Under the pieces are notes generated by a model. That model searched no databases. It was given only the letters and a program-made list of their open reading frames with translations, and had not been told where the DNA came from. Positions 1-53,981 of a stretch of DNA of 53,981 bases are shown here, one piece after another. Both the position numbers and the translations under genes were made by a program. Source of the DNA: an uncultured Oscillospiraceae bacterium (lineage in GTDB: Bacteria; Bacillota; Clostridia; Oscillospirales; Oscillospiraceae); the NCBI GenBank assembly GCA_949948775.1, contig CATLHC010000009.1, positions 1 through 53,981 of the forward strand. Reading direction: 5' to 3'. How positions within the stretch are numbered: position 1 is the first letter of the stretch; each line of letters begins with the position of its first letter.

Positions 1-2
1 TC

Positions 3-1700
3 ATCTCCCAGATCCCGGTGTACCCCGAGGGCTACACCGTCCGGGACGTGCTGGACACCGCCTTCGCCCCCCTCCACGCCATGGAGGCGGAGCTGGCGGA
101 CTTAGCCGCCCAAATGGCAGACGGGGACGACCCCGGGGTGCTGGCCCGGTACGACAAGCTCACCGCCGCCTTCGAGGCCGGGGGCGGCTACGACACCGAG
201 ACCCGGCTCAATAAGGTCTGCAACGGCCTGGGCATCGGGGCCGATATGCGCTCACGTCCCTTTGACGCTTTGTCCGGCGGGGAAAAGACCCGGATCAACC
301 TGGCCCGGCTCATTTTGGAGGACACCGACATTCTCCTGCTGGACGAGCCCACCAACCACCTGGACCTGAACGCCACCGAGTGGCTGGAAACCTATCTGGA
401 GCGGTTCAAGGGCACCGTGCTGGCCATCTCCCACGACCGCTGGTTTTTGGACAAGGTGGTACGCCGGGTGGCGGAGATTCAAGACGGCAAGGCGGAGCTG
501 TATGCCGGCAACTACTCCTTCTATGTGGAGGAGAAGGAGCGCCGCTATCAGGAGCGCCTGAAGCAGTACGAGAAGGAGCAGGCGAAAATCAGCCAGCTGG
601 AAGCCGCGGCGGAGCAGATGCGCATGTGGGCCTTCAAGGGCAACGACAAGCAGTACAAGCGGGCCATCAACATGGAGCGGCGGATCGAGCGCATGCGCAC
701 CACGGACAAGCCCACCAAAGAGAAAAAACTGGCCACCCGGTTCGGGGAGCGGGAGTTCCACGGGGACGAGGCCATGGTGGTCACCGAGCTGAAGAAGTCC
801 TTTGGGGCGCGCACCCTGTTTGAGCACATCAACCTGGACGTGACCGGCGGGGAGCGCATCGCCCTGCTGGGGGACAACGGCACCGGCAAGTCCACCTTCA
901 TCAAGATCATCATGGGCGAGGAGGCTCCGGATTCCGGTTCCATTTACTTGGGCCCCTCCATCCGCATCGGCTATCTGCCTCAGATCATCCACTTCGACCG
1001 GCCCGACCGCAATCTGGTGGACACTATGCTGTACGCCCAGAACTGCACCACCCAGGAGGCCCGGGACCGTCTGGCCTCCTTTAAGTTCCGGGGCGAGGAC
1101 GTGTTCAAGGAGGTGTCCTCCCTGTCCGGCGGGGAGCAGTCCCGGCTGAGGCTGTGTATGCTCATGGACAGCCGGATCAACCTGCTCATTTTGGACGAGC
1201 CCACCAACCACCTAGACATCGACTCCCGGGAGTGGATCGAGGAGGCGGTGGAGGAGTACGGCGGCAACCTGCTGTTCGTCTCCCACGACCGCTATTTCAT
1301 CGAAAAATTCGCCACCCGTGTGTGGATGCTGGAGAACGGGCAGATCACCGACTTCCACGGCACCTACAGCGAGTTCCGGGCCTTCCGGGAGCGGCAGGAG
1401 CAGTTGAAAAATTCCAAGTCCGCCCCTGTGGAACCGGAGAAACCCAAAGAGGACAAGCTGAAACAAAAACGCCCCGGCGGCACCAAGGAACTGGAAAAGC
1501 AGGTCCGCGCCGCCGAGCGGGCGGTGGAAAAGGCGGAGGTCCGGCTGGACGAGCTGGCCCAGGAGGCGGAGGACGCCGCGTCCGACTACCTGAAGCTCCA
1601 GGACGTGTATAAGGAGCGGGAGGCGGTGGAGGACGAGCTGGCCCACCTCTATTCGGAGTGGGAGCGGCTGGCGGCGGAGCTGGAGGAGGCCCGGGGATGA
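3..1700 (+). CDS. ABC-F family ATPase, 5' end outside the window
   Basis: Soluble tandem-ATPase protein of the ABC-F family; members bind the ribosome and act in translation quality control or antibiotic protection, not transport. The frame is open from base 3, so the N-terminus with the first Walker A lies upstream. Visible are the first signature (LSGGEKTR) and Walker B (LLLDEPTNHLDL), the linker rich in Lys/Arg/Glu after the first domain, a complete second ATPase domain (Walker A GDNGTGKST, signature LSGGEQSR, Walker B LILDEPTNHLDI) and a charged coiled-coil tail of about 90 residues. No transmembrane segment is present. The stop overlaps the next start (ATGA), so it heads an operon with the YdcF-like gene. 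Which ABC-F subclass it belongs to cannot be told from this partial copy. Confidence 0.93.
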   Translation: MSQIPVYPEGYTVRDVLDTAFAPLHAMEAELADLAAQMADGDDPGVLARYDKLTAAFEAGGGYDTETRLNKVCNGLGIGADMRSRPFDALSGGEKTRINLARLILEDTDILLLDEPTNHLDLNATEWLETYLERFKGTVLAISHDRWFLDKVVRRVAEIQDGKAELYAGNYSFYVEEKERRYQERLKQYEKEQAKISQLEAAAEQMRMWAFKGNDKQYKRAINMERRIERMRTTDKPTKEKKLATRFGEREFHGDEAMVVTELKKSFGARTLFEHINLDVTGGERIALLGDNGTGKSTFIKIIMGEEAPDSGSIYLGPSIRIGYLPQIIHFDRPDRNLVDTMLYAQNCTTQEARDRLASFKFRGEDVFKEVSSLSGGEQSRLRLCMLMDSRINLLILDEPTNHLDIDSREWIEEAVEEYGGNLLFVSHDRYFIEKFATRVWMLENGQITDFHGTYSEFRAFRERQEQLKNSKSAPVEPEKPKEDKLKQKRPGGTKELEKQVRAAERAVEKAEVRLDELAQEAEDAASDYLKLQDVYKEREAVEDELAHLYSEWERLAAELEEARG

Positions 1701-2380
1701 GCAGTACCGACAATATGAAGGGCTACCGCCACTATAAGGGCAACAGCCCCCAGAACAAAAAGCGGCACTGGCTGGCCGCTCTGCTGATCCTGCTGGGGCT
1801 GGGACTGGTCCTGTTCGGAGCGTTGGAAATCGTCATCGCCGCAGGCAGTCGGGGCAGAGCTGCCGAAAGCACCAGCGGGCCGGAGGTGATGGTCATATTC
1901 GGCTGCCAGGTGCGAAAGGACGGGCCGTCCATCCTCCTGCGGGACCGGCTGGACACGGCGTTGGCCTATTTGGAGGAGCATCCGGAAACCCGCGTCGTAG
2001 TTACCGGCGGCAAGGGGGACGACGAGCATATGTCCGAGGCTCAAGCCATGTATGATTACCTCACCGCACACGGGGTGAGCGACGTCAAAATTCTCATGGA
2101 GGATAAGTCGGGGAACACCCATCAGAATGTCCAGAATACCCTTGCCCTTTTGGACAGCGGCCCCTTCTGGGATTCCATTGTCACGCCCGACCAGTGCAGC
2201 TATGTGCTGGTGTCCAATGATTTTCACCTGACCCGCATCCTCATGCTGTGGCAGCGAGCCACGGGGCGGCTGGACAACGTGTCCACCCTGGCCGCGCCGG
2301 TGAGCCATGCTCCCTCCCGGGTCCAGATGTTCTTCCGGGAGCCGCTGGCCCTGGTGAAGTCCTTCCTGTTTGACCGATAG
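1697..2380 (+). CDS. YdcF/SanA-like DUF218 protein, membrane-anchored
   Basis: 227-residue protein with one N-terminal transmembrane segment (about residues 19-41) and an outside DUF218 domain. The domain shows the family landmarks: a beta strand ending in FGCQVRKDGPS, then RLDTALAYL, VVVTGGKG, an EAQAMYDYL helix and DKSGNTHQN. Relatives (SanA, YdcF, ElyC) are linked to envelope functions, but the reaction is not established for this branch. The ATG at 1697 overlaps the upstream stop by four bases and is preferred over a GTG farther upstream that lies inside the ABC-F gene. It is probably translated by coupling. Confidence 0.85.
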   Translation: MSSTDNMKGYRHYKGNSPQNKKRHWLAALLILLGLGLVLFGALEIVIAAGSRGRAAESTSGPEVMVIFGCQVRKDGPSILLRDRLDTALAYLEEHPETRVVVTGGKGDDEHMSEAQAMYDYLTAHGVSDVKILMEDKSGNTHQNVQNTLALLDSGPFWDSIVTPDQCSYVLVSNDFHLTRILMLWQRATGRLDNVSTLAAPVSHAPSRVQMFFREPLALVKSFLFDR

Positions 2381-2398
2381 ACGAAACTAGGTGAATTC

Positions 2399-3457
2399 AT
2401 GACAGAAAATCTGAAAAACATCGAATTGCGTTACCAGGAGCTGGAGGCCCGGCTGGCCGCCAACGAAACCTACAGCGACCCCGAGCTGGTGTCCAGGCTG
2501 AACCGGGAACAGAAGGAGCTGGAGCCGCTGGTCACCGCCTACCGGGCGCTGTGCAAGGCCCGGAGCGACCTGGCGGACGCGGAGGAACTTCTCTCCGACC
2601 CGGAGATGAAAGAGCTGGCCCAGCAGGAGCTGGCCCAGGCCAGGTCGGACATCGAACGGCTGGAGCGTGAGATCAAAATTCTGCTTTTGCCCAAGGACCC
2701 CAACGACGGCAAAAACGTCATTATGGAAATACGGGCAGGGGTGGGCGGCGAGGAATCTGCCCTGTTTGCCCACTCCCTCACCCGAATGTACACCATGTAC
2801 GCCGAGAGCCGGGGCTGGAGGGTGGAGGTGAACTCCGCCAATGAGACCGAGTTGGGCGGGGTCAAAGAGATCTCCTTCACCATTGAGGGGGACGGCGCCT
2901 GGTCCCGGATGAAGTTCGAGAGCGGCGTCCACCGCGTCCAGCGGGTGCCCGAGACGGAATCCGGCGGTCGGGTGCACACCTCCACCGTCACCGTGGCGGT
3001 GCTGCCCGAGATGGAGACGGTGGACGTGGAGATCAACCCCGCCGACGTGGAGATGCAGGTGTTCCGCTCCTCCGGGGCGGGGGGGCAGCACATTAACAAG
3101 ACCTCCTCCGCCGTGCGCCTCATTCACAGGCCCACGGGCACGGTGGTGGAGTGCCAGCAGGAGCGCTCCCAGTTCCAGAACCGTGAAAAGGCCATGCGCC
3201 TGCTGGCCTCCATCCTCTACGATCGGGAGCAGGAGCGAATCGAATCGGAGTACGGGGAAAACCGGCGCAGTCAGGTTGGCTCGGGCATGCGCAACGAGCG
3301 TATCCGGACCTACAACTTCCCCCAGGGGCGGCTCACCGACCACCGGGTGGGGCTGACGCTGTACAAGCTGGACGCGGTGATGGACGGCGATCTGGACGAG
3401 ATCATCGACGCCCTCACCACTGCCCGCCAGGCGGAGCAGCTTGCGGAGCGGGGGTAG
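2399..3457 (+). CDS. prfA: Peptide chain release factor 1
   Basis: Class I release factor that reads UAA and UAG and triggers hydrolysis of peptidyl-tRNA on the ribosome. It is full length (352 residues). The catalytic GGQ lies near residue 227 in the context [17 protein letters not shown]. The codon-recognition loop reads [10 protein letters not shown], the PxT form of RF1 rather than the SPF form of RF2, so RF1 is preferred. The N-terminal coiled region (residues 1-100) is typical. Start ATG 2399 follows an AGGTG ribosome site and lies 18 bases after the YdcF-like stop. The glutamine methyltransferase gene prmC, often adjacent, is not seen here. Confidence 0.97.
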
Positions 3458-3505
3458 TTCCTTTTTCTTGTAAGAAAAAGGAACCGAAAAAGAACTTTTA
3501 GACCG
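3457..3505 (+). repeat. Dispersed palindromic repeat, copy A
   Basis: Perfect 13-bp inverted repeat with a 2-base loop (GTTCCTTTTTCTT / AAGAAAAAGGAAC, 3457-3484) starting at the last base of the prfA stop, followed by a conserved tail CRAAAAAGAACTTTTAGACC (3485-3505). Four further copies lie at 7526, 13275, 21809 and 22733. The stem is A/T rich rather than G/C rich and lacks the usual terminator form, so it is better described as an intergenic repeat family than a plain terminator. Confidence 0.8.
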
Positions 3506-3582
3506 TTACCACCGTGGTTCAGACCACAAGGCTTCCGCTCGACAGCGAAAACAAATCACTTGGGGGAAAAGATTTCAAATAT

Positions 3583-4530
3583 ATGTTTACCCATATTATT
3601 TTTGACCTGGACGGCACTCTTCTCAACACCATCGACGATTTGACGGACGCGGGCAACCACGTGTGCGCCGCCCACGGCTGGCCCACCCACACGGTGGACC
3701 AGTTTAAGCGTATGGTGGGCAACGGTATCCCCAATCTGGTGTCTCGCTTCACCCCGAATGGGCTCAATGAGGACGAGCTGGCCGGGGCACTGGCGGAATT
3801 TTCTGCCTACTACGGCGAGCACAAGGAGGACAAGACCGCCCCCTACGCCGGCATTCCCGAACTGCTCGCCACCCTGAAACAGCAGGGGAAACATCTGGCG
3901 GTGCTGTCCAACAAGGCCCACGCCCTGGCGGGGCCGGTGGTGGAGCACTATTTTCCCGGCATATTTGAGTACGTGCAGGGCGCTCTTCCCGATGCGCCGC
4001 TGAAGCCCGATCCCACCCTGCTCCACGCGCTGATGAAGAGCATCGGTGCAAAACCCGAGACCACCCTGTTTGTGGGGGACAGCGACGTGGACGTGCTCAC
4101 AGGAAAAAACGGCGGGCTGACTGTGGTGGGCGTGCTATGGGGCTTCCGAGACCGGCAGGAGCTGGAAAGCGCCGGAGCTGATTATGTGATCGAAAAGCCG
4201 GAGGAGCTGCTGGGCAAACCCTCCGCCAAGGGGCAGGGTTGGCGCACTGCGGTCTGCACGGTCTGCTGGCTGTTGGCGGCGGTTTTTGCGATATGCGAGG
4301 CATACTGCCTCGTCAGCTGGGGCTGTCTGCACAGGGAGATTGCGGAAATTGGCTACGGCTTTGTGATGCAGCACTACCCCTCGTTGGCCGATCAATATTT
4401 GACGGCCCGGGCGTTATCGCTGTACGTCGCCGTCCCTCTGGCCTTCACCCTGGCCCCGGCGATCTATCTGACCCGAAAACTCAGAAAGGGAGAAAAGCGC
4501 CGTGAACACGCAGCGTCTGACCAAACATGA
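3583..4530 (+). CDS. HAD-superfamily phosphatase with C-terminal two-helix membrane tail
   Basis: Residues 1-212 form a phosphoglycolate-phosphatase-like HAD domain: motif I FDLDGTLLNT with both aspartates, motif II VLSNKA, lysine in PLKPDP, and motif III VGDSDVDV. A helical cap lies between motifs I and II. Unusually the protein continues for about 100 residues with two hydrophobic segments (about 222-245 and 275-298) and a basic end, giving 315 residues against about 220 for the family. ATG 3583 is chosen because it begins exactly at the HAD beta strand and has GGGGGA upstream; the frame also opens at 3514 but that would add repeat-derived residues. The end overlaps tsaC by 29 bases. The substrate is unknown. 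Confidence 0.85.
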   Translation: MFTHIIFDLDGTLLNTIDDLTDAGNHVCAAHGWPTHTVDQFKRMVGNGIPNLVSRFTPNGLNEDELAGALAEFSAYYGEHKEDKTAPYAGIPELLATLKQQGKHLAVLSNKAHALAGPVVEHYFPGIFEYVQGALPDAPLKPDPTLLHALMKSIGAKPETTLFVGDSDVDVLTGKNGGLTVVGVLWGFRDRQELESAGADYVIEKPEELLGKPSAKGQGWRTAVCTVCWLLAAVFAICEAYCLVSWGCLHREIAEIGYGFVMQHYPSLADQYLTARALSLYVAVPLAFTLAPAIYLTRKLRKGEKRREHAASDQT

Positions 4531-5137
4531 TATGAAACAGGCGGCAGCCCTGCTCCGGCTGGGCAAACTGGTGGCCGTCCCCACCGAGACGGTATACGGT
4601 CTTGCCGCCGACGCCACCCAGGAGGCCGCCGTCCAAGCCAACTACGACGCCAAGGGCCGCCCCGAGACCAAGCCGCTGAACGTGCTGGTGGACGGGATGT
4701 CCATGGTGGAAACCGTCTGCCGGGACATCCCCGCAGACGCGTACAGGCTGGCCCAGGCGTTCTGGCCGGGGCCGCTGACCATGATTTTGTGGGGGAACGG
4801 CACCCTGCCCCCCGTCGTCCCCGCCGGGGGCAAAACCCAGGGTGTGCGCTGTCCCGATCACCCGGACACACTGGCTGTGATCCGGGCGCTGGGCAAGCCG
4901 CTGGCCTGCCCTTCCGCCAACCTGTCCGGACAGCCCAGCCCCAAATCCGCTCAGGACGTGCTGTCTCAGCTGGACGGACACATCGACGCGGTGCTGGACG
5001 GCGGGTCCTGCACCGTGGGCACGGAATCCACCATCCTGGACTTGACCGCCACCCCCTATCGCGTTCTGCGCCGGGGCGGGCTGAGCCGGGAAAAACTGGA
5101 GGCCGTATTGGGCCCCGGCAAGCTGGAGAATACTTGA
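4502..5137 (+). CDS. tsaC: L-threonylcarbamoyladenylate synthase (YrdC/Sua5 family)
   Basis: Makes threonylcarbamoyl-AMP from threonine, bicarbonate and ATP for the t6A37 modification of ANN-decoding tRNAs. At 211 residues it holds only the YrdC domain and lacks the Sua5 C-terminal domain. Visible family motifs are PTETVYGLAADA near residue 27, KGRPETKPL near 52 (the KxR and KPL that bind nucleotide and bicarbonate), and SANLSGQPSP around 140. GTG 4502 with GGGAGAAA upstream is the start; it overlaps the HAD gene, so translation is probably coupled. The release factor gene nearby suggests a translation-centred operon. Confidence 0.93.
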   Translation: MNTQRLTKHDMKQAAALLRLGKLVAVPTETVYGLAADATQEAAVQANYDAKGRPETKPLNVLVDGMSMVETVCRDIPADAYRLAQAFWPGPLTMILWGNGTLPPVVPAGGKTQGVRCPDHPDTLAVIRALGKPLACPSANLSGQPSPKSAQDVLSQLDGHIDAVLDGGSCTVGTESTILDLTATPYRVLRRGGLSREKLEAVLGPGKLENT

Positions 5138-5155
5138 AGGGAAATTGCATTCAAA

Positions 5156-5509
5156 ATGAACATAGAGGTTAAAAATCAGGTCGCTATCGTGCGGGAGCCG
5201 GGGGTGCTCATCACCAGCGGCTCCTCCGCCATGGACCTGCTGGCCACCGTGCGCTATGAGAGCGGATGCTCCGCCATGATGCTGTTCCAGGAACAACTCG
5301 ACGAATCCTTTTTCCGCCTGTCCAGCGGGCTGGCAGGGGAAGTGCTGCAGAAATTTGTCAATTACCAGATAAGGCTGGCCGTTGTGGGGGATTTCTCGGG
5401 CTATACCAGCAAACCCTTGCAAGACTTCATCCGGGAGAGCAACGAGGGCCGCCAGATCTGTTTTCAGCCCGACGAGGGCGCGGCCCTGGCCTGGCTGGAA
5501 AGGGCGTGA
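5156..5509 (+). CDS. DUF4180 domain protein
   Basis: 117-residue soluble protein that is almost entirely a DUF4180 domain. Characteristic stretches are SGLAGEVLQKFVNYQ (residues 57-71), VVGDFSGYTSKPL and FIRESNEGRQICF near the C-terminus. No catalytic function is known for the family. The start at ATG 5156 follows AAGGGAAA. It lies between tsaC and coaE with gaps of 18 and 4 bases, so it is part of the same operon. No membrane or signal segment is present. Confidence 0.85.
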   Translation: MNIEVKNQVAIVREPGVLITSGSSAMDLLATVRYESGCSAMMLFQEQLDESFFRLSSGLAGEVLQKFVNYQIRLAVVGDFSGYTSKPLQDFIRESNEGRQICFQPDEGAALAWLERA

Positions 5510-5513
5510 GGCT

Positions 5514-6119
5514 GTGGTTGTCATCGGCATCACCGGCCCCACCGGGGCGGGCAAGACCACCGTTTTAAATGTGCTGGCGGATATGGGCGGGGCCGTGGCA
5601 GACTGCGACGCGGTGTACCACGAGCTGCTTCTCACCAGCGTCCCCATGCGGAATGAGCTGAAAGCCCGTTTCGGGACGGAAATTTTTGATGAAAATGAGC
5701 ACTTGCGCAGACAGGAACTTGGTGCTATTGTATTTGGGGATCGATCCGCGCTGGCCGACCTGAACACCATCACCCATCGGCACATCATCGCCGAACTGGA
5801 GCGCATGATCACCCAGGCGCGGGCCGAGGGCCGCCCCGCCATCGCCCTGGACGCCATTGCCCTGTTGGAGAGCGGAGCGGGCGGGCTGTGCGGCGTCACC
5901 GTGGCGGTCACCGCCCCGGAGGAGGTCCGGGTGCGCCGGATCATGGCCCGGGAGGGCATCTCGGAGGAATACGCCCGCTCCCGCGTGGCGGCGCAGAACC
6001 CCTCCTCCTGGTTTGAGGAGCGGTGTACCTATACCCTGCGCAACGATGGGGATCGGGAGACCCTTGCGGCCCAGGCGCGGGCGCTATTTGCGCATATCAT
6101 TGTCAAGGAGGATACATAA
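5514..6119 (+). CDS. coaE: Dephospho-CoA kinase
   Basis: Catalyses the last step of coenzyme A synthesis, phosphorylating the 3'-hydroxyl of dephospho-CoA with ATP. The 201-residue protein starts at GTG 5514, directly before the first beta strand and P-loop (GPTGAGKTT, residues 8-16). Other family features are DCDAVYHELL (substrate-binding aspartate), the helical CoA domain around LNTITHRHI, and the lid with RRIMAREGISEEYARSR. A longer reading from 5382 would overlap the DUF4180 gene in another frame and is rejected. Four bases separate it from the preceding stop. Confidence 0.93.
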   Translation: MVVIGITGPTGAGKTTVLNVLADMGGAVADCDAVYHELLLTSVPMRNELKARFGTEIFDENEHLRRQELGAIVFGDRSALADLNTITHRHIIAELERMITQARAEGRPAIALDAIALLESGAGGLCGVTVAVTAPEEVRVRRIMAREGISEEYARSRVAAQNPSSWFEERCTYTLRNDGDRETLAAQARALFAHIIVKEDT

Positions 6120-6121
6120 CC

Positions 6122-7525
6122 ATGGAAGAAAAGACGGTGGGTCAGCAGCTCCGGGAGGCGCTGCTGACCCAGAAAAAGAACGGCTGGGACGTGGTGGACG
6201 AGGCCGCAGAGCGGGCCATTTTCGAGTACTGTGAGGGCTACAAGGCTTTCCTGGACCGGGGCAAGACCGAGCGCGGCTGCGTGGACTATACGGTGGAGCT
6301 GGCCGAAGCGGCGGGCTTCGTCCCCTTTGTCCGAGGCATGGAGCTGCGCCCCGGCTCCAAGGTGTACCGGGTCAACCGGGGCCGGGCTATCAGTTTAGCC
6401 GTGGTCGGCTCCGCACCCATGGATCAGGGCGTGTCCATCACCGCCTCCCACATCGACAGCCCCCGGCTGGATTTGAAACCCACCCCGCTATACGAGGACA
6501 GCGAGCTGGCATTCCTCAAGACCCACTATTACGGCGGCCTGCGCAAGTACCAGTGGGTAACCATCCCCCTGGAGCTGCGGGGCGTGGTGGCCTTGAAGGA
6601 CGGGTCCGTGGTGAATGTGTCCGTGGGGTCCCACCCTGGCGACCCCCTGTTTACCATTGACGACCTGCTGCCCCACCTGGGGGCGGAGCAATCCAAAAAG
6701 CCCTTGGGGGAGGCCATTCCCGCCGAGAGCCTGAACATCCTGGTGGGCAGCCGTCCGCTGAAGGACGACGACGGCAGCGACCGGGTGAAGCTGGCGGTGA
6801 TGAAGATGCTGTATGACCACTACGGCATCCGGGAGTCCGACTTCACCTCCGCTGAGATCGAGGCCGTCCCCGCCTTCAACGCGGTGGATATCGGCTTTGA
6901 CCGCTCCCTCATCGGGGCCTACGGCCACGACGACCGGGTGTGCGGCTACGCCGGGCTGAAGGCCCTGCTGGATTTGGACGGCGTACCTGTGCGCACCGCC
7001 ATTTGCGTGCTGGCGGACAAGGAGGAAATCGGCTCCGAGGGCGTGTCCGGAATGCAGTCCGCCTTCTTCGATACTTTTGTGGGCGATCTGTGCATCCACC
7101 AAAAGGTGCCTCTGCGGGTCTGCCTGGAGAAGTCCTTCTGCCTGTCCATCGATGTGACGGCGGCTTTCGACCCCAATTTTGCCGACGTGTACGAAAAGAA
7201 CAACTCCGCCCGGGTGAATTACGGCATTGGGCTATGCAAATACACCGGCGCACGGGGTAAGAGCGGCGCTTCCGACGCCAACGCCGAACTGGTGGCCTAT
7301 GTCCGCCGCCTGCTGGATGACAGAGGCATTCTATGGCAGATGGCCGAGTTGGGCGCCGCCGATAAGGGCGGCGGCGGCACCGTGGCCTGCTACATGGCCA
7401 ACCGAAACATCGACACCCTGGACGCGGGTGTGCCCGTGTTGTCCATGCATTCCCCCTTTGAGACGGTGTCCAAGCTGGACTGCTACATGACCTACCGCGC
7501 CTGCATGGCGGTCTATCAGGGCTGA
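6122..7525 (+). CDS. M18 family aminopeptidase
   Basis: Cytoplasmic zinc aminopeptidase of the M18 (aspartyl aminopeptidase) family, 467 residues, normal length. Metal and catalytic motifs are present in order: SHIDSPRLDLKP (first His ligand), AYGHDDRVCGYAGL (bridging Asp), LADKEEIGSEGVSGMQS (Glu pair), SIDVTAAFDP and HSPFETVSKLD (last His ligand). ATG 6122 has a very strong AAGGAGG site at 6105-6111 and begins just after the coaE stop, so it is the end of this operon. Its likely role is peptide turnover. A palindromic repeat follows its stop. Confidence 0.93.
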   Translation: MEEKTVGQQLREALLTQKKNGWDVVDEAAERAIFEYCEGYKAFLDRGKTERGCVDYTVELAEAAGFVPFVRGMELRPGSKVYRVNRGRAISLAVVGSAPMDQGVSITASHIDSPRLDLKPTPLYEDSELAFLKTHYYGGLRKYQWVTIPLELRGVVALKDGSVVNVSVGSHPGDPLFTIDDLLPHLGAEQSKKPLGEAIPAESLNILVGSRPLKDDDGSDRVKLAVMKMLYDHYGIRESDFTSAEIEAVPAFNAVDIGFDRSLIGAYGHDDRVCGYAGLKALLDLDGVPVRTAICVLADKEEIGSEGVSGMQSAFFDTFVGDLCIHQKVPLRVCLEKSFCLSIDVTAAFDPNFADVYEKNNSARVNYGIGLCKYTGARGKSGASDANAELVAYVRRLLDDRGILWQMAELGAADKGGGGTVACYMANRNIDTLDAGVPVLSMHSPFETVSKLDCYMTYRACMAVYQG

Positions 7526-7572
7526 CCTACTTTTTCTTGAAAGAAAAAGTAGGCAAAAAGAACTTTAATTCG
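7526..7572 (+). repeat. Dispersed palindromic repeat, copy B
   Basis: CCTACTTTTTCTT / AAGAAAAAGTAGG perfect 13-bp inverted repeat with loop GA (7526-7553), then the shared tail CAAAAAGAACTTTAATTCG. It begins at the first base after the aminopeptidase stop. The arm ends differ from copy A (CCTAC against GTTCC) but stay complementary, so base pairing has been conserved. Confidence 0.8.
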
Positions 7573-7631
7573 CTGACGGACCAGCCGGTAGCCTATCCCA
7601 TTTCGCCCGACGACGAAAAAGCCACATAAAT

Positions 7632-7677
7632 AAAACCCCCCTTTTGCGGAAAAGCTACCGCAAAAGGGGGGTTTTCC
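7632..7677 (+). terminator. Strong hairpin overlapping the tepA ribosome site
   Basis: Perfect 18-bp inverted repeat AAAACCCCCCTTTTGCGG (7632-7649) / CCGCAAAAGGGGGGTTTT (7658-7675) with an 8-base loop. The TTTT tail is typical of an intrinsic terminator, but the tepA ATG follows two bases later. The only Shine-Dalgarno-like run, AGGGGGG (7665-7671), is inside the 3' arm. It can therefore stop read-through and hide the tepA ribosome site in any transcript that includes it. Confidence 0.75.
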
Positions 7678-8391
7678 ATGACTGAGGACACCAAACCGAC
7701 GGAGACCAACGACAACGAGGAGCAGGATCAATTCCGGCAGGATATCGTGGACCTGGGAGCCAGCACCGTTCAAACCCGCGACGGCGTCATCCACACCCTG
7801 ACCATCGTGGGCACCATCGAAGGCCACCAGGAGGAGCGCTCCGGGGCCAAAACCACCAAATATGAGCACATTCTGCCCTTTCTGGCCAGCCTGGAGGAGA
7901 GTGACGAGGCCGACGGCCTGCTCATCCTGCTCAACACCATGGGAGGCGACATCGAGGCGGGCCTGGCCATCGCGGAGATGATCGCCGGAATGCGCAAGCC
8001 CACCGTGTCCTTGGTGCTGGGAGGCGGGCACTCCATCGGGGTGCCTTTGGCGGTGGCGGCCAAGGAGTCCTTTATCGTCCCCTCCGGGGCCATGACCATC
8101 CACCCGGTGCGGCTCAACGGGCTGGTCATCGGGGTGAGTCAGACCTTCCACTACTTTGAACGCATTCAGGACCGGATCTGCGACTTCGTCACCCGCAACA
8201 GCCGCATCAGCCGGGAGGATTTTGAGCACCTCATGCTGAACACCGGGGAGATGGCCGCCGACGTAGGCACCGTCATCTACGGCACCGAGGCGGTGGAGCT
8301 GGGCATTATCGACCACCTGGGCGGACTGTCCGACGCACTGGAATGCCTCCACCGGCGGATGCGGGAGGAGAAGGAGCGGAGAGAGGCGTAG
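7678..8391 (+). CDS. tepA: ClpP-class serine protease TepA/YmfB
   Basis: 237-residue member of the ClpP/crotonase protease group that includes Bacillus TepA (translocation-enhancing protein). The catalytic serine is in GGGHSIGVPLA and the histidine in AMTIHPVRL; the fold signature LLILLNTMGGDIEAGLAI and the segment TKYEHILPFL closely follow the family. There is no signal peptide. The ATG at 7678 gives the family's usual length. Its ribosome site lies in the 3' arm of the hairpin just upstream, which is odd. The charged N-terminal 25 residues are poorly conserved in general. Confidence 0.9.
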   Translation: MTEDTKPTETNDNEEQDQFRQDIVDLGASTVQTRDGVIHTLTIVGTIEGHQEERSGAKTTKYEHILPFLASLEESDEADGLLILLNTMGGDIEAGLAIAEMIAGMRKPTVSLVLGGGHSIGVPLAVAAKESFIVPSGAMTIHPVRLNGLVIGVSQTFHYFERIQDRICDFVTRNSRISREDFEHLMLNTGEMAADVGTVIYGTEAVELGIIDHLGGLSDALECLHRRMREEKERREA

Positions 8392-8398
8392 CGCCGCC

Positions 8399-8427
8399 TT
8401 GAATCAGACGGAGAGTTGTGCTATACT
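8399..8427 (+). promoter_or_regulatory. Sigma-A promoter of the Vat-like gene
   Basis: TTGAAT (8399-8404), 17-base spacer, TATACT (8422-8427). It lies directly after tepA and predicts a transcript with a leader of about 85 bases ahead of the acetyltransferase. Confidence 0.75.
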
Positions 8428-8453
8428 GGTACCATCCTTTTCACCGAGGTGGT

Positions 8454-8525
8454 ATGCGTGAAGCGATGCATTGCCTTTTGCGGGATCGTCACAAACTAAA
8501 ACGATCTAAGGAGGTCAGCAGATGA
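8454..8525 (+). CDS. Candidate 23-codon leader peptide
   Basis: Small frame ATG 8454 to TGA 8523-8525, encoding a basic peptide with the middle [20 protein letters not shown] sequence lies immediately upstream (8446-8452), although close to the ATG. Its stop overlaps the acetyltransferase start (ATGA). Its codons 9-13 form one arm of a hairpin that covers the downstream start codon, as in leader peptides that control antibiotic-resistance genes by ribosome stalling. That it is translated is inference. Confidence 0.5.
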
Positions 8526-8533
8526 TCCCGCAA
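8478..8533 (+). promoter_or_regulatory. Candidate translational attenuator
   Basis: Two mutually exclusive pairings can be read. TTGCGGGATCGTC (8478-8490) pairs with GATGATCCCGCAA (8521-8533), 13 base pairs with one G-U, burying the acetyltransferase ATG (8522-8524). Alternatively GATCGT (8484-8489) pairs with ACGATC (8501-8506), leaving AAGGAGG (8508-8514) and the ATG open. The shared arm lies inside the leader peptide frame. Confidence 0.6.
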
Positions 8534-9148
8534 TGGAAAATATATCCCCGCTCCCAGGGGCACAGCACCGTCTACCTGCAAAACGTGGTGACCGACCCCT
8601 CCATCACCGTGGGGGAGTACACCACCTATGACGACTTTGTCCAGGACCCCAGGGATTTTCAGAGGAACAACGTGCTCTACCACTACCCTATCAACCAGGA
8701 GCGGCTGGTGATCGGAAAGTTCTGCTCCATCGCCTGCGGCGTGAAATTTCTCTTCAGCAGCGCCAACCACGCCCTGGGCAGCCTGTCCACTTACCCCTTC
8801 CCCATCTTCTTCGAGGAGTGGGACCTGCCCGTGGAGGACATCCCACGGGCCTGGGACAACAAGGGGGACATCGTGGTGGGCAGCGACGTGTGGATCGGCT
8901 ATGAGGCCGTCATCCTGGCGGGCGTGACCATCGGCGACGGAGCCGTCGTCGGCGCCCGGGCGGTGGTGACCCGCGACGTGCCCCCCTACACCATCGTGGG
9001 CGGCGTCCCGGCAAAGCCCATCCGTAAACGGTTCAGCGACGGCGTCATCCAGCGCCTGCTAGAGCTGAAGTGGTGGGACTGGCCCGTGGAGCGCATCGCC
9101 GCCAATTTGGAGGCCATCCAGTCCGGCGATATCCAACACCTGGCGTAA
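8522..9148 (+). CDS. Vat/XAT-type xenobiotic acetyltransferase
   Basis: 208-residue left-handed beta-helix acetyltransferase of the xenobiotic (Vat/chloramphenicol type B) branch of the hexapeptide family. It has the branch landmarks: EYTTYDD near residue 35, [21 protein letters not shown], the catalytic histidine in [39 protein letters not shown], and [10 protein letters not shown] near the end. Acetyl-CoA is the donor; the acceptor could be a streptogramin A, chloramphenicol or something else, and chromosomal relatives are not all resistance genes. Its own promoter, attenuator-like leader and terminator make it a single-gene unit. The Shine-Dalgarno AAGGAGG is excellent. Confidence 0.88.
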
Positions 9149-9155
9149 AGCAGCT

Positions 9156-9190
9156 GGGAGCGCGGCAGATGCCGCGCTCCCTTGCCTTTT
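9156..9190 (+). terminator. Terminator of the acetyltransferase gene
   Basis: GGGAGCGCGGCA (9156-9167) / TGCCGCGCTCCC (9170-9181), perfect 12-bp stem with a 2-base loop, followed by TTGCCTTTT. Confidence 0.85.
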
Positions 9191-9210
9191 CCCCCGTTTT
9201 CTGCTACAAT
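9182..9210 (+). promoter_or_regulatory. Promoter of the pseudouridine synthase gene
   Basis: TTGCCT (9182-9187), 17-base spacer, TACAAT (9205-9210). The -35 box overlaps the T-rich tail of the preceding terminator. Confidence 0.7.
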
Positions 9211-9246
9211 GTCCGGGAACCTGAACTGCCCAGAGGAGGCGCCCCC

Positions 9247-10212
9247 ATGAAGGAATTCACCATCGGACCCAACGACGCGGGCCAGCGGCTGGACCGCTGG
9301 ATCGCCAAGACCCTGCCCCTCCTCCCCGCCCCGCTGGCCCAGAAGTACATCCGGCTCAAGCGGGTGAAGGTGAACGGCAAGGGCTCCAAGCGGGATGTAC
9401 GGCTTCAAAAAGGGGACGTGCTCCAGCTATACATCAACGACGAATTTTTCGAGAGACCCACCCGTGAAAACGCATTCTTATCTGTTTTTAAGCCTCAGCT
9501 TGACATTTTGTATGAGGATGAGCACATCATACTGCTGAACAAGCGCCCCGGCATGGTGGTCCACCCCGACGACCAGGAGCGGGTCAACACCCTCATCACC
9601 CACGTCCAGGCGTACCTGTACCAGAAAAAGGAGTGGTCGCCTTATTGGGAAAATTCCTTTGCCCCCGCCCTGTGCAACCGTATCGATCGCAATACTGGGG
9701 GCATTGTCATCGCCGCCAAGACCGCCGAGGCCCTGCGGGTGATGAACCAGAAGATCCGGGACCGGGAGCTGCAAAAGCTGTACCTGTGCGTGGTCCACGG
9801 CACCATGAGGCCCAAAGAGGGCCAGCTCAAGGGGTACATCCTGAAGGACGAGGACAGGGCCCAGGTGAAGGTGTACGACCACCCCGTCCCCGGGGGCAAA
9901 ACGGCGGTGACGCTGTACCGCACCCTGGAGAGCCGAAACGGCCTGTCCCTGGTGGAGTGCGACCTCATCACTGGGCGCACCCACCAGATCCGCGCCCAGT
10001 TCGCCGCCGCGGGCCACCCCCTGCTGGGGGACGGCAAGTACGGCCGGGAGCGGGATGATAAGCGCTTCGAGCGCAAATTTCAGGCCCTGTACTCCTACAA
10101 GCTGCGCTTTGACTTTACCACGGACGCGGGGCCGCTGAACGGATTGAACGGCAGGGAGTGGACGGTGGAAAACGTGGACTTTGTGGAGGAGTATTTCCCA
10201 AGGAGTGACTAA
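9247..10212 (+). CDS. RluA-family pseudouridine synthase
   Basis: 321-residue RNA pseudouridine synthase: an N-terminal S4 RNA-binding domain (residues 10-75, LDRWIAKTLP and YIRLKRVKVNGK) followed by the catalytic domain. The RluA signature with the nucleophilic aspartate reads NRIDRNTGGIVIAAK, and the later motifs GRTHQIRAQFAAAGHPLLGD are complete. The arrangement resembles RluC/RluD, which modify 23S rRNA, but the target site cannot be assigned. ATG 9247 follows AGAGGAGG; an upstream GTG frame would reach back into the acetyltransferase and is rejected. The GNAT gene starts three bases after its stop. Confidence 0.9.
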   Translation: MKEFTIGPNDAGQRLDRWIAKTLPLLPAPLAQKYIRLKRVKVNGKGSKRDVRLQKGDVLQLYINDEFFERPTRENAFLSVFKPQLDILYEDEHIILLNKRPGMVVHPDDQERVNTLITHVQAYLYQKKEWSPYWENSFAPALCNRIDRNTGGIVIAAKTAEALRVMNQKIRDRELQKLYLCVVHGTMRPKEGQLKGYILKDEDRAQVKVYDHPVPGGKTAVTLYRTLESRNGLSLVECDLITGRTHQIRAQFAAAGHPLLGDGKYGRERDDKRFERKFQALYSYKLRFDFTTDAGPLNGLNGREWTVENVDFVEEYFPRSD

Positions 10213-10214
10213 GA

Positions 10215-10670
10215 TTGACCTATGAAATTCTGAAGCTGAGGGAACACGCCGAGCTTCTGAAAACTGCGGCAGCGTGGTTCCACACCAAATGGGGCGTTCC
10301 CTTGGAGGCATATCAGGAGAGCATGGAGCAGTGCGTCAAATGTGAGAACCCGGTCCCTCAGTGGTACGTGGCGGTGGACGGCGAAAGAATCATCGGAGGG
10401 CTGGGCGTCATTGAGAACGACTTCCACAGCCGAAAGGACCTCTCTCCCAACGTGTGCGCGGTATACGTTGAGGAGGCATGTCGCTGTCAGGGCATCGCGG
10501 GAAAACTGCTGGGCCACGTCTGCGAGGACATGGCCGGCATGGGAATCGGCACTCTTTACCTACTCACTGACCACACCTCTTTTTATGAGCGGTACGGCTG
10601 GCGGTTTTTCTGCATGGCCCAGGGGGACGGAGAGGCGGAGCCATCCCGGATGTACATTCATAAAACATAA
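10215..10670 (+). CDS. GNAT family N-acetyltransferase
   Basis: 151-residue GNAT-fold protein. The acetyl-CoA-binding motif A reads VYVEEACRCQGIAGKLLGHV (Q/RxxGxG/A type) and the fold ends with LYLLTDHTSFYERYGWRF, typical of GNAT motif B. It starts at TTG 10215 with AAGGAG at 10200-10205 in the end of the pseudouridine synthase gene; the two are co-transcribed. The substrate is unknown. A bidirectional terminator follows immediately. Confidence 0.82.
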   Translation: MTYEILKLREHAELLKTAAAWFHTKWGVPLEAYQESMEQCVKCENPVPQWYVAVDGERIIGGLGVIENDFHSRKDLSPNVCAVYVEEACRCQGIAGKLLGHVCEDMAGMGIGTLYLLTDHTSFYERYGWRFFCMAQGDGEAEPSRMYIHKT

Positions 10671-10707
10671 AAATTCCCTCTCCCATGACACAGGAGAGGG
10701 AATTTTT
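10670..10707. terminator. Bidirectional terminator between GNAT and copA
   Basis: AAAATTCCCTCTCC (10670-10683) / GGAGAGGGAATTTT (10693-10706): perfect 14-bp stem with A and T tracts on both sides. It serves the convergent GNAT gene (+) and copA (-). Confidence 0.88.
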
Positions 10708-10709
10708 CT

Positions 10710-10910
10710 CTATTGGATGGACACCACTTGATACCCGGCCTCCTCCACAGCGGCGCGGATGGCCTCGTCGGACACATCGCCGGCGACCACAGCGGTCTTG
10801 CTCTCCAGGTCCACGGTGGCGGACGCGCCGGGGATGGCGTTCAGTGCCTTGTCTACGTGGGCACGGCAGTGCTGGCACATCATGCCCTCAATGACAACTT
10901 TCTTTTCCAT
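10710..10910 (-). other. Possible internal start yielding a free CopZ-like chaperone
   Basis: Inside copA an in-frame ATG (10910-10908) is preceded by AAAGGAG (10928-10922), 11 bases away, exactly at the beginning of the C-terminal HMA domain. Initiation here would give a 66-residue protein with GMMCQHCRAHV, the size and motif of a CopZ chaperone. Whether it is used cannot be seen from sequence. Confidence 0.4.
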
Positions 10911-13247
10911 GGCTTTTTGTTCTCCTTTCACTTCAACGGCGGGTTGTTCGCCGGTTTTCACCTCTGTATGGGAGTGGATGCTGGGCTTGAAGAACCGCAG
11001 GCGCAGGGCGTTGGTCACCACGCACACCGAGCTGAAGCTCATGGCGGCGGCGCCCAGCATGGGGCTGAGCTGGGGCCCGCCCCAGATGGCCAGCACCCCC
11101 GCCGCCACCGGGATGCAGATGGCGTTGTAGAAAAACGCCCAGAACAGGTTCTGCTTCACATTGCGGATGGTGGCCCGGGACAGCTCCACCGCCGTCACCG
11201 CGTCCACCAGATCCGACTTCATCAGCACGATGTCGGCGCTCTCGATGGCCACGTCCGTCCCCGCGCCGATGGCAAGACCCACGTCCGCCCGGGCCAGGGC
11301 CGGGGCGTCGTTGATGCCGTCCCCCACCATGGCCACCTTCTCCCCCCGCTCCTGGAGGACGGCGATCTGCCGCTCCTTATCGGTGGGGAGCACCTCGGAC
11401 ACCACTTCCGTCAGACCCAGTTCGCGGCCGATGGCCTCGGCGGTGCGCTTGTTATCCCCAGTGAGCATGACCACCTTGAGTCCCAGCTTCTGGAAGCCCT
11501 CAATCGCCGCTTTGCTGGACGCCTTCACCGTGTCCGCCACGGCGATGATGCCGATGGGCCTGCCGTCCTCCACAAAGAACAGCGGTGTCTTGCCCTGCTT
11601 GGCAAGCTCGTCCGCGATCATGGCGTCCTGGCCCAGATCCACCTTGGCGTCGGCCAGCATGGCGGCGTTGCCCGCCAGATAATCCGCGCCCTGGACGGTC
11701 CCCCGGACCCCCTTTCCGTGGACAGCCTCAAATTTCTCCACCGGGGCCAGGGGGATGGAGCGGTCTGCCGCCTCCTCCACAATGGCCGCGCCCAGGGGGT
11801 GCTCGGAGGGCTTTTCCAGCGACGCGGCCACACACAAAAGCTCCTCCGCGGTGGTCCTGCCCAGGGGGTACAGGTCGGTGACACGGGGCTTGCCCTCGGT
11901 GACGGTTCCCGTCTTGTCCAGCACAATGGTGGTGACAGAGCGCAGGTTCTCCAGCCCCTCGGCAGACTTCACCAGGATGCCGTGCTCCGCGCCTTTTCCG
12001 GTGCCCACCATGATGGCCACCGGGGTGGCAAGCCCCAGGGCGCAGGGGCAGGAGATCACTAGCACCGCCACGCCGGAGGTGAGCGCCCGCTCCACCGAGC
12101 CGGTGGCGATCATCCAAATCACCGCTGTGACCAGGGCAATGACCATGACGATGGGGACAAACACCCCCGCCACCTTGTCCGCCAGCTTGGCGATGGGGGC
12201 CTTGGAGGAGGCCGCCTCGTCTACCAGCCGGATCATCTGGGCCAGGGTGGTGTCCTCCCCTACCCTCGTGGCCCGCAGGGTGAGGACGCCCGACTTGTTG
12301 ATGGAGGCGGAGATCACCGTGTCGCCGGGACCCTTGTCCACCGGGATGGACTCCCCGGTGAGGGCGGACTCGTCCACGCTGGACGCGCCTTCCACCACCA
12401 CGCCGTCCACCGGCACCGACCCGCCGGGGCGGACCAGCACCAGGTCCCCCGCCTGGACCTGCTCCACTGGGACCTCCACTTCCGTCCCGTTCCGCAAAAC
12501 GGCGGCGGTCTTGGGCGTCAGGTCCATGAGCCGGGCGATAGCCTGGCCGGTTTTGCCCTTGGAGCGGGTCTCCAGATATTTGCCCAAGGTGATAAGGGTA
12601 AGGATCATCCCGGCGGACTCAAAGTACAGATCCATGGAGTAGTGCTCCACCAGCGACCTATCCCCGTGGCCCAGCCCCCAGCCGATGCAGTACAGGGCGG
12701 CGACGCCGTACACCACGGCGGCGGCGGAGCCCACGGCGATCAGCGAGTCCATGTTGGGAGAGAGATGGGCCAGCGTCTTGAAGCCCACCCGGTAATATTT
12801 CTGGTTGATGACCATAATGGGTACGGTGAGCAGGAACAGTGTCAAAGCAAAAGTCATGGCGTTCTCCGCCCCGTGGAAGAAATGGGGGATGGGCCAGCCC
12901 ATCATGTGGCCCATGGATAGGTAAAACAGAGGGATGAGGAACACAAAGGACCAGATCAGCCGGGCCTTCATGTTTTTCAGGTCATCCTCCATGGCGGTGG
13001 CGGCGGGCTTGGCCTGAGCCCCCGCGCCGGCGCCCTTGGCGGCGGGCAGGGACGCGCCGTACCCCGCCTTCTCCACGGCGGACACGATCTGCTCCGGAGT
13101 CAGCTCCCCGTCCCAGTCCACCGTCATGGACCCGCCCAGCAGATTGACGTTGACCTCGCACACCCCATCCAGCTTGCGCACCGCCTTGTCCACGTGGGCG
13201 GAACAGGCGGAGCAGGTCATGCCGGTGACGTTGAATTTTTGCTTCAT
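10710..13247 (-). CDS. copA: Copper-exporting P1B-type ATPase with N- and C-terminal metal-binding domains
   Basis: 845-residue P1B ATPase that pumps Cu(I) out of the cell. Order: N-terminal HMA domain with GMTCSACSAHV (Cys12, Cys15); eight membrane helices with the transport motif SCPCALGLATP; actuator TGES; phosphorylation site DKTGTVTEGKP; SEHPLG in the nucleotide domain; hinge GDGINDAPALA. A second HMA domain (about residues 780-845, GMMCQHCRAHV) is fused at the C-terminus by a charged linker, a place where many relatives have a separate copper chaperone. ATG 13247 follows GAGGTGAA. It is downstream of csoR, whose operator points to induction by copper. Confidence 0.96.
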   Translation of the reverse strand: MKQKFNVTGMTCSACSAHVDKAVRKLDGVCEVNVNLLGGSMTVDWDGELTPEQIVSAVEKAGYGASLPAAKGAGAGAQAKPAATAMEDDLKNMKARLIWSFVFLIPLFYLSMGHMMGWPIPHFFHGAENAMTFALTLFLLTVPIMVINQKYYRVGFKTLAHLSPNMDSLIAVGSAAAVVYGVAALYCIGWGLGHGDRSLVEHYSMDLYFESAGMILTLITLGKYLETRSKGKTGQAIARLMDLTPKTAAVLRNGTEVEVPVEQVQAGDLVLVRPGGSVPVDGVVVEGASSVDESALTGESIPVDKGPGDTVISASINKSGVLTLRATRVGEDTTLAQMIRLVDEAASSKAPIAKLADKVAGVFVPIVMVIALVTAVIWMIATGSVERALTSGVAVLVISCPCALGLATPVAIMVGTGKGAEHGILVKSAEGLENLRSVTTIVLDKTGTVTEGKPRVTDLYPLGRTTAEELLCVAASLEKPSEHPLGAAIVEEAADRSIPLAPVEKFEAVHGKGVRGTVQGADYLAGNAAMLADAKVDLGQDAMIADELAKQGKTPLFFVEDGRPIGIIAVADTVKASSKAAIEGFQKLGLKVVMLTGDNKRTAEAIGRELGLTEVVSEVLPTDKERQIAVLQERGEKVAMVGDGINDAPALARADVGLAIGAGTDVAIESADIVLMKSDLVDAVTAVELSRATIRNVKQNLFWAFFYNAICIPVAAGVLAIWGGPQLSPMLGAAAMSFSSVCVVTNALRLRFFKPSIHSHTEVKTGEQPAVEVKGEQKAMEKKVVIEGMMCQHCRAHVDKALNAIPGASATVDLESKTAVVAGDVSDEAIRAAVEEAGYQVVSIQ

Positions 13248-13274
13248 ATCGGGTTCACCTCGCTGTCTGGTATC

Positions 13275-13325
13275 TCCCTTTTTTCTTTGAAAAGAAAAGA
13301 GGAAGAGAAAAAGAAACTTTTAAAC
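13275..13325 (+). repeat. Dispersed palindromic repeat, copy C (degenerate)
   Basis: CTTTTTTCTTTGAAAAGAAAAGAGG followed by the tail GAGAAAAAGAAACTTTTAAAC matches copies A and B in order and orientation, but the stem is imperfect. It fills the gap between csoR and copA. Confidence 0.65.
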
Positions 13326-13585
13326 TATAGTATTTTACCCAGAGCGGCCACTAATTCGTCTATTTTATCCGCCCGCTCCCGGTCGCTCTGCGCGTTCTCC
13401 ACACAATGCTTTAGGTGGGCGGTGAGAATCTCTCGATTGGCCCGGCGCAGCATGGCGTCGGCGGCGGTGACCTGCTGGGAAATGTCCATGCAGTACCGGT
13501 CCTCCTCCACCATTTTGATGATGCCGTCGATCTGACCCCGGGCCGTTTTCAGCAGCCGCAGCACTGTTTTCTGGTCAGCCATCAC
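13325..13585 (-). CDS. csoR: CsoR-type copper-sensing repressor
   Basis: Small all-helical DUF156 repressor that leaves DNA when it binds Cu(I). The three copper ligands of the copper-sensing branch are present as Cys32, His57 and Cys61 (YCMDIS and HLKHC), which separates it from the formaldehyde- or sulfur-sensing relatives. Length is 86 residues from GTG 13585, or 85 from the adjacent ATG 13582; GAGGAGG upstream fits the GTG slightly better. It is the first gene of the csoR-copA operon and has a palindromic operator overlapping its own transcription start, so it is autoregulated. Confidence 0.93.
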   Translation of the reverse strand: MMADQKTVLRLLKTARGQIDGIIKMVEEDRYCMDISQQVTAADAMLRRANREILTAHLKHCVENAQSDRERADKIDELVAALGKIL

Positions 13586-13609
13586 GGGCGCTCCCTCCTC
13601 GTCGCTTAA

Positions 13610-13660
13610 TACCCCCCTGGGGGGTAGTATTATCCTACCATATTACTGTGCTTTTGTCAA
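13610..13660 (-). promoter_or_regulatory. csoR-copA promoter with CsoR operator
   Basis: On the minus strand: TTGACA (13660-13655), 17-base spacer, TAGGAT (13637-13632). The palindrome TACCCCCC-T-GGGGGGTA (13610-13626) covers the expected transcription start. G/C runs flanked by TA are the known form of CsoR operators. Confidence 0.85.
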
Positions 13661-13661
13661 C

Positions 13662-13691
13662 AAAAAAATTCCCGGAATCGTCCGGGAATTT
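13662..13691 (-). terminator. Terminator of the thioesterase gene
   Basis: AAATTCCCGGA (13666-13676) / TCCGGGAATTT (13681-13691) with a 4-base loop; read on the minus strand it is followed by a run of seven T. It lies directly in front of the csoR -35 box. Confidence 0.85.
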
Positions 13692-13696
13692 TCCGC

Positions 13697-14089
13697 CTAT
13701 TCTTTCAGCTTCGCCTGGACGCGGGCCAAAAACTTCTCCGGCTTGATCAGGAAGCGCTCGTGGACGCCCCCGCCGATCTTCCCCGCCTCGTCAAAGGCGG
13801 ACACTGCAAAGGTGAGCTTCCGGCCCTCCACCGCCGTGACCTCCGCCTCCGCCCAGACCTGCATCCCGACAGGGGTGGCGGCGTCGTGGGTCACGTCCAG
13901 CCGCGTGCCCACCGTACCCTCGTCCTCCGCCAGCGCCCCCTGCGTCGCTTGAACGGCAGCGTTCTCCATCAGGGCCACCATCCACGGGGTGCCGAATACG
14001 GGCACCAGACCCGAGCCTGCCGCCTGGGCGGTTTTTTCCAAGGTGACCACGGTCTCGGCCCGACCCCTCATCCCCACTTCAATGGACAT
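13697..14089 (-). CDS. FlK-like hot-dog thioesterase
   Basis: 130-residue single hot-dog protein of the fluoroacetyl-CoA thioesterase (FlK) family. The catalytic triad of FlK (Thr42, Glu50, His76) maps to Thr34, Glu42 and His68 with one constant offset (VFGTPWMVALMENAA and LDVTHDAATP). Most bacterial relatives are not exposed to fluoroacetate and probably hydrolyse other short acyl-CoA or acyl thioesters, so the substrate is open. It is a single-gene unit with its own promoter and terminator. Confidence 0.87.
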   Translation of the reverse strand: MSIEVGMRGRAETVVTLEKTAQAAGSGLVPVFGTPWMVALMENAAVQATQGALAEDEGTVGTRLDVTHDAATPVGMQVWAEAEVTAVEGRKLTFAVSAFDEAGKIGGGVHERFLIKPEKFLARVQAKLKE

Positions 14090-14119
14090 GGATATCCCTC
14101 CATCCTATTTGATGTCCCC

Positions 14120-14148
14120 ATCATACACCATTTTAAGAATATCTTCAA
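14120..14148 (-). promoter_or_regulatory. Promoter of the thioesterase gene
   Basis: On the minus strand TTGAAG (14148-14143), 17-base spacer, TATGAT (14125-14120). It is divergent from the response regulator promoter 11 bases away. Confidence 0.72.
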
Positions 14149-14158
14149 ACCTTTTTTC

Positions 14159-14187
14159 TTGAACCGCCCCCCTCCTCTGGGTATAAT
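14159..14187 (+). promoter_or_regulatory. Promoter of the response regulator operon
   Basis: TTGAAC (14159-14164), 17-base spacer, TATAAT (14182-14187), about 30 bases ahead of the GTG start. Confidence 0.78.
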
Positions 14188-14218
14188 GGGAAAAACGCGG
14201 AAAAAATGAGGTGGGTGC

Positions 14219-14884
14219 GTGAGCCGAATTCTGGTCGTTGACGATGACATTCACATTGGAAACCTTCTCCAAGAGGCCCTGGAGGGCGAGGGTTACCGGG
14301 TCAGCCGGGCCTACTCGGGCACCGAGGCGGTGCTGACCCTGGAGCGGGCCCGGCCCGACCTCATCCTGCTGGATTTGATGCTCCCCGGTCTGTCCGGAGA
14401 GGAGGTGCTGCCCAAGCTGGCGGGCATCCCCGTCATCGTGGTCAGCGCCAAAGCGGATATTGACAGCAAAACCGCCCTGCTGCTGGGGGGCGCGGCGGAC
14501 TATGTAACAAAACCCTTTGTCCTGCAGGAACTGCTGGCCCGGGTGGCGGTGCGGCTGCGGGAGGCCCCGGCCCGTCAGGGCAGGACGCTGGCCTTTGGCC
14601 CCCTGCGGTTGGATTCGGACACCCGCTCGGTGTCGGTGAACGGCCGGGCCGTGCGGCTCACCCGGACGGAGTACGCCATTCTCAAGCTGCTGATGGCAAA
14701 TCCCGCCCAGGTGGTCACCAAATCCCGGCTGCTGGGCGAGATCGGGCAGGACACCCCGGACTGTACGGAAAGCTCCCTCAAGACCCACATGAGCAACCTG
14801 CGGAAAAAGCTGCGGGACGCCGGGGCCGGGGACTGCATCGAGTCTGTCTGGGGCATCGGATTCAAAATGGCGGCACTATCTTGA
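14219..14884 (+). CDS. OmpR/PhoB-family response regulator
   Basis: 221-residue two-component regulator: receiver domain with acidic Asp8-10, phospho-acceptor Asp52 (LILLDLMLPG) and lysine in TKPF, then a winged-helix DNA-binding domain (LTRTEYAILKLLMANPAQVVT, and the wing VWGIGFKM). It starts at GTG 14219 behind GAGGTGGG. It is the first gene of a five-gene unit with an ABC exporter and a histidine kinase, a layout known from lantibiotic and cationic-peptide sensing systems such as CprABCK-R of Clostridioides difficile. Direct repeats just after its stop may be its binding site. Confidence 0.92.
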   Translation: MSRILVVDDDIHIGNLLQEALEGEGYRVSRAYSGTEAVLTLERARPDLILLDLMLPGLSGEEVLPKLAGIPVIVVSAKADIDSKTALLLGGAADYVTKPFVLQELLARVAVRLREAPARQGRTLAFGPLRLDSDTRSVSVNGRAVRLTRTEYAILKLLMANPAQVVTKSRLLGEIGQDTPDCTESSLKTHMSNLRKKLRDAGAGDCIESVWGIGFKMAALS

Positions 14885-14891
14885 CGAAATC

Positions 14892-14927
14892 TGAACGGTT
14901 TCCTTGACCGCTTTCTTGACCGTTCTC
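14892..14927 (+). promoter_or_regulatory. Tandem 12-bp repeats, candidate response-regulator site
   Basis: TTGACCGCTTTC (14904-14915) and TTGACCGTTCTC (14916-14927) are head-to-tail repeats identical in 10 of 12 positions, with a weaker unit TGAACGGTTTCC (14892-14903) in phase. Tandem repeats near 11-12 bp are the usual site of OmpR-type regulators. They sit between the regulator gene and the ABC transporter it probably controls. Confidence 0.5.
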
Positions 14928-14966
14928 TGTTACCATGGGGGCATCCAAGGAAACGGAGGCTTTTTT

Positions 14967-15881
14967 ATGGAATATGTGCTCACCACCCAGGGCCTGTCCA
15001 AACGCTACAAGGACTTTAAGGCCCTGGACAACCTCACCATGCGTGTGCCCAAGGGCAGTATTTACGGCTTTGTGGGCCGCAACGGCGCGGGCAAGACCAC
15101 CCTCATCCGGCTCATCTGCGGCCTGCAGTCCCCCACTTCGGGTACCTATGCCCTCTACGGTGTGGACCGTACCCAGCGGGACATCGCCAAGGTCCGCCGC
15201 CGCATGGGCGCGGTGGTGGAGACGCCGTCCATCTATCTGGACCTCACCGCCCAGGACAACCTGAAGGAGCAGTTCCGGGTGCTGGGGGTGCCCTCCGACG
15301 ACGGCATCCCAGAGCTTTTGAAGCTGGTGGGGCTGGAGGACACGGGAAAGAAAAAGGCCCGCAACTTCTCCCTGGGCATGAAGCAGCGGCTGGGCATCGC
15401 GGTGGCCCTGGCGGGGGACCCGGACTTCCTGGTGCTGGACGAGCCGGTGAACGGCCTGGACCCCCAGGGCATCATCGACATCCGGGAGCTGATTCTGAAG
15501 CTGAACCGGGAGCGGAACATCACGGTGCTCATCTCCTCCCACATTCTGGACGAGCTGTCCAGGCTGGCCACCCACTACGGTTTTATCGACTCGGGGCGCA
15601 TGGTCAAGGAGCTGTCCGCCCGGGAGCTGGAGGCGGCCTGCCGCAAGTGCCTGCGGGTGGAGGTCACCGACACCCGCGCCCTGGCCCGGGTGCTGGACGG
15701 CATGGGGGTGGACTACAAGATCCTGGACGACGGGCAGGCGGACGTGTTCGCCCAGGTGAACATCTCCCAGCTCAGCCGGGCGCTGGACGGGGAGGGCTGC
15801 GAGCTGCTGTCCGCCCAGGAGCGGGACGAGAGCCTGGAGAGCTACTTTGTCAACCTGGTGGGGGGTGGCTCTCATGACTAA
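14967..15881 (+). CDS. ABC transporter ATP-binding protein (BcrA/LanF type)
   Basis: 304-residue ATPase subunit: Walker A GRNGAGKTT near residue 38, Q-loop region, signature NFSLGMKQRL, Walker B FLVLDEPVNGLDP, and a C-terminal extension of about 80 residues usual in the bacitracin/lantibiotic immunity branch. ATG 14967 follows GGAGG. The next gene begins eight bases before its stop. With two six-helix permeases behind it this is probably an exporter or membrane-flippase-type immunity transporter for peptide antibiotics acting at the cytoplasmic membrane. Confidence 0.92.
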   Translation: MEYVLTTQGLSKRYKDFKALDNLTMRVPKGSIYGFVGRNGAGKTTLIRLICGLQSPTSGTYALYGVDRTQRDIAKVRRRMGAVVETPSIYLDLTAQDNLKEQFRVLGVPSDDGIPELLKLVGLEDTGKKKARNFSLGMKQRLGIAVALAGDPDFLVLDEPVNGLDPQGIIDIRELILKLNRERNITVLISSHILDELSRLATHYGFIDSGRMVKELSARELEAACRKCLRVEVTDTRALARVLDGMGVDYKILDDGQADVFAQVNISQLSRALDGEGCELLSAQERDESLESYFVNLVGGGSHD

Positions 15882-16710
15882 GCTGCTCAGCGCCAACTTG
15901 ATGCGGCTTTGGAAAAACAACGCATTCTGGGGCTCCATGGGGGTGTCCTTTGGCATGGGGCTGTTCATGGTGGTGGACAGCTGGCGCTCCGCCCAGGAGT
16001 CCGGCGGGGCCTGGACCAGCACGGTGGACGCCGAGCTGTTCAAATATGCCGCCTTCATCGGTATTCTGGCCGCGGAGCTTATCCCCCTGTTCTTCGGCAC
16101 GGAGTACAGCGACGGGGCCATCCGGAATAAAATCGTTGTGGGTCAGTCCCGATTGTCCATCTACTTTGCCAATCTCATCACCGGGTACGTGGCCTGTGTG
16201 CTGTGCTCCGCCGCCTATATGCTGGGCTGTATCGCGCTGGGCGTCCCCCTGCTGGGGTGGTTTACCCAGCCCCCCGCCCTGTTGCTCACCGCGCTGGCCG
16301 GTTCCCTGCTCATGACGGCGGCGTTCTGCGCCATCTTCACCTTTGTCACCATGAACTGCTCCAAAAAATCCACCTCGGTGGTGATCTGCCTGCTGGGAGC
16401 GTTCGCGGCCTTTATCGGGGCGATCGTTATCCACTCCATGCTGGAGGCGCCGGAATTCATTTCCGGCTACGAGCTCAGCGTGGGAGGCCAAATCGTATCG
16501 GCCCCACCGGAGCCCAACCCCAACTATCTGACCGGGGCGAAACGGGAGCTTTATCAATTCATCTTTGACCTTCTGCCCTCGGGCCAGTCGGTGCAGTACT
16601 GCTCTCTGCAATTCGGCGACCCGGTGCGGCTGATGGGGCTGGCGGCGGCGGTGACGGCGCTGTCCACCGGGGCCGGGGCAGCGCTGTTCCGGCGGAAGGA
16701 TTTGAAGTAG
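15874..16710 (+). CDS. ABC-2 type permease, lantibiotic-immunity type, first copy
   Basis: 278-residue integral membrane protein with about six hydrophobic segments (TM1 near residues 20-35, the rest between 50 and 275) and the conserved LIPLFFGTEYSDGAIRNKI stretch after TM2, the hallmark of LanE/G-like permeases. ATG 15874 overlaps the ATPase gene by eight bases. It is a paralogue of the next gene: both begin with LLSAN and share the EYSD.(A/S)IRNK and LLPTGQS/LLPSGQS elements, so the pair arose by tandem duplication and probably forms a heterodimer. Confidence 0.88.
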   Translation: MTKLLSANLMRLWKNNAFWGSMGVSFGMGLFMVVDSWRSAQESGGAWTSTVDAELFKYAAFIGILAAELIPLFFGTEYSDGAIRNKIVVGQSRLSIYFANLITGYVACVLCSAAYMLGCIALGVPLLGWFTQPPALLLTALAGSLLMTAAFCAIFTFVTMNCSKKSTSVVICLLGAFAAFIGAIVIHSMLEAPEFISGYELSVGGQIVSAPPEPNPNYLTGAKRELYQFIFDLLPSGQSVQYCSLQFGDPVRLMGLAAAVTALSTGAGAALFRRKDLK

Positions 16711-16719
16711 GTGGGCGGC

Positions 16720-17541
16720 ATGAGGAATTTACTGTCGGCCAATTTTCTGCGGTTGAGAAAAAGCGGGCTGTTCTGGGGACTGCTGGGGGTGATGTTCACC
16801 CTGGGGGCGGCCTTTACCCTCCAACACTTTACCCACTGGCTCAAATGGGGCGCCCGGTTCTACCTGACCATCGATCTGCTCACCTATGCCCTTCTCCTGG
16901 GCTTCGGCATGGCGGCGTTTATCCCCCTGTTTTTCGGGGCGGAGTACAGCGACAGGTCCATCCGCAACAAGCTGATCACCGGCTGCTCCCGCCTGTCCAT
17001 CTACCTGTCCCATCTGATCACCAGTGTGGCTGTGGCCCTGTGCGCCGCCGCGGCCTATGTGCTGCCCGTGCTGGCCGTGGGACTCTTTATCTATGAACCC
17101 CCGGCCATCGATATGGGCACGCTTCTGCTCCTCCTGCTGGGCAGCTTTGCGCTGCTGGCGGCGTACTGCGCTTTGTACACCTTCGTCACCATGAATTGCA
17201 GCCGGAAAAGCACGGCGGCGGTGATCTGCCTGCTGGGGATGCTGGCGCTCTACCTGGCGGCGGGGAACATTGAGATCCCACTGATGCACCCGGAGTACCT
17301 GAACTGGGTGGTCACCGAAACCGGAGAGACAATCCCGGGAGAGCCAAATCCCCGCTACGTGGGCGGCACGGCGCGGGTAGTGCTGGAAACCATCCAAGAC
17401 CTTCTGCCCACCGGGCAGTCCCTCCAGTATATGCGGGCGGATGTGGCCCACCCGGTTCGGCTCCCCCTGTACTCCCTAATTGACATCGCCGCCTTTACCG
17501 CCACCGGCGCAGCCCTGTTCCGGCGGAAAGATGTAAAGTAG
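16720..17541 (+). CDS. ABC-2 type permease, lantibiotic-immunity type, second copy
   Basis: 273-residue paralogue of the preceding permease, with the same six-helix pattern and the stretch LFFGAEYSDRSIRNKLI. The start at ATG 16720 is preferred to the GTG at 16711 that abuts the previous stop, because it lines up with the first copy's N-terminus and has AGGTGGG upstream. It ends with ALFRRKDVK, nearly the same as ALFRRKDLK in the first copy. Its partner ATPase is encoded two genes upstream. Confidence 0.87.
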   Translation: MRNLLSANFLRLRKSGLFWGLLGVMFTLGAAFTLQHFTHWLKWGARFYLTIDLLTYALLLGFGMAAFIPLFFGAEYSDRSIRNKLITGCSRLSIYLSHLITSVAVALCAAAAYVLPVLAVGLFIYEPPAIDMGTLLLLLLGSFALLAAYCALYTFVTMNCSRKSTAAVICLLGMLALYLAAGNIEIPLMHPEYLNWVVTETGETIPGEPNPRYVGGTARVVLETIQDLLPTGQSLQYMRADVAHPVRLPLYSLIDIAAFTATGAALFRRKDVK

Positions 17542-17579
17542 GGGCGGATATCATCCGCCCGCAGAAAGAGGTGACCCTC

Positions 17580-18476
17580 ATGCTTCCCTGGCTGTTGTGC
17601 GGTACGCTGTTTGTAATTGCTCTGGCGCTGTTTTTCCGTCTGCGGCTACTCCAAAAGGCGCTGGACGAGATTGCCGCCCAGTTGGGGGACCGGCTCTCCT
17701 CCGACACCAACAACCCCATCTTCCTCTCCACCCGGGACCACCACGCCCGGAAGCTGGCCGCAGCGCTCAACGTCCAGCTCAAGGAGCTGCGCCGCCAGCG
17801 CCAGCGGTACGAAAACGGCGACCGGGAGCTGAAGGAGGCCGTCATCAACGTGTCCCACGACCTGCGCACCCCGCTGACCGCCATGTGCGGCTACCTGGAG
17901 CTGCTGGAGCGGGGGGACAAAACGTCGGATCAGGCCCGGTATCTGGCCCTCATTGCCGACCGGGCGGAGGCCATGCGGCAGCTCACTGACGAGCTTTTGC
18001 GCTACTCTGTGGCGGCAGGCGGTGAGGAGAAACCCGCGCTGGAACCGGTGGACTTGAACGCCGCTGTGGAGGAGGCGGTAGCCTCCTTTTACGGAGCGCT
18101 GGTGGAGGGCGGCGTGACGCCCACGGTGTCTCTCCCGAAGAGCCGGGTAGTCCGCAGTTTGGACCGCGCAGCGCTGTTCCGAGTGCTGGGCAACCTGCTG
18201 AACAACGCGCTGAAATACAGCGGCGGGGATCTGGACGTGCTTCTGACCTCGGACGGCGCCATCACCCTGTCCAACGCCGCGCCCGGGCTGGACGAGGTAC
18301 AGGTGGGCCGGCTGTTCGACCGCTTCTACACTGTGGAGTCGGGCCGCAGCTCCACCGGGCTGGGGCTGTCCATCGCCCGCTCACTCACCGAGCGCATGGG
18401 TGGGGGCATCTCCGCCCGGTACGAGGCGGGACGGCTGGCCGTCACGCTCTATTTCCCTGAAACGCCCGCTCTATAG
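17580..18476 (+). CDS. Sensor histidine kinase with a minimal N-terminus
   Basis: 298-residue kinase with one short membrane segment (residues 4-20), no outside domain, and a charged helical linker. The dimerisation domain carries His93 in SHDLRTPLTA; the ATPase domain has the N-box NLLNNALKYSGG and the G-boxes ending in GLGLSIARSL. Kinases lacking a sensor domain are typical of peptide-antibiotic modules, where the transporter takes part in sensing. ATG 17580 is favoured by AAAGAGGTGA; a GTG nine bases upstream also exists. It is the last gene of the module; its partner is the regulator at 14219. Confidence 0.9.
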   Translation: MLPWLLCGTLFVIALALFFRLRLLQKALDEIAAQLGDRLSSDTNNPIFLSTRDHHARKLAAALNVQLKELRRQRQRYENGDRELKEAVINVSHDLRTPLTAMCGYLELLERGDKTSDQARYLALIADRAEAMRQLTDELLRYSVAAGGEEKPALEPVDLNAAVEEAVASFYGALVEGGVTPTVSLPKSRVVRSLDRAALFRVLGNLLNNALKYSGGDLDVLLTSDGAITLSNAAPGLDEVQVGRLFDRFYTVESGRSSTGLGLSIARSLTERMGGGISARYEAGRLAVTLYFPETPAL

Positions 18477-18498
18477 CCAGCGCACGCGGAGGTTATTA

Positions 18499-18527
18499 TT
18501 GCCTTTTCCCTTCCCATATGATAAAAT
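18499..18527 (+). promoter_or_regulatory. Promoter of the patB-like gene
   Basis: TTGCCT (18499-18504), 17-base spacer, TAAAAT (18522-18527), about 60 bases before the start. Confidence 0.65.
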
Positions 18528-18587
18528 GCAGTGCGGAAACTCCGGCTTGAAAAGCTGTATATTAACAGAGAGGAACGATACTGCACC

Positions 18588-19799
18588 ATGAAGTACGATT
18601 TTACTTCCCTGATGGAGCGCCGCGGCAAAGACGCCACCGCGTTGGACGACTTGGGGCGCCGCCCCGGATCCACCCCCGGCGCCCCCAAGGAGGGCTTTGA
18701 CGCCATCCCCATGTGGGTCGCGGACATGAACTTCCCCACCTGCCCCGCTGTCATCGACGCTTTGACCCAGCGTATTCAGCATCCCGCCTTCGGCTACTTC
18801 TCCCCTTCCGACGAATACTACCGCTCCATCATCCGCTGGCAAGAAAATCGCAACGCCGTCACCGGCCTTTCCAGCGAGAATATCGGCTATGAAAACGGCG
18901 TGCTGGGTGGAGTTGTCTCCACGCTGAACGTGCTTTGCTCTAAGGGAGACTGCGTGCTGCTCCACTCCCCCACCTATATCGGCTTCACCAACAGCCTGAC
19001 CAGCAATGGCTACAACCTGGTTCTCTCTCCGCTGGTAAAGGACGCGCACGGCGTTTACCGCATGGATTTCGCGGATATGGAAAAGCGCATCGTGGAAAAC
19101 CACATCCACGCCGCCGTGTTCTGCTCTCCCCACAATCCCTGCGGCCGCGTGTGGGAGCGCTGGGAAATCGAGCGCTTCATGGAGCTGTGCGAAAAGCACG
19201 ACGTGTACGTGGTCTCAGACGAAATCTGGTCCGACATTCTTCTCCACGGCAGCCGGCATATCCCCACCCAGTCGGTCAGCGGGGACGCCCGAAACCGTAC
19301 CGTGGCCTTCTACGCCCCCTCCAAGACCTTCAGCCTGGCGGGGCTGGTAGGCGCTTACCATATTGTGTACAATCCGTGGATCAGCGACCGGCTCGCCAGG
19401 GAATCCTCTCTCTGCCATTACAATGAAATGAATGTGCTTTCCATGCACGCTCTCATCGGCGCCTACCGGCCGGAGGGCTATGAGTGGGTGGATGAGCTCA
19501 ACCAGGTCCTCACCGCAAACGTGGACTACGCCTGCGACTACATTGAAAGACACTTCCAGGGTGTGGAGTTCTCCGCGCCGCAGGGTACCTATATGCTTTT
19601 TGTAGACTGTACCCAGTGGTGCGCCGCCCACGGCAAGACCATCCAAGAACTGGAGCAGATGTGCTGGGATGTGGGCGTGGCCCTCCAGGACGGCGTCATG
19701 TTCCACGGGCCCTGCCATCTCCGGCTCAATCTTGCCCTGCCCCTTTCCCGGGTCAAGGAGGCTTTCGACCGCCTGGACCGCCATGTGTTCAACGCTTAA
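18588..19799 (+). CDS. PatB/MalY-type PLP-dependent C-S lyase/aminotransferase
   Basis: 403-residue fold-type I PLP enzyme of the MalY/PatB group, which splits cystathionine or cysteine conjugates by beta-elimination, and in some cases transaminates. Visible are the N-terminal PMWVADMNF, SPTYIGF, the HNPCGRVW stretch with the substrate-binding asparagine, SDEIWSDI with the PLP-pyridine aspartate, and SKTFSLAGL with the PLP lysine. A C-terminal RLNLALP supplies the carboxylate-binding arginine. It is monocistronic, with its own promoter and a terminator. Confidence 0.9.
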   Translation: MKYDFTSLMERRGKDATALDDLGRRPGSTPGAPKEGFDAIPMWVADMNFPTCPAVIDALTQRIQHPAFGYFSPSDEYYRSIIRWQENRNAVTGLSSENIGYENGVLGGVVSTLNVLCSKGDCVLLHSPTYIGFTNSLTSNGYNLVLSPLVKDAHGVYRMDFADMEKRIVENHIHAAVFCSPHNPCGRVWERWEIERFMELCEKHDVYVVSDEIWSDILLHGSRHIPTQSVSGDARNRTVAFYAPSKTFSLAGLVGAYHIVYNPWISDRLARESSLCHYNEMNVLSMHALIGAYRPEGYEWVDELNQVLTANVDYACDYIERHFQGVEFSAPQGTYMLFVDCTQWCAAHGKTIQELEQMCWDVGVALQDGVMFHGPCHLRLNLALPLSRVKEAFDRLDRHVFNA

Positions 19800-19838
19800 A
19801 GGAACTGTATAAAGCTGTCTTTTGTGCCCTTTCGCGCA

Positions 19839-19882
19839 AAACGCCGTCCCGAACCATTTTCAGGTCCGGGACGGCGTTTATT
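19839..19882 (+). terminator. Terminator of the patB-like gene
   Basis: AAACGCCGTCCCG (19839-19851) / CGGGACGGCGTTT (19867-19879), perfect 13-bp stem, then TATTT. The remaining 190 bases before the sigK start show no gene. A CATACATT at 20046-20053 resembles a sigma-E -10 box but is too close to the ribosome site to be called. Confidence 0.85.
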
Positions 19883-20072
19883 TCGAGTACAGGCGGTGCG
19901 GCTACGGCACGGCTTTCTCCGCCCCGGCGCCGCCGCCCGCTCCTGGGCCGCTCCGCCGGCCATGCCGGACGCCGCGGCAGGCAGCCGGAGCTTGACTCAA
20001 TGTCCTCCAAACATTTATGGCTTTAATAGGGACACGCCGCCCCTGCATACATTCTGGATGGAGGTGATACCC

Positions 20073-20279
20073 ATGTGGACGGCATGGCTGTTATTGACGC
20101 TGAACAGTTTATTTTTTACGCTCCGGCTGGCGGGGAACACGGGTTCCTTTCCCCGCGCCCTCACCCGGGAGGAGGAACAGGACTGCCTGGACCGGATGGC
20201 AAAAGGTGACGACGACGCCAGGGATATGCTCATTGAGCACAATCTGCGTTTGGTGGCGCACATTGTAAAGAAGGGATGA
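20073..20279 (+). CDS. sigK: sigK, 5' segment (codons 1-67), interrupted
   Basis: First part of the late mother-cell sporulation sigma factor SigK. The 67 residues begin with a hydrophobic pro-sequence (residues 1-20) of the kind removed by the SpoIVFB protease, and continue with ALTREEEQDCLDRMAKGDDD and IEHNLRLVAHIVKK, the start of sigma region 2, closely matching Bacillus SigK. Immediately after VKK the frame ends in Gly-stop (20274-20279). The next residues expected from SigK, beginning [19 protein letters not shown], are found in frame at 41811. The ribosome site GGAGGTGAT (20060-20068) is near perfect, so translation of the gene has been kept. As it stands it would yield only a 68-residue peptide. 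Confidence 0.92.
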   Translation: MWTAWLLLTLNSLFFTLRLAGNTGSFPRALTREEEQDCLDRMAKGDDDARDMLIEHNLRLVAHIVKKG

Positions 20280-20285
20280 AGCAAA
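20262..20285 (+). other. Left attachment site of the sigK element
   Basis: sigK sequence reads through ATTGTAAAGAAG to 20273; element sequence begins with GGATGAAGC at 20274. The shared crossover triplet with the right end is AAG (20271-20273). The reconstructed empty site reads GTA-AAGAAG-TAC, a short inverted repeat. Confidence 0.7.
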
Positions 20286-20307
20286 AGGAAAAGGACTAAT
20301 AGATGCC

Positions 20308-21786
20308 TCAGAGGCCGCCGTGCCCATTGGTGCCGTCATAGGGTTCATCCTTCATGCACAGGTGGACTGCGCCCACCTTGAAGGTCTTGGGCAGGGCCAG
20401 GATATTGGGATTCGGCCCCACGAATTTCTTCTTCGCATCCTCCAGCGCCTCCTCAAAGGTGGCCCGGGTCTTGAGGCCCATACCCCGGGCGATGCCCGGC
20501 TCCTGGGCGCCCACAATGTAGATGGCGGCGGTGTTCATCTCCGCAATGTGCCCACAGCTCATCATGGAAAACCCGTGGAAGGGGTGGAAGGCGTTGGCAA
20601 AGCGGTATTTGCGGATATACTCCTCATTGGTGGCAAAATATTCACCGTAGCGGTTCATATCCGGCAGAATATTCATATAATCGTGCTGGAACATATTGTA
20701 CAGCTCCCGCAGATAGGGCCAGCGCTCGTCGTGAAAATAGCCGTTGCAGATGGATGAGCAGATGATGACGCAGTTGTCTTTCATCACCCGCTTGTGCCGG
20801 ATAACCTGGGCGGACAGCGCCTGCATCATCTGAATCGGGTTGGTGCCCATGCCATCGCCGTAGTGGAAGGCCTGGGGCATTCCAAACACCATCACATCGT
20901 ACTTCTTCTCCGCCCAGGGCACATAGGTGCGCTTGTCCGCCACTTCCCAGCTCACCGGCATCATCTCCTTGGCATAGCCGGAGAAAATGGCAATTTGACG
21001 GGAATAGGTATCCAGCACCGCGTCGCAGCAGAAGAAGGGATGGCCCATTTTCTCCTCCATCCACATCCCGATCTCGTCAAACTTGGTGCGCATCAGATTC
21101 TTTCCGGACACAGGGGTGAAATCCGACCGGTGCATTACATCGGGGACATGATGGCTGGCAATGCTCCGCCAGTGGGTAATGCCGGTGGCGCAGTGCTTGT
21201 AGCCGCCAGAATAACCGCCATAAGGATTCCCCTGGGTGTGACCAATCAGGATGGGGATGTCGCAGTCGAACACATACCGGTTCATCAGCACCGGGTCGCC
21301 CCGCCGGGTTTTGCCCAGGTCCACCATGTGGTCATAGTCTTCGCTGTCGTGGCTGGTGATCTGATTGGTCCAATAGAACTCATTGAACAGCTCCTCGCCC
21401 AGAATCTGCTTCATCTCGCCCACGGTGGCCCGGGGATGCAACCCGTTGGAAAACAGCAGCAGAATATCCTTCTTCTCCACCCCGGAGGCGTACAGCTCGT
21501 CCAGGCAGGCCCGGATGGACACTTTTCGATGGGCGGTGGGCTGGCAGCCGCCCTTCACGATGTCCGGGATCACAAACACGGCCGTCTTGCCTGGAGCGGC
21601 CAGTTCTCTCAGCGCGGGCATCCCGATGGGATTGCGGATGCTCTCCAGGGTGGCGCTGTACAGGCTGTCCCAGTTCTGGGGCAGGCAGGGCGGGTCGGCC
21701 ACAGTTTCGCCGGGGATAAACACATCGGTGCTGTCGGGCAGGTCGGCGGCCATCATGCCGTGGCCGTATTCAAACTCTAATTTCAT
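20308..21786 (-). CDS. LarA-like (DUF2088) protein, nickel-pincer racemase family
   Basis: 492-residue homologue of the lactate racemase LarA, which uses a nickel-pincer nucleotide. The stretch GNPYGGYSGGYKH corresponds to the LarA segment holding the lysine that carries the cofactor, and ISSNGLHPRAT-like NGLHPRAT and FHPFHG supply histidines. It is about 70 residues longer than LarA (424). Relatives act on other alpha-hydroxy acids, so the substrate is not known. LarB, LarC and LarE, which build the cofactor, are not in the window. ATG 21786 follows AAGGAGGG. It is the last gene of the leftward fba-pfk-tpi group and ends 34 bases from the left att site. Confidence 0.85.
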   Translation of the reverse strand: MKLEFEYGHGMMAADLPDSTDVFIPGETVADPPCLPQNWDSLYSATLESIRNPIGMPALRELAAPGKTAVFVIPDIVKGGCQPTAHRKVSIRACLDELYASGVEKKDILLLFSNGLHPRATVGEMKQILGEELFNEFYWTNQITSHDSEDYDHMVDLGKTRRGDPVLMNRYVFDCDIPILIGHTQGNPYGGYSGGYKHCATGITHWRSIASHHVPDVMHRSDFTPVSGKNLMRTKFDEIGMWMEEKMGHPFFCCDAVLDTYSRQIAIFSGYAKEMMPVSWEVADKRTYVPWAEKKYDVMVFGMPQAFHYGDGMGTNPIQMMQALSAQVIRHKRVMKDNCVIICSSICNGYFHDERWPYLRELYNMFQHDYMNILPDMNRYGEYFATNEEYIRKYRFANAFHPFHGFSMMSCGHIAEMNTAAIYIVGAQEPGIARGMGLKTRATFEEALEDAKKKFVGPNPNILALPKTFKVGAVHLCMKDEPYDGTNGHGGL

Positions 21787-21808
21787 GTGCGCCCTCCTTG
21801 TTGTTGGC

Positions 21809-21880
21809 GTTCTTTTTCTTTTTGTAAAAAGAAAAAGAACCAAAAAGAAAAACTTTTAGGCGCGAAACTGCGTTTCGCGT
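21809..21880 (+). repeat. Dispersed palindromic repeat, copy D
   Basis: GTTCTTTTTCTTTTT (21809-21823) / AAAAAGAAAAAGAAC (21826-21840), perfect 15-bp stem, then CAAAAAGAAAAACTTTTAG. Next comes a second small hairpin, CGCGAAAC-TG-CGTTTCGCG, running to the tpi stop. It lies between the LarA-like and tpi genes. Confidence 0.8.
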
Positions 21881-22717
21881 TTACTCTCCTAAGTAAAGGC
21901 GGATGATCTCCAGGTACTCTTCCGGGTAGAAGCCGATCTCGCCCTGGAACCGGGTCAGGGCGATGAGACCGCCGTCGATCTCCGCGATGGAGGCCAGCAT
22001 GGCGGCGTTGTCCGCCTTCAAACCTCCGCCGTACACCACGTCCATGCCGCCGGTGCGCTCCTTCACGAACCGGGCGATCTTGGTGATGTAGTCCTTGTCC
22101 GCCGGGGTCTTGCCCGGACCGATGGACCACACCGGCTCGTAGCCGATCACCACCCGGCTCTTGTCCACACCATCCAGACCCACATCCAGCTGTTCACCCA
22201 ACACCGCCTCCCATTCGGGCTGCTCCTCGCTGGTTTCGCCGATGCAGTACAGCACCGTCAGCCCCGCGTCCTGGGCGCATTTGATCTCCTGGTTCAGCAA
22301 GCGGCCGACGGCGCCCATGTCCGTCACTCCCGCCTCGGCCAGAATCCCCTTCTTGTCGTTTCGCTCCTCACAATGGCCGATCAGGGTGGACGCGCACCCC
22401 ATGGCTCTCACAATGGAAGCGGGCCGGTTGGTGGTGAAGGCCCCGAAGTTGCCCCCCACCGCCGTGTTCATGCGGTACACCCCTTGGCTGCCCAGCTTCA
22501 CCGGACTGTTTTCGGTCAGAGCGGCCACCGCGCCCAGCAAATGGGCCTCCGGCAGATATTGAACGAATTCCACCTTGGCCGGGTCGTATTTTTTCAGCGC
22601 CTCCTGGGTGCCGCTCACCACAGCCGCGCCCCAGTCCTTTACCGGGGCCAGTCGGTTCACACCCCCCAGCTCTACCGGCACGTCGAACCGCTTCAGATTT
22701 AAATAGATATGCTTCAT
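21881..22717 (-). CDS. tpiA: Triosephosphate isomerase family protein, divergent
   Basis: 278-residue TIM-barrel isomerase. All catalytic positions of TIM are present: Asn7 and Lys9 (YLNLKRF), the histidine in IGHCEERN, and the glutamate in IGYEPVWSIGPGKTP, plus the phosphate-binding YGGGLKADN. Differences from ordinary TIM are the length (about 250 usual), Cys in place of the Ser after the catalytic His, and the unusual NLKRF start. It may interconvert DHAP and glyceraldehyde-3-phosphate or act on a related ketose or aldose phosphate. It sits downstream of aldolase and phosphofructokinase genes, which favours a triose phosphate role. Confidence 0.88.
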   Translation of the reverse strand: MKHIYLNLKRFDVPVELGGVNRLAPVKDWGAAVVSGTQEALKKYDPAKVEFVQYLPEAHLLGAVAALTENSPVKLGSQGVYRMNTAVGGNFGAFTTNRPASIVRAMGCASTLIGHCEERNDKKGILAEAGVTDMGAVGRLLNQEIKCAQDAGLTVLYCIGETSEEQPEWEAVLGEQLDVGLDGVDKSRVVIGYEPVWSIGPGKTPADKDYITKIARFVKERTGGMDVVYGGGLKADNAAMLASIAEIDGGLIALTRFQGEIGFYPEEYLEIIRLYLGE

Positions 22718-22732
22718 ATCAAATCCCCCAAA

Positions 22733-22796
22733 CGCGAAACTTCGTTTCGCGGTCTAAAAGTTCTTTTCGGTTCCTTTTCTTTCAAGAAAAGGAATA
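22733..22796 (-). repeat. Dispersed palindromic repeat, copy E (inverted)
   Basis: Reverse orientation relative to copies A-D. On the minus strand: TTCCTTTTCTT/AAGAAAAGGAA stem (22794-22771), then CCGAAAAGAACTTTTAGACC, then the hairpin CGCGAAAC-GAA-GTTTCGCG (22751-22733). It fills the gap between tpi and pfk. Confidence 0.8.
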
Positions 22797-22806
22797 AACA
22801 GCAGCC

Positions 22807-23967
22807 TTACCTGAGCAGTGCGTACTCCGGGAAATTCCCGCCCATCAGGGGCATGGCGTAGTCGAAGAACCCATCGGCAATCTGATTGCCGCCCACGATC
22901 CATTCCAGGGGGAACTTCTTCTCCACATTGGCCACCTTGTCCAGCGGCACCAGGGATAGAGTGCTGGAATACTTCGGCTCTCTTGCCGCATTGATGGCCA
23001 CCATACAGCCGCTCTCCCCCGCCAGGGCGGACTCCACCGCGAATTTGCCCACGGCATAAGCCTCCTCCCGGTCCACCTGGGATACGTAGGGGATGCTGGC
23101 CCGGCCCAGCAGTCCCGGCTTCTCCGCCCGGGACTTGAGCCCAAGCTTCCGGATGATCTGGTCGGTGATATGCTGGGCCGTGCCGCCGGGCACCGTATGG
23201 CCGAAGCCGTCCACAATCCCCGTGTCCGCCAGGGGCTTGCCGTCCAAGCCGCAGATCCCTTCGCTGACGGTGACCAGCAGGCCCTTGCCCTTTGCGTAGG
23301 CCTTTTCGATGTCGGCCAGCATCCTGTCCTCGTCCACCGGCAGCTCCGGCAGATAAGTGAGCACCTCGCAGTCGGTGAGTCGTGCGGCCATGGCGCTGGC
23401 CGCGGTGACCCATCCGGCGTTGCGGCCCATCAGCTCCAGCACCACCACGTGGATGGGCAGGCCGGAGGCATCCAAAGCCAGCTCGGCGGCGCTCAGGGCG
23501 GCATACCGGGCGGCGGAGCCGAAGCCGGGGCAGTGGTCGGTCAAGTCCAGGTCATTGTCCATGGTCTTGGGGATGCCGATGACCCGGACGTCCAGCCCCT
23601 CCCTCTTGGCCAGCTCGTTTACCTTATTGCAGGTATCCATGGAGTCGTTGCCGCCGTTGTAGAAAAAACAGCCGATGCCAAACCTTTTCAGCGTCTCCAG
23701 CACCGTGGGATAGTCCGCATCGGTGAGTTTCCGCCGGCAGGAACCGATGGCGGAGGCGGGGGTGTGCCCCAGCTTGGTAATGGTGGCGGCGGGCACATCT
23801 GTCAAGTCGATGAGATCCCCTGCCAGAATGCCCTCCGCGCCAAACCGGGCGGCATAGATTTTGTCCGCCTGTCCGGAGGCCCTGGCCGCCTCCACAACCC
23901 CTTGCAGAGAACAGTTGATCACGGCGGTAGGGCCGCCTCCGTGGGCGACAAGAATATTCTTTCCCAT
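22807..23967 (-). CDS. 6-phosphofructokinase, probably diphosphate-dependent
   Basis: 386-residue PfkA-family enzyme forming fructose-1,6-bisphosphate. Two residues that decide the phosphoryl donor point to pyrophosphate: GGNDSMDT has Asp where ATP enzymes have Gly, and PKTMDNDL has Lys where ATP enzymes have Gly. The catalytic TMDND aspartates, MGRNAGW and the fructose-6-phosphate site are present. A PPi enzyme works in both glycolysis and gluconeogenesis. ATG 23967 begins one base after the fba stop, with AAGGGGAT as ribosome site inside fba, so the two are co-translated. Confidence 0.9.
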   Translation of the reverse strand: MGKNILVAHGGGPTAVINCSLQGVVEAARASGQADKIYAARFGAEGILAGDLIDLTDVPAATITKLGHTPASAIGSCRRKLTDADYPTVLETLKRFGIGCFFYNGGNDSMDTCNKVNELAKREGLDVRVIGIPKTMDNDLDLTDHCPGFGSAARYAALSAAELALDASGLPIHVVVLELMGRNAGWVTAASAMAARLTDCEVLTYLPELPVDEDRMLADIEKAYAKGKGLLVTVSEGICGLDGKPLADTGIVDGFGHTVPGGTAQHITDQIIRKLGLKSRAEKPGLLGRASIPYVSQVDREEAYAVGKFAVESALAGESGCMVAINAAREPKYSSTLSLVPLDKVANVEKKFPLEWIVGGNQIADGFFDYAMPLMGGNFPEYALLR

Positions 23968-23968
23968 G

Positions 23969-25126
23969 TCAAATCCCCTTGGCGCGGTAGCGCTCCGCCA
24001 TCTCGTCCAGGCTGACGGATTCGATCAGCGGGGCCTTACCCACGCTGTCAAACTCCACGATCAGCGTGCCCACCACCTCTTTCACGCCCCGCTCAATGCA
24101 GTCCACCACGCGGTCCACATCTTCGTCGGGCACATTGCCATACATCACCGTGTCCATAATGGGAGGCAGGAACACCCGGGGATCGAAAGCGGAGGGGTTG
24201 TCCACCAGCAGCTTGTAGATGCCGCCGATTGAGGCGCTGTCCCGCAGGGCGGGGCAGTCCCGGAACAGCTCCCGCAGGTTTCGGGTGACCGCCAGGCGGA
24301 TGTCGGTATCCACATTGATCTTGCGGATGCCCAGCTTGGAGACCTCCTTGAGCTGCTCCTTCTTGATACCGTAGGCGTCGTGGATGTCGCCGCCCAGGGC
24401 ATTGATCTCGGATACGATGTACTGGGGCACCGTGGAGGAGCCGTGGCTCACCAGCGTGCCCTCAATGCCCTCGTGCATCATGCACTCCTTGGTGGCGATG
24501 GCGATCTCCTTGCGGATGACGGTGTCCCTGCCTTTGTTGGCCCCGTGTTTGGTGCCGTAGCTGATGGCCAGGGCGTCCACCCCGGTCTGGCGGAAGAATT
24601 TCACCGCGTCCATTGGATTGGTGTAGGTGGAATTGGCGGCAAAGACGTGGTCCTCCACTCCGGCCAGTACACCCAGCTCGCCCTCCACGGTGACGCCCCG
24701 CTCATGGGCGTACTTCACCACCTCGCGGGTCAGTTCCACGTTCTCCTCGAAGGGCAGAGAGGAACCGTCGATCATAACGGAGGTGTATCCCCCGGCGATG
24801 GCGGCCACGCAGGACTCCAGATTCTTGCCGTGGTCCAGGTGTAGGGCTACGGGGATGGGGCTGGTCTCGGCGTATTTCCTCACCGCGTTGGCAATGTTCA
24901 GCGCGCCCTTCTTTTTGTCCTCCAAGGTTCCGTTGGCGAAGTCGGTGCGGCCGCCCATGAAGGCGTTGGCGAGATCCGCCCCCTGCAGGATAGCTGCGGA
25001 CCGGAACATTTCATGGACCTCAATCACCGCCTTGGCCTGGCACACGGCGTTGACGTTGAACGCACCCTGGGCATAGTTGTACTTCTCGGTGGCATCCAGA
25101 ATCGCTTTCATTGGAACAAGGGCCAT
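23969..25126 (-). CDS. fba: Class II fructose/ketose-bisphosphate aldolase, long form
   Basis: 385-residue zinc-dependent aldolase. Metal and substrate motifs: HLDHGKNLESC (zinc His and Asp), VEGELGVLAGVED, SYGTKHGANKG, SHGSSTVP and GIRKINVDTDIRLA. It is 75-100 residues longer than common class II enzymes, with an N-terminal expansion before LHLDHG and a C-terminal tail after the barrel. It may cleave fructose-1,6-bisphosphate or a tagatose-type bisphosphate. A consensus promoter lies upstream, and pfk, tpi and the LarA-like gene follow in the same direction. Confidence 0.9.
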   Translation of the reverse strand: MALVPMKAILDATEKYNYAQGAFNVNAVCQAKAVIEVHEMFRSAAILQGADLANAFMGGRTDFANGTLEDKKKGALNIANAVRKYAETSPIPVALHLDHGKNLESCVAAIAGGYTSVMIDGSSLPFEENVELTREVVKYAHERGVTVEGELGVLAGVEDHVFAANSTYTNPMDAVKFFRQTGVDALAISYGTKHGANKGRDTVIRKEIAIATKECMMHEGIEGTLVSHGSSTVPQYIVSEINALGGDIHDAYGIKKEQLKEVSKLGIRKINVDTDIRLAVTRNLRELFRDCPALRDSASIGGIYKLLVDNPSAFDPRVFLPPIMDTVMYGNVPDEDVDRVVDCIERGVKEVVGTLIVEFDSVGKAPLIESVSLDEMAERYRAKGI

Positions 25127-25179
25127 AAGACAAAACTCCTCTCCACATTTATTTAAAAAATTTAAAAAATATATTGTTT

Positions 25180-25208
25180 ATTATATAAGAAAATCTTTCC
25201 CTTGTCAA
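25180..25208 (-). promoter_or_regulatory. Consensus promoter of the fba-pfk-tpi operon
   Basis: On the minus strand TTGACA (25208-25203), 17-base spacer, TATAAT (25185-25180): both boxes match consensus. An AT-rich leader of about 50 bases precedes the fba ribosome site. Confidence 0.88.
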
Positions 25209-25245
25209 CTCCTTTTTGGCTATAATGCGAATGCATTTCCCGCAA

Positions 25246-25289
25246 AAAACGGCAGCCGCCACAGAATAATCTGTGGCGGCTGCCGTTTT
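25246..25289 (-). terminator. Terminator of the ROK repressor gene
   Basis: AAAACGGCAGCCGCCACAG (25246-25264) / CTGTGGCGGCTGCCGTTTT (25271-25289), perfect 19-bp stem with a 6-base loop, followed on the minus strand by a run of T. It insulates the fba promoter. Confidence 0.9.
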
Positions 25290-25313
25290 GATACAGCACT
25301 GCGGAATAAATTC

Positions 25314-26546
25314 TTATAAAGTGTCTTCCAGAAAAAATTCTTTTACCGCGATGGAGGCCGCTCCCCTCGCGCCGCGGTACGTATCATAAGGCAAAAAAGT
25401 AAACTCTGTCGTCTCCCTGCCGGTGCTCAGAGTGTGCTTTTTTACCTCGTCCAACAATTGAGCGCAATTTTGCTTCACATTGAAAATGCGTCCATCAACC
25501 AGCACGGTCTTGGGGCTGACCAGGCTGACCACATTGGCTAAGGCCGCGCCCAGGTATCTGATACAACTGTGCAGGATACGTTCCACGGTCTCATCCCCGC
25601 GCCGCTGCGCCTCAAGCACATGTTCAATGGTCAATTTCTCCGGATCGCCGCAGATTTCGGTCAAAACAGTCGGCCTGTCGCCATAATACAGGCTCGCCCT
25701 GCACTGGCTCACCACCGCCTTCTCGCTGGCCAACGCCTCCAGACAGCCGTAATTCCCGCAGGTTGTGCACAGGGGGCCGTCCTGCTGGATGACCGTATGA
25801 CCAATTTCGCCCGCCGCGGCAAACTCGCCGTAGATCACATTTCCATTTATCATAAGATGGCACGCAACGCCATAGGAAACGTAAAAATAGGCCACAGGGT
25901 CCCCCAAAAGCGCACGGTCAAACAAATCCGCCTCGATGATTCTGGCTCTCACATTGTTGTCCACCTTGACCTGAATTCCGATTTTTTCGGACAAGTCCCG
26001 GGCCAAAAAATGGCCGCCCCAGCCGTTGCGAAACGTGCTGTTGATCTTTCCGGCCGTACCGTCAATGAGACCTGGCATCACCACCCCCACCCCCAGGACT
26101 TTGTCCTGGGGCAGTTTTGCCGTACGGATAAAGTCCGGTATGCTCTCCACAAGCATCTCCATCGTGGAGTCATAGCTTCCCATATCGGTATACGCGCTGG
26201 TACTGGCAGCCACCATCCTGCCCATCAGATCCGTTAAAGCGCAACTGATCCCATAGGGTCCCAAATCCACGCCGCAGAAATAGTGCGCCTCCGGCACAAA
26301 CTCCAGCTTGACCGGGCGCCTTCCGGGGGTCCGGCCCGTATCCCGGCCCTCCTCCGGAACAGACAGCTCCCTCAGCAGACCCTGGGCGATCATTGGGTTC
26401 ACGCTGGTGGTGATGGTGGGAGAGGTGAGAGAGAGGCGCTGGGCAATCTCGGTGCGGGAAATTGGGCTGTAACGGTAAACCGCTTTTTTAATCAGACTGA
26501 CATTTTTCTGCTTGATCAGTGGCAAATTCCCGCCTCTTTCCATCAT
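25314..26546 (-). CDS. ROK-family transcriptional repressor (NagC/XylR type)
   Basis: 410-residue regulator: winged-helix DNA-binding domain (residues 10-75, ISRTEIAQRLSLTSPTITT) joined to a ROK sugar-binding domain (CGVDLGPYG, VGVVMPGLID, EIGHT). The zinc site CTTCGNYGCLEALAS is intact. As the protein carries a DNA-binding domain, repressor is preferred to sugar kinase. ATG 26546 follows AAAGGGGGA. It is divergent from a transporter and amino-sugar operon, and inverted repeats of NagC-operator type occur in the shared intergenic region, so it probably controls that operon and itself in response to an amino-sugar derivative. Confidence 0.9.
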   Translation of the reverse strand: MMERGGNLPLIKQKNVSLIKKAVYRYSPISRTEIAQRLSLTSPTITTSVNPMIAQGLLRELSVPEEGRDTGRTPGRRPVKLEFVPEAHYFCGVDLGPYGISCALTDLMGRMVAASTSAYTDMGSYDSTMEMLVESIPDFIRTAKLPQDKVLGVGVVMPGLIDGTAGKINSTFRNGWGGHFLARDLSEKIGIQVKVDNNVRARIIEADLFDRALLGDPVAYFYVSYGVACHLMINGNVIYGEFAAAGEIGHTVIQQDGPLCTTCGNYGCLEALASEKAVVSQCRASLYYGDRPTVLTEICGDPEKLTIEHVLEAQRRGDETVERILHSCIRYLGAALANVVSLVSPKTVLVDGRIFNVKQNCAQLLDEVKKHTLSTGRETTEFTFLPYDTYRGARGAASIAVKEFFLEDTL

Positions 26547-26648
26547 GAGGACAATTCCCCCTTTCAAGAAAAGCTAAAATCACAGACCGGAACCGCTGCC
26601 CGGACCATTCGCCGCGCCATTCCATCCAGGATGCGCTTTTCATTTCTT

Positions 26649-26677
26649 AGTATATGAACCTATCTCACAAAAATCAA
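26649..26677 (-). promoter_or_regulatory. Promoter of the ROK repressor gene
   Basis: On the minus strand TTGATT (26677-26672), 17-base spacer, TATACT (26654-26649). Confidence 0.7.
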
Positions 26678-26701
26678 CCCTATTCTTTAAAATAAACATT
26701 G

Positions 26702-26716
26702 ATTAGTGCCCATAAT
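26702..26716. promoter_or_regulatory. Candidate ROK operator 2
   Basis: ATTA-GTGCCCA-TAAT (26702-26716), about 25 bases upstream of the ROK -35 box. It shares the half-sites ATTA/TAAT and the core TGCCCA with operator 1, in a 15-base frame. Confidence 0.5.
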
Positions 26717-26802
26717 TTAGGAAAAGACAGGAAATCATTTTCTATATATCCTTATATTATATTTTTATTTTAATAAATAAAGGTCGCTGTCCGCACATTA
26801 AA

Positions 26803-26824
26803 CAATTATTATGCCCAATAATTG
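26803..26824. promoter_or_regulatory. Candidate ROK operator 1
   Basis: CAATTATT-ATGCCC-AATAATTG, perfect 8-bp inverted repeat with a 6-base centre, about 30 bases upstream of the transporter promoter. The ATTATT...AATAAT arrangement resembles NagC-type sites. The 430-bp divergent region 26547-26979 otherwise holds only the two promoters and AT-rich sequence. Confidence 0.6.
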
Positions 26825-26852
26825 TGAGTTAAGTAGAAAATTTTTAATCTAA

Positions 26853-26881
26853 TTGACAACTCCTCTTTGGTATGTTATTTT
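26853..26881 (+). promoter_or_regulatory. Promoter of the transporter/amino-sugar operon
   Basis: TTGACA (26853-26858), 17-base spacer, TATTTT (26876-26881), about 100 bases before the lipoprotein start. Confidence 0.7.
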
Positions 26882-26979
26882 TTAAATTAAAGAAATATCT
26901 GTCTGCCCTTGGATATTTCTCAACAGCAGTATTCCCCGTCTCCTCAGGCCCAGTTATGATTCAGAAAGGAATGGAAAAA

Positions 26980-28065
26980 GTGAAAATGAAACGGTATCTC
27001 GCACTCCTGACCTGCCTCGTTCTGACCTTTGGCCTTCTGACCGGCTGCAGCAGCAGCACCCCAGGCAATTCCGACTCCGGAACTCAAGCTTCCAGCCCCG
27101 CCGCGCCCAGCGCCGAGGCCACCCCCGAGCCGGAAAAAACGCCCGACCCCGTGACGCTGAACTTGGCCTATATGCCCAACTACGGCGCCCTGTGGGCCGT
27201 CATGTCCACTGAGAAAAACGGCTACTTCGCGGAAGAGGGCATCACCGTCAATCTGGTGCCGTTCGACGCCGGTCCTGCCGAAATCGCGGCCATGGAGGGC
27301 GGCTCCATCGACATCTCCTTTATCGGGCACGGCGCCCATAAGCTCTGCTCCTCCGGTCAGGCGAACATCCTGCTGATTCAGCAGCTTGGCAACGCCGACT
27401 GCGTGATCGGCCTGAAATCCCACGGGGTGGAGTCCATCGCCGACCTGAAGGGCAAGACCGTTGGCTATGCTCCCGCCACCTCCTCCGAGATCATCCTGAA
27501 GCTGGCCCTTGAGGCCAACGGTCTGTCCATGGACGACATCCAGGCTTACGCCATGGAGGCCAGCAACATGGTGGCTGCCGCTTCCTCCGGCAGCGTGGAC
27601 GCCATTGCCACCTGGTCCCCCGCCTCCCTGCAGATTCTGGAGCAGCTGGGCGATGACGGCGTGAAGCTGTGTCAAAACGTGGACTACTCCGAGAACTCCG
27701 TCTCCCCCGGCTCCTGGGTGGTCAACCCCAGTTATGTGGAAGGGCATCACGATGTCCTGGTCCGCTTCCTGCGCGCCATGTACAAGGGCCTGGATTACGG
27801 CTCCAAGAGCGAGAATTACGAGCAGGTGGCCGAGTGGTGCGCCGAGCTGATCGGCGCCGATAAGGACGCTCTTTACCAGCAGCGGGGCGACGGCTACTGG
27901 TACAACTCCTCCGAGGTCGCCGATATGCTCTCCAACAACGAACTCATCGACATCTACACGGTTCAGCAGAACATGTTCGTCAACTCCGGCGATGTCGACG
28001 CAAGCACCATGCTGAAGGTTGAAGACTTTGTTCTGACCGACCTCATGAAAGAGGCGCTGGAATAA
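26980..28065 (+). CDS. ABC transporter substrate-binding lipoprotein, NMT1/SsuA/TauA type
   Basis: Secreted lipoprotein of 361 residues from GTG 26980 (GGA nine bases before it; ATG 26971 and 26986 are alternatives). Signal peptide KRYLALLTCLVLTFGLLTGC with lipobox LTGC, then a Ser/Ala/Pro-rich linker and an NMT1-type periplasmic fold (LNLAYMPNYGALWAVMSTE, FIGHGAHKLCSSG, LKGKTVGYAP). Proteins of this class bind aliphatic sulfonates, taurine, nitrate or pyrimidine precursors. Here the downstream genes are amino-sugar enzymes, so the ligand is an open question. The product is expected on the outer face of the membrane. Confidence 0.87.
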   Translation: MKMKRYLALLTCLVLTFGLLTGCSSSTPGNSDSGTQASSPAAPSAEATPEPEKTPDPVTLNLAYMPNYGALWAVMSTEKNGYFAEEGITVNLVPFDAGPAEIAAMEGGSIDISFIGHGAHKLCSSGQANILLIQQLGNADCVIGLKSHGVESIADLKGKTVGYAPATSSEIILKLALEANGLSMDDIQAYAMEASNMVAAASSGSVDAIATWSPASLQILEQLGDDGVKLCQNVDYSENSVSPGSWVVNPSYVEGHHDVLVRFLRAMYKGLDYGSKSENYEQVAEWCAELIGADKDALYQQRGDGYWYNSSEVADMLSNNELIDIYTVQQNMFVNSGDVDASTMLKVEDFVLTDLMKEALE

Positions 28066-28123
28066 CCGCTCGGGAGACCCTTGCCCGGACGTCAAGCTCT
28101 ATGGAAGCCAAGTAATATTTTAC

Positions 28124-28158
28124 GGGATTCCCGCCTCCCGTCAGGAGGCGGGAATCCC
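28124..28158 (+). other. Stem-loop between binding protein and permease genes
   Basis: GGGATTCCCGCCTCC (28124-28138) / GGAGGCGGGAATCCC (28144-28158), perfect 15-bp stem without a T tract. This position is typical of hairpins that protect the binding-protein mRNA or reduce read-through so that more binding protein than permease is made. The rest of the 248-base gap shows no gene. Confidence 0.7.
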
Positions 28159-28313
28159 AAATTACAAACCTAAAATCGCTTTGTCCCGCCTGCGTTCTGA
28201 GCTGAGGTATTCTATTTCCTCAGTTCTATTTTATCAAGAAAGGCGGTCGTTCCTCCGCCCGCGCCGGTGTGTTCAGGCGCGGCGGCAGCGAGACGGCCGG
28301 CAAGGTGGTCTCT

Positions 28314-29102
28314 ATGCCGAAAAAGAAAGATAACGATATCATATCGAAGATTCCAAAATGGGTCTGGCTTCTCCTGTCCCTGCTGGCGGCGGTTCTCCTG
28401 TGGACCGCGCTGTCCCGCAATCCGGCTACCGCCAACAGCTTCTATCCGCTCCCGGAGGTCTTCGCCTCCGCCAAGACGATGATTGACCGGGGCTTTTTGT
28501 TCCAGGACATCGCCAGCAGCCTCATCTCCGCAGGCATTGGATTTGCGCTGGGCTTCCTGTTCGGCGTGCCCATCGCTTTTCTGATGGCCTGGTACCGCCC
28601 CGTGCGGTATATTCTGGAGCCATGGATTCAGTTTGTCCGCAACATCCCCCCGCTGGCCTACGTGCCCCTGGTCGTAATCTCCGCCGGCATCGGGCGCAAG
28701 CCGCAGATCATCGTCATCTGCCTTGCGACCTTCCTGACCATCTGCGTCACCGTGTTCCAAGGCGTGATCAATGTGGATGAGACGCTGATCAAGGCGGCTC
28801 GGGTGCTGGGCGCCAACGATACGGTTTTGTTCATCAAGGTCATCTTCCCCGCCACCACCCCCTTCATCATCACCGCGATCCGCCTGGGTATCTCCGCCGC
28901 ACTGACCACTCTGATCGCCGCTGAATCCACCGGCGCCATCGCCGGTCTGGGCATGCGCATCAAAACGCTGTCCACCCTGTTCGACACGGCGCCCATGCTG
29001 CTGTACATCATCATTGTCGGCGTCATCGGCATGCTGGCGGAAAAGATCCTGAAGTTCTTTGAAAGGAGGCTGACCTCATGGCAGGAGAAGCGAGAGATAT
29101 AA
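28314..29102 (+). CDS. ABC transporter permease, TauC/SsuC type
   Basis: 262-residue inner-membrane protein with about six membrane segments (first near residues 16-35). The cytoplasmic EAA-loop that contacts the ATPase reads IKAARVLGANDTVLFIKVIF followed by Pro. The LEPWIQFVRNIPPLAYVPL stretch is characteristic of the taurine/sulfonate/nitrate branch. ATG 28314 has AAGGTGGT upstream; the frame is open farther up but without a better site. It overlaps the ATPase gene by 25 bases. Confidence 0.88.
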   Translation: MPKKKDNDIISKIPKWVWLLLSLLAAVLLWTALSRNPATANSFYPLPEVFASAKTMIDRGFLFQDIASSLISAGIGFALGFLFGVPIAFLMAWYRPVRYILEPWIQFVRNIPPLAYVPLVVISAGIGRKPQIIVICLATFLTICVTVFQGVINVDETLIKAARVLGANDTVLFIKVIFPATTPFIITAIRLGISAALTTLIAAESTGAIAGLGMRIKTLSTLFDTAPMLLYIIIVGVIGMLAEKILKFFERRLTSWQEKREI

Positions 29103-29872
29103 AAGTTCAAATCAAGGGTGTAGAGAAGGTATATGAGGGGCGCAACGGAAAAACGGTGGCCCTCAACGGCGTAAACCTGGACATCCGTGAGAACGAGTTT
29201 ATCTGCGTGGTCGGCCCGTCCGGCTGCGGCAAATCCACACTGCTCAATATCATCGCGGGGCTTTTGGAGCCGTCCGCCGGCGAGGTGCTGGTCGACGGCA
29301 AAAAGGTAGTGGGTACCGGAGTGGACCGGGGCGTGGTTTTCCAGCAGTACGCCCTCTTCCCCTGGCTGACCGTCAAGAAAAACGTCGAATTCGGTTTGAA
29401 GCTGAAAAAAGACATCACCCCTGAGCAGCGGGAAGAGACCGCCATGAAGTATATCCGGATGGTGGGTCTGGAAAAGTTCGTGGATTCCTATCCCAAGGAG
29501 CTCTCCGGCGGCATGAAGCAGCGGGTGGCCATCGCCCGGGCCTATGCCGTGAACCCCTCCCTGCTGCTTATGGACGAACCCTTCGGCGCTCTGGACGCCC
29601 AGACGCGCACCCAGCTGCAGACCGAGCTGCTGCGGACCTGGCAGGAAGAGCAGAAAACCTGTTTCTTCATCACCCACGACGTGGAGGAAGCCATTCTTCT
29701 GGCCTCCAAGGTGATTATCATGTCCGCCCGGCCCGGCCGCATCAGGGAGATTTTGGACATCAATATTCCGTATCCCAGGAACCAGGAGACCAAAATACTG
29801 CCTGAGTTTACGCAGCTGAAGAATTATATCTGGAATATTGTGTATAAAGAGTACCTGGAGGTGCAGCAATGA
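29078..29872 (+). CDS. ABC transporter ATP-binding protein, TauB/SsuB type
   Basis: 264-residue ATPase: Walker A GPSGCGKST near residue 50, Q-loop QQYALFPWLTV (the LFPWL of the nitrate/sulfonate branch), signature LSGGMKQRVAIARA, Walker B LLLMDEPFGALDAQTR, H-loop ITHDVEEA. ATG 29078 follows AAAGGAGG. It overlaps the permease by 25 bases and the NagB-like gene by four bases (ATGA), so transporter and sugar enzymes are translated as one coupled operon. Confidence 0.92.
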   Translation: MAGEARDIKVQIKGVEKVYEGRNGKTVALNGVNLDIRENEFICVVGPSGCGKSTLLNIIAGLLEPSAGEVLVDGKKVVGTGVDRGVVFQQYALFPWLTVKKNVEFGLKLKKDITPEQREETAMKYIRMVGLEKFVDSYPKELSGGMKQRVAIARAYAVNPSLLLMDEPFGALDAQTRTQLQTELLRTWQEEQKTCFFITHDVEEAILLASKVIIMSARPGRIREILDINIPYPRNQETKILPEFTQLKNYIWNIVYKEYLEVQQ

Positions 29873-30681
29873 CGCACGCATATTACGGATATGACCGCAG
29901 GAAATTGCTGAAGGCCCCCAAGATACCGCTGGAGGTCGGGAAAGACAAGGAAACCGTATTCCGCGCAATCGCTGATGAAATGGTGGATGAGATTCAGCGT
30001 AAAGCAGCGCTGGGGGATACCTGTGTGTTTATCTGCCCGGTGGGTCCCGTGGGGCAGTATCCCTTCTTCGTGGAACGGGTAAATCGGGAGAATATCAGCT
30101 TAAAGCACTGCTGGTTCATCAATATGGATGAATATCTGGACGACGAGAAAAACTGGGTCCCGACGGACCATCCGCTGAGCTTCCGCGGTTTTATGGACCG
30201 GGTGGTGTACAGCCAAATCAGGCCGGAGCTGAATGTGCCGGAGGAACGGCGCGTATTCCCGGACCCGCAAAACCCCGCATACATCCCGGAGCTGATCGAA
30301 CGGCTGGGCGGCGTAGACGTCTGCTTCGGCGGCATTGGGATCAACGGGCATCTGGCCTTCAACGAGGCGGACCCCTCCAAGACCCCGGAGGAATTCATCT
30401 CTCTGAAAACCCGCGTGCTTCCGATTTCCCCCGAAACCCGGCCCGCCAACGCGATTGGGGATTTTGGCGGAAATCTGGAGGATATGCCGAAATACTGCAT
30501 TACGATTGGGTTTCATGAGATATACCATGCACGGAAAATTCGCCTGGGGGTCTTCCGGGACTGGCACCGCGCGGTCATTCGCCGGGCGGCTTATGGGGAG
30601 CGCACGGCGGCATTCCCCGTGTCTCTGCTCCAGGGGCGTGACGATGTGTTGATTCGCATGACGGAGATGGTTGCGCAATGA
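29869..30681 (+). CDS. NagB-like (glucosamine-6-phosphate deaminase family) protein with altered active site
   Basis: 270-residue member of the NagB/6-phosphogluconolactonase fold. The INMDEYL motif (general-base Asp72 of E. coli NagB) and GHLAFNE (His143, Glu148) are kept. However, Asp141 of E. coli NagB, in the motif GNDGH, is replaced by Asn here (GINGH). The N-terminal phosphate loop PTGGTP is replaced by PVGPVGQ. It may therefore be a weak or different enzyme, for instance an isomerase or deaminase of another amino-sugar phosphate. It overlaps the transporter ATPase and nagA genes by four bases each. Confidence 0.82.
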   Translation: MTHAYYGYDRRKLLKAPKIPLEVGKDKETVFRAIADEMVDEIQRKAALGDTCVFICPVGPVGQYPFFVERVNRENISLKHCWFINMDEYLDDEKNWVPTDHPLSFRGFMDRVVYSQIRPELNVPEERRVFPDPQNPAYIPELIERLGGVDVCFGGIGINGHLAFNEADPSKTPEEFISLKTRVLPISPETRPANAIGDFGGNLEDMPKYCITIGFHEIYHARKIRLGVFRDWHRAVIRRAAYGERTAAFPVSLLQGRDDVLIRMTEMVAQ

Positions 30682-31841
30682 GTATGCTGATTCAAAACGG
30701 AACTGTTTTAACCAATTCCCGCCGAAGCCGGCTGGACGTCAGAATTGACGGCGGCATCATATCCGAGCTGGCCCCTTCCCTCCCGCCCAAGCGGGGGGAG
30801 ACCGTCATAGATGCCGCGCAGCTGTATGTCGTGCCGGGATTTCTGGATATTCATACCCATGGTGGAGCCAATGTGGACGTGAATCACGCCTCAGAGGACG
30901 ACTTGGAAAAAATCTCGATGTTCTTCGCGTCCCATGGCGTCGCCGGCTGGCAGTGCTCAATCTTGACAGATACCGAGGAGCAAACCCTGTGGTGCATTGA
31001 GCAGGTCAAAAAGTACGTAAATACCGGCCATCCGGGCGCCCGCCTGCTGGGTATCCATCTGGAAGGGCCCTTCCTCAGCCGGGACTACCGCGGCAGCATG
31101 CCGGAACATCTGCTGCGGACGGAGCTCGACGTGGAGCTGGTCCGCAGATACCAGGAAGCGGCGGGCGGCCTCATCCACTATATGACCGTCTCACCGGAAG
31201 TGGCGGGCACAACGGAAGCCGTGCCAAAAATCCGTGCCATGGGTATTCATCTGTCGATCGGGCACAGCGGAGCTGATTATGACACGTCGTGGAGCGCAAT
31301 TCGGGCAGGTGTGGAGGCGGCGACGCACACCATGAACGCTATGCTGCTCCTGCATCAGCACAGGCCCGCCATCACAGGGGCCGTGCTGGAAAGCGACGTC
31401 TACTGCGAGGTCATCTGCGACGGCGTTCATCTGCACCCTGGAACCGTTCGTCTGATTCTGAAAACCAAAGGTCTTGACAAAGTCGTGGCAATTACCGACT
31501 CCATCATGGCGGCGGGACTCCCCGACGGCCAATACAAGCTGGGCGTCAACGACGTCACCGTCACCAATGGAGACGCCAAAATCACCGGCTCCGACATTCG
31601 GGCAGGGTCGACTCTGACCATGGACCGCGCGCTTCAAAACCTGGTGCGGTTTACCGGCCGGGAGCCGGAAACCGTGCTCCCTCTGCTGACGGAAAATCCC
31701 GCAAAGCTTTTGGGACTTGCGTCTCAGGGGAGCGTCGCGGTTGGGATGCGCGGGGATCTCGCCCTATTGACCCATGAACTCACCGTGGACCAGACGATTG
31801 TTTCGGGTCAATGCCAGTACTCCCGTTCCGCCTGGGCTTGA
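30678..31841 (+). CDS. nagA: N-acetylglucosamine-6-phosphate deacetylase
   Basis: 387-residue amidohydrolase removing acetate from N-acetylglucosamine-6-phosphate. Metal and catalytic motifs are complete: HTHGG (residues 59-63), the metal glutamate in HLEGPFLS, GHSGAD, THTMNAM, the substrate histidine in CDGVHLHP, and the catalytic aspartate in ITDSIMAAGLPDG. THTMNAM differs from the common THLFNAM only around the metal His. Length is normal. Start ATG 30678 overlaps the preceding stop (ATGA). Its product would be passed to a deaminase such as the preceding NagB-like protein. Confidence 0.9.
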   Translation: MSMLIQNGTVLTNSRRSRLDVRIDGGIISELAPSLPPKRGETVIDAAQLYVVPGFLDIHTHGGANVDVNHASEDDLEKISMFFASHGVAGWQCSILTDTEEQTLWCIEQVKKYVNTGHPGARLLGIHLEGPFLSRDYRGSMPEHLLRTELDVELVRRYQEAAGGLIHYMTVSPEVAGTTEAVPKIRAMGIHLSIGHSGADYDTSWSAIRAGVEAATHTMNAMLLLHQHRPAITGAVLESDVYCEVICDGVHLHPGTVRLILKTKGLDKVVAITDSIMAAGLPDGQYKLGVNDVTVTNGDAKITGSDIRAGSTLTMDRALQNLVRFTGREPETVLPLLTENPAKLLGLASQGSVAVGMRGDLALLTHELTVDQTIVSGQCQYSRSAWA

Positions 31842-31907
31842 GCCTTCCTGCTCTGCGGGATGCGTTGCGTTCCAGAACACGTGAGATAATCATTGGAGGT
31901 ATGAATA

Positions 31908-32660
31908 ATGTTAAGCAGCTATGCTGAACAATATTTTGAGATTGTGCGCGGACAGCAGGAACGGCTTTTTAAGGAACAAGGCGATATGATCCACAAAATC
32001 GCCGTGGAAATCTGTGACGCCTTCCATGCCGGACACAACATATTTACCTTTGGGCCCGGTCATGCGGGGATGTTCGCCGAGGAGCTGTTCTATCGCGCGG
32101 GCGGGCTGGCGTTTACGAACCCGCTGTTTCATCCCGGGCTTCTGACAAGCGTCCGTCCGATCACAATGTCTTCCGACCTTGAGCTGGTACCCAAGTTTCC
32201 GGCCGTCTTTGTAGACGACAGCCCCATGAAAGAAGGGGATATCCTGCTTCTCCATTCGGTGGCCGGTTCGACCCCTATCGCGATTGAAACAGCTCTTCGC
32301 GCAAAGGAAAAGGGCGTAAAGGTGTTTGCCCTTATCTGCATGGACTATGCGACAAAGCTGAAGCCCGTCATTCCAGGCGAACCCATGCGGTATGATGCAT
32401 GCGACGCCTATATTGACACCTGCGGCGTGTTTGGTGATGCGTGCGTCAAAATGAGCAGTGATGCGAGTGTTCCGGCCGTCGGTCCCACGTCCTCCATCCT
32501 GGCCGCAATGATCGGAAACCTTCTCACTGTTGAGGTGTGCAGCATTTTGCTCTCCGACAGCCAGGAACTCCCCGTATTCAAGAGCGGCCATGTAGACGGC
32601 GGCACCGAATACAATCTCAAGCTTCTGGAGAAATATAAAGATCACATTTTCTATATGTGA
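31908..32660 (+). CDS. SIS-domain phosphosugar-binding protein (UPF0309 type)
   Basis: 250-residue single SIS domain. The phosphosugar-binding loops are visible: FTFGPGHAGMFAEELFYRAGG (the UPF0309 hallmark) and LHSVAGSTPIAIETALRAKE, with Ser/Thr residues that hold the phosphate, and a C-terminal HVDGGTEYN. SIS proteins isomerise or sense phosphosugars; no enzyme activity is settled for this branch. A 66-base gap after nagA with GGAGG before the ATG and a terminator after the stop make it the last gene of the operon. Confidence 0.85.
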   Translation: MLSSYAEQYFEIVRGQQERLFKEQGDMIHKIAVEICDAFHAGHNIFTFGPGHAGMFAEELFYRAGGLAFTNPLFHPGLLTSVRPITMSSDLELVPKFPAVFVDDSPMKEGDILLLHSVAGSTPIAIETALRAKEKGVKVFALICMDYATKLKPVIPGEPMRYDACDAYIDTCGVFGDACVKMSSDASVPAVGPTSSILAAMIGNLLTVEVCSILLSDSQELPVFKSGHVDGGTEYNLKLLEKYKDHIFYM

Positions 32661-32746
32661 GAAATGGCCGGTTCTCTCCACAAGACCATGAAGCTGAGCC
32701 GGAAGCCCCAAAAAATTCGGCCCATTTCCATCTAAAGCACAATCTG

Positions 32747-32785
32747 AAGCGGCGCTGCTCCTCACCGGAACAGCGCCGCTTTCTG
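32747..32785 (+). terminator. Terminator of the amino-sugar operon
   Basis: AAGCGGCGCTG (32747-32757) / CAGCGCCGCTT (32771-32781), 11-bp stem followed by TCTGT; moderate T content. Confidence 0.7.
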
Positions 32786-32855
32786 TATGCCCAAACCGCC
32801 GATACGGTAAGGAATCGTTTCAAATATCCGCTGCGCCTCCGACCTCACGCCCAGC

Positions 32856-33800
32856 CTATAGGTCCCGGAACTGGCTGGGCGCGATTCCATACTCCCGCTT
32901 GAAGGCCCGGAAAAAGGAGGAGTAGTCCGCAAAGCCCACCCGCTCGTTCACCTCGTTCAAGGGCACACCCTGGATGATCAGCGATTTGGCCGCGATGAGC
33001 CGCCGCTGGGTGACACAGCGGTAAAAGCTGACGCCCAGCTTCTGGCGGAAGGTCTGGCTGATCTTGCTCTCGCTGACCCAGAAATGCTTCGCGGTGTCCG
33101 CCAGCGTGATCTGCTCCCCCAAGCGGGCCTCGATGTAAGCAAATACCCGCTCCAGCAGCTCCGGCTTCTCCGCCTGAACCAAGGGCGCCCCCTCCTGCCC
33201 GGACAGAGCACGGGCCAGCAGCGTCAGCAATACCATGGTGTTTCCCGCCACGATAGCCTCCCACCCCGGACCACGGCGAAGGGCTTCCTCCACACCGGCG
33301 TGGATGCGCTCCCCCAGCGGCTCCCAGGGTGTGCCTGTGGTGCGGAGCAAAAAGGGCTGCTCCCAGTCGATGGCGGCGGGGAGCGGAAATGCCTGGGTCA
33401 GACGGGCCACAAATTCCCGGCTGATCCAGATCACGTCCCGGCGGCAGGGTTCCACAAGCTGATTGGCCAGCAGAGGTCGGTGATTGACGCCCGGCGGCGC
33501 AAACACCAGGTCCCCCCGCTGAAGCCGGTAGCGGTCAGGACCCAGCAGGTATTCAATGCCGCAGCTGTTGCGGCAGTACATCAGCTCATAAAAGCTGTGG
33601 CTGTGGAGGGGCACATGGCCGCCCTCTATGCTCTCGTGCCGGTAGGCGTCCACATAGCGGTGGGACATCTCCAGCTCCTGGTACATATCGCTCCAACTGA
33701 AACCTCGGCCCTCCAGCTCCCGGCGCAGACGTTCCCATTTTGGGGTTGGAGCGTCCTGGGCCATACTTGCCGAAAGACGGTTGAAGTCGTCTAATTTCAT
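32856..33800 (-). CDS. AraC-family regulator with N-terminal cupin
   Basis: 314-residue regulator: N-terminal cupin-type sensing domain (HVPLHSHSFYELMYC and GDLVFAPPGVNHRP, residues 62-110) and a C-terminal double helix-turn-helix (ITLADTAKHFWVSESKISQTF and VNERVGFADYSSFFRAFKRE). It is divergent from two OYE-type reductase genes, and the inverted repeat TTGCAATC/GATTGCAA in the shared region is a likely binding site. ATG 33800 follows GGAGGG. The effector is unknown, perhaps the substrate of the reductases. Confidence 0.9.
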   Translation of the reverse strand: MKLDDFNRLSASMAQDAPTPKWERLRRELEGRGFSWSDMYQELEMSHRYVDAYRHESIEGGHVPLHSHSFYELMYCRNSCGIEYLLGPDRYRLQRGDLVFAPPGVNHRPLLANQLVEPCRRDVIWISREFVARLTQAFPLPAAIDWEQPFLLRTTGTPWEPLGERIHAGVEEALRRGPGWEAIVAGNTMVLLTLLARALSGQEGAPLVQAEKPELLERVFAYIEARLGEQITLADTAKHFWVSESKISQTFRQKLGVSFYRCVTQRRLIAAKSLIIQGVPLNEVNERVGFADYSSFFRAFKREYGIAPSQFRDL

Positions 33801-33836
33801 AAACGTATCCCTCCCCGGCCCCTTTCTTTTATCATA

Positions 33837-33864
33837 ATTGTAGCACAGTTTACCGGATTTGCAA
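33837..33864 (-). promoter_or_regulatory. Promoter of the araC-type gene
   Basis: On the minus strand TTGCAA (33864-33859), 16-base spacer, TACAAT (33842-33837). The -35 box is part of the inverted repeat described next, suggesting autoregulation. Confidence 0.65.
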
Positions 33865-33914
33865 TCCTCTTTGCCGAGATTGCAATTTCAATTGCGATTC
33901 AATTCTGTTATCCT
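33859..33914 (+). promoter_or_regulatory. AraC-type binding repeat and extended -10 promoter of the reductase genes
   Basis: TTGCAATC (33859-33866) and GATTGCAA (33878-33885) form an inverted repeat spaced by 11 bases. Rightward, TTTCAA (33886-33891), 17 bases, and TGTTATCCT (33906-33914, extended -10 form) give the promoter. The weak boxes fit an activator-dependent start. Confidence 0.5.
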
Positions 33915-33978
33915 GAACTTGTAAGGAAATCAGGCATTTTAGGGTTCGGGAATCTTTTACGAAAGGAAGTTGACCGAT

Positions 33979-35922
33979 ATGCCGTATCCACACCTGCTCT
34001 CCCCCATCCAAATCGGTAAAATCACCGTAAAAAACCGAGTATTTATGCCGCCGCTGTCCACCAACCTGGCGGACAAGGGCTATGTCACCGACGCGCTAGT
34101 TGCCCACTATGCCGCCCGGGCCAAGGGCGGCGTAGGGCTTATCGTCACCGAGGTGACCACGGTGGAGCCCACCTATATCTATCTCCCCGGCGATATGTCC
34201 ATCTGCGACGACTCCTACATCCCCGGCTGGCGGAAGCTCACCGAAGCCGTCCACCAATATGGAGCAAAGATTCTGCCCCAGCTCTTCCACCCGGCCTATA
34301 TGGCCTTCCCCATTCCCGGCACACCCCGGCTCATCGCACCCTCCAACGTGGGTCCCTACTACGCCAAGGAGGCCCCCAGAGCGGTCACAAAAGAGGAACT
34401 GCAAGTTATCATCCGCCAGTTCGGCGAGGCGGCCAGGCGGGTCCAGACCGCCGGAGGCGACGGCGTGGAGATCCACGCCGCCCACGCCCACGGCCTCCTG
34501 GGCGGCTTCCTGTCCCCGCTGTACAATAAGCGCACCGACGAATACGGCGGCGATCTCAACGGTCGCCTGCGCCTTACACTGGAGGTCATCGCAGAGGTGC
34601 GCCGCCGGTGTGGGGAGGACTTTATCATCGACGTGCGCCTGTCCGGCGACGAATACACCGACGGCGGGCAGAACCTGAACGACGCGGTCTATGTGGCCAA
34701 GCAGCTGGAAAAGGCCGGCGTGGACTTCCTCCACATCTCCGGCGGCACCACCGTCATGCGGGGCAGCTCCATCCCGGCGCCGGGCACCCCCATGGGTTCC
34801 CACGTCCGGCTGGCGGAGGAGATCAAAAAGCGGGTCTCCCTCCCCGTGGCCACCGTGGGGCGCATCACCGAGCCCTGGCTGGCGGAGGAGCTGATCGCCA
34901 ACGGCAAGACGGACATCTGCATGATGGGCCGGGCCAACCTGTGCGACCCGGAGTTCGTCACCAAGGCCGCGGAGGGCCGGGAGGAGGACATCCGCCCCTG
35001 CATCGGCTGTCTGCGCTGCCTCAACGGCATCATGTTCGGCAAGCGGGTGTCCTGTACGGTGAATCCCTCCCTGGAACCGGACAATGAGGACACACTCACC
35101 CCGGCGGAGGTCAAAAAGAATGTTCTGGTCATCGGCGGCGGCCCCGCCGGGATGGAGGCCGCCTTTGTGGCGAAAAAACGGGGCCATCACGTGGTGCTGT
35201 GTGAAAAGGAGGAAGAACTGGGCGGACAGCTCCGCACCGCAGCGGTGCCCATTGCCAAGCAGGACTTGACAAAGGTAACCAAGTATATGGTCAGGAAGCT
35301 GGAGCAGGCCGGAGTGGAAATCCGCCTCAACTGCACGGTAACGGAGGAGCTTCTCCGGGGCGAGTTCACCGGTTACGAGGTCGTCGCCTGCGCTGGGGCG
35401 GCCCCCATCGTGCCCCAGACGTTCACCGGCTTCAAACAGTGGATGACGGCGGACGACGTGCTGGCGGGCCGGGCCTTCCCCGGGCGGAAGGTGGTGGTCC
35501 TGGGCGGCGGCGCGGTGGGCTGTGAGACGGCGGATTACCTGGCCCCGCTGGTCAACGACCTATTTCCCCGCAACCGGGAGATCACCGTGCTGGAGATGGC
35601 CCCCGGCGTGATGCTCACCGAGTCCGGCCCGGGCCGCAGTCTGCTGGTCCAGCGGATACAGAGAAAGGGCGTGGAGCTCATCTGCGGCGCGAAAGTGGAG
35701 CGAATAGACGAAAACGCCATCGTCTACACTAAGGACGGACGGGAGCACACCATTTCGGATGCAGATACCCTGGTGCTGGCGGTGGGCTACCGCAGCGACC
35801 CCGCCCTGGAGGAGCTGCTGAAAGCCTGCGGCATGACCTATCACATCATCGGCGACGCCCGGAAGCCGGGCAATTTGAAAGACGCCATCACCCAGGGCTA
35901 TGAGACTGCCAAGGAGCTATAA
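33979..35922 (+). CDS. OYE-type NADH:flavin oxidoreductase / 2,4-dienoyl-CoA reductase-like, first
   Basis: 647-residue three-domain reductase. Residues 1-360 form the FMN barrel (LTVKN-like KITVKNRVFMPPL, EIHAAHAHGLLGGFLSP, GRITEPWLAEELI). The cysteine cluster CIGCLRC plus a downstream Cys near residues 335-355 binds 4Fe-4S. The second half holds FAD- and NAD(P)-binding Rossmann motifs (VIGGGPAGMEAA, VVLGGGAVGCETAD). Such enzymes reduce enones or enoates anaerobically; BaiCD, BaiH and FadH are characterised examples. ATG 33979 follows AAAGGAAG. The substrate is unknown; the tandem partner follows 37 bases later. Confidence 0.9.
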   Translation: MPYPHLLSPIQIGKITVKNRVFMPPLSTNLADKGYVTDALVAHYAARAKGGVGLIVTEVTTVEPTYIYLPGDMSICDDSYIPGWRKLTEAVHQYGAKILPQLFHPAYMAFPIPGTPRLIAPSNVGPYYAKEAPRAVTKEELQVIIRQFGEAARRVQTAGGDGVEIHAAHAHGLLGGFLSPLYNKRTDEYGGDLNGRLRLTLEVIAEVRRRCGEDFIIDVRLSGDEYTDGGQNLNDAVYVAKQLEKAGVDFLHISGGTTVMRGSSIPAPGTPMGSHVRLAEEIKKRVSLPVATVGRITEPWLAEELIANGKTDICMMGRANLCDPEFVTKAAEGREEDIRPCIGCLRCLNGIMFGKRVSCTVNPSLEPDNEDTLTPAEVKKNVLVIGGGPAGMEAAFVAKKRGHHVVLCEKEEELGGQLRTAAVPIAKQDLTKVTKYMVRKLEQAGVEIRLNCTVTEELLRGEFTGYEVVACAGAAPIVPQTFTGFKQWMTADDVLAGRAFPGRKVVVLGGGAVGCETADYLAPLVNDLFPRNREITVLEMAPGVMLTESGPGRSLLVQRIQRKGVELICGAKVERIDENAIVYTKDGREHTISDADTLVLAVGYRSDPALEELLKACGMTYHIIGDARKPGNLKDAITQGYETAKEL

Positions 35923-35959
35923 AGTCCCACACGTTCAACATCAGAAAGGATTGAAATTC

Positions 35960-37978
35960 ATGGGTAAAAACTCTCCTCTGCTCCAGCCGCTGAAGGTGGG
36001 CGGCCACACGTTGAAAAACCGCGTCATGTTCCCTCCCCTCACCACCGGATACGAGGAGCGGGACGGCTCCATCGGCCCCCGCAGCTTCCACTTTTATGAG
36101 CGGCTGGCCAAGGGCGGTGTGGGCTACATCGCCATCGGCGACGTGGCTCCGGTGAACACCGCCTCCCCCACCCCCAAACTGTGTGACAACAGCCAGATTC
36201 CCACCTTTCAGAAGCTGGCCGACGCGGTCCACGTCTATGGCTGCAAGCTGGCGCTGCAAATTTTCCACCCTGAATACGACGTCCCCGGCGTAGGAAAGAT
36301 GATCGTTGGCTCCATGATGGCGGGCAAGGCCGCCCAGGCGGCAAAAGAGGCCGGGGACATGGAGACCTTTCAGGCCAAGATGGCGGAATCCGAAAAGCTG
36401 CGCGCCGAGGCTTACGCCAAGCTGCGCCACGATATGAAGAGCTTTGTGGATGAAGCTACGGTGGAGCAGCTCGACGGTATCAAGAAGGCCATGGCCGACT
36501 GCGCCCGCCGGGCGGCTCAGGCGGGCGTGGACGCAGTCGAAATCCATGGCGACCGGCTGGTGGGTTCCCTGTGCTCGGAGCTTATCAACCACCGGCAGGA
36601 CCAGTACGGTGGGTCCTTTGAAAACCGGGCGCGCTACGCCCTGGAAGTAGTGGCGGCGCTCAGGGAAGCGGCCCCCGGCCTGATTTTGGAGTACAAGCTG
36701 CCCATCATCACCGTCAACCCGGACGGCTCCCTGCGGGGCAAGGGCGGGCTGATGCCCGAGGAGGCGAAAAAATTCGCCGTCCTGCTGGAGCGGGCGGGGG
36801 TGGATATGATCCAGGCCGCCCAGGCCAACCACACCGGCAACATGGGGGACACCATCCCGCCCATGGGCACGGTGCCCTACAACTGGACCCTGCCCGTCGC
36901 GGCGGAGATCAAGAAGCTGGTGTCCATCCCCGTGGCCACCGTGGGCCGGGTGGTCACGGCGGAGGCGGGCGAGGCGATTTTGAACGCTGGACAGGCGGAC
37001 GTCATCGGTTACGGCCGTTCCCTGCTCACCGACCCGGACATCGCTTTGAAGGTTGAGCGGGACGAGCCCATCCGCACCTGCCTGAACTGCAACAAGGGCT
37101 GTGTGGATGCCATCCAGAATCGGAAATACATCTCCTGCGTCCTCAACGCAGAGAACGGCGACGAGTCCACCATCTTCATCCGTCCGGGCGGCGGAGAGAA
37201 AAAGGTCGTAGTTGTGGGCGCCGGCATCGCCGGGCTGGAAGCCGCCCGCGTGGCGGCGAAACGGGGCCATTCTGTGACCGTCTACGACACCGCCGATAAA
37301 ATGGGCGGGCAAATTCTGCTGGCGGCGGCGCCCCCCAGGAAGTCCGAGATTCTGCGCTCGGTGGAGTATTACGAGAAAATCCTGCCCTCTCTGGGCGTAG
37401 AGATTAAGCTGGGTCAGACCTGCGGCGTGGATGAGATGAACGCCGCCGACGCCGTCATCGTGGCGGTGGGCGCCCATAACATCACCCTGCCCGTACCGGG
37501 CGCGGACGGAGGCAACGTGGTCTCCGCCTGGGACGTGCTGGCGGGAAAGGTCCGGGTATCCGGCAAGTGCGCCGTCATCGGCGGCGGATTGGTGGGAACC
37601 GAGACGGCGGAGTTCCTGCTGGAGCGGGGTTGTCAGGTGGCTGTCGTCGAAATGCTGGACAAGATCGCCGCCGGGGAATCCTCCACCATCCTGCCCATCA
37701 TTATGAAGGACTTCGCCGACCATAACGTGGAACAGTTTGTTAAGACCCAGGTCACCGCCATTATCGCCGACGGCGTGGAGGCGGTGAACACTGAGACAAA
37801 AGAACCCGTTTCCATCCCCTGTAACTGGGTGGTCATGGCCGTGGGCTCCAAGAAGGTTCCCTTCTCCACGGAAGGCGTCACGGCGCCGGTGAAGTTTGTG
37901 GGCGACTGCTCCGGCGAGCGCACCGCCAGCATCGCCGAGGCCATCCGAAGCGGTTACAACGCCGCCAACGAGATTTAA
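35960..37978 (+). CDS. OYE-type NADH:flavin oxidoreductase / 2,4-dienoyl-CoA reductase-like, second
   Basis: 672-residue relative of the preceding enzyme with the same domain order: FMN barrel, CLNCNKGC cysteine cluster, FAD motif VVGAGIAGLEAARVAAKRG and NAD motif VIGGGLVGTETAEFLLERG. Its barrel has a charged helical insertion of about 45 residues (around 115-165). The usual active-site HGAHGYL segment is changed to IHGDRLVGSL, so it probably acts on a different substrate from its neighbour. ATG 35960 follows AGAAAGGATT. A strong terminator follows. Confidence 0.9.
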   Translation: MGKNSPLLQPLKVGGHTLKNRVMFPPLTTGYEERDGSIGPRSFHFYERLAKGGVGYIAIGDVAPVNTASPTPKLCDNSQIPTFQKLADAVHVYGCKLALQIFHPEYDVPGVGKMIVGSMMAGKAAQAAKEAGDMETFQAKMAESEKLRAEAYAKLRHDMKSFVDEATVEQLDGIKKAMADCARRAAQAGVDAVEIHGDRLVGSLCSELINHRQDQYGGSFENRARYALEVVAALREAAPGLILEYKLPIITVNPDGSLRGKGGLMPEEAKKFAVLLERAGVDMIQAAQANHTGNMGDTIPPMGTVPYNWTLPVAAEIKKLVSIPVATVGRVVTAEAGEAILNAGQADVIGYGRSLLTDPDIALKVERDEPIRTCLNCNKGCVDAIQNRKYISCVLNAENGDESTIFIRPGGGEKKVVVVGAGIAGLEAARVAAKRGHSVTVYDTADKMGGQILLAAAPPRKSEILRSVEYYEKILPSLGVEIKLGQTCGVDEMNAADAVIVAVGAHNITLPVPGADGGNVVSAWDVLAGKVRVSGKCAVIGGGLVGTETAEFLLERGCQVAVVEMLDKIAAGESSTILPIIMKDFADHNVEQFVKTQVTAIIADGVEAVNTETKEPVSIPCNWVVMAVGSKKVPFSTEGVTAPVKFVGDCSGERTASIAEAIRSGYNAANEI

Positions 37979-38001
37979 CGCGGCAACGGCACAAAAATCA
38001 T

Positions 38002-38038
38002 GGAACACCCTCCGCCTCTGTCCGGCGGAGGGTGTTCC
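38002..38038 (+). terminator. Terminator of the reductase operon
   Basis: GGAACACCCTCCGCC (38002-38016) / GGCGGAGGGTGTTCC (38024-38038), perfect 15-bp stem with a 7-base loop; the following T tract is weak. Confidence 0.75.
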
Positions 38039-38066
38039 AAATTGGATGGGGTCCTCAGAAAAGGAT

Positions 38067-38095
38067 TTGTCATTTCGCCAATTTTCTGGTAAAAT
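38067..38095 (+). promoter_or_regulatory. Promoter of the tlpA-like operon
   Basis: TTGTCA (38067-38072), 17-base spacer, TAAAAT (38090-38095). It predicts an unusually long leader of about 255 bases. Confidence 0.7.
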
Positions 38096-38356
38096 GAGAG
38101 AAACCCGTGCAGAAGATGAAACCATTTTTCTGCACCCCCGCCGCCATCGCCCGGGGGATGACGGCTGTCAAATCCGGCTCGCCAGGCGCTGAGCGGTGAA
38201 CGGGTACCCGGTCGTTTGAAGTAGATACCCTGTTTTGCAGCGATGACCGGCATCGGAATATTATCTCCAACGGGAGCATGGAATCATTTTCTAACCGCCT
38301 TGAGAAATGTATTCTCATACGGCAGAAAAAATCGTACACAGAGGAAGTGGCTGTAT
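38096..38356 (+). other. Long structured 5' leader, no gene recognised
   Basis: About 260 bases between promoter and start. It contains a series of hairpins: GTGCAGAA (38107-38114) / TTCTGCAC (38128-38135), the CCCCCG/CGGGGG pair just after it, and a GGGTA/TACCC pair near 38200-38230. No known riboswitch class could be matched by eye. It may be a regulatory leader or the remains of an RNA gene. Confidence 0.35.
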
Positions 38357-38932
38357 ATGAACAGACTTTATCCAGTGATTTTTGGAGTACTGGTGTTGCC
38401 GGCACTCCTGTTAAGCGGCTGTACCAGCGACAGCTCAGGCAAGGCATCGGTAAGCAGCCCTGAACCGGAAACCGTCAGCGCGGCGCCCACTGAACCGCCT
38501 GCCGCGCAGGTCTCGTTTGAAGGAACGGACCTGGACGGAAACCCCGTTTCGTCTGCGGTATTCTCCCAATCAAAGCTCACAATGGTTAACGTGTGGGCCA
38601 CCTATTGCAATCCCTGCCTGCGGGAGATGCCGGAGCTTGGTGAACTGGCGGCGGAGTACAACGCCGGAGAGTTCCAAATCATCGGCATCGTCAGCGACGT
38701 GATGGAGGGTGCGGATCAGTCACAGGTGGAGCATCTGGTCCAACAGACGGGCGCAAACTATCCCCACCTGCTTTTGAACCAGTCGATCTATGACGCGCTT
38801 CTGACCGATGTCTCCGGCGTACCGACCACCTTTTTCATTGATGAAACCGGAGTAGTTTTAGGCCGAGTGGTTGGGGCAAGGGAAAAATCCGTGTGGAAGG
38901 AGATCATCAATGAGCTTTTGGCAGCGGAATAA
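38357..38932 (+). CDS. TlpA-like thioredoxin-fold lipoprotein
   Basis: 191-residue lipoprotein: signal peptide ending in LLLSGC, a Ser/Pro/Glu linker, and a thioredoxin domain with the redox pair in NVWATYCNPCLREMPEL (CNPC) and the cis-proline GVPTTFFID. It acts outside the membrane as a thiol-disulfide reductant. ATG 38357 is taken because it starts the signal peptide and has GAGGAAG upstream. It forms a unit with the CXXC micro-protein and the membrane ferredoxin that follow; the latter could supply electrons. Confidence 0.88.
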   Translation: MNRLYPVIFGVLVLPALLLSGCTSDSSGKASVSSPEPETVSAAPTEPPAAQVSFEGTDLDGNPVSSAVFSQSKLTMVNVWATYCNPCLREMPELGELAAEYNAGEFQIIGIVSDVMEGADQSQVEHLVQQTGANYPHLLLNQSIYDALLTDVSGVPTTFFIDETGVVLGRVVGAREKSVWKEIINELLAAE

Positions 38933-39062
38933 GCGCCGCGTTTGGATATTGGGTGTCTTGGCCGGAGCTCTCTTTCTAGCCGCCGGCGCTTTTCAAGGAC
39001 AGTTTGCTGTGATCTGGAAGAAGGCTGTGATGATTTGCCTGGAATGCATCGGGATCGGGTGA
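38910..39062 (+). CDS. CD1871A-family CXXC micro-protein
   Basis: 50-residue protein with a single membrane helix (about residues 11-28) and the C-terminal motif ICLECIGIG, in which the two cysteines form CLEC. This is the signature of the small CD1871A-type family that occurs next to TlpA-like and polyferredoxin genes in Clostridia. It overlaps the tlpA-like gene by 23 bases and is followed after four bases by the ferredoxin gene. The CXXC may pass electrons or bind metal; no function is proven. Confidence 0.82.
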   Translation: MSFWQRNKRRVWILGVLAGALFLAAGAFQGQFAVIWKKAVMICLECIGIG

Positions 39063-39066
39063 CGCC

Positions 39067-39897
39067 ATGAAACGACTTCGACTGGCGGTGCAGCTGCTGT
39101 TCACCATCGTGACAAACGGATACATGTATGGCTTTCTGAACGGGAAAATCTATCGCGGCCGCTTGAAATACGCCTGTGTCCCGGGATTAAACTGCTACTC
39201 CTGTCCAGGGGCCGTTGCCGCGTGCCCGATCGGGGCGCTCCAGGCCCTGCTGAACCGGCAGGGTTTCCAGATCCCGTTCGCCGCGCTGGGCTTCTTCTTC
39301 CTGTTTGGGAGCCTGCTCGGACGGTTTATCTGCGGCTGGCTATGCCCTTTTGGACTGGTACAGGATCTTCTGCACAGAATTCCTGTCTTCCAAAAGAAAA
39401 AACGCCTGCCCCATCACCACATTCTGAAACATGGAAAATATGTCGTGCTGATTCTTTTGGTGTGTGTCGGCTCCATGTTTTTGTTTGGGGGATTTGCGAA
39501 AGTCCCGGCGTTCTGCAAATATCTGTGTCCATCCGGCACCCTATTCGGCGCGCTTCCCCTGCTCGGCGCAGATGAAGCTCTGCGAAGCCAAGCCGGCGGC
39601 CTATTTTTCTGGAAGCTGGGGATCTTGATCGGCATCGGGCTGCTCTCTGTGAAGGTTTTCCGGCCCTTCTGTCAATATCTGTGCCCGCTGGGGGCGATTT
39701 ATGGCTGGTTCAATCGATTCAGCCTTGTGCAGATCCAATGGGATGAGGGGCAATGTGTCTCCTGCCACGCCTGCGAAAAGGCCTGCCCGGCGGCCCTCTC
39801 TCTCCGAGAAATCTCCCGCTCCCCGGAGTGCATCCGGTGTGGGAAATGTGTGGACGCCTGCCCACAAAAATGCCTGCATTTTTGCGGTAAGGGGTAA
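39067..39897 (+). CDS. NapH/MauN-like membrane 4Fe-4S polyferredoxin
   Basis: 276-residue protein with about four membrane helices and three cytoplasmic CxxxCP elements (FICGWLCPFG, FCKYLCPSG, FCQYLCPLG) plus a C-terminal double-cluster ferredoxin domain (CVSCHACEKACP, CIRCGKCVDACP). An additional cysteine group CYSCPG is near the N-terminus. Proteins of this type carry electrons across or along the membrane to outside redox partners. The adjacent TlpA-like lipoprotein and CXXC peptide are plausible partners in a thiol-reduction chain. Confidence 0.9.
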   Translation: MKRLRLAVQLLFTIVTNGYMYGFLNGKIYRGRLKYACVPGLNCYSCPGAVAACPIGALQALLNRQGFQIPFAALGFFFLFGSLLGRFICGWLCPFGLVQDLLHRIPVFQKKKRLPHHHILKHGKYVVLILLVCVGSMFLFGGFAKVPAFCKYLCPSGTLFGALPLLGADEALRSQAGGLFFWKLGILIGIGLLSVKVFRPFCQYLCPLGAIYGWFNRFSLVQIQWDEGQCVSCHACEKACPAALSLREISRSPECIRCGKCVDACPQKCLHFCGKG

Positions 39898-39933
39898 AAA
39901 CCACAAGAAGTTAATCAAATTGACTTTCACGCC

Positions 39934-39969
39934 AAATGCCAGGTGGAACTCATCCGCCTGGTATTTTTT
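39934..39969 (+). terminator. Terminator of the tlpA-like operon
   Basis: AAATGCCAGGTGG (39934-39946) pairs with CCGCCTGGTATTT (39954-39966) over 13 positions including two G-U pairs, followed by TTT. Confidence 0.75.
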
Positions 39970-40007
39970 ATTCTTATAAACATATTCATAAATTGAGGTG
40001 ATGCAAA

Positions 40008-40190
40008 TTGGAAAGCGCACAGCGAGAGCTGATGAGCGTCCTGCTGGATGCGGTCTACACCCGAGGTCTTTTGTCGAAAACCACCTATTTAAAAGCGGTC
40101 GATTTGGCACATTCCACGCTGGATATTCCCCCATTTTTCCAGTATCCCGTGTGCTGGACAGAGGAGGCGAAGCAATGTGAATATCCTTAA
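40008..40190 (+). CDS. 60-residue protein upstream of the recombinase
   Basis: Starts at TTG 40008 behind a good site (GAGGTGAT, 39995-40002) and overlaps the recombinase start by 14 bases, so the two are co-translated. The sequence contains the helical stretch LLDAVYTRGLLSKTTYLKAV, like the short helical proteins often found just before serine recombinases. A role as recombination directionality factor is suggested only by size and position (SprB of SPbeta has 58 residues). No family was recognised with certainty. Confidence 0.6.
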   Translation: MESAQRELMSVLLDAVYTRGLLSKTTYLKAVDLAHSTLDIPPFFQYPVCWTEEAKQCEYP

Positions 40191-41844
40191 AATCCGCAAT
40201 GAAATGCGGAATGGGAAAACCATTTTCGATCTCCCCCTGCGGGTAACCTTCTACGCACGGGTGTCCACCGATAAGGACGAGCAGCTCAACAGCCTGGAAA
40301 ATCAAGTGCAGTATTACACCCAGTTCATCCAGGAAAAGCGAAACTGGACCTATATCTCAGGCTATGTGGACGAGGGCATCAGCGGGACAAGCACAAAAAG
40401 GCGGGATAGCTTCAATCGGATGATAGCGGATGCCAAAGCGGGGCGCTTTGACTTTATCGTCACGAAAGAGATATCCCGCTTTTCCCGTTCCACCCTGGAC
40501 AGCATCAAATACACTCAGGAGCTTCTGGAACACGATGTGGGGGTGCTGTTTCAGAACGACAATATCAACACCCTGGACAGCGACAGTGAGTTCCGTTTGG
40601 TCGTCATGGCCGGAGTGGCTCAAGATGAGGTGCGCAAGCTGTCTGAGCGGCTGAAATTCGGCTTCCGGCAGGCTATCAAAAACGGCCATGTGCTGGGCAA
40701 CGACAGGTTGTGGGGATATGACAAAAAGGATTGTGTGCTCACCATCAACGAGAACGAGGCTCAGGTGGTGCGGCGGATTTTCGACCTCTATGCCAACCAA
40801 CAGATGGGCATCCGGCGTATCTCTCAAACCCTGTATGACGAAGGCTTCACCAGCCGTCAAGGCAACGCCTTTAACGTCCTGACCATCCGACACATTCTCT
40901 GCAATCCAAAATACAAAGGCTGGTACTGCGCCAACAAATCCCAGACGGTGGACTATCGAAGCAAACGGAAGGTATTCCTGGACGAAAGTGAATGGGTAAT
41001 GTATCCCGACCCATCCGTTCCCGCCATCGTATCCGAGGAACTGTGGGATCGGGCCAACGCGCTCTACAAGCGCCGCAGTCAGCAGATGATGTCCCATCAA
41101 AGCGCCGCCGAGTTTCACAACCGCTATCCATACAGCGGAAAGATTATCTGTGAGGAGCATAGTGCCAGCTATCACCGGCAGGTAATCAAAAGCTCCAAAG
41201 ATGAAACAGAAACCTGGCAATGTAGGGAGTATCGCAGCCGTGGGCGGGCCGGGTGTTCCGCCCCTCAACTGAGGACCACAGAGCTGGACCAGATCATGGC
41301 CAGTATATTCAACCAACTGGTTCAAGATAGACCAGCTATCATCGGCGCATTGGTGAAGGTGATCCAGTTGCTCCCGGACAAGCACGACTACGCCCAGGAC
41401 GCCCAACATGTTCAGGAGGATATCGCCACCGTCCAGGCAAAAAAGGACCGCCTGCTGGAAATGAGCATCGAGGGCATCATCTCCATGGCAGAATTCAAGC
41501 AGCGCAACGACGGTTTTAATGATCAAGTCGAGGTTTTAGAAAACCGTTTGACGACACTCCAGGCAGAAGCGGAAAGGGGCCGGAAAACCACCGAACAGCT
41601 TGGTGAGATTAGAAGCGCCTTGGAGCAGGAACTCTCCTTCCAAAATGGCATTAATTCCGCCCTAATAACCACAATTTTAGACCATATCGTGGTCAAAAAG
41701 GGCAGTACAAAAGAGAGAATACACCTTGATATCCACCTAAAATTTGGCGACCCCTGCGGGGTCGTCTTTGACCGGCCAAGTTCTTCCTTCCGCTTCAACC
41801 ATCCAAAAAGTACTACACCCCCAGCGGCGACCAGGATGACCTAA
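40177..41844 (+). CDS. Large serine recombinase of the sigK element (SpoIVCA-like)
   Basis: 555-residue large serine recombinase. The N-terminal resolvase domain has the nucleophilic serine in [12 protein letters not shown] (near residue 28) and the conserved [12 protein letters not shown] and [11 protein letters not shown]. It is followed by a recombinase domain, a zinc-ribbon ([10 protein letters not shown] and [14 protein letters not shown]) and a coiled coil (about 410-480). GTG 40177 is preceded by GGAGG. Low-GC spelling at the 3' end differs from neighbours. The last 11 codons and the stop lie beyond the att site in sigK DNA, so excision would change its C-terminus. Role: site-specific excision that rejoins sigK, by analogy with SpoIVCA. 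Confidence 0.88.
41798..41822 (+). other. Right attachment site of the sigK element
   Basis: Element sequence ends with CATCCAAAAAG (41800-41810); sigK sequence resumes at TACTACACC (41811). The 3' end of the recombinase gene runs across this site, so its last 11 codons and its stop are sigK DNA. Confidence 0.7.
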
Positions 41845-42047
41845 TCTCCATTGGGACCATCGGATTGATTAAAGGGGTATCGACGTTCAAGCCGGATAAA
41901 AACGTCCGGCTCGCCACCTACGCAAGCCGGTGCATTGAAAATACTATTCACTCACAACGGCTCAAAAGGCTCTCAATTAGAGTCTCAGCGGCGCTTCATT
42001 TGAGCATAAGATATGCCCATCTTTCTGTGATAAAACTTTTTGATTAG
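41811..42047 (+). pseudogene. sigK: sigK, internal segment (codons 68-111), broken again
   Basis: In the frame starting at 41811 the DNA encodes [20 protein letters not shown] and then [24 protein letters not shown]: region 2 of SigK, continuing exactly where the 5' segment at 20073-20273 stops. After CIEN (41942) the match ends, and an unrelated tail runs to a stop at 42045-42047. SigK should continue EILMHLRA with regions 3 and 4, which are missing from the window. The break is in the CIENE motif, the position at which the classical skin interrupts sigK in Bacillus. Either a second intervening element starts here or the 3' end has been lost. Confidence 0.85.
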
Positions 42048-42252
42048 CCACCACCCTTACACACATTAGCAAATCATCAATGTTCTTCGGTCTTGCGGAA
42101 CACTTTTTTGCCAACTTTTTAGCAAGTTGACGTTTCACATCGTCTACACCTCTCGGCACCTCCTGCCGGCCTGAACTCACAATATAGGCATCCAAAATTT
42201 GAAGATTTTTCAATAGGAAAGAAACCTTTTCATTGTTATCGATATGCTTCAA
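41977..42252 (-). CDS. Small hypothetical protein in AT-rich DNA
   Basis: 91 codons from TTG 42252 (GAGGAG directly upstream) to 41977. The product is basic, with stretches such as [18 protein letters not shown], and looks coding in composition, but no family was recognised. The frame stays open upstream for several codons, so it may be the remainder of a longer gene. It lies just past the second sigK break in DNA clearly richer in A/T than the surroundings. Confidence 0.35.
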
Positions 42253-42417
42253 AGTCTCCTCAATTTGTTCATAAGCCCTTTTTATTACAGTTCCTTACAT
42301 GAATAATTTGTGCCCATCTATTTCAACTCCCTGTTCCTTTTTGGCGGTATATGCACCGCTCCTCAAGTGTACAGGAAGGTTGGATTGTTTGAAAAACCCC
42401 CGCGTCAGCGGGTTCGT

Positions 42418-42639
42418 TCAACGGCGATTATACCGAGAAAATATTATGCCATAAACTTTCTCCGCTTTGAACACCCGGCTGAAGTAGGCGGGGGACAAAA
42501 AGGCCCGCTGGGCCACCTCCTCCAGCACAATCTTTTCCTGGTAGTGGGTGTTCAGGTATCGAATGGTGCGGTAGATCACATTGGAGGGGCGCACACCGGT
42601 GAAGTCAAAAATGCTGTCCATCAGGGTGTTACACTCCCG
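42418..42639 (-). pseudogene. AraC-family regulator fragment
   Basis: Encodes a linker and the first helix-turn-helix of an AraC protein (YLNTHYQEKIVLEEVAQRAF, then LSPAYFSRVFKAE). It lacks the N-terminal sensing domain, since a stop lies just upstream, and the second helix-turn-helix is replaced by an unrelated tail. It is a remnant unrelated to the complete AraC gene at 32856. Confidence 0.7.
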
Positions 42640-42757
42640 GTCCAGTCAGCTGCGCACAGCATCGAAATCGCGGCTGCGCTCCAACTGCACCAGGTAGTGG
42701 TGGTTGGCCTGGAGGGTCTTACCCGGGTCCGTCCTCGCCTCGATGGCCGCCCGACCG

Positions 42758-42850
42758 ATCGTGGACACGGTGAAGGCGCTGGAATACAACGGCGGCATTC
42801 CAAAGACACAGCTGGGCTCGGAGAATCTGGATGCGCTGGAGCGGGGGTGA
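42758..42850 (+). pseudogene. Fragment resembling the C-terminus of formate-tetrahydrofolate ligase
   Basis: 30 codons reading [20 protein letters not shown] and ENLDALERG before a stop, similar to the conserved ATVRALKYNGG..K..L..ENLEAL segment of Fhs. The preceding sequence does not match. Assigned by motif only. Confidence 0.4.
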
Positions 42851-42857
42851 GCCGACA

Positions 42858-42933
42858 GTCCAGATCCATATCCGCCAGGAAGCTGTCCGCATCCACCACC
42901 ATCTTTTTGGCAGGCGCGATGATGATCTGCATG
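42858..42933 (-). pseudogene. yaaA fragment (5' end)
   Basis: Starts with ATG 42933 behind GGAGGGG and encodes MQIIIAPAKKMVVDADSFLA, the typical start of YaaA (peroxide-stress, DUF328). The similarity ends after about 25 codons at the junction with the fhs-like remnant. Confidence 0.6.
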
Positions 42934-43072
42934 GCGTACCCCTCCTCCAGCGCTTCCCAAGGTCTCCCTCTGCCCAGCCGTCGCATCCCCCGGGGCGCGC
43001 CGGGTCCCTGGAGGACCGGCACAGGCCGCAGACGCCATGGGCGTCTGCGGCCTGTGTCGCGTGGGGAAAGGT

Positions 43073-44428
43073 TCAGCCGCGGAAGTTGGCCGGCTGTGTT
43101 TTCTTGATCTCCATGAACTCCCGGTAGAAGGGCATGAAAGTGTCTGCGTCGCGCACTACGCAGCCGGTGGGCTTATGGGCACGGATGAGGTCTCCGCACA
43201 TACCGCAGGTCATGCACACCCGCTTGGGGTCAATCCGGCCGGATTTGACGATCTCGTTTGCAAAATCCGGATTAGCGAAAGCCATCCGCCCGAAGAGCAT
43301 CCCGTCGCACAGTCCCTGCTCCACCGCGCCGGCGCTGTACAGGTCGGCGTACTGCCGCAGATAGGTGGGCGCGGAGGCGTAGATGGTCATCTCCGGCACG
43401 GCCCGTTTCACCGCGCCGATGCCCTGAATCATCCGGGCCAGCCCTGTGAATGGATGCTCGTCCGGCTGGTACTTGCCCTTGTCATAGGGGCGGGTGACGT
43501 GGGTGGTGGCATAGGGGTTTCCCATAGTCAGGTCCACCATGGTCAGCCCGTAGTCCTCCCGCAGCTCCCGCACCAGGCGGATGGGTTCACTCAGGTCGGG
43601 TTCCAGACCGCCGCCCTCGCGCACTCCGAAGCCCCAGGGATAGGGGTATCCATCATAGATCCCCAGGCGGCATGTGACCATGTAGTCCGGGCCCTCATGG
43701 ACCCGGGCGGCCGCGATGCTGTTCTTCAGCAGCCGTGTGCGGCCCTCATAGCTGCCGCCGTAGGGTCCGGGCCGGGTGTAGGCGGAGGACAACTCGGCCA
43801 GCAGGTAGCCGTGGCAGCTCTTAATGTCCACGGCGTCGAACCCGGCCCGCTTGGCCAGCGCCGCCGCCTGGCCGAACTTCTCCTCCAGCCCCTTCAAGTA
43901 GTCGTCGGAGGCGATACAGGAGTCGTCCGCCGTGCGGTACTGCTCCAGCTCCGGGTGGCGGTAGGCGATGATGGGCGCGGGCCGGTTACCGGGGTTGGAG
44001 TAGCGCCCGCTGTGGTTGGCCTGGAAGATCAGGTAGGGCGCAAAACCGTTGGCCTCCAACCCGGCCTGTTTGACCGCTTCAGTGAGGCGCTGGTACTGGG
44101 GCAGGTTTTTTTCATCCAATAGCAGCTGGGTCTGGGAGGAGCGGCCCTCCTCCACGATGGAGATGGCCTCGAACCAGATCACCGCGCTGCCGCCCCTGGC
44201 CTCGTTTACGTAGCGGCGGGTGGTAAACTCCGATGGCGAACCGTCCGGCAGGGAGTCCGCCCCCTCCATGGGGGCCACCCCCAGGCGGTTGGGGAGCTGG
44301 CGCCCGCCCACCGTCAGCGGCTGGGCTAGGATGTCGGTTCGCTCGGCGAAGGGGAGTTCCAGTCCCAGCGCGGCGGCGGTCTTTTTGACCTCATCCAGCG
44401 TTTTGTAATGGAATCGTTCGTGCGGCAT
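43073..44428 (-). CDS. OYE-type flavin oxidoreductase, short form
   Basis: 451-residue FMN-barrel reductase (GVAPMEGADS, IFQANHSGRYS, CHGYLLAELSSAYTR, DGMLFGRMAFANPDF) ending with a cysteine cluster CMTCGMC plus a later Cys, but without the FAD/NAD half present in the two enzymes at 34 and 36 kb. It must therefore take electrons from a separate carrier or NADH directly. ATG 44428 follows AGGAGG. It is the last gene of the leftward cluster; a role in reducing an unsaturated intermediate is likely but the substrate is unknown. Confidence 0.88.
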   Translation of the reverse strand: MPHERFHYKTLDEVKKTAAALGLELPFAERTDILAQPLTVGGRQLPNRLGVAPMEGADSLPDGSPSEFTTRRYVNEARGGSAVIWFEAISIVEEGRSSQTQLLLDEKNLPQYQRLTEAVKQAGLEANGFAPYLIFQANHSGRYSNPGNRPAPIIAYRHPELEQYRTADDSCIASDDYLKGLEEKFGQAAALAKRAGFDAVDIKSCHGYLLAELSSAYTRPGPYGGSYEGRTRLLKNSIAAARVHEGPDYMVTCRLGIYDGYPYPWGFGVREGGGLEPDLSEPIRLVRELREDYGLTMVDLTMGNPYATTHVTRPYDKGKYQPDEHPFTGLARMIQGIGAVKRAVPEMTIYASAPTYLRQYADLYSAGAVEQGLCDGMLFGRMAFANPDFANEIVKSGRIDPKRVCMTCGMCGDLIRAHKPTGCVVRDADTFMPFYREFMEIKKTQPANFRG

Positions 44429-44462
44429 GGCAGATCCTCCTATTCGTTTCGTGTGCCGCCCG

Positions 44463-45155
44463 TCAGCCGAAGACACCGGCCAGCAGCGGCGTCAGCGGGA
44501 GCACCAGGGCCAGGGCGGGCAGCAGGTCGATCAGCGGATAGTCCCGGATTCCGGCCATCCGCATCCCTGCGGCGATGGTAAGCGCACCGCCACAGGCGAT
44601 GAAATTGGCGGTCATGGGGGCATCCATGATGGGCATCAGCACCCGGGCCAGCAGGAAGACCAGGGTGAACGACCCCAACTGCGGGAGAGCGATGAGGCTG
44701 ACTGAGGGCCCCAGGCTGCTGCCGAACACGATGGCGGAGAAGAAGTCCAGCATGGCCTTGGAGGATATCTGGGCCCGGTCCCCGCTGAAGCTCTCCACCA
44801 TTACCGCGTACAGCCCGAATCCGCTGGCGCACAGCACCGCCGTCACCGTGACGTACTGCTCCATGTCGAACCCCTCCGGGCGGGGGATCCGCCGCAGCGC
44901 GGCGTCCAGCCCGCGGGCCGCACCCCGCTCCAGGTGCAGGGCATGGCCCAACCAGCCCCCCAGGATGACCGCCAGCGTCACGATAGGCATTTGGGCGGCC
45001 TTGCAGACGGAGAGCATCCCGTTGCAGATGGCGGTGAGTCCGAACAGCCGGGGAAGCAGCGCGCGCATGTCCTCACCGATCCACCGCCGCAGCAGACTGC
45101 CCAGCAGGCCGCCTGCGAACACCCCCGCACAGCAGGTGAGCATACCCACCGGCAT
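44463..45155 (-). CDS. DUF554 membrane protein
   Basis: 230-residue integral membrane protein with about seven hydrophobic segments (for example residues 5-20, 55-72, 90-118, 140-170). The N-terminal GGLLGSLLRRWIGEDMRALL, the LFGLTAICNGM stretch and NFIACGGALTIAAGMRM are characteristic of DUF554 (YdfK/YqgA). The transported or sensed compound is unknown for the family. It lies in the middle of a catabolic cluster, 19 bases after the flavoprotein stop. Confidence 0.85.
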   Translation of the reverse strand: MPVGMLTCCAGVFAGGLLGSLLRRWIGEDMRALLPRLFGLTAICNGMLSVCKAAQMPIVTLAVILGGWLGHALHLERGAARGLDAALRRIPRPEGFDMEQYVTVTAVLCASGFGLYAVMVESFSGDRAQISSKAMLDFFSAIVFGSSLGPSVSLIALPQLGSFTLVFLLARVLMPIMDAPMTANFIACGGALTIAAGMRMAGIRDYPLIDLLPALALVLPLTPLLAGVFG

Positions 45156-45174
45156 CCCGATCCCCCCTCGTCCG

Positions 45175-47148
45175 TCAGTCTATGTTCCCGGTCTCCCGGT
45201 AAGAGCGCCAGATGTTCTCGAAGAAGTCGTCGTCCTCCGGAATCGGGCGCACGGGGCGCCAGGCGGCCGTGCATACGCCGTCCCTGTCGCAGGAAATCTC
45301 CTGGACCATGCCGCTGCGTCCCCCGTCGTCGAGGGCGAAGGTGAATGCGTCGGGCAGGCAGTCGTAGGGCTTGTGCCCCGCGGGGTCGGTGTAGAGCGCA
45401 CTGCCTCGGCTCCTGCCGCCCTGGGCGATGTAGTCCAGCATGGCGCTCAGATAGGCCCGCTGGGCGATCAGCGTGTCCCGCAGGAGGAACAGCCGGAAGA
45501 GCTCCCCGGCGTTCCGGACGCCGGCCCGGGCCGGGAGCCCATGCAGCGTCTCCTGGACGGCCTCCAGGCCGTCGCGCAGGGCGCGCTCATTACGGATGGC
45601 CCCGCCGCACTTGCTCATGCGGCGACCCGCCTCCGCCCAGAGCTGGCGGACGCTGTCTCCGCCGCGCTCCAGCGCCGCCTGGGCCAGACCGCCCATCTCG
45701 CGCAGGGCGTCGGCGGCCAGCGCTGTGAAGGCGGCCTCGTCCTCCCCGTCCGGCAGGCCCGGGCGCCGGGCGGCGATATACTGGGCCGCGCGGGTGCTGC
45801 CCACCTGGCCCGCGTTGAGGGCGCTCCCTCCCGGGCGGTAGACGCCGTGGCTCCCGGCGGCCTCGCCTACCGCGAACAGGCCCTCCACGTCGGTGCGCCA
45901 CCAGCAGTCCACTGCCAGCCCACCGTTGTTGTGCTGGGCGCACAGGGCGATCTCCAGCGGCTGGACCGCCAGATCGATCCCTCGGTCCCGATAAAACTCC
46001 ACCGCCGGAGCGTTCATGTGCTGCAAGCGCTGGATAGGGGTGCCGAAGCAGGCCCCGGCGCGGCGCAGATAGGTCTGGGCCTCCGGCTCCAGCTCGTCGT
46101 AGGAGAAGGCCCCGCCCAGGGGGTTGGTGCGGTAATCCAGATACACCCGGCGGCCCTTCTGTGTCTCCAGATAGACCAAGATGTCGATGATGGAGCTGCC
46201 GTCCGCCACCTTGCGCACGTCGAAGGGCCACTGATAGCCCTTCAGGAACAGCTTGGAGAGCATCTGGGCGGGCCTGGAGAAGAGGTCCATCAGGAACTCC
46301 CGCTCGTCGCTGCCATCCGGCTGACAGGAGTACACCCGAGGCAGGACCTGCATGTAGGTGCCCGAGACGTTCCACCGCGGCCGGACCGAGGCCAGGCCGT
46401 ACTGCCACTCGGTGAGGTTGCGGCCCTTGGCCCCCGCCTCCAGCGCCAGGCCGGTGGCTCCGTGGTGCCCGGCGGGGTAGACGCTGTCGGCGTACATCCC
46501 AGCGGGGCCGCCGGTGGCCCAGACCAAGTTCCTGCACCGTACGAGGAAAAACCGGGGTGCCGGGCCCCGGGCGGCCGTGTCCAGGCAGAGCAGGCCGTAC
46601 ACCTTCTCCCCGTCGCCCAAGATCTGGACCACCAGGGCGTGATCCAGCATGGGAACGCCCTGGTCCCGCACGGCAGCCTCCAGCCGCTCGGTCATCTGCC
46701 GGCTGGTGTAGGGCCCCACGCTGGTGGCGCGGCGGCGGGGGTCGTGATCCGTTTTATAGCCCACGAACTGGCCGTAGCGGTCCCGGGGGAAGGGCACGCC
46801 CAACTCCACCAGGCGCAGAAAGCCCTGGGCGGAGAGCGCGGCCTCGCACAGGGCGATGTCGCCGTCCACGCAGCCCCCCTCGAACAGAGTCCGGGCCATC
46901 TCGCCCACGCTGTCCGGCTCACCCCCCGAGAGGGTGAGCTTATAATAGGTCTGCTTGTCACTGCCCGTGTTGCGGCTGGTGCCGGCCAGGCGGTTCTCCG
47001 TCAGCAGCAGGACGTCCCGCTGCCCATACCGCCAGAGGCGGTCGGCAGCGCTGTAGCCCGCGGCGCCGCTGCCCACCACCGCCGTGCCGCATACGACCAC
47101 GTCTGCGCACAGGTCTTCCGCCATGAAAACCCGCTGTGTCATGGCCAT
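45175..47148 (-). CDS. FrdA-like FAD-dependent oxidoreductase
   Basis: 657-residue flavoprotein of the succinate dehydrogenase/fumarate reductase/aspartate oxidase superfamily. FAD binding: VVGSGAAGYSAADRLW near the N-terminus, LAGTSRNTGSDK, and the second motif WWRTDVEGLFAVGEAAGSHG with GGSALNAGQVGSTRA. A helical C-terminal domain follows (about 490-600). No signal peptide or FMN-binding domain is present, so it is cytoplasmic. It probably reduces or oxidises a C-C bond of a hydroxylated carboxylate or ring. ATG 47148 sits behind AGGAGGGAGGGG; ATG 47142 is an alternative. Confidence 0.85.
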   Translation of the reverse strand: MAMTQRVFMAEDLCADVVVCGTAVVGSGAAGYSAADRLWRYGQRDVLLLTENRLAGTSRNTGSDKQTYYKLTLSGGEPDSVGEMARTLFEGGCVDGDIALCEAALSAQGFLRLVELGVPFPRDRYGQFVGYKTDHDPRRRATSVGPYTSRQMTERLEAAVRDQGVPMLDHALVVQILGDGEKVYGLLCLDTAARGPAPRFFLVRCRNLVWATGGPAGMYADSVYPAGHHGATGLALEAGAKGRNLTEWQYGLASVRPRWNVSGTYMQVLPRVYSCQPDGSDEREFLMDLFSRPAQMLSKLFLKGYQWPFDVRKVADGSSIIDILVYLETQKGRRVYLDYRTNPLGGAFSYDELEPEAQTYLRRAGACFGTPIQRLQHMNAPAVEFYRDRGIDLAVQPLEIALCAQHNNGGLAVDCWWRTDVEGLFAVGEAAGSHGVYRPGGSALNAGQVGSTRAAQYIAARRPGLPDGEDEAAFTALAADALREMGGLAQAALERGGDSVRQLWAEAGRRMSKCGGAIRNERALRDGLEAVQETLHGLPARAGVRNAGELFRLFLLRDTLIAQRAYLSAMLDYIAQGGRSRGSALYTDPAGHKPYDCLPDAFTFALDDGGRSGMVQEISCDRDGVCTAAWRPVRPIPEDDDFFENIWRSYRETGNID

Positions 47149-47159
47149 CCCCTCCCTCC

Positions 47160-47927
47160 TCACAGGCGCTGGATATGGAAGCCGCCGTCTACATCGATGT
47201 AGTTCCCGGTGGTATAGGAAAACTTGTCGCTGCACAGGGCACTGACCGCCCCGGCCACGTCCTCCGGCCGGCCCCAGCGGGCGATGGGGAAGGCGTTGGC
47301 TGCAATCAGCTTGTCGTACTTCTCTTTGACGGTGCTGGTCATGTCGGTGGCGATGACGCCGGGGCGCACCTCGTTGACCAGGATGCCCTCCCCCGCCAGC
47401 CGGTCTGCGAACAGGGCGGTGAGCATGGACACGCCCGCCTTGGACACGCAGTACTCCCCACGGCTGACGCTGGACACCACCGCGCTGCAGCTGGACACGT
47501 TGACGATGACGCCCTTGCGCCCATCCAGCGGCTCCTGGGCGATCATCTGCTTTGCCACCGCTTGGGTGAGGAACATGCAGCCCTTGGTGTTGATGCCCAC
47601 CACCCGATCGAAGCTCTCCTCGGTCATCTCCAGCAGGTCCACCCGCTCCTTCGGGGCCACGCCTGCGTTGTTGACCAGCACGTCGATGCGTCCGAAGGCG
47701 CACACGGCCTCCGACACGATGCGCAGCCGGTCTGCCTGGACGCCCACGTCGGCCTGCACATAGGCGCAGGGAATGCCCAGGGCCGTCAAACTGTCCAGCG
47801 CGGCCTGGTTGCGCTCCTGTGGGCCGGTGGCAACCATGACGATCTGGAAGCCGTCCAGCCCCAGCTGCCTGGCGATGGCCAGGCCGATGCCTCGGCTGGA
47901 GCCGGTGACAATGGCAGTCTTTTTCAT
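47160..47927 (-). CDS. SDR-family oxidoreductase (3-ketoacyl-ACP reductase-like)
   Basis: 255-residue short-chain dehydrogenase: cofactor motif TGSSRGIG near residue 10, NNAGV near 90, catalytic serine in VSSCSA and the Tyr/Lys pair in EYCVSKAG. It ends with TTGNYIDVDGGFH. Classical SDR of the FabG-like group, often active on sugar acids, polyols or steroids. ATG 47927 follows GAGGAGGAAG. Eleven bases separate it from the flavoprotein gene downstream. Confidence 0.9.
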   Translation of the reverse strand: MKKTAIVTGSSRGIGLAIARQLGLDGFQIVMVATGPQERNQAALDSLTALGIPCAYVQADVGVQADRLRIVSEAVCAFGRIDVLVNNAGVAPKERVDLLEMTEESFDRVVGINTKGCMFLTQAVAKQMIAQEPLDGRKGVIVNVSSCSAVVSSVSRGEYCVSKAGVSMLTALFADRLAGEGILVNEVRPGVIATDMTSTVKEKYDKLIAANAFPIARWGRPEDVAGAVSALCSDKFSYTTGNYIDVDGGFHIQRL

Positions 47928-47974
47928 GGGAACTTCCTCCTCGATTACAAAGTCCATATGGCCCCCGGAACGCC

Positions 47975-49021
47975 CTATGGCCGGACGATTACTTTGATGC
48001 TCCCACTGACCGGGTCCAACGCGGTGTCCAGCGCCGTCTGGAGCTGGTCCAGCGGGAAGGTGTGGGTGATGAACTGCTCCATAGGCAGCTCCCGGGCGGC
48101 GGCGATCGCGATGGGGAAATCCCAGCAGTAGCCCTGCGCACCCTGAATGTGGATCTCGTGGGTGATCAGCCGCCCGGCGGGGAAGCTGACCATGGGCTGC
48201 TCATAGATGCCCACGGCGGTGCAGGTGCCGTTCTTCTTCAGCGCCATCACCGCCTGGTTGAAACAGATCTCCCGCCCCACGCACTCGAAGCTCTTGTCCA
48301 CACCCTTCCCGCCGGTGAGCTGGGAGAGGTTCTGCTCCAGGTCCTGGCTTCCGCTGTTGACGGTATGGGTGGCGCCCAGGCGCAGGGCCGCCTCCAGGCG
48401 CCGGTCGGACAGGTCGGCGATGATGATCTGGGATGCACCGCAGCGGCGGCAGATGGCGGCCACCATCATGCCGATGGCCCCGGCGCCGACGATGAGCACA
48501 GTTTCGCCCAAGCCCACCTGGGCGCGGCGCACCGCATGGGTGGCCACGGAGAGCGGTTCGATGAGCGCGCCGGCCTCATAACTCAGCTCCTGGGGCAGCT
48601 CATAGACATAAGGGGCCTTGACCACCACGTAGTCCGCCATGGCCCCGTCGCCCAGGCGGTAGGTGAAGGAGATGTTCTCGCAGTAGGAATACTGTCCGTG
48701 GCGGCAGGCGTCGCACTGGCCGCAGGTGATGCAGGGCTCCACCGTCACCCGCATGCCCGGCCTCACGTTGGACACGCCGGCGCCTGCGGCGGCCACATCG
48801 CCGGAGAACTCGTGACCGATGGTGACGGGCAGGGGCGCAGAGGGGTGCAGTCCGCGGGCGATATGCAGGTCGCTGCCGCAGATGGCGCTGGCGCGCACCT
48901 TGACCAGCACCTCGTCCGGGGCCAGGCCCTGAATCGTGCGCTCCAGAAAACGGGTCTTGAAGGGCTCGTACACCTCGCCCACCCGGTTTAGCAACGGAAA
49001 TTCGATCGTTGACATGGTCAT
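47975..49021 (-). CDS. Zinc-dependent medium-chain dehydrogenase (polyol dehydrogenase-like)
   Basis: 348-residue MDR enzyme. The catalytic zinc site is formed by ICGSDLH and GHEFSG; the structural zinc loop is CITCGQCDACRHGQYSYC; the NAD site is LIVGAGAIGMMVAAI. Similarity in arrangement is to sorbitol/threonine/L-idonate dehydrogenases, which oxidise a secondary alcohol of a polyol or sugar acid. Two start codons (49021 and 49015) are near GGAAG. It lies between the epimerase and SDR genes in one direction. Confidence 0.9.
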   Translation of the reverse strand: MTMSTIEFPLLNRVGEVYEPFKTRFLERTIQGLAPDEVLVKVRASAICGSDLHIARGLHPSAPLPVTIGHEFSGDVAAAGAGVSNVRPGMRVTVEPCITCGQCDACRHGQYSYCENISFTYRLGDGAMADYVVVKAPYVYELPQELSYEAGALIEPLSVATHAVRRAQVGLGETVLIVGAGAIGMMVAAICRRCGASQIIIADLSDRRLEAALRLGATHTVNSGSQDLEQNLSQLTGGKGVDKSFECVGREICFNQAVMALKKNGTCTAVGIYEQPMVSFPAGRLITHEIHIQGAQGYCWDFPIAIAAARELPMEQFITHTFPLDQLQTALDTALDPVSGSIKVIVRP

Positions 49022-49071
49022 GCTTCCTTTTCACATAGGTTTTGGATCGAGGTCATGAATCGCAGCGGCGC

Positions 49072-49926
49072 TTATGCCCCCGCGCCGGAGACCTGGCCGA
49101 AAAAGCCCTGCAGATAGCGCAGCCCCGCCAGGGCCAGCTCGTCCGGCCCCTCATGCACTTGGGTCCAGCTGCTGTCCAGCCCGCCCAGGGCGAAGGTCTC
49201 CATGGTGATATGGCCGGAGTAGCCGTAGCGGACCAGCAGACCCAGCACCTCCTCCCAGGGCACGATGCCCTGTCCGGGAGCGCCCCGGTTGTTGGCGCAG
49301 GCGTGAAAGTGGTCCACCCGGCCGCTCCGCAGGGCGGCCTCCAGCGCACCGCCGAGATCCTTCTCCTCCAGGCAGGCGTGGTAGGTGTCGAAGTGCAGGC
49401 CCACGTTGGGCGCGCCGATGTCGTCAATCAGGGCCAGCACCTGGGCCGAGGTGTTGCACACGCTGGTTCGGTAGCGGTTGAGGGGTTCCAATGAGAGGGT
49501 GACGCCGCAGTCCGCCGCCCGGCGGGAGAGTTCCCGCAGGCCGGTGACGGCCAGCTCCCACTCCCGCGCCCGCTCATCCGCGCCAAGCCAGTGGCGCTTG
49601 CCGCCCCCGGCGTAGAGGGGGCCGCACAGCACGCTGGCGCCCAGCGTCCGCCCGGTCTCCAGGCAGCCGGTCAAATAGTCCATGGTGGCGGCGCGCACCG
49701 ACGGATCGAAGCTGGACAGATCCCGCCCCGGCCCCAGCGCGGCACACAGGGTGACGGGCAGCCCTGTCTCGGCCAGCTCCCGCCGGAGCGCGTCAGGGAC
49801 CTCCGGCACGGTCATGGGCAGCTCAACGGCGGTAAAACCCATCCGGGCCGCACGGGTGGGCAGGCCCAGGCAGTCCGGCCCCAGGCCGGCGCACCAGTTC
49901 CAAAGGTTGATGCCAAGGGGGTTCAT
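49072..49926 (-). CDS. Sugar 3-epimerase/isomerase of the xylose-isomerase-like TIM-barrel family
   Basis: 284-residue TIM barrel with the metal-binding residues of the D-tagatose/D-psicose 3-epimerase group in order: Glu in LSLEPLNRYRT, Asp in GLHFDTYHACLEE, His in DHFHACANNRGAPGQG, and Glu in ITMETFALGG. It probably epimerises a ketose or a keto sugar acid in the pathway. Length is typical. It is followed by the dehydrogenase gene 50 bases downstream and preceded by the LacI regulator. Confidence 0.88.
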   Translation of the reverse strand: MNPLGINLWNWCAGLGPDCLGLPTRAARMGFTAVELPMTVPEVPDALRRELAETGLPVTLCAALGPGRDLSSFDPSVRAATMDYLTGCLETGRTLGASVLCGPLYAGGGKRHWLGADERAREWELAVTGLRELSRRAADCGVTLSLEPLNRYRTSVCNTSAQVLALIDDIGAPNVGLHFDTYHACLEEKDLGGALEAALRSGRVDHFHACANNRGAPGQGIVPWEEVLGLLVRYGYSGHITMETFALGGLDSSWTQVHEGPDELALAGLRYLQGFFGQVSGAGA

Positions 49927-49974
49927 GGGAGGCCTCCTCCATATGCGGCACGCACGCCACCGCGGGGTGTGCGG

Positions 49975-50991
49975 TCAGTCCGTGGAGCCGCGGATAATCA
50001 GGTCCACGTCCAGCACCGTCTGCACGGGCGGCGGGAGCTGGCCGTTCTTGTCTTTATATTCGATCTGGCGGATCAGACTCTTGGCGGCGGCCACGCCGAT
50101 CTCCCTCAGGGGCTGGGAGATGGTGGACAACGGGGGTTCCACCATGGAGGACAGCCCCACGTTGTCGAAGCCCATCACCGACACCTGCTCCGGGATGCGC
50201 ACCCCCAGCTCGTGCAGGGCGTGGAGGATCACGAAGGCTTTGGGGTCGCTGGTGGCAAAGAAGGCGTCCGGCGGGTCAGGCAGGGCCATGGCGTCTCGGG
50301 TGAGCTGATAGAAGCTGTCCGGGCCGCTGTTGATCTCCCGCAGGACCAGCTGGTCGTCATAGGGCACGCCCGCGTCCTGCAAGGCCTGGCAATAGCCCCG
50401 ATAGCGCTCACGGTAGAGGAACAGCTCCTCCCGCCCGTAGGCCAAGGCGATGCGCCGCCGCCCCGAACGCAGGAGATACCGCGTGGCGGTATAGGCAGCG
50501 CGGAAATTGTCCACGGCCACCGTGTCCACCACCCGAACGTCCTCCTCGGTGAAACGATTGGCGATCACCACGGGGAAGCCCTCCTCCCGCAGCCTGCGCC
50601 CGCTGCTGTTCTGGCCCGCGTTGCAGCACAGCAGGAAGCCGTCGATCCAGCGGGCCTTCATCTTCTCGATGTATGCGTTCTCCGCGTCGCTGTCCTCATC
50701 AGTGTTGCACAGCACCACCATGAAGCCGTATTTACGGGCCACGGCCTCCACGCCCCGGGTGATGGCGGGGAAGATCAGGTTGTCGATGCTGGGCAGCATC
50801 AGGCAGATGGTGTTGCTGCGGCGCAGCTTCAGGCTCTTGGCCAGTGCGTTGGACTGATAGCCGGTGCGGGCCAGCATCGCCTGCACCTTCTTCCGGGTGG
50901 CCTCGTTGACGCAGCTCTTGCCGTTGATGACGCGGGAGACCGTGCTGGGAGACACCCCCACTGCCTCCGCGATGTCCTTGATGCTTGCCAT
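49975..50991 (-). CDS. LacI-family transcriptional regulator
   Basis: 338-residue repressor: N-terminal helix-turn-helix and hinge (IKDIAEAVGVSPSTVSRVI) and a periplasmic-binding-protein-like effector domain (NTICLMLPSIDNLIFPAI, VVDTVAVDNFRAA, VMGFDNVGLSSM). ATG 50991 is at the start of the DNA-binding domain and follows AAGGAG; upstream codons in the same frame are not conserved in character. It is encoded within the cluster, between dehydratase and epimerase, and very likely controls it in response to a sugar or sugar acid. Confidence 0.92.
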   Translation of the reverse strand: MASIKDIAEAVGVSPSTVSRVINGKSCVNEATRKKVQAMLARTGYQSNALAKSLKLRRSNTICLMLPSIDNLIFPAITRGVEAVARKYGFMVVLCNTDEDSDAENAYIEKMKARWIDGFLLCCNAGQNSSGRRLREEGFPVVIANRFTEEDVRVVDTVAVDNFRAAYTATRYLLRSGRRRIALAYGREELFLYRERYRGYCQALQDAGVPYDDQLVLREINSGPDSFYQLTRDAMALPDPPDAFFATSDPKAFVILHALHELGVRIPEQVSVMGFDNVGLSSMVEPPLSTISQPLREIGVAAAKSLIRQIEYKDKNGQLPPPVQTVLDVDLIIRGSTD

Positions 50992-51096
50992 ATGCCATAC
51001 GCTCCTTTTCTGGATTGTGATCGGCCCCGCACGCCGCCGCGGCCCCATCAGGGCGCAACGCCGCGCGGGGAGGCCCCCGCCTTCCCGGTCTCTATC

Positions 51097-51114
51097 GAAA
51101 ACGCCCGAAGGGCG
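51097..51114 (-). terminator. Short terminator-like hairpin after the dehydratase gene
   Basis: CGCCC (51102-51106) / GGGCG (51110-51114) with a 3-base loop; on the minus strand TTTTCG follows. A short but GC-only stem, possibly a partial terminator before lacI. Confidence 0.45.
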
Positions 51115-51150
51115 GAGCACCTGTCTCGACCGCACCGGAGCGATGGCGGG

Positions 51151-52827
51151 TCAGTCCCGATCCCAGAACAGGGTGGCGCCCTGGTGGGCGCTGGTGCAGT
51201 GCTTGCGGTAGAGCTGGAGCCAGCCGGATGCGGGCTTGATCACCGGCTGCCACCCGGCCCTGCGGCGCTGGAGCTCCTCGTCGCTGACGTCCACGCGAAG
51301 GGTGCGCGCCTCAATGTCGATGTGGATGATGTCCCCATCCCGAATCAGGGCCAGGTTGCCGCCCTCGTAGGCCTCGGGGCTCACATGCCCGATGGCCAGC
51401 CCGCCGGTGGCCCCGCTGAACCGGCCGTCGGACACCAGTGCGATCTTCGTGCCCAGGCCCTTGCCCAGCACGGCGGCCATGAAGGTCTCCATATGGGGCA
51501 TCCCGGGGCTGCCCTTGGGCCCCTCGTAGCGGATGATCACCACGTCGCCCGCTGCGATCTCGTCTTTGAGGATGGCGTGCCAGGCGTCGTCCTGACTCTC
51601 ATACACCTTGGCGGGGCCGCTGAACTTCCAGGCGGCGGGGTCCACGGCGCTGAACTTGACGATGGCGCTGTCCGTGCCGATGTTGCCGTGGAGCACGGCC
51701 AGCCCGCCCTGGGGGTGGATCGGGTCGGCCACGGGATGGATCACGGCCTGGTCCACCGCATCCACGGTGGCAGCCTTCTCCCCAAGGGTGCCGAACAGGC
51801 CCTTCGTCTCCGGGTCCAGCACCCCCCCTGCGATGAGCTCCTTCACCACGCCGGGCAGGCCGCCCGCGGCCTCGAACTCCTCCATGGTATAGGTGGGGTG
51901 GTTGGGGTAGATAGCGCTGATGCAGGGCACCTCGCGGCTGATGCGGTCGAAGGTCTCAGGGCCGATGTCGCAGCCGATCTGCCGGGCGATGGCCGGGATG
52001 TGCAGCATGCTATTGGTGCTGCCGCCGGTGGCCATCATGTAGCGCACCACGTTCTCCAGGCTGCGCTGGTCGATGAAGCTGCTGGGGCGGATCTCCTCCC
52101 GCCAGGCGCGCATCACGCCCCGGGCGGCCTCGCGGGCCAGCTCATGCCACTTGGGGCTCTGGCTGCGGGTGCTGGCGTTGCCGTGGGGGGACAGGCCCAG
52201 GAGCTCGGCCATGGAGCTCATGGTGTTGGCGGTGCCCATGAAGGGGCAGGCGCCGGGGGTGGGGCAGGCGCAGCGCACCACGCCCTTGTAGTCCTCGCGG
52301 GACATGCTGCCCTCCACATAGGCGGCGTAGGCCTGCTTGGTGTGGGTAAGGGTCAGCATGCGGCCCTGATAATGGCCGGCGGCCATATAGCCGCCGGTGA
52401 ACATGGCGGTGGGGATGTCGACGCGCAGGGCACCCATCACCATGCCGGGCACCACCTTGTCGCAGGTGGCCAGCATGATCATGCCCTCCAGGCCGTTGAG
52501 CTCGGCCACGGTCTCCACCTCGCTGGACACCAGGTCCCGGGTGGGCAGCGTATAGCGGTCGCCGGGGGTGTTGCTGCACATGCCGTCGCAGATGCCGGTG
52601 ATGGGCAGCTCCAGGGCCAGGCCGCCCGCCGCGTAGACCTCCTCCTTGAGCTCCCGGACCAGCTCCTTGTCGAAGGGGAAATGGCCGGGGTTCATCTCAT
52701 TCCAGGTGTTGATAATGCCTATAACGGGCCGCTCCGCGTCCTCCTCGCTGATGCCCATGGCATACAGCAGCGCGTTGCGGTGGTCCAGGGACTCCTCGTT
52801 CCAGGTGCGGATCTTTTCGTTGGTCAT
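51151..52827 (-). CDS. IlvD/Edd-family dehydratase, probably for sugar acids
   Basis: 558-residue iron-sulfur dehydratase. Cluster cysteines appear in [22 protein letters not shown] and [18 protein letters not shown]; the catalytic serine is in [11 protein letters not shown]. The family includes dihydroxy-acid dehydratase, phosphogluconate dehydratase and pentonate dehydratases. No ilv genes are nearby, whereas a LacI regulator, epimerase and dehydrogenases are, so a sugar-acid substrate is favoured. ATG 52827 follows GAGGCGG. It is the first gene after a good promoter. Confidence 0.9.
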
Positions 52828-52846
52828 CGTACCGCCTCGTTTCATC

Positions 52847-52875
52847 AGTTTAACCGTTTTGCACAGTCATTGCAA
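52847..52875 (-). promoter_or_regulatory. Promoter of the dehydratase cluster
   Basis: On the minus strand TTGCAA (52875-52870), 17-base spacer, TAAACT (52852-52847). The short repeat ATTGC-AA-GCAAT (52869-52880) overlaps the -35 box and may be an operator. The remaining 160 bases up to the livF stop hold no gene. Confidence 0.6.
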
Positions 52876-53036
52876 GCAATTGAGTCACATTTTCACAGGA
52901 TATGCTTCAATCCTCTGAAACACGTGCCATACACTCGGCCCCGGTGCGGGGCGTTTTCCCCCCGTCCGGTGCAGGATAGCTGTCGATCTCCCGCTGTTCG
53001 ACCGGTTTTCGGTATGAAAATGCGGGATGCAAGCTT

Positions 53037-53744
53037 TCAGCCGCCCAGGTATGCTTTGCGCACATCGTCGGATTGCAGGAGCTCCTTCCCCGTGCCGGAC
53101 AGGCTGATCTTGCCGTTCTCCAGCACGTAGGCGTGGTCGCATATGCCCAGCGCCTTCTTCGCGTTCTGCTCCACCAGGAGCACGGTGATGCCCCGCTCCC
53201 GGATCTGCCGGATCAGGTCGTATATCTGGTCCACGATGATGGGGGCCAGGCCCATGGAGGGCTCGTCCAGCAGCAGGATCTTGGGGCGGCTCATCAGGCC
53301 GCGGGCCACCGCCAGCATCTGCTGTTCGCCGCCTGAGAAGGTCCCGGCGAACTGGTCCTGCCGCTCCTTCAGCCGGGGGAAGAGCTTATACTGCTCCTCC
53401 AGATCCTTCTCCAGGTCCTTGCCCTTGAACAGGTAGCCGCCCACCAGCAGGTTGTCCCGCACGGTCAGGCCGGAGAAGCATTTCCGGCCCTCCGGTACCT
53501 GCACCACGCCCTTGGCCACGATCTTGTTGGGTTTCCTGGGCAGCTCCTCCCCCTGGAAGATGATGGAGCCGCTACGGGGGCGGACCAGCCCGGAGATGGT
53601 GCGCAGCAGGGTGGTCTTGCCCGCGCCGTTGGCGCCGATGATGGAGACGATCTGGCCCTCGTACACCTCCACGCTCACGCCGCGCAGCGCCTCGACATGG
53701 CCGTAGCTGACGGCGATGTCGCTCACTTTCAGCATCGGTCCCAT
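53037..53744 (-). CDS. livF: Branched-chain amino acid-type ABC transporter ATPase LivF
   Basis: 235-residue ATPase: Walker A GANGAGKTT, signature TFSGGEQQMLAVARG, Walker B LLLDEPSMGLAP, H-loop LVEQNA. The QVPEGRKCFSGLTVRDNL segment is typical of LivF. Members of this transporter class carry branched-chain amino acids, urea, amides or aromatic compounds. ATG 53744 is placed behind AAGGAGG, two bases after the livG stop. The binding protein and the two permeases are expected to the right of the window. Confidence 0.92.
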   Translation of the reverse strand: MGPMLKVSDIAVSYGHVEALRGVSVEVYEGQIVSIIGANGAGKTTLLRTISGLVRPRSGSIIFQGEELPRKPNKIVAKGVVQVPEGRKCFSGLTVRDNLLVGGYLFKGKDLEKDLEEQYKLFPRLKERQDQFAGTFSGGEQQMLAVARGLMSRPKILLLDEPSMGLAPIIVDQIYDLIRQIRERGITVLLVEQNAKKALGICDHAYVLENGKISLSGTGKELLQSDDVRKAYLGG

Positions 53745-53746
53745 GG

Positions 53747-53981
53747 TCAATCCTCCTTGCCGAGATAGGCTTCGATCACTTCGGGGTTATGCTGCACCTG
53801 CTCCGGCGTGCCCACCGCGATGGTCTTGCCGAAGTTCTGCACATGGATCAGGTCGGAGACGTTCATCACCAGCTCCAGGCGGTGCTCGATCAGCAGGATG
53901 CCGAAGCCGATCTCCTTGGAGATGCGCTGGATCAGCTCCATCAGCTCGGCCACCTCGGTGGGGTTGAGGCCGGCGGCGGGT
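53747..53981 (-). CDS. livG: ABC transporter ATPase LivG, C-terminal part only
   Basis: The last 77 codons of a LivG-type ATPase: the helix AELMELIQRISKEIG, the H-loop LLIEHRLELVMN and the family-typical tail with TPEQVQHNPEVIEAYLG. The frame continues past the right edge of the window, so Walker A and B are not seen. Confidence 0.88.
   Translation of the reverse strand, partial: PAAGLNPTEVAELMELIQRISKEIGFGILLIEHRLELVMNVSDLIHVQNFGKTIAVGTPEQVQHNPEVIEAYLGKED

Follow-up and report, generated by a model that had tools for sequence, protein, structure and literature searches.

Interruption of sigK at up to three sites, and a probable excisable element with metabolic cargo, in an uncultured Oscillospiraceae bacterium

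We found that the sporulation gene sigK of an uncultured Oscillospiraceae bacterium is split between codons 65 and 66 by a segment of 21,537 bp. We regard this segment, with high confidence, as an integrated and excisable sigK-intervening element that would leave the gene by the full scheme proposed below. Since sigK is cut at up to three places here and in many relatives, the mother cell probably must excise these blocks, metabolic genes included in this genome, to finish a spore. The window, that is the whole 53,981-nucleotide stretch that was analysed, is one contig of a 174-contig draft.

Results

The two sigK pieces of the window, codons 1-65 (20073..20267, plus strand) and codons 66-111 (41805..41942, plus strand), lie where an initial annotation had put them. 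As in known sigK-intervening (skin) elements, the coding sequence is interrupted and the pieces are in frame. dN/dS was 0.021-0.092 for the first piece in 10 of 11 comparisons and 0.009-0.048 for the second in five of seven (one and two comparisons, respectively, were not computable), values well below 1 that point to purifying selection. The uninterrupted sigK suggested as a check among related genomes was found, for example in G022, which is 97% identical across the first 67 residues. A chance resemblance to sigK is ruled out by this level of identity and by the whole genes in relatives.

Next to the pieces we identified the putative attachment sites of the element, both on the plus strand and with approximate limits. 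The left end of the element, at attL (20247..20303; core AA at 20268-20269), is shared with G027, G033, G064 and G018, and its right end, at attR (41781..41830; core AA at 41805-41806), is present in close form in G027, G033 and G035. The initial annotation had joined the pieces across a shared AAG. The in-frame join stands, but its position does not: the simplest placement of the crossover core is at the AA of codon 66, one codon further left, because left copies of this codon drift to AAC (5 of 12 split genomes) and right copies keep Lys (8 of 8 read). The predicted arms, GTA/TAC at the empty site and CATCC/GGATG in the circle, are present. Judged from sequence alone, recombination of attL with attR would restore sigK. 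Related genomes have the ends of element 1 at the same codon, around different interiors, and att ends common to other elements rule out a rearrangement that merely left sigK pieces beside a recombinase. The case for a skin-like element with genuine ends, inserted elsewhere in sigK than at the CIEN site, was upheld. In Flintibacter muris, sigK is uninterrupted at this site (site 1), and elsewhere there is an attP that is unoccupied and has matching arm spacing.

A gene for a large serine recombinase of 555 aa (40177..41844, plus strand; Pfam Resolvase 3.9e-31, Recombinase 1.8e-23) adjoins the right junction, as first described, and such an enzyme at the element edge is a further trait of skin elements. 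A known phage origin of this recombinase was rejected: none of the 471 matched phage records reaches 60% identity, and the top one stands at 39.5%. Upstream lies a 60-aa ORF with a TTG start (40008..40190, plus strand), which is conserved in 72 of 80 loci in addition to the window and had no match in Pfam or NCBIfam. Its conservation and size make it a candidate recombination directionality factor. A mother-cell-sigma-like promoter motif, GTATTTT-N13-CATATTCAT, is located at 39961..39989 (plus strand). The strict motif occurs in 38 of 73 site-1 loci, compared with 0.4 on average in shuffles, and is absent from the other 35; this conservation suggests that expression, and with it excision, may be restricted to the mother cell.

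The insertion position had been described as new and as a separate insertion event. It is not peculiar to this genome: codon 66 of sigK is a standing target of one recombinase family across Oscillospirales. Cultured isolates are included, and sigK is split, for instance, in Anaeromassilibacillus sp. An200 and Pseudoflavonifractor capillosus An386a. Of 362 recombinase relatives we took the 80 best; 74 of these adjoin a sigK piece at site 1, in either orientation, and all 12 of the best matches within the genus sit at site-1 sigK pieces. Closed elements (n = 21) range from 3 to 55 kb. Loci L086 and L124 have sequence room for a sigK piece, yet none abuts; L134 offers 686 nt. Two genomes, G018 and G062, have a site-1 split, with no close recombinase found in their drafts. 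Of 14 viral-contig loci, one (L157) shows a convincing sigK piece next to the recombinase; some of these loci end inside the recombinase, where an adjoining piece could not have been seen, and the junction pattern sought in viral contigs was not found there. Synteny was considered as a guide to the empty locus but is little conserved. A histidine-kinase gene on the left is shared with G027 and G033, and a stretch right of the last sigK piece on C108 is shared with G012.

On this contig the element holds metabolic genes, in agreement with the initial annotation. The leftmost block encodes a Lar_N protein, triosephosphate isomerase, PFK and class II FBP aldolase (20308..25126, minus strand; collinear with G063:C72) and is followed by a ROK-family regulator (25314..26567, minus strand), both assigned by Pfam. 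Beyond these lie an NMT1-type ABC transporter (three genes) with NagB-like, NagA and SIS-domain proteins (26872..32660, plus strand), an AraC-type regulator (32856..33800, minus strand) and two NADH:flavin oxidoreductases (33970..37978, plus strand) that are chromosomal in G012 and G026. The thioredoxin-like and NapH-like 4Fe-4S genes (38243..39897, plus strand) are recurrent core cargo, present in 4 of the 21 closed elements; G034 and F. muris also have them next to the recombinase. In relatives much of the cargo belongs to the ordinary chromosome, so its place inside a core element of ~5 kb is probably secondary. Normal chromosomal occurrence of this DNA had been named as evidence against an element; it holds for much of the cargo, but the sigK pieces end in shared attachment sites. 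Pfam named no phage family for 16 interior proteins submitted to it; phage-like cargo is common in skin elements, not required. Known skin elements had been said to carry mainly phage-like or unknown genes, but non-phage intervening elements have already been published (gin, PMC5595907; island IV). We also considered whether excision would remove the only triosephosphate isomerase; this was ruled out by a second copy, 35% identical, on G000:C30.

The second sigK piece, given earlier as 44 codons, was correctly located, but a second cut after CIEN and a third one close to the 3' end had been missed. The frame is interrupted after codon 111 and past CIEN reads TIHSQRLKR. The left part of this element 2 reaches the contig end (41943..53981) and has a left junction common to G015 and G017; 41973-42296 is 95% identical to G015, and 43073-53981 is collinear with G034:C67. 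The last 21 sigK codons are found on a different contig, beyond a third element. This draft lacks ~97 sigK codons as well as the right end of element 2, and no site-2 recombinase was found in it at E <= 1e-20. Each of the three sites has a separate recombinase family, the site-2 and site-3 junctions occurring with their own recombinases, and in Anaeromassilibacillus sp. An200 all three sites are interrupted on one contig. The second and third junctions rule out that sigK is cut only once; the order of all its pieces in this genome is a proposed one.

Discussion

We propose that a putative sigma-E-type promoter turns on a two-gene operon in the mother cell, encoding the ~60-aa candidate factor and the large serine recombinase. 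The recombinase would join attL to attR at the AA core, linking V65 to K66 and releasing a 21,537-bp circle. Whole sigma-K could be made only once element 2 (after codon 111) and element 3 (near the 3' end) had also been excised by recombinases of their own. All three elements would be retained in the forespore chromosome; the germline would therefore lose nothing, and the cargo could be tolerated. The metabolic operons were most likely brought into the small core element (thioredoxin-like, 4Fe-4S, small ORF and recombinase) by later rearrangement. On balance, we lean slightly towards a broader picture of a gut-bacterial clade in which one sporulation gene is targeted by three independent recombinase systems. 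Three programmed mother-cell deletions would shed tens of kilobases, catabolic operons included, sigma-K would arise only after all three joints, and the terminal cell line would be a safe store for the germline's mobile cargo.

The site-1 element might be real and yet only ~5 kb long. The metabolic operons, which fill the ~18 kb from it to attL, would then stem from an assembly join, and sigK would be split without metabolic cargo. The fragmentation of the draft would allow this, only ~37 nt separate the core from the first cargo block, and in relatives much of this cargo is found on the chromosome at a distance from sigK. Element 2 shows the same pattern, and L097 is a 5.0-kb element of core genes alone. 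We nevertheless consider a join unlikely, as the left break falls just beyond an intact gene's stop codon, the stretch 20305-31825 runs on uninterrupted in the same way as in G063, and other elements hold carbohydrate genes (GH94 in the closed L137; PTS and GH1 in the unclosed G033, on its M-side contig). In living cells the cargo would presumably lie inside the element.

It is improbable, in our judgement, that an ordinary integrative element uses sigK as its attachment site and excises according to its own life cycle, which sporulation merely tolerates. Upstream of the site-1 operon a CATA-type motif persists despite different surroundings, and a sporulating host requires whole sigK in the mother cell, as established for skin elements (PMC5025042). 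Such an origin would fit the 36.8- and 55-kb elements with ORFs of up to 2,980 codons, which resemble larger mobile elements, the attP outside sigK in F. muris, and the seven site-2 and site-3 recombinases without a strict motif close upstream. Decay of sigK to debris in a lineage that no longer sporulates appears very improbable. Stop codons do occur in the C-terminal part of the G061 gene, and Flavonifractor porci and Flintibacter porci are described as non-spore-forming in the abstract of PMC12050419, but dN/dS is 0.009-0.092 where computable for split pieces of this and other genomes, and the frame is intact across the joints.

The excisable sigK-intervening element that we favour resembles several known systems. 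In skin of Bacillus subtilis (48 kb, SpoIVCA), sigK is likewise cut with a large serine recombinase at the edge, and excision restores sigma-K in the mother cell; unlike here, the codon differs from site 1, the cargo is phage-derived and the element is single. skinCd of Clostridioides difficile (CD1231, CD1234) shares a recombinase with a small directionality factor, a candidate in our case, and is also found in inverted orientation; the available text reports no second sigK element (PMC5025042). Its recombinase is expressed constitutively and mother-cell specificity lies in the factor alone, whereas here one operon would be served by one motif. Island IV of the Bacillus cereus group, a 22-kb insertion at sigK nt 195 whose excision during sporulation was shown, has non-phage cargo and a 545-aa recombinase of similar length beside the 5' piece, but it carries restriction-modification genes and is a single insertion (PMC10745906). 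In the sigK studied here codon 65 ends at nt 195, and the two sites might be the same codon. The published B. cereus-group numbering may be offset, since AATGA-type insertions are placed at nt 423 (PMC10745906) and AATGA would begin at nt 331 here. gin of B. cereus ATCC10987 is also a non-phage intervening element with a serine recombinase and a further factor, but it occupies gerE, and its three recombinases belong to a single element, whereas here one gene holds three elements (PMC5595907).

In the literature searched we found no report of several elements within one sigK; the sporulation-gene rearrangements found in print have one insertion per gene, and here up to three families cut sigK. 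It can now be tested why sigK attracts elements, whether the need for several excisions serves to check the timing of late sporulation, and whether having a terminal cell line allows a bacterium to harbour cargo without cost to its spores. In genome-based sporulation prediction, a split sigK may score as absent or as a pseudogene.

Site 1 of sigK is interrupted in a subset of the genus

We compared the window, which is all of contig C9 in a 2.82-Mb draft genome (G000; 174 contigs, 89.4% complete), with other genomes of the genus. The two sigK pieces proposed in the initial annotation, one spanning 20073-20273 (codons 1-67) and the following one 41811-41942, were both borne out in the window. 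The uninterrupted sigK that it proposed to look for in relatives was also found: 36 of the 42 genus genomes searched contain the first piece (it was not recovered from the remaining six drafts), and 22 of these 36 are whole at site 1 (codon 66). Site 1 is split in the other 14 (G000, G001, G015-G019, G027, G033-G035, G061, G062 and G064). Whole and split sites were told apart by an open frame, by the sequence at the junction or by a recombinase next to the piece. When the window was compared with 11 others, dN/dS of the first piece was 0.021-0.092 in 10 and not computable in one; for the second piece it was 0.009-0.048 in five of seven and not computable in two.

An aminotransferase-like ORF (18531-19799) lies between a histidine-kinase gene and sigK in the window, and the histidine-kinase gene is directly upstream of sigK in G027 and G033. 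The sigK C-terminal part in G061 (G061:C28:22962-23291) carries two stop codons, a possible sign of decay.

Elements at site 1 share ends and a recombinase family

Element 1, the site-1 insert of the window, carries a large serine recombinase (40177-41844) at its right end. We observed near-identical letters to its left end, AAGGGATGAAGCAAAAGGA, in G027, G033, G064 and G018, and a close form of its right end, CTTCCGCTTCAACCATCCAAAAAG, in G027, G033 and G035; the interiors differ among elements sharing these ends (G027, G033 and others). Of 12 split genomes, five have AAC as codon 66 of the left copy, and Lys is kept in all eight right copies read; the crossover core would therefore most simply be the AA of this codon. 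The circle predicted from the window would be 21,537 bp.

Judged by coordinates, each of the 12 best recombinase matches in the genus (57-100% identity) sits at a site-1 sigK piece, and the matches ranking next have 40-41% identity. Site 1 is split in G018 and G062, yet no close recombinase was found in either draft. A search of the GTDB collection gave 362 relatives. Among the best 80, 74 loci have a sigK piece no more than 700 nt from the 3' end of the recombinase, with the recombinase at the right end in 43 and at the left end, the element being inverted, in 31. In the other six, the sequence ends within 16 nt (L093, L105), a free attP is present (L060), a sigK first piece is 4.6 kb away (L086), or no sigK piece was seen (L124, L134). 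Orientation switches at least five times on well-supported branches of a quick tree of 75 recombinases. No report of this family in Oscillospirales was found in a search of mostly open-access literature, which is no proof of absence.

A viral-classed contig (L157, IMGVR_UViG_3300010163_002043, 5001-6811) also has a site-1 recombinase with an adjoining sigK piece. This piece reads CIENA, so a further split, at site 2, is probable in its sigK.

Flintibacter muris carries a free attP

In F. muris (L060), the recombinase and small-ORF genes are present together with the thioredoxin-like and 4Fe-4S genes, and CTTCCGCTTCAACC-CTTGTTTAACGGAACA-AGCAAAAGG comes after them. This is a free attP: the two arms, right then left, are joined without intervening sigK sequence. 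The conserved arms are 16 nt apart by hand count, as in the window's predicted circle. Viewed from the recombinase side the core is TT, which matches the expectation for inverted elements, the group to which this recombinase belongs on the tree. F. muris sigK (L171) is whole at sites 1 and 2 and broken at site 3. Since the element is found here outside sigK, these data show that sporulation is not the only process to which it is tied. The locus (NZ_CALPCP010000003.1, 168-11655) lies away from sigK beside several other serine recombinase genes, perhaps one element nested in another.

A small ORF and a promoter motif precede the recombinase

An ORF of ~60 aa, a candidate directionality factor, lies directly before the recombinase in the window and in 72 of the best 80 of 362 loci, in most cases running into the recombinase start. 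Pfam and NCBIfam give no match to it. For the yin element in yabG, small factors of 53 and 72 aa are in print (PMC10747680).

Scored against a sigma-E consensus, 53% of 73 upstream regions reach at least 11/14, against 11% of mononucleotide shuffles. The motif KHATNTT-N12-16-CATA, defined only after these scored regions had been viewed, is present in 38 of the 73 and absent from 35; 100 dinucleotide shuffles gave a mean of 0.4 and a maximum of 2, and 0.4% of 746 other ORFs from the same loci have it. In C. difficile, one sigma-E promoter that has been mapped has the sequence ATA-N16-CATATATA (PMC3789822).

sigK is interrupted at two further sites

Past CIEN (codon 111, site 2), which we take to be the classical skin codon, the window reads TIHSQRLKR, and the same junction is present in G015 and G017. 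The right junction adjoins a recombinase of another family in G016, G017, Anaeromassilibacillus sp. An200 (L109) and L138, and was seen by itself in G015 and G023; no site-2 recombinase was found in the window's genome at E <= 1e-20. Of the best 80 of 362 loci, 15 are split at site 2 and 32 are whole there; in 33 the site was not seen. The B. subtilis core is given as AATGA (PMC10745906).

Site 3, the ISRSYV frame near the 3' end, is broken in 11 of the same best 80 and intact in 20, and it was not seen in the other 49; one break (L072, in G061) may be decay. It is also broken in G013, where a different sequence follows, and in G014, G063 and F. muris. Right junctions were found in G000:C108, L082, G014, G063 and G062. 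The recombinase on C108 shares 89% identity with its counterparts in G063 and G014; after these, long matches in the eight genomes searched drop to 40%, with short fragments reaching 57%.

Among the best 80, L109 is the only locus in which a single contig shows interruptions at all three sites; that contig stops short of the last piece. In the window's genome, sigK had to be pieced together from two contigs, with about 97 codons missing. Insertions at varied sigK sites are in print (PMC5025042, PMC10745906 and PMC13141910); the portions seen of PMC12946183 and PMC11536998 contain nothing on split sigK. A search of mostly open-access literature gave no description of a sigK with several elements, which is no proof of absence.

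The strict motif occurs upstream of one of seven site-2 and site-3 recombinases, at 271 nt, and close upstream of none; by eye, several have TTGACA/TATAAT-like boxes. We infer that these elements may be organised like skinCd, in which the recombinase is constitutive and the factor is controlled.

Element interiors as probable chromosomal blocks

By Pfam and NCBIfam, element 1 encodes Lar_N, TIM, PFK, FBP aldolase, ROK, an NMT1-type ABC transporter, NagB-like, NagA, SIS, AraC, two flavin oxidoreductases, a thioredoxin-like protein and a NapH-like protein. The 20308-31841 segment, with paralogues of the central glycolytic TIM, PFK and aldolase beside Lar_N, NMT1-type transporter and NagA/NagB genes, looks like a catabolic island. 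The 21 closed elements range from 3.0 to 54.8 kb, one (L097) being a 5.0-kb core element, and the thioredoxin-like/4Fe-4S pair accompanies the recombinase in four. Other cargo includes GH94 (L137) and a carboxylesterase (L136); RpiR, PTS and GH1 genes were found in G033, on its M-side contig; the element of this genome was not closed. A non-phage intervening element is in print (PMC5595907).

We read these interiors as chromosomal blocks that ended up within core elements, tolerated there, on our reading, because a cell that deletes them dies. The main rival is that the window is a chimeric contig. The 20305-31825 DNA is collinear with G063:C72 (80-87% identity), a contig of 13.8 kb, and related cargo genes are grouped on contigs without sigK (e.g. 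G022, G028 and G029). In G015 (L139, G015:C12, 11400-16167), the Lar_N-TIM-PFK-aldolase block lies upstream of sigK, on the opposite side from the window, and 3.8 kb separate the two. The NagA end of G063:C72 (L142) and the low end of G063:C57 (L143) terminate in identical sequence, perhaps an insertion sequence; this shared end might put the G063 metabolic block inside its site-3 element.

Element 2, which runs from 41943 to the contig end, is largely collinear with G034:C67 over 43073-53981 (75-84%). Between its left end and this block, 42310-43060 contains short stretches that have matches in many genomes of the genus (42757-42846, for example) and resemble gene fragments.
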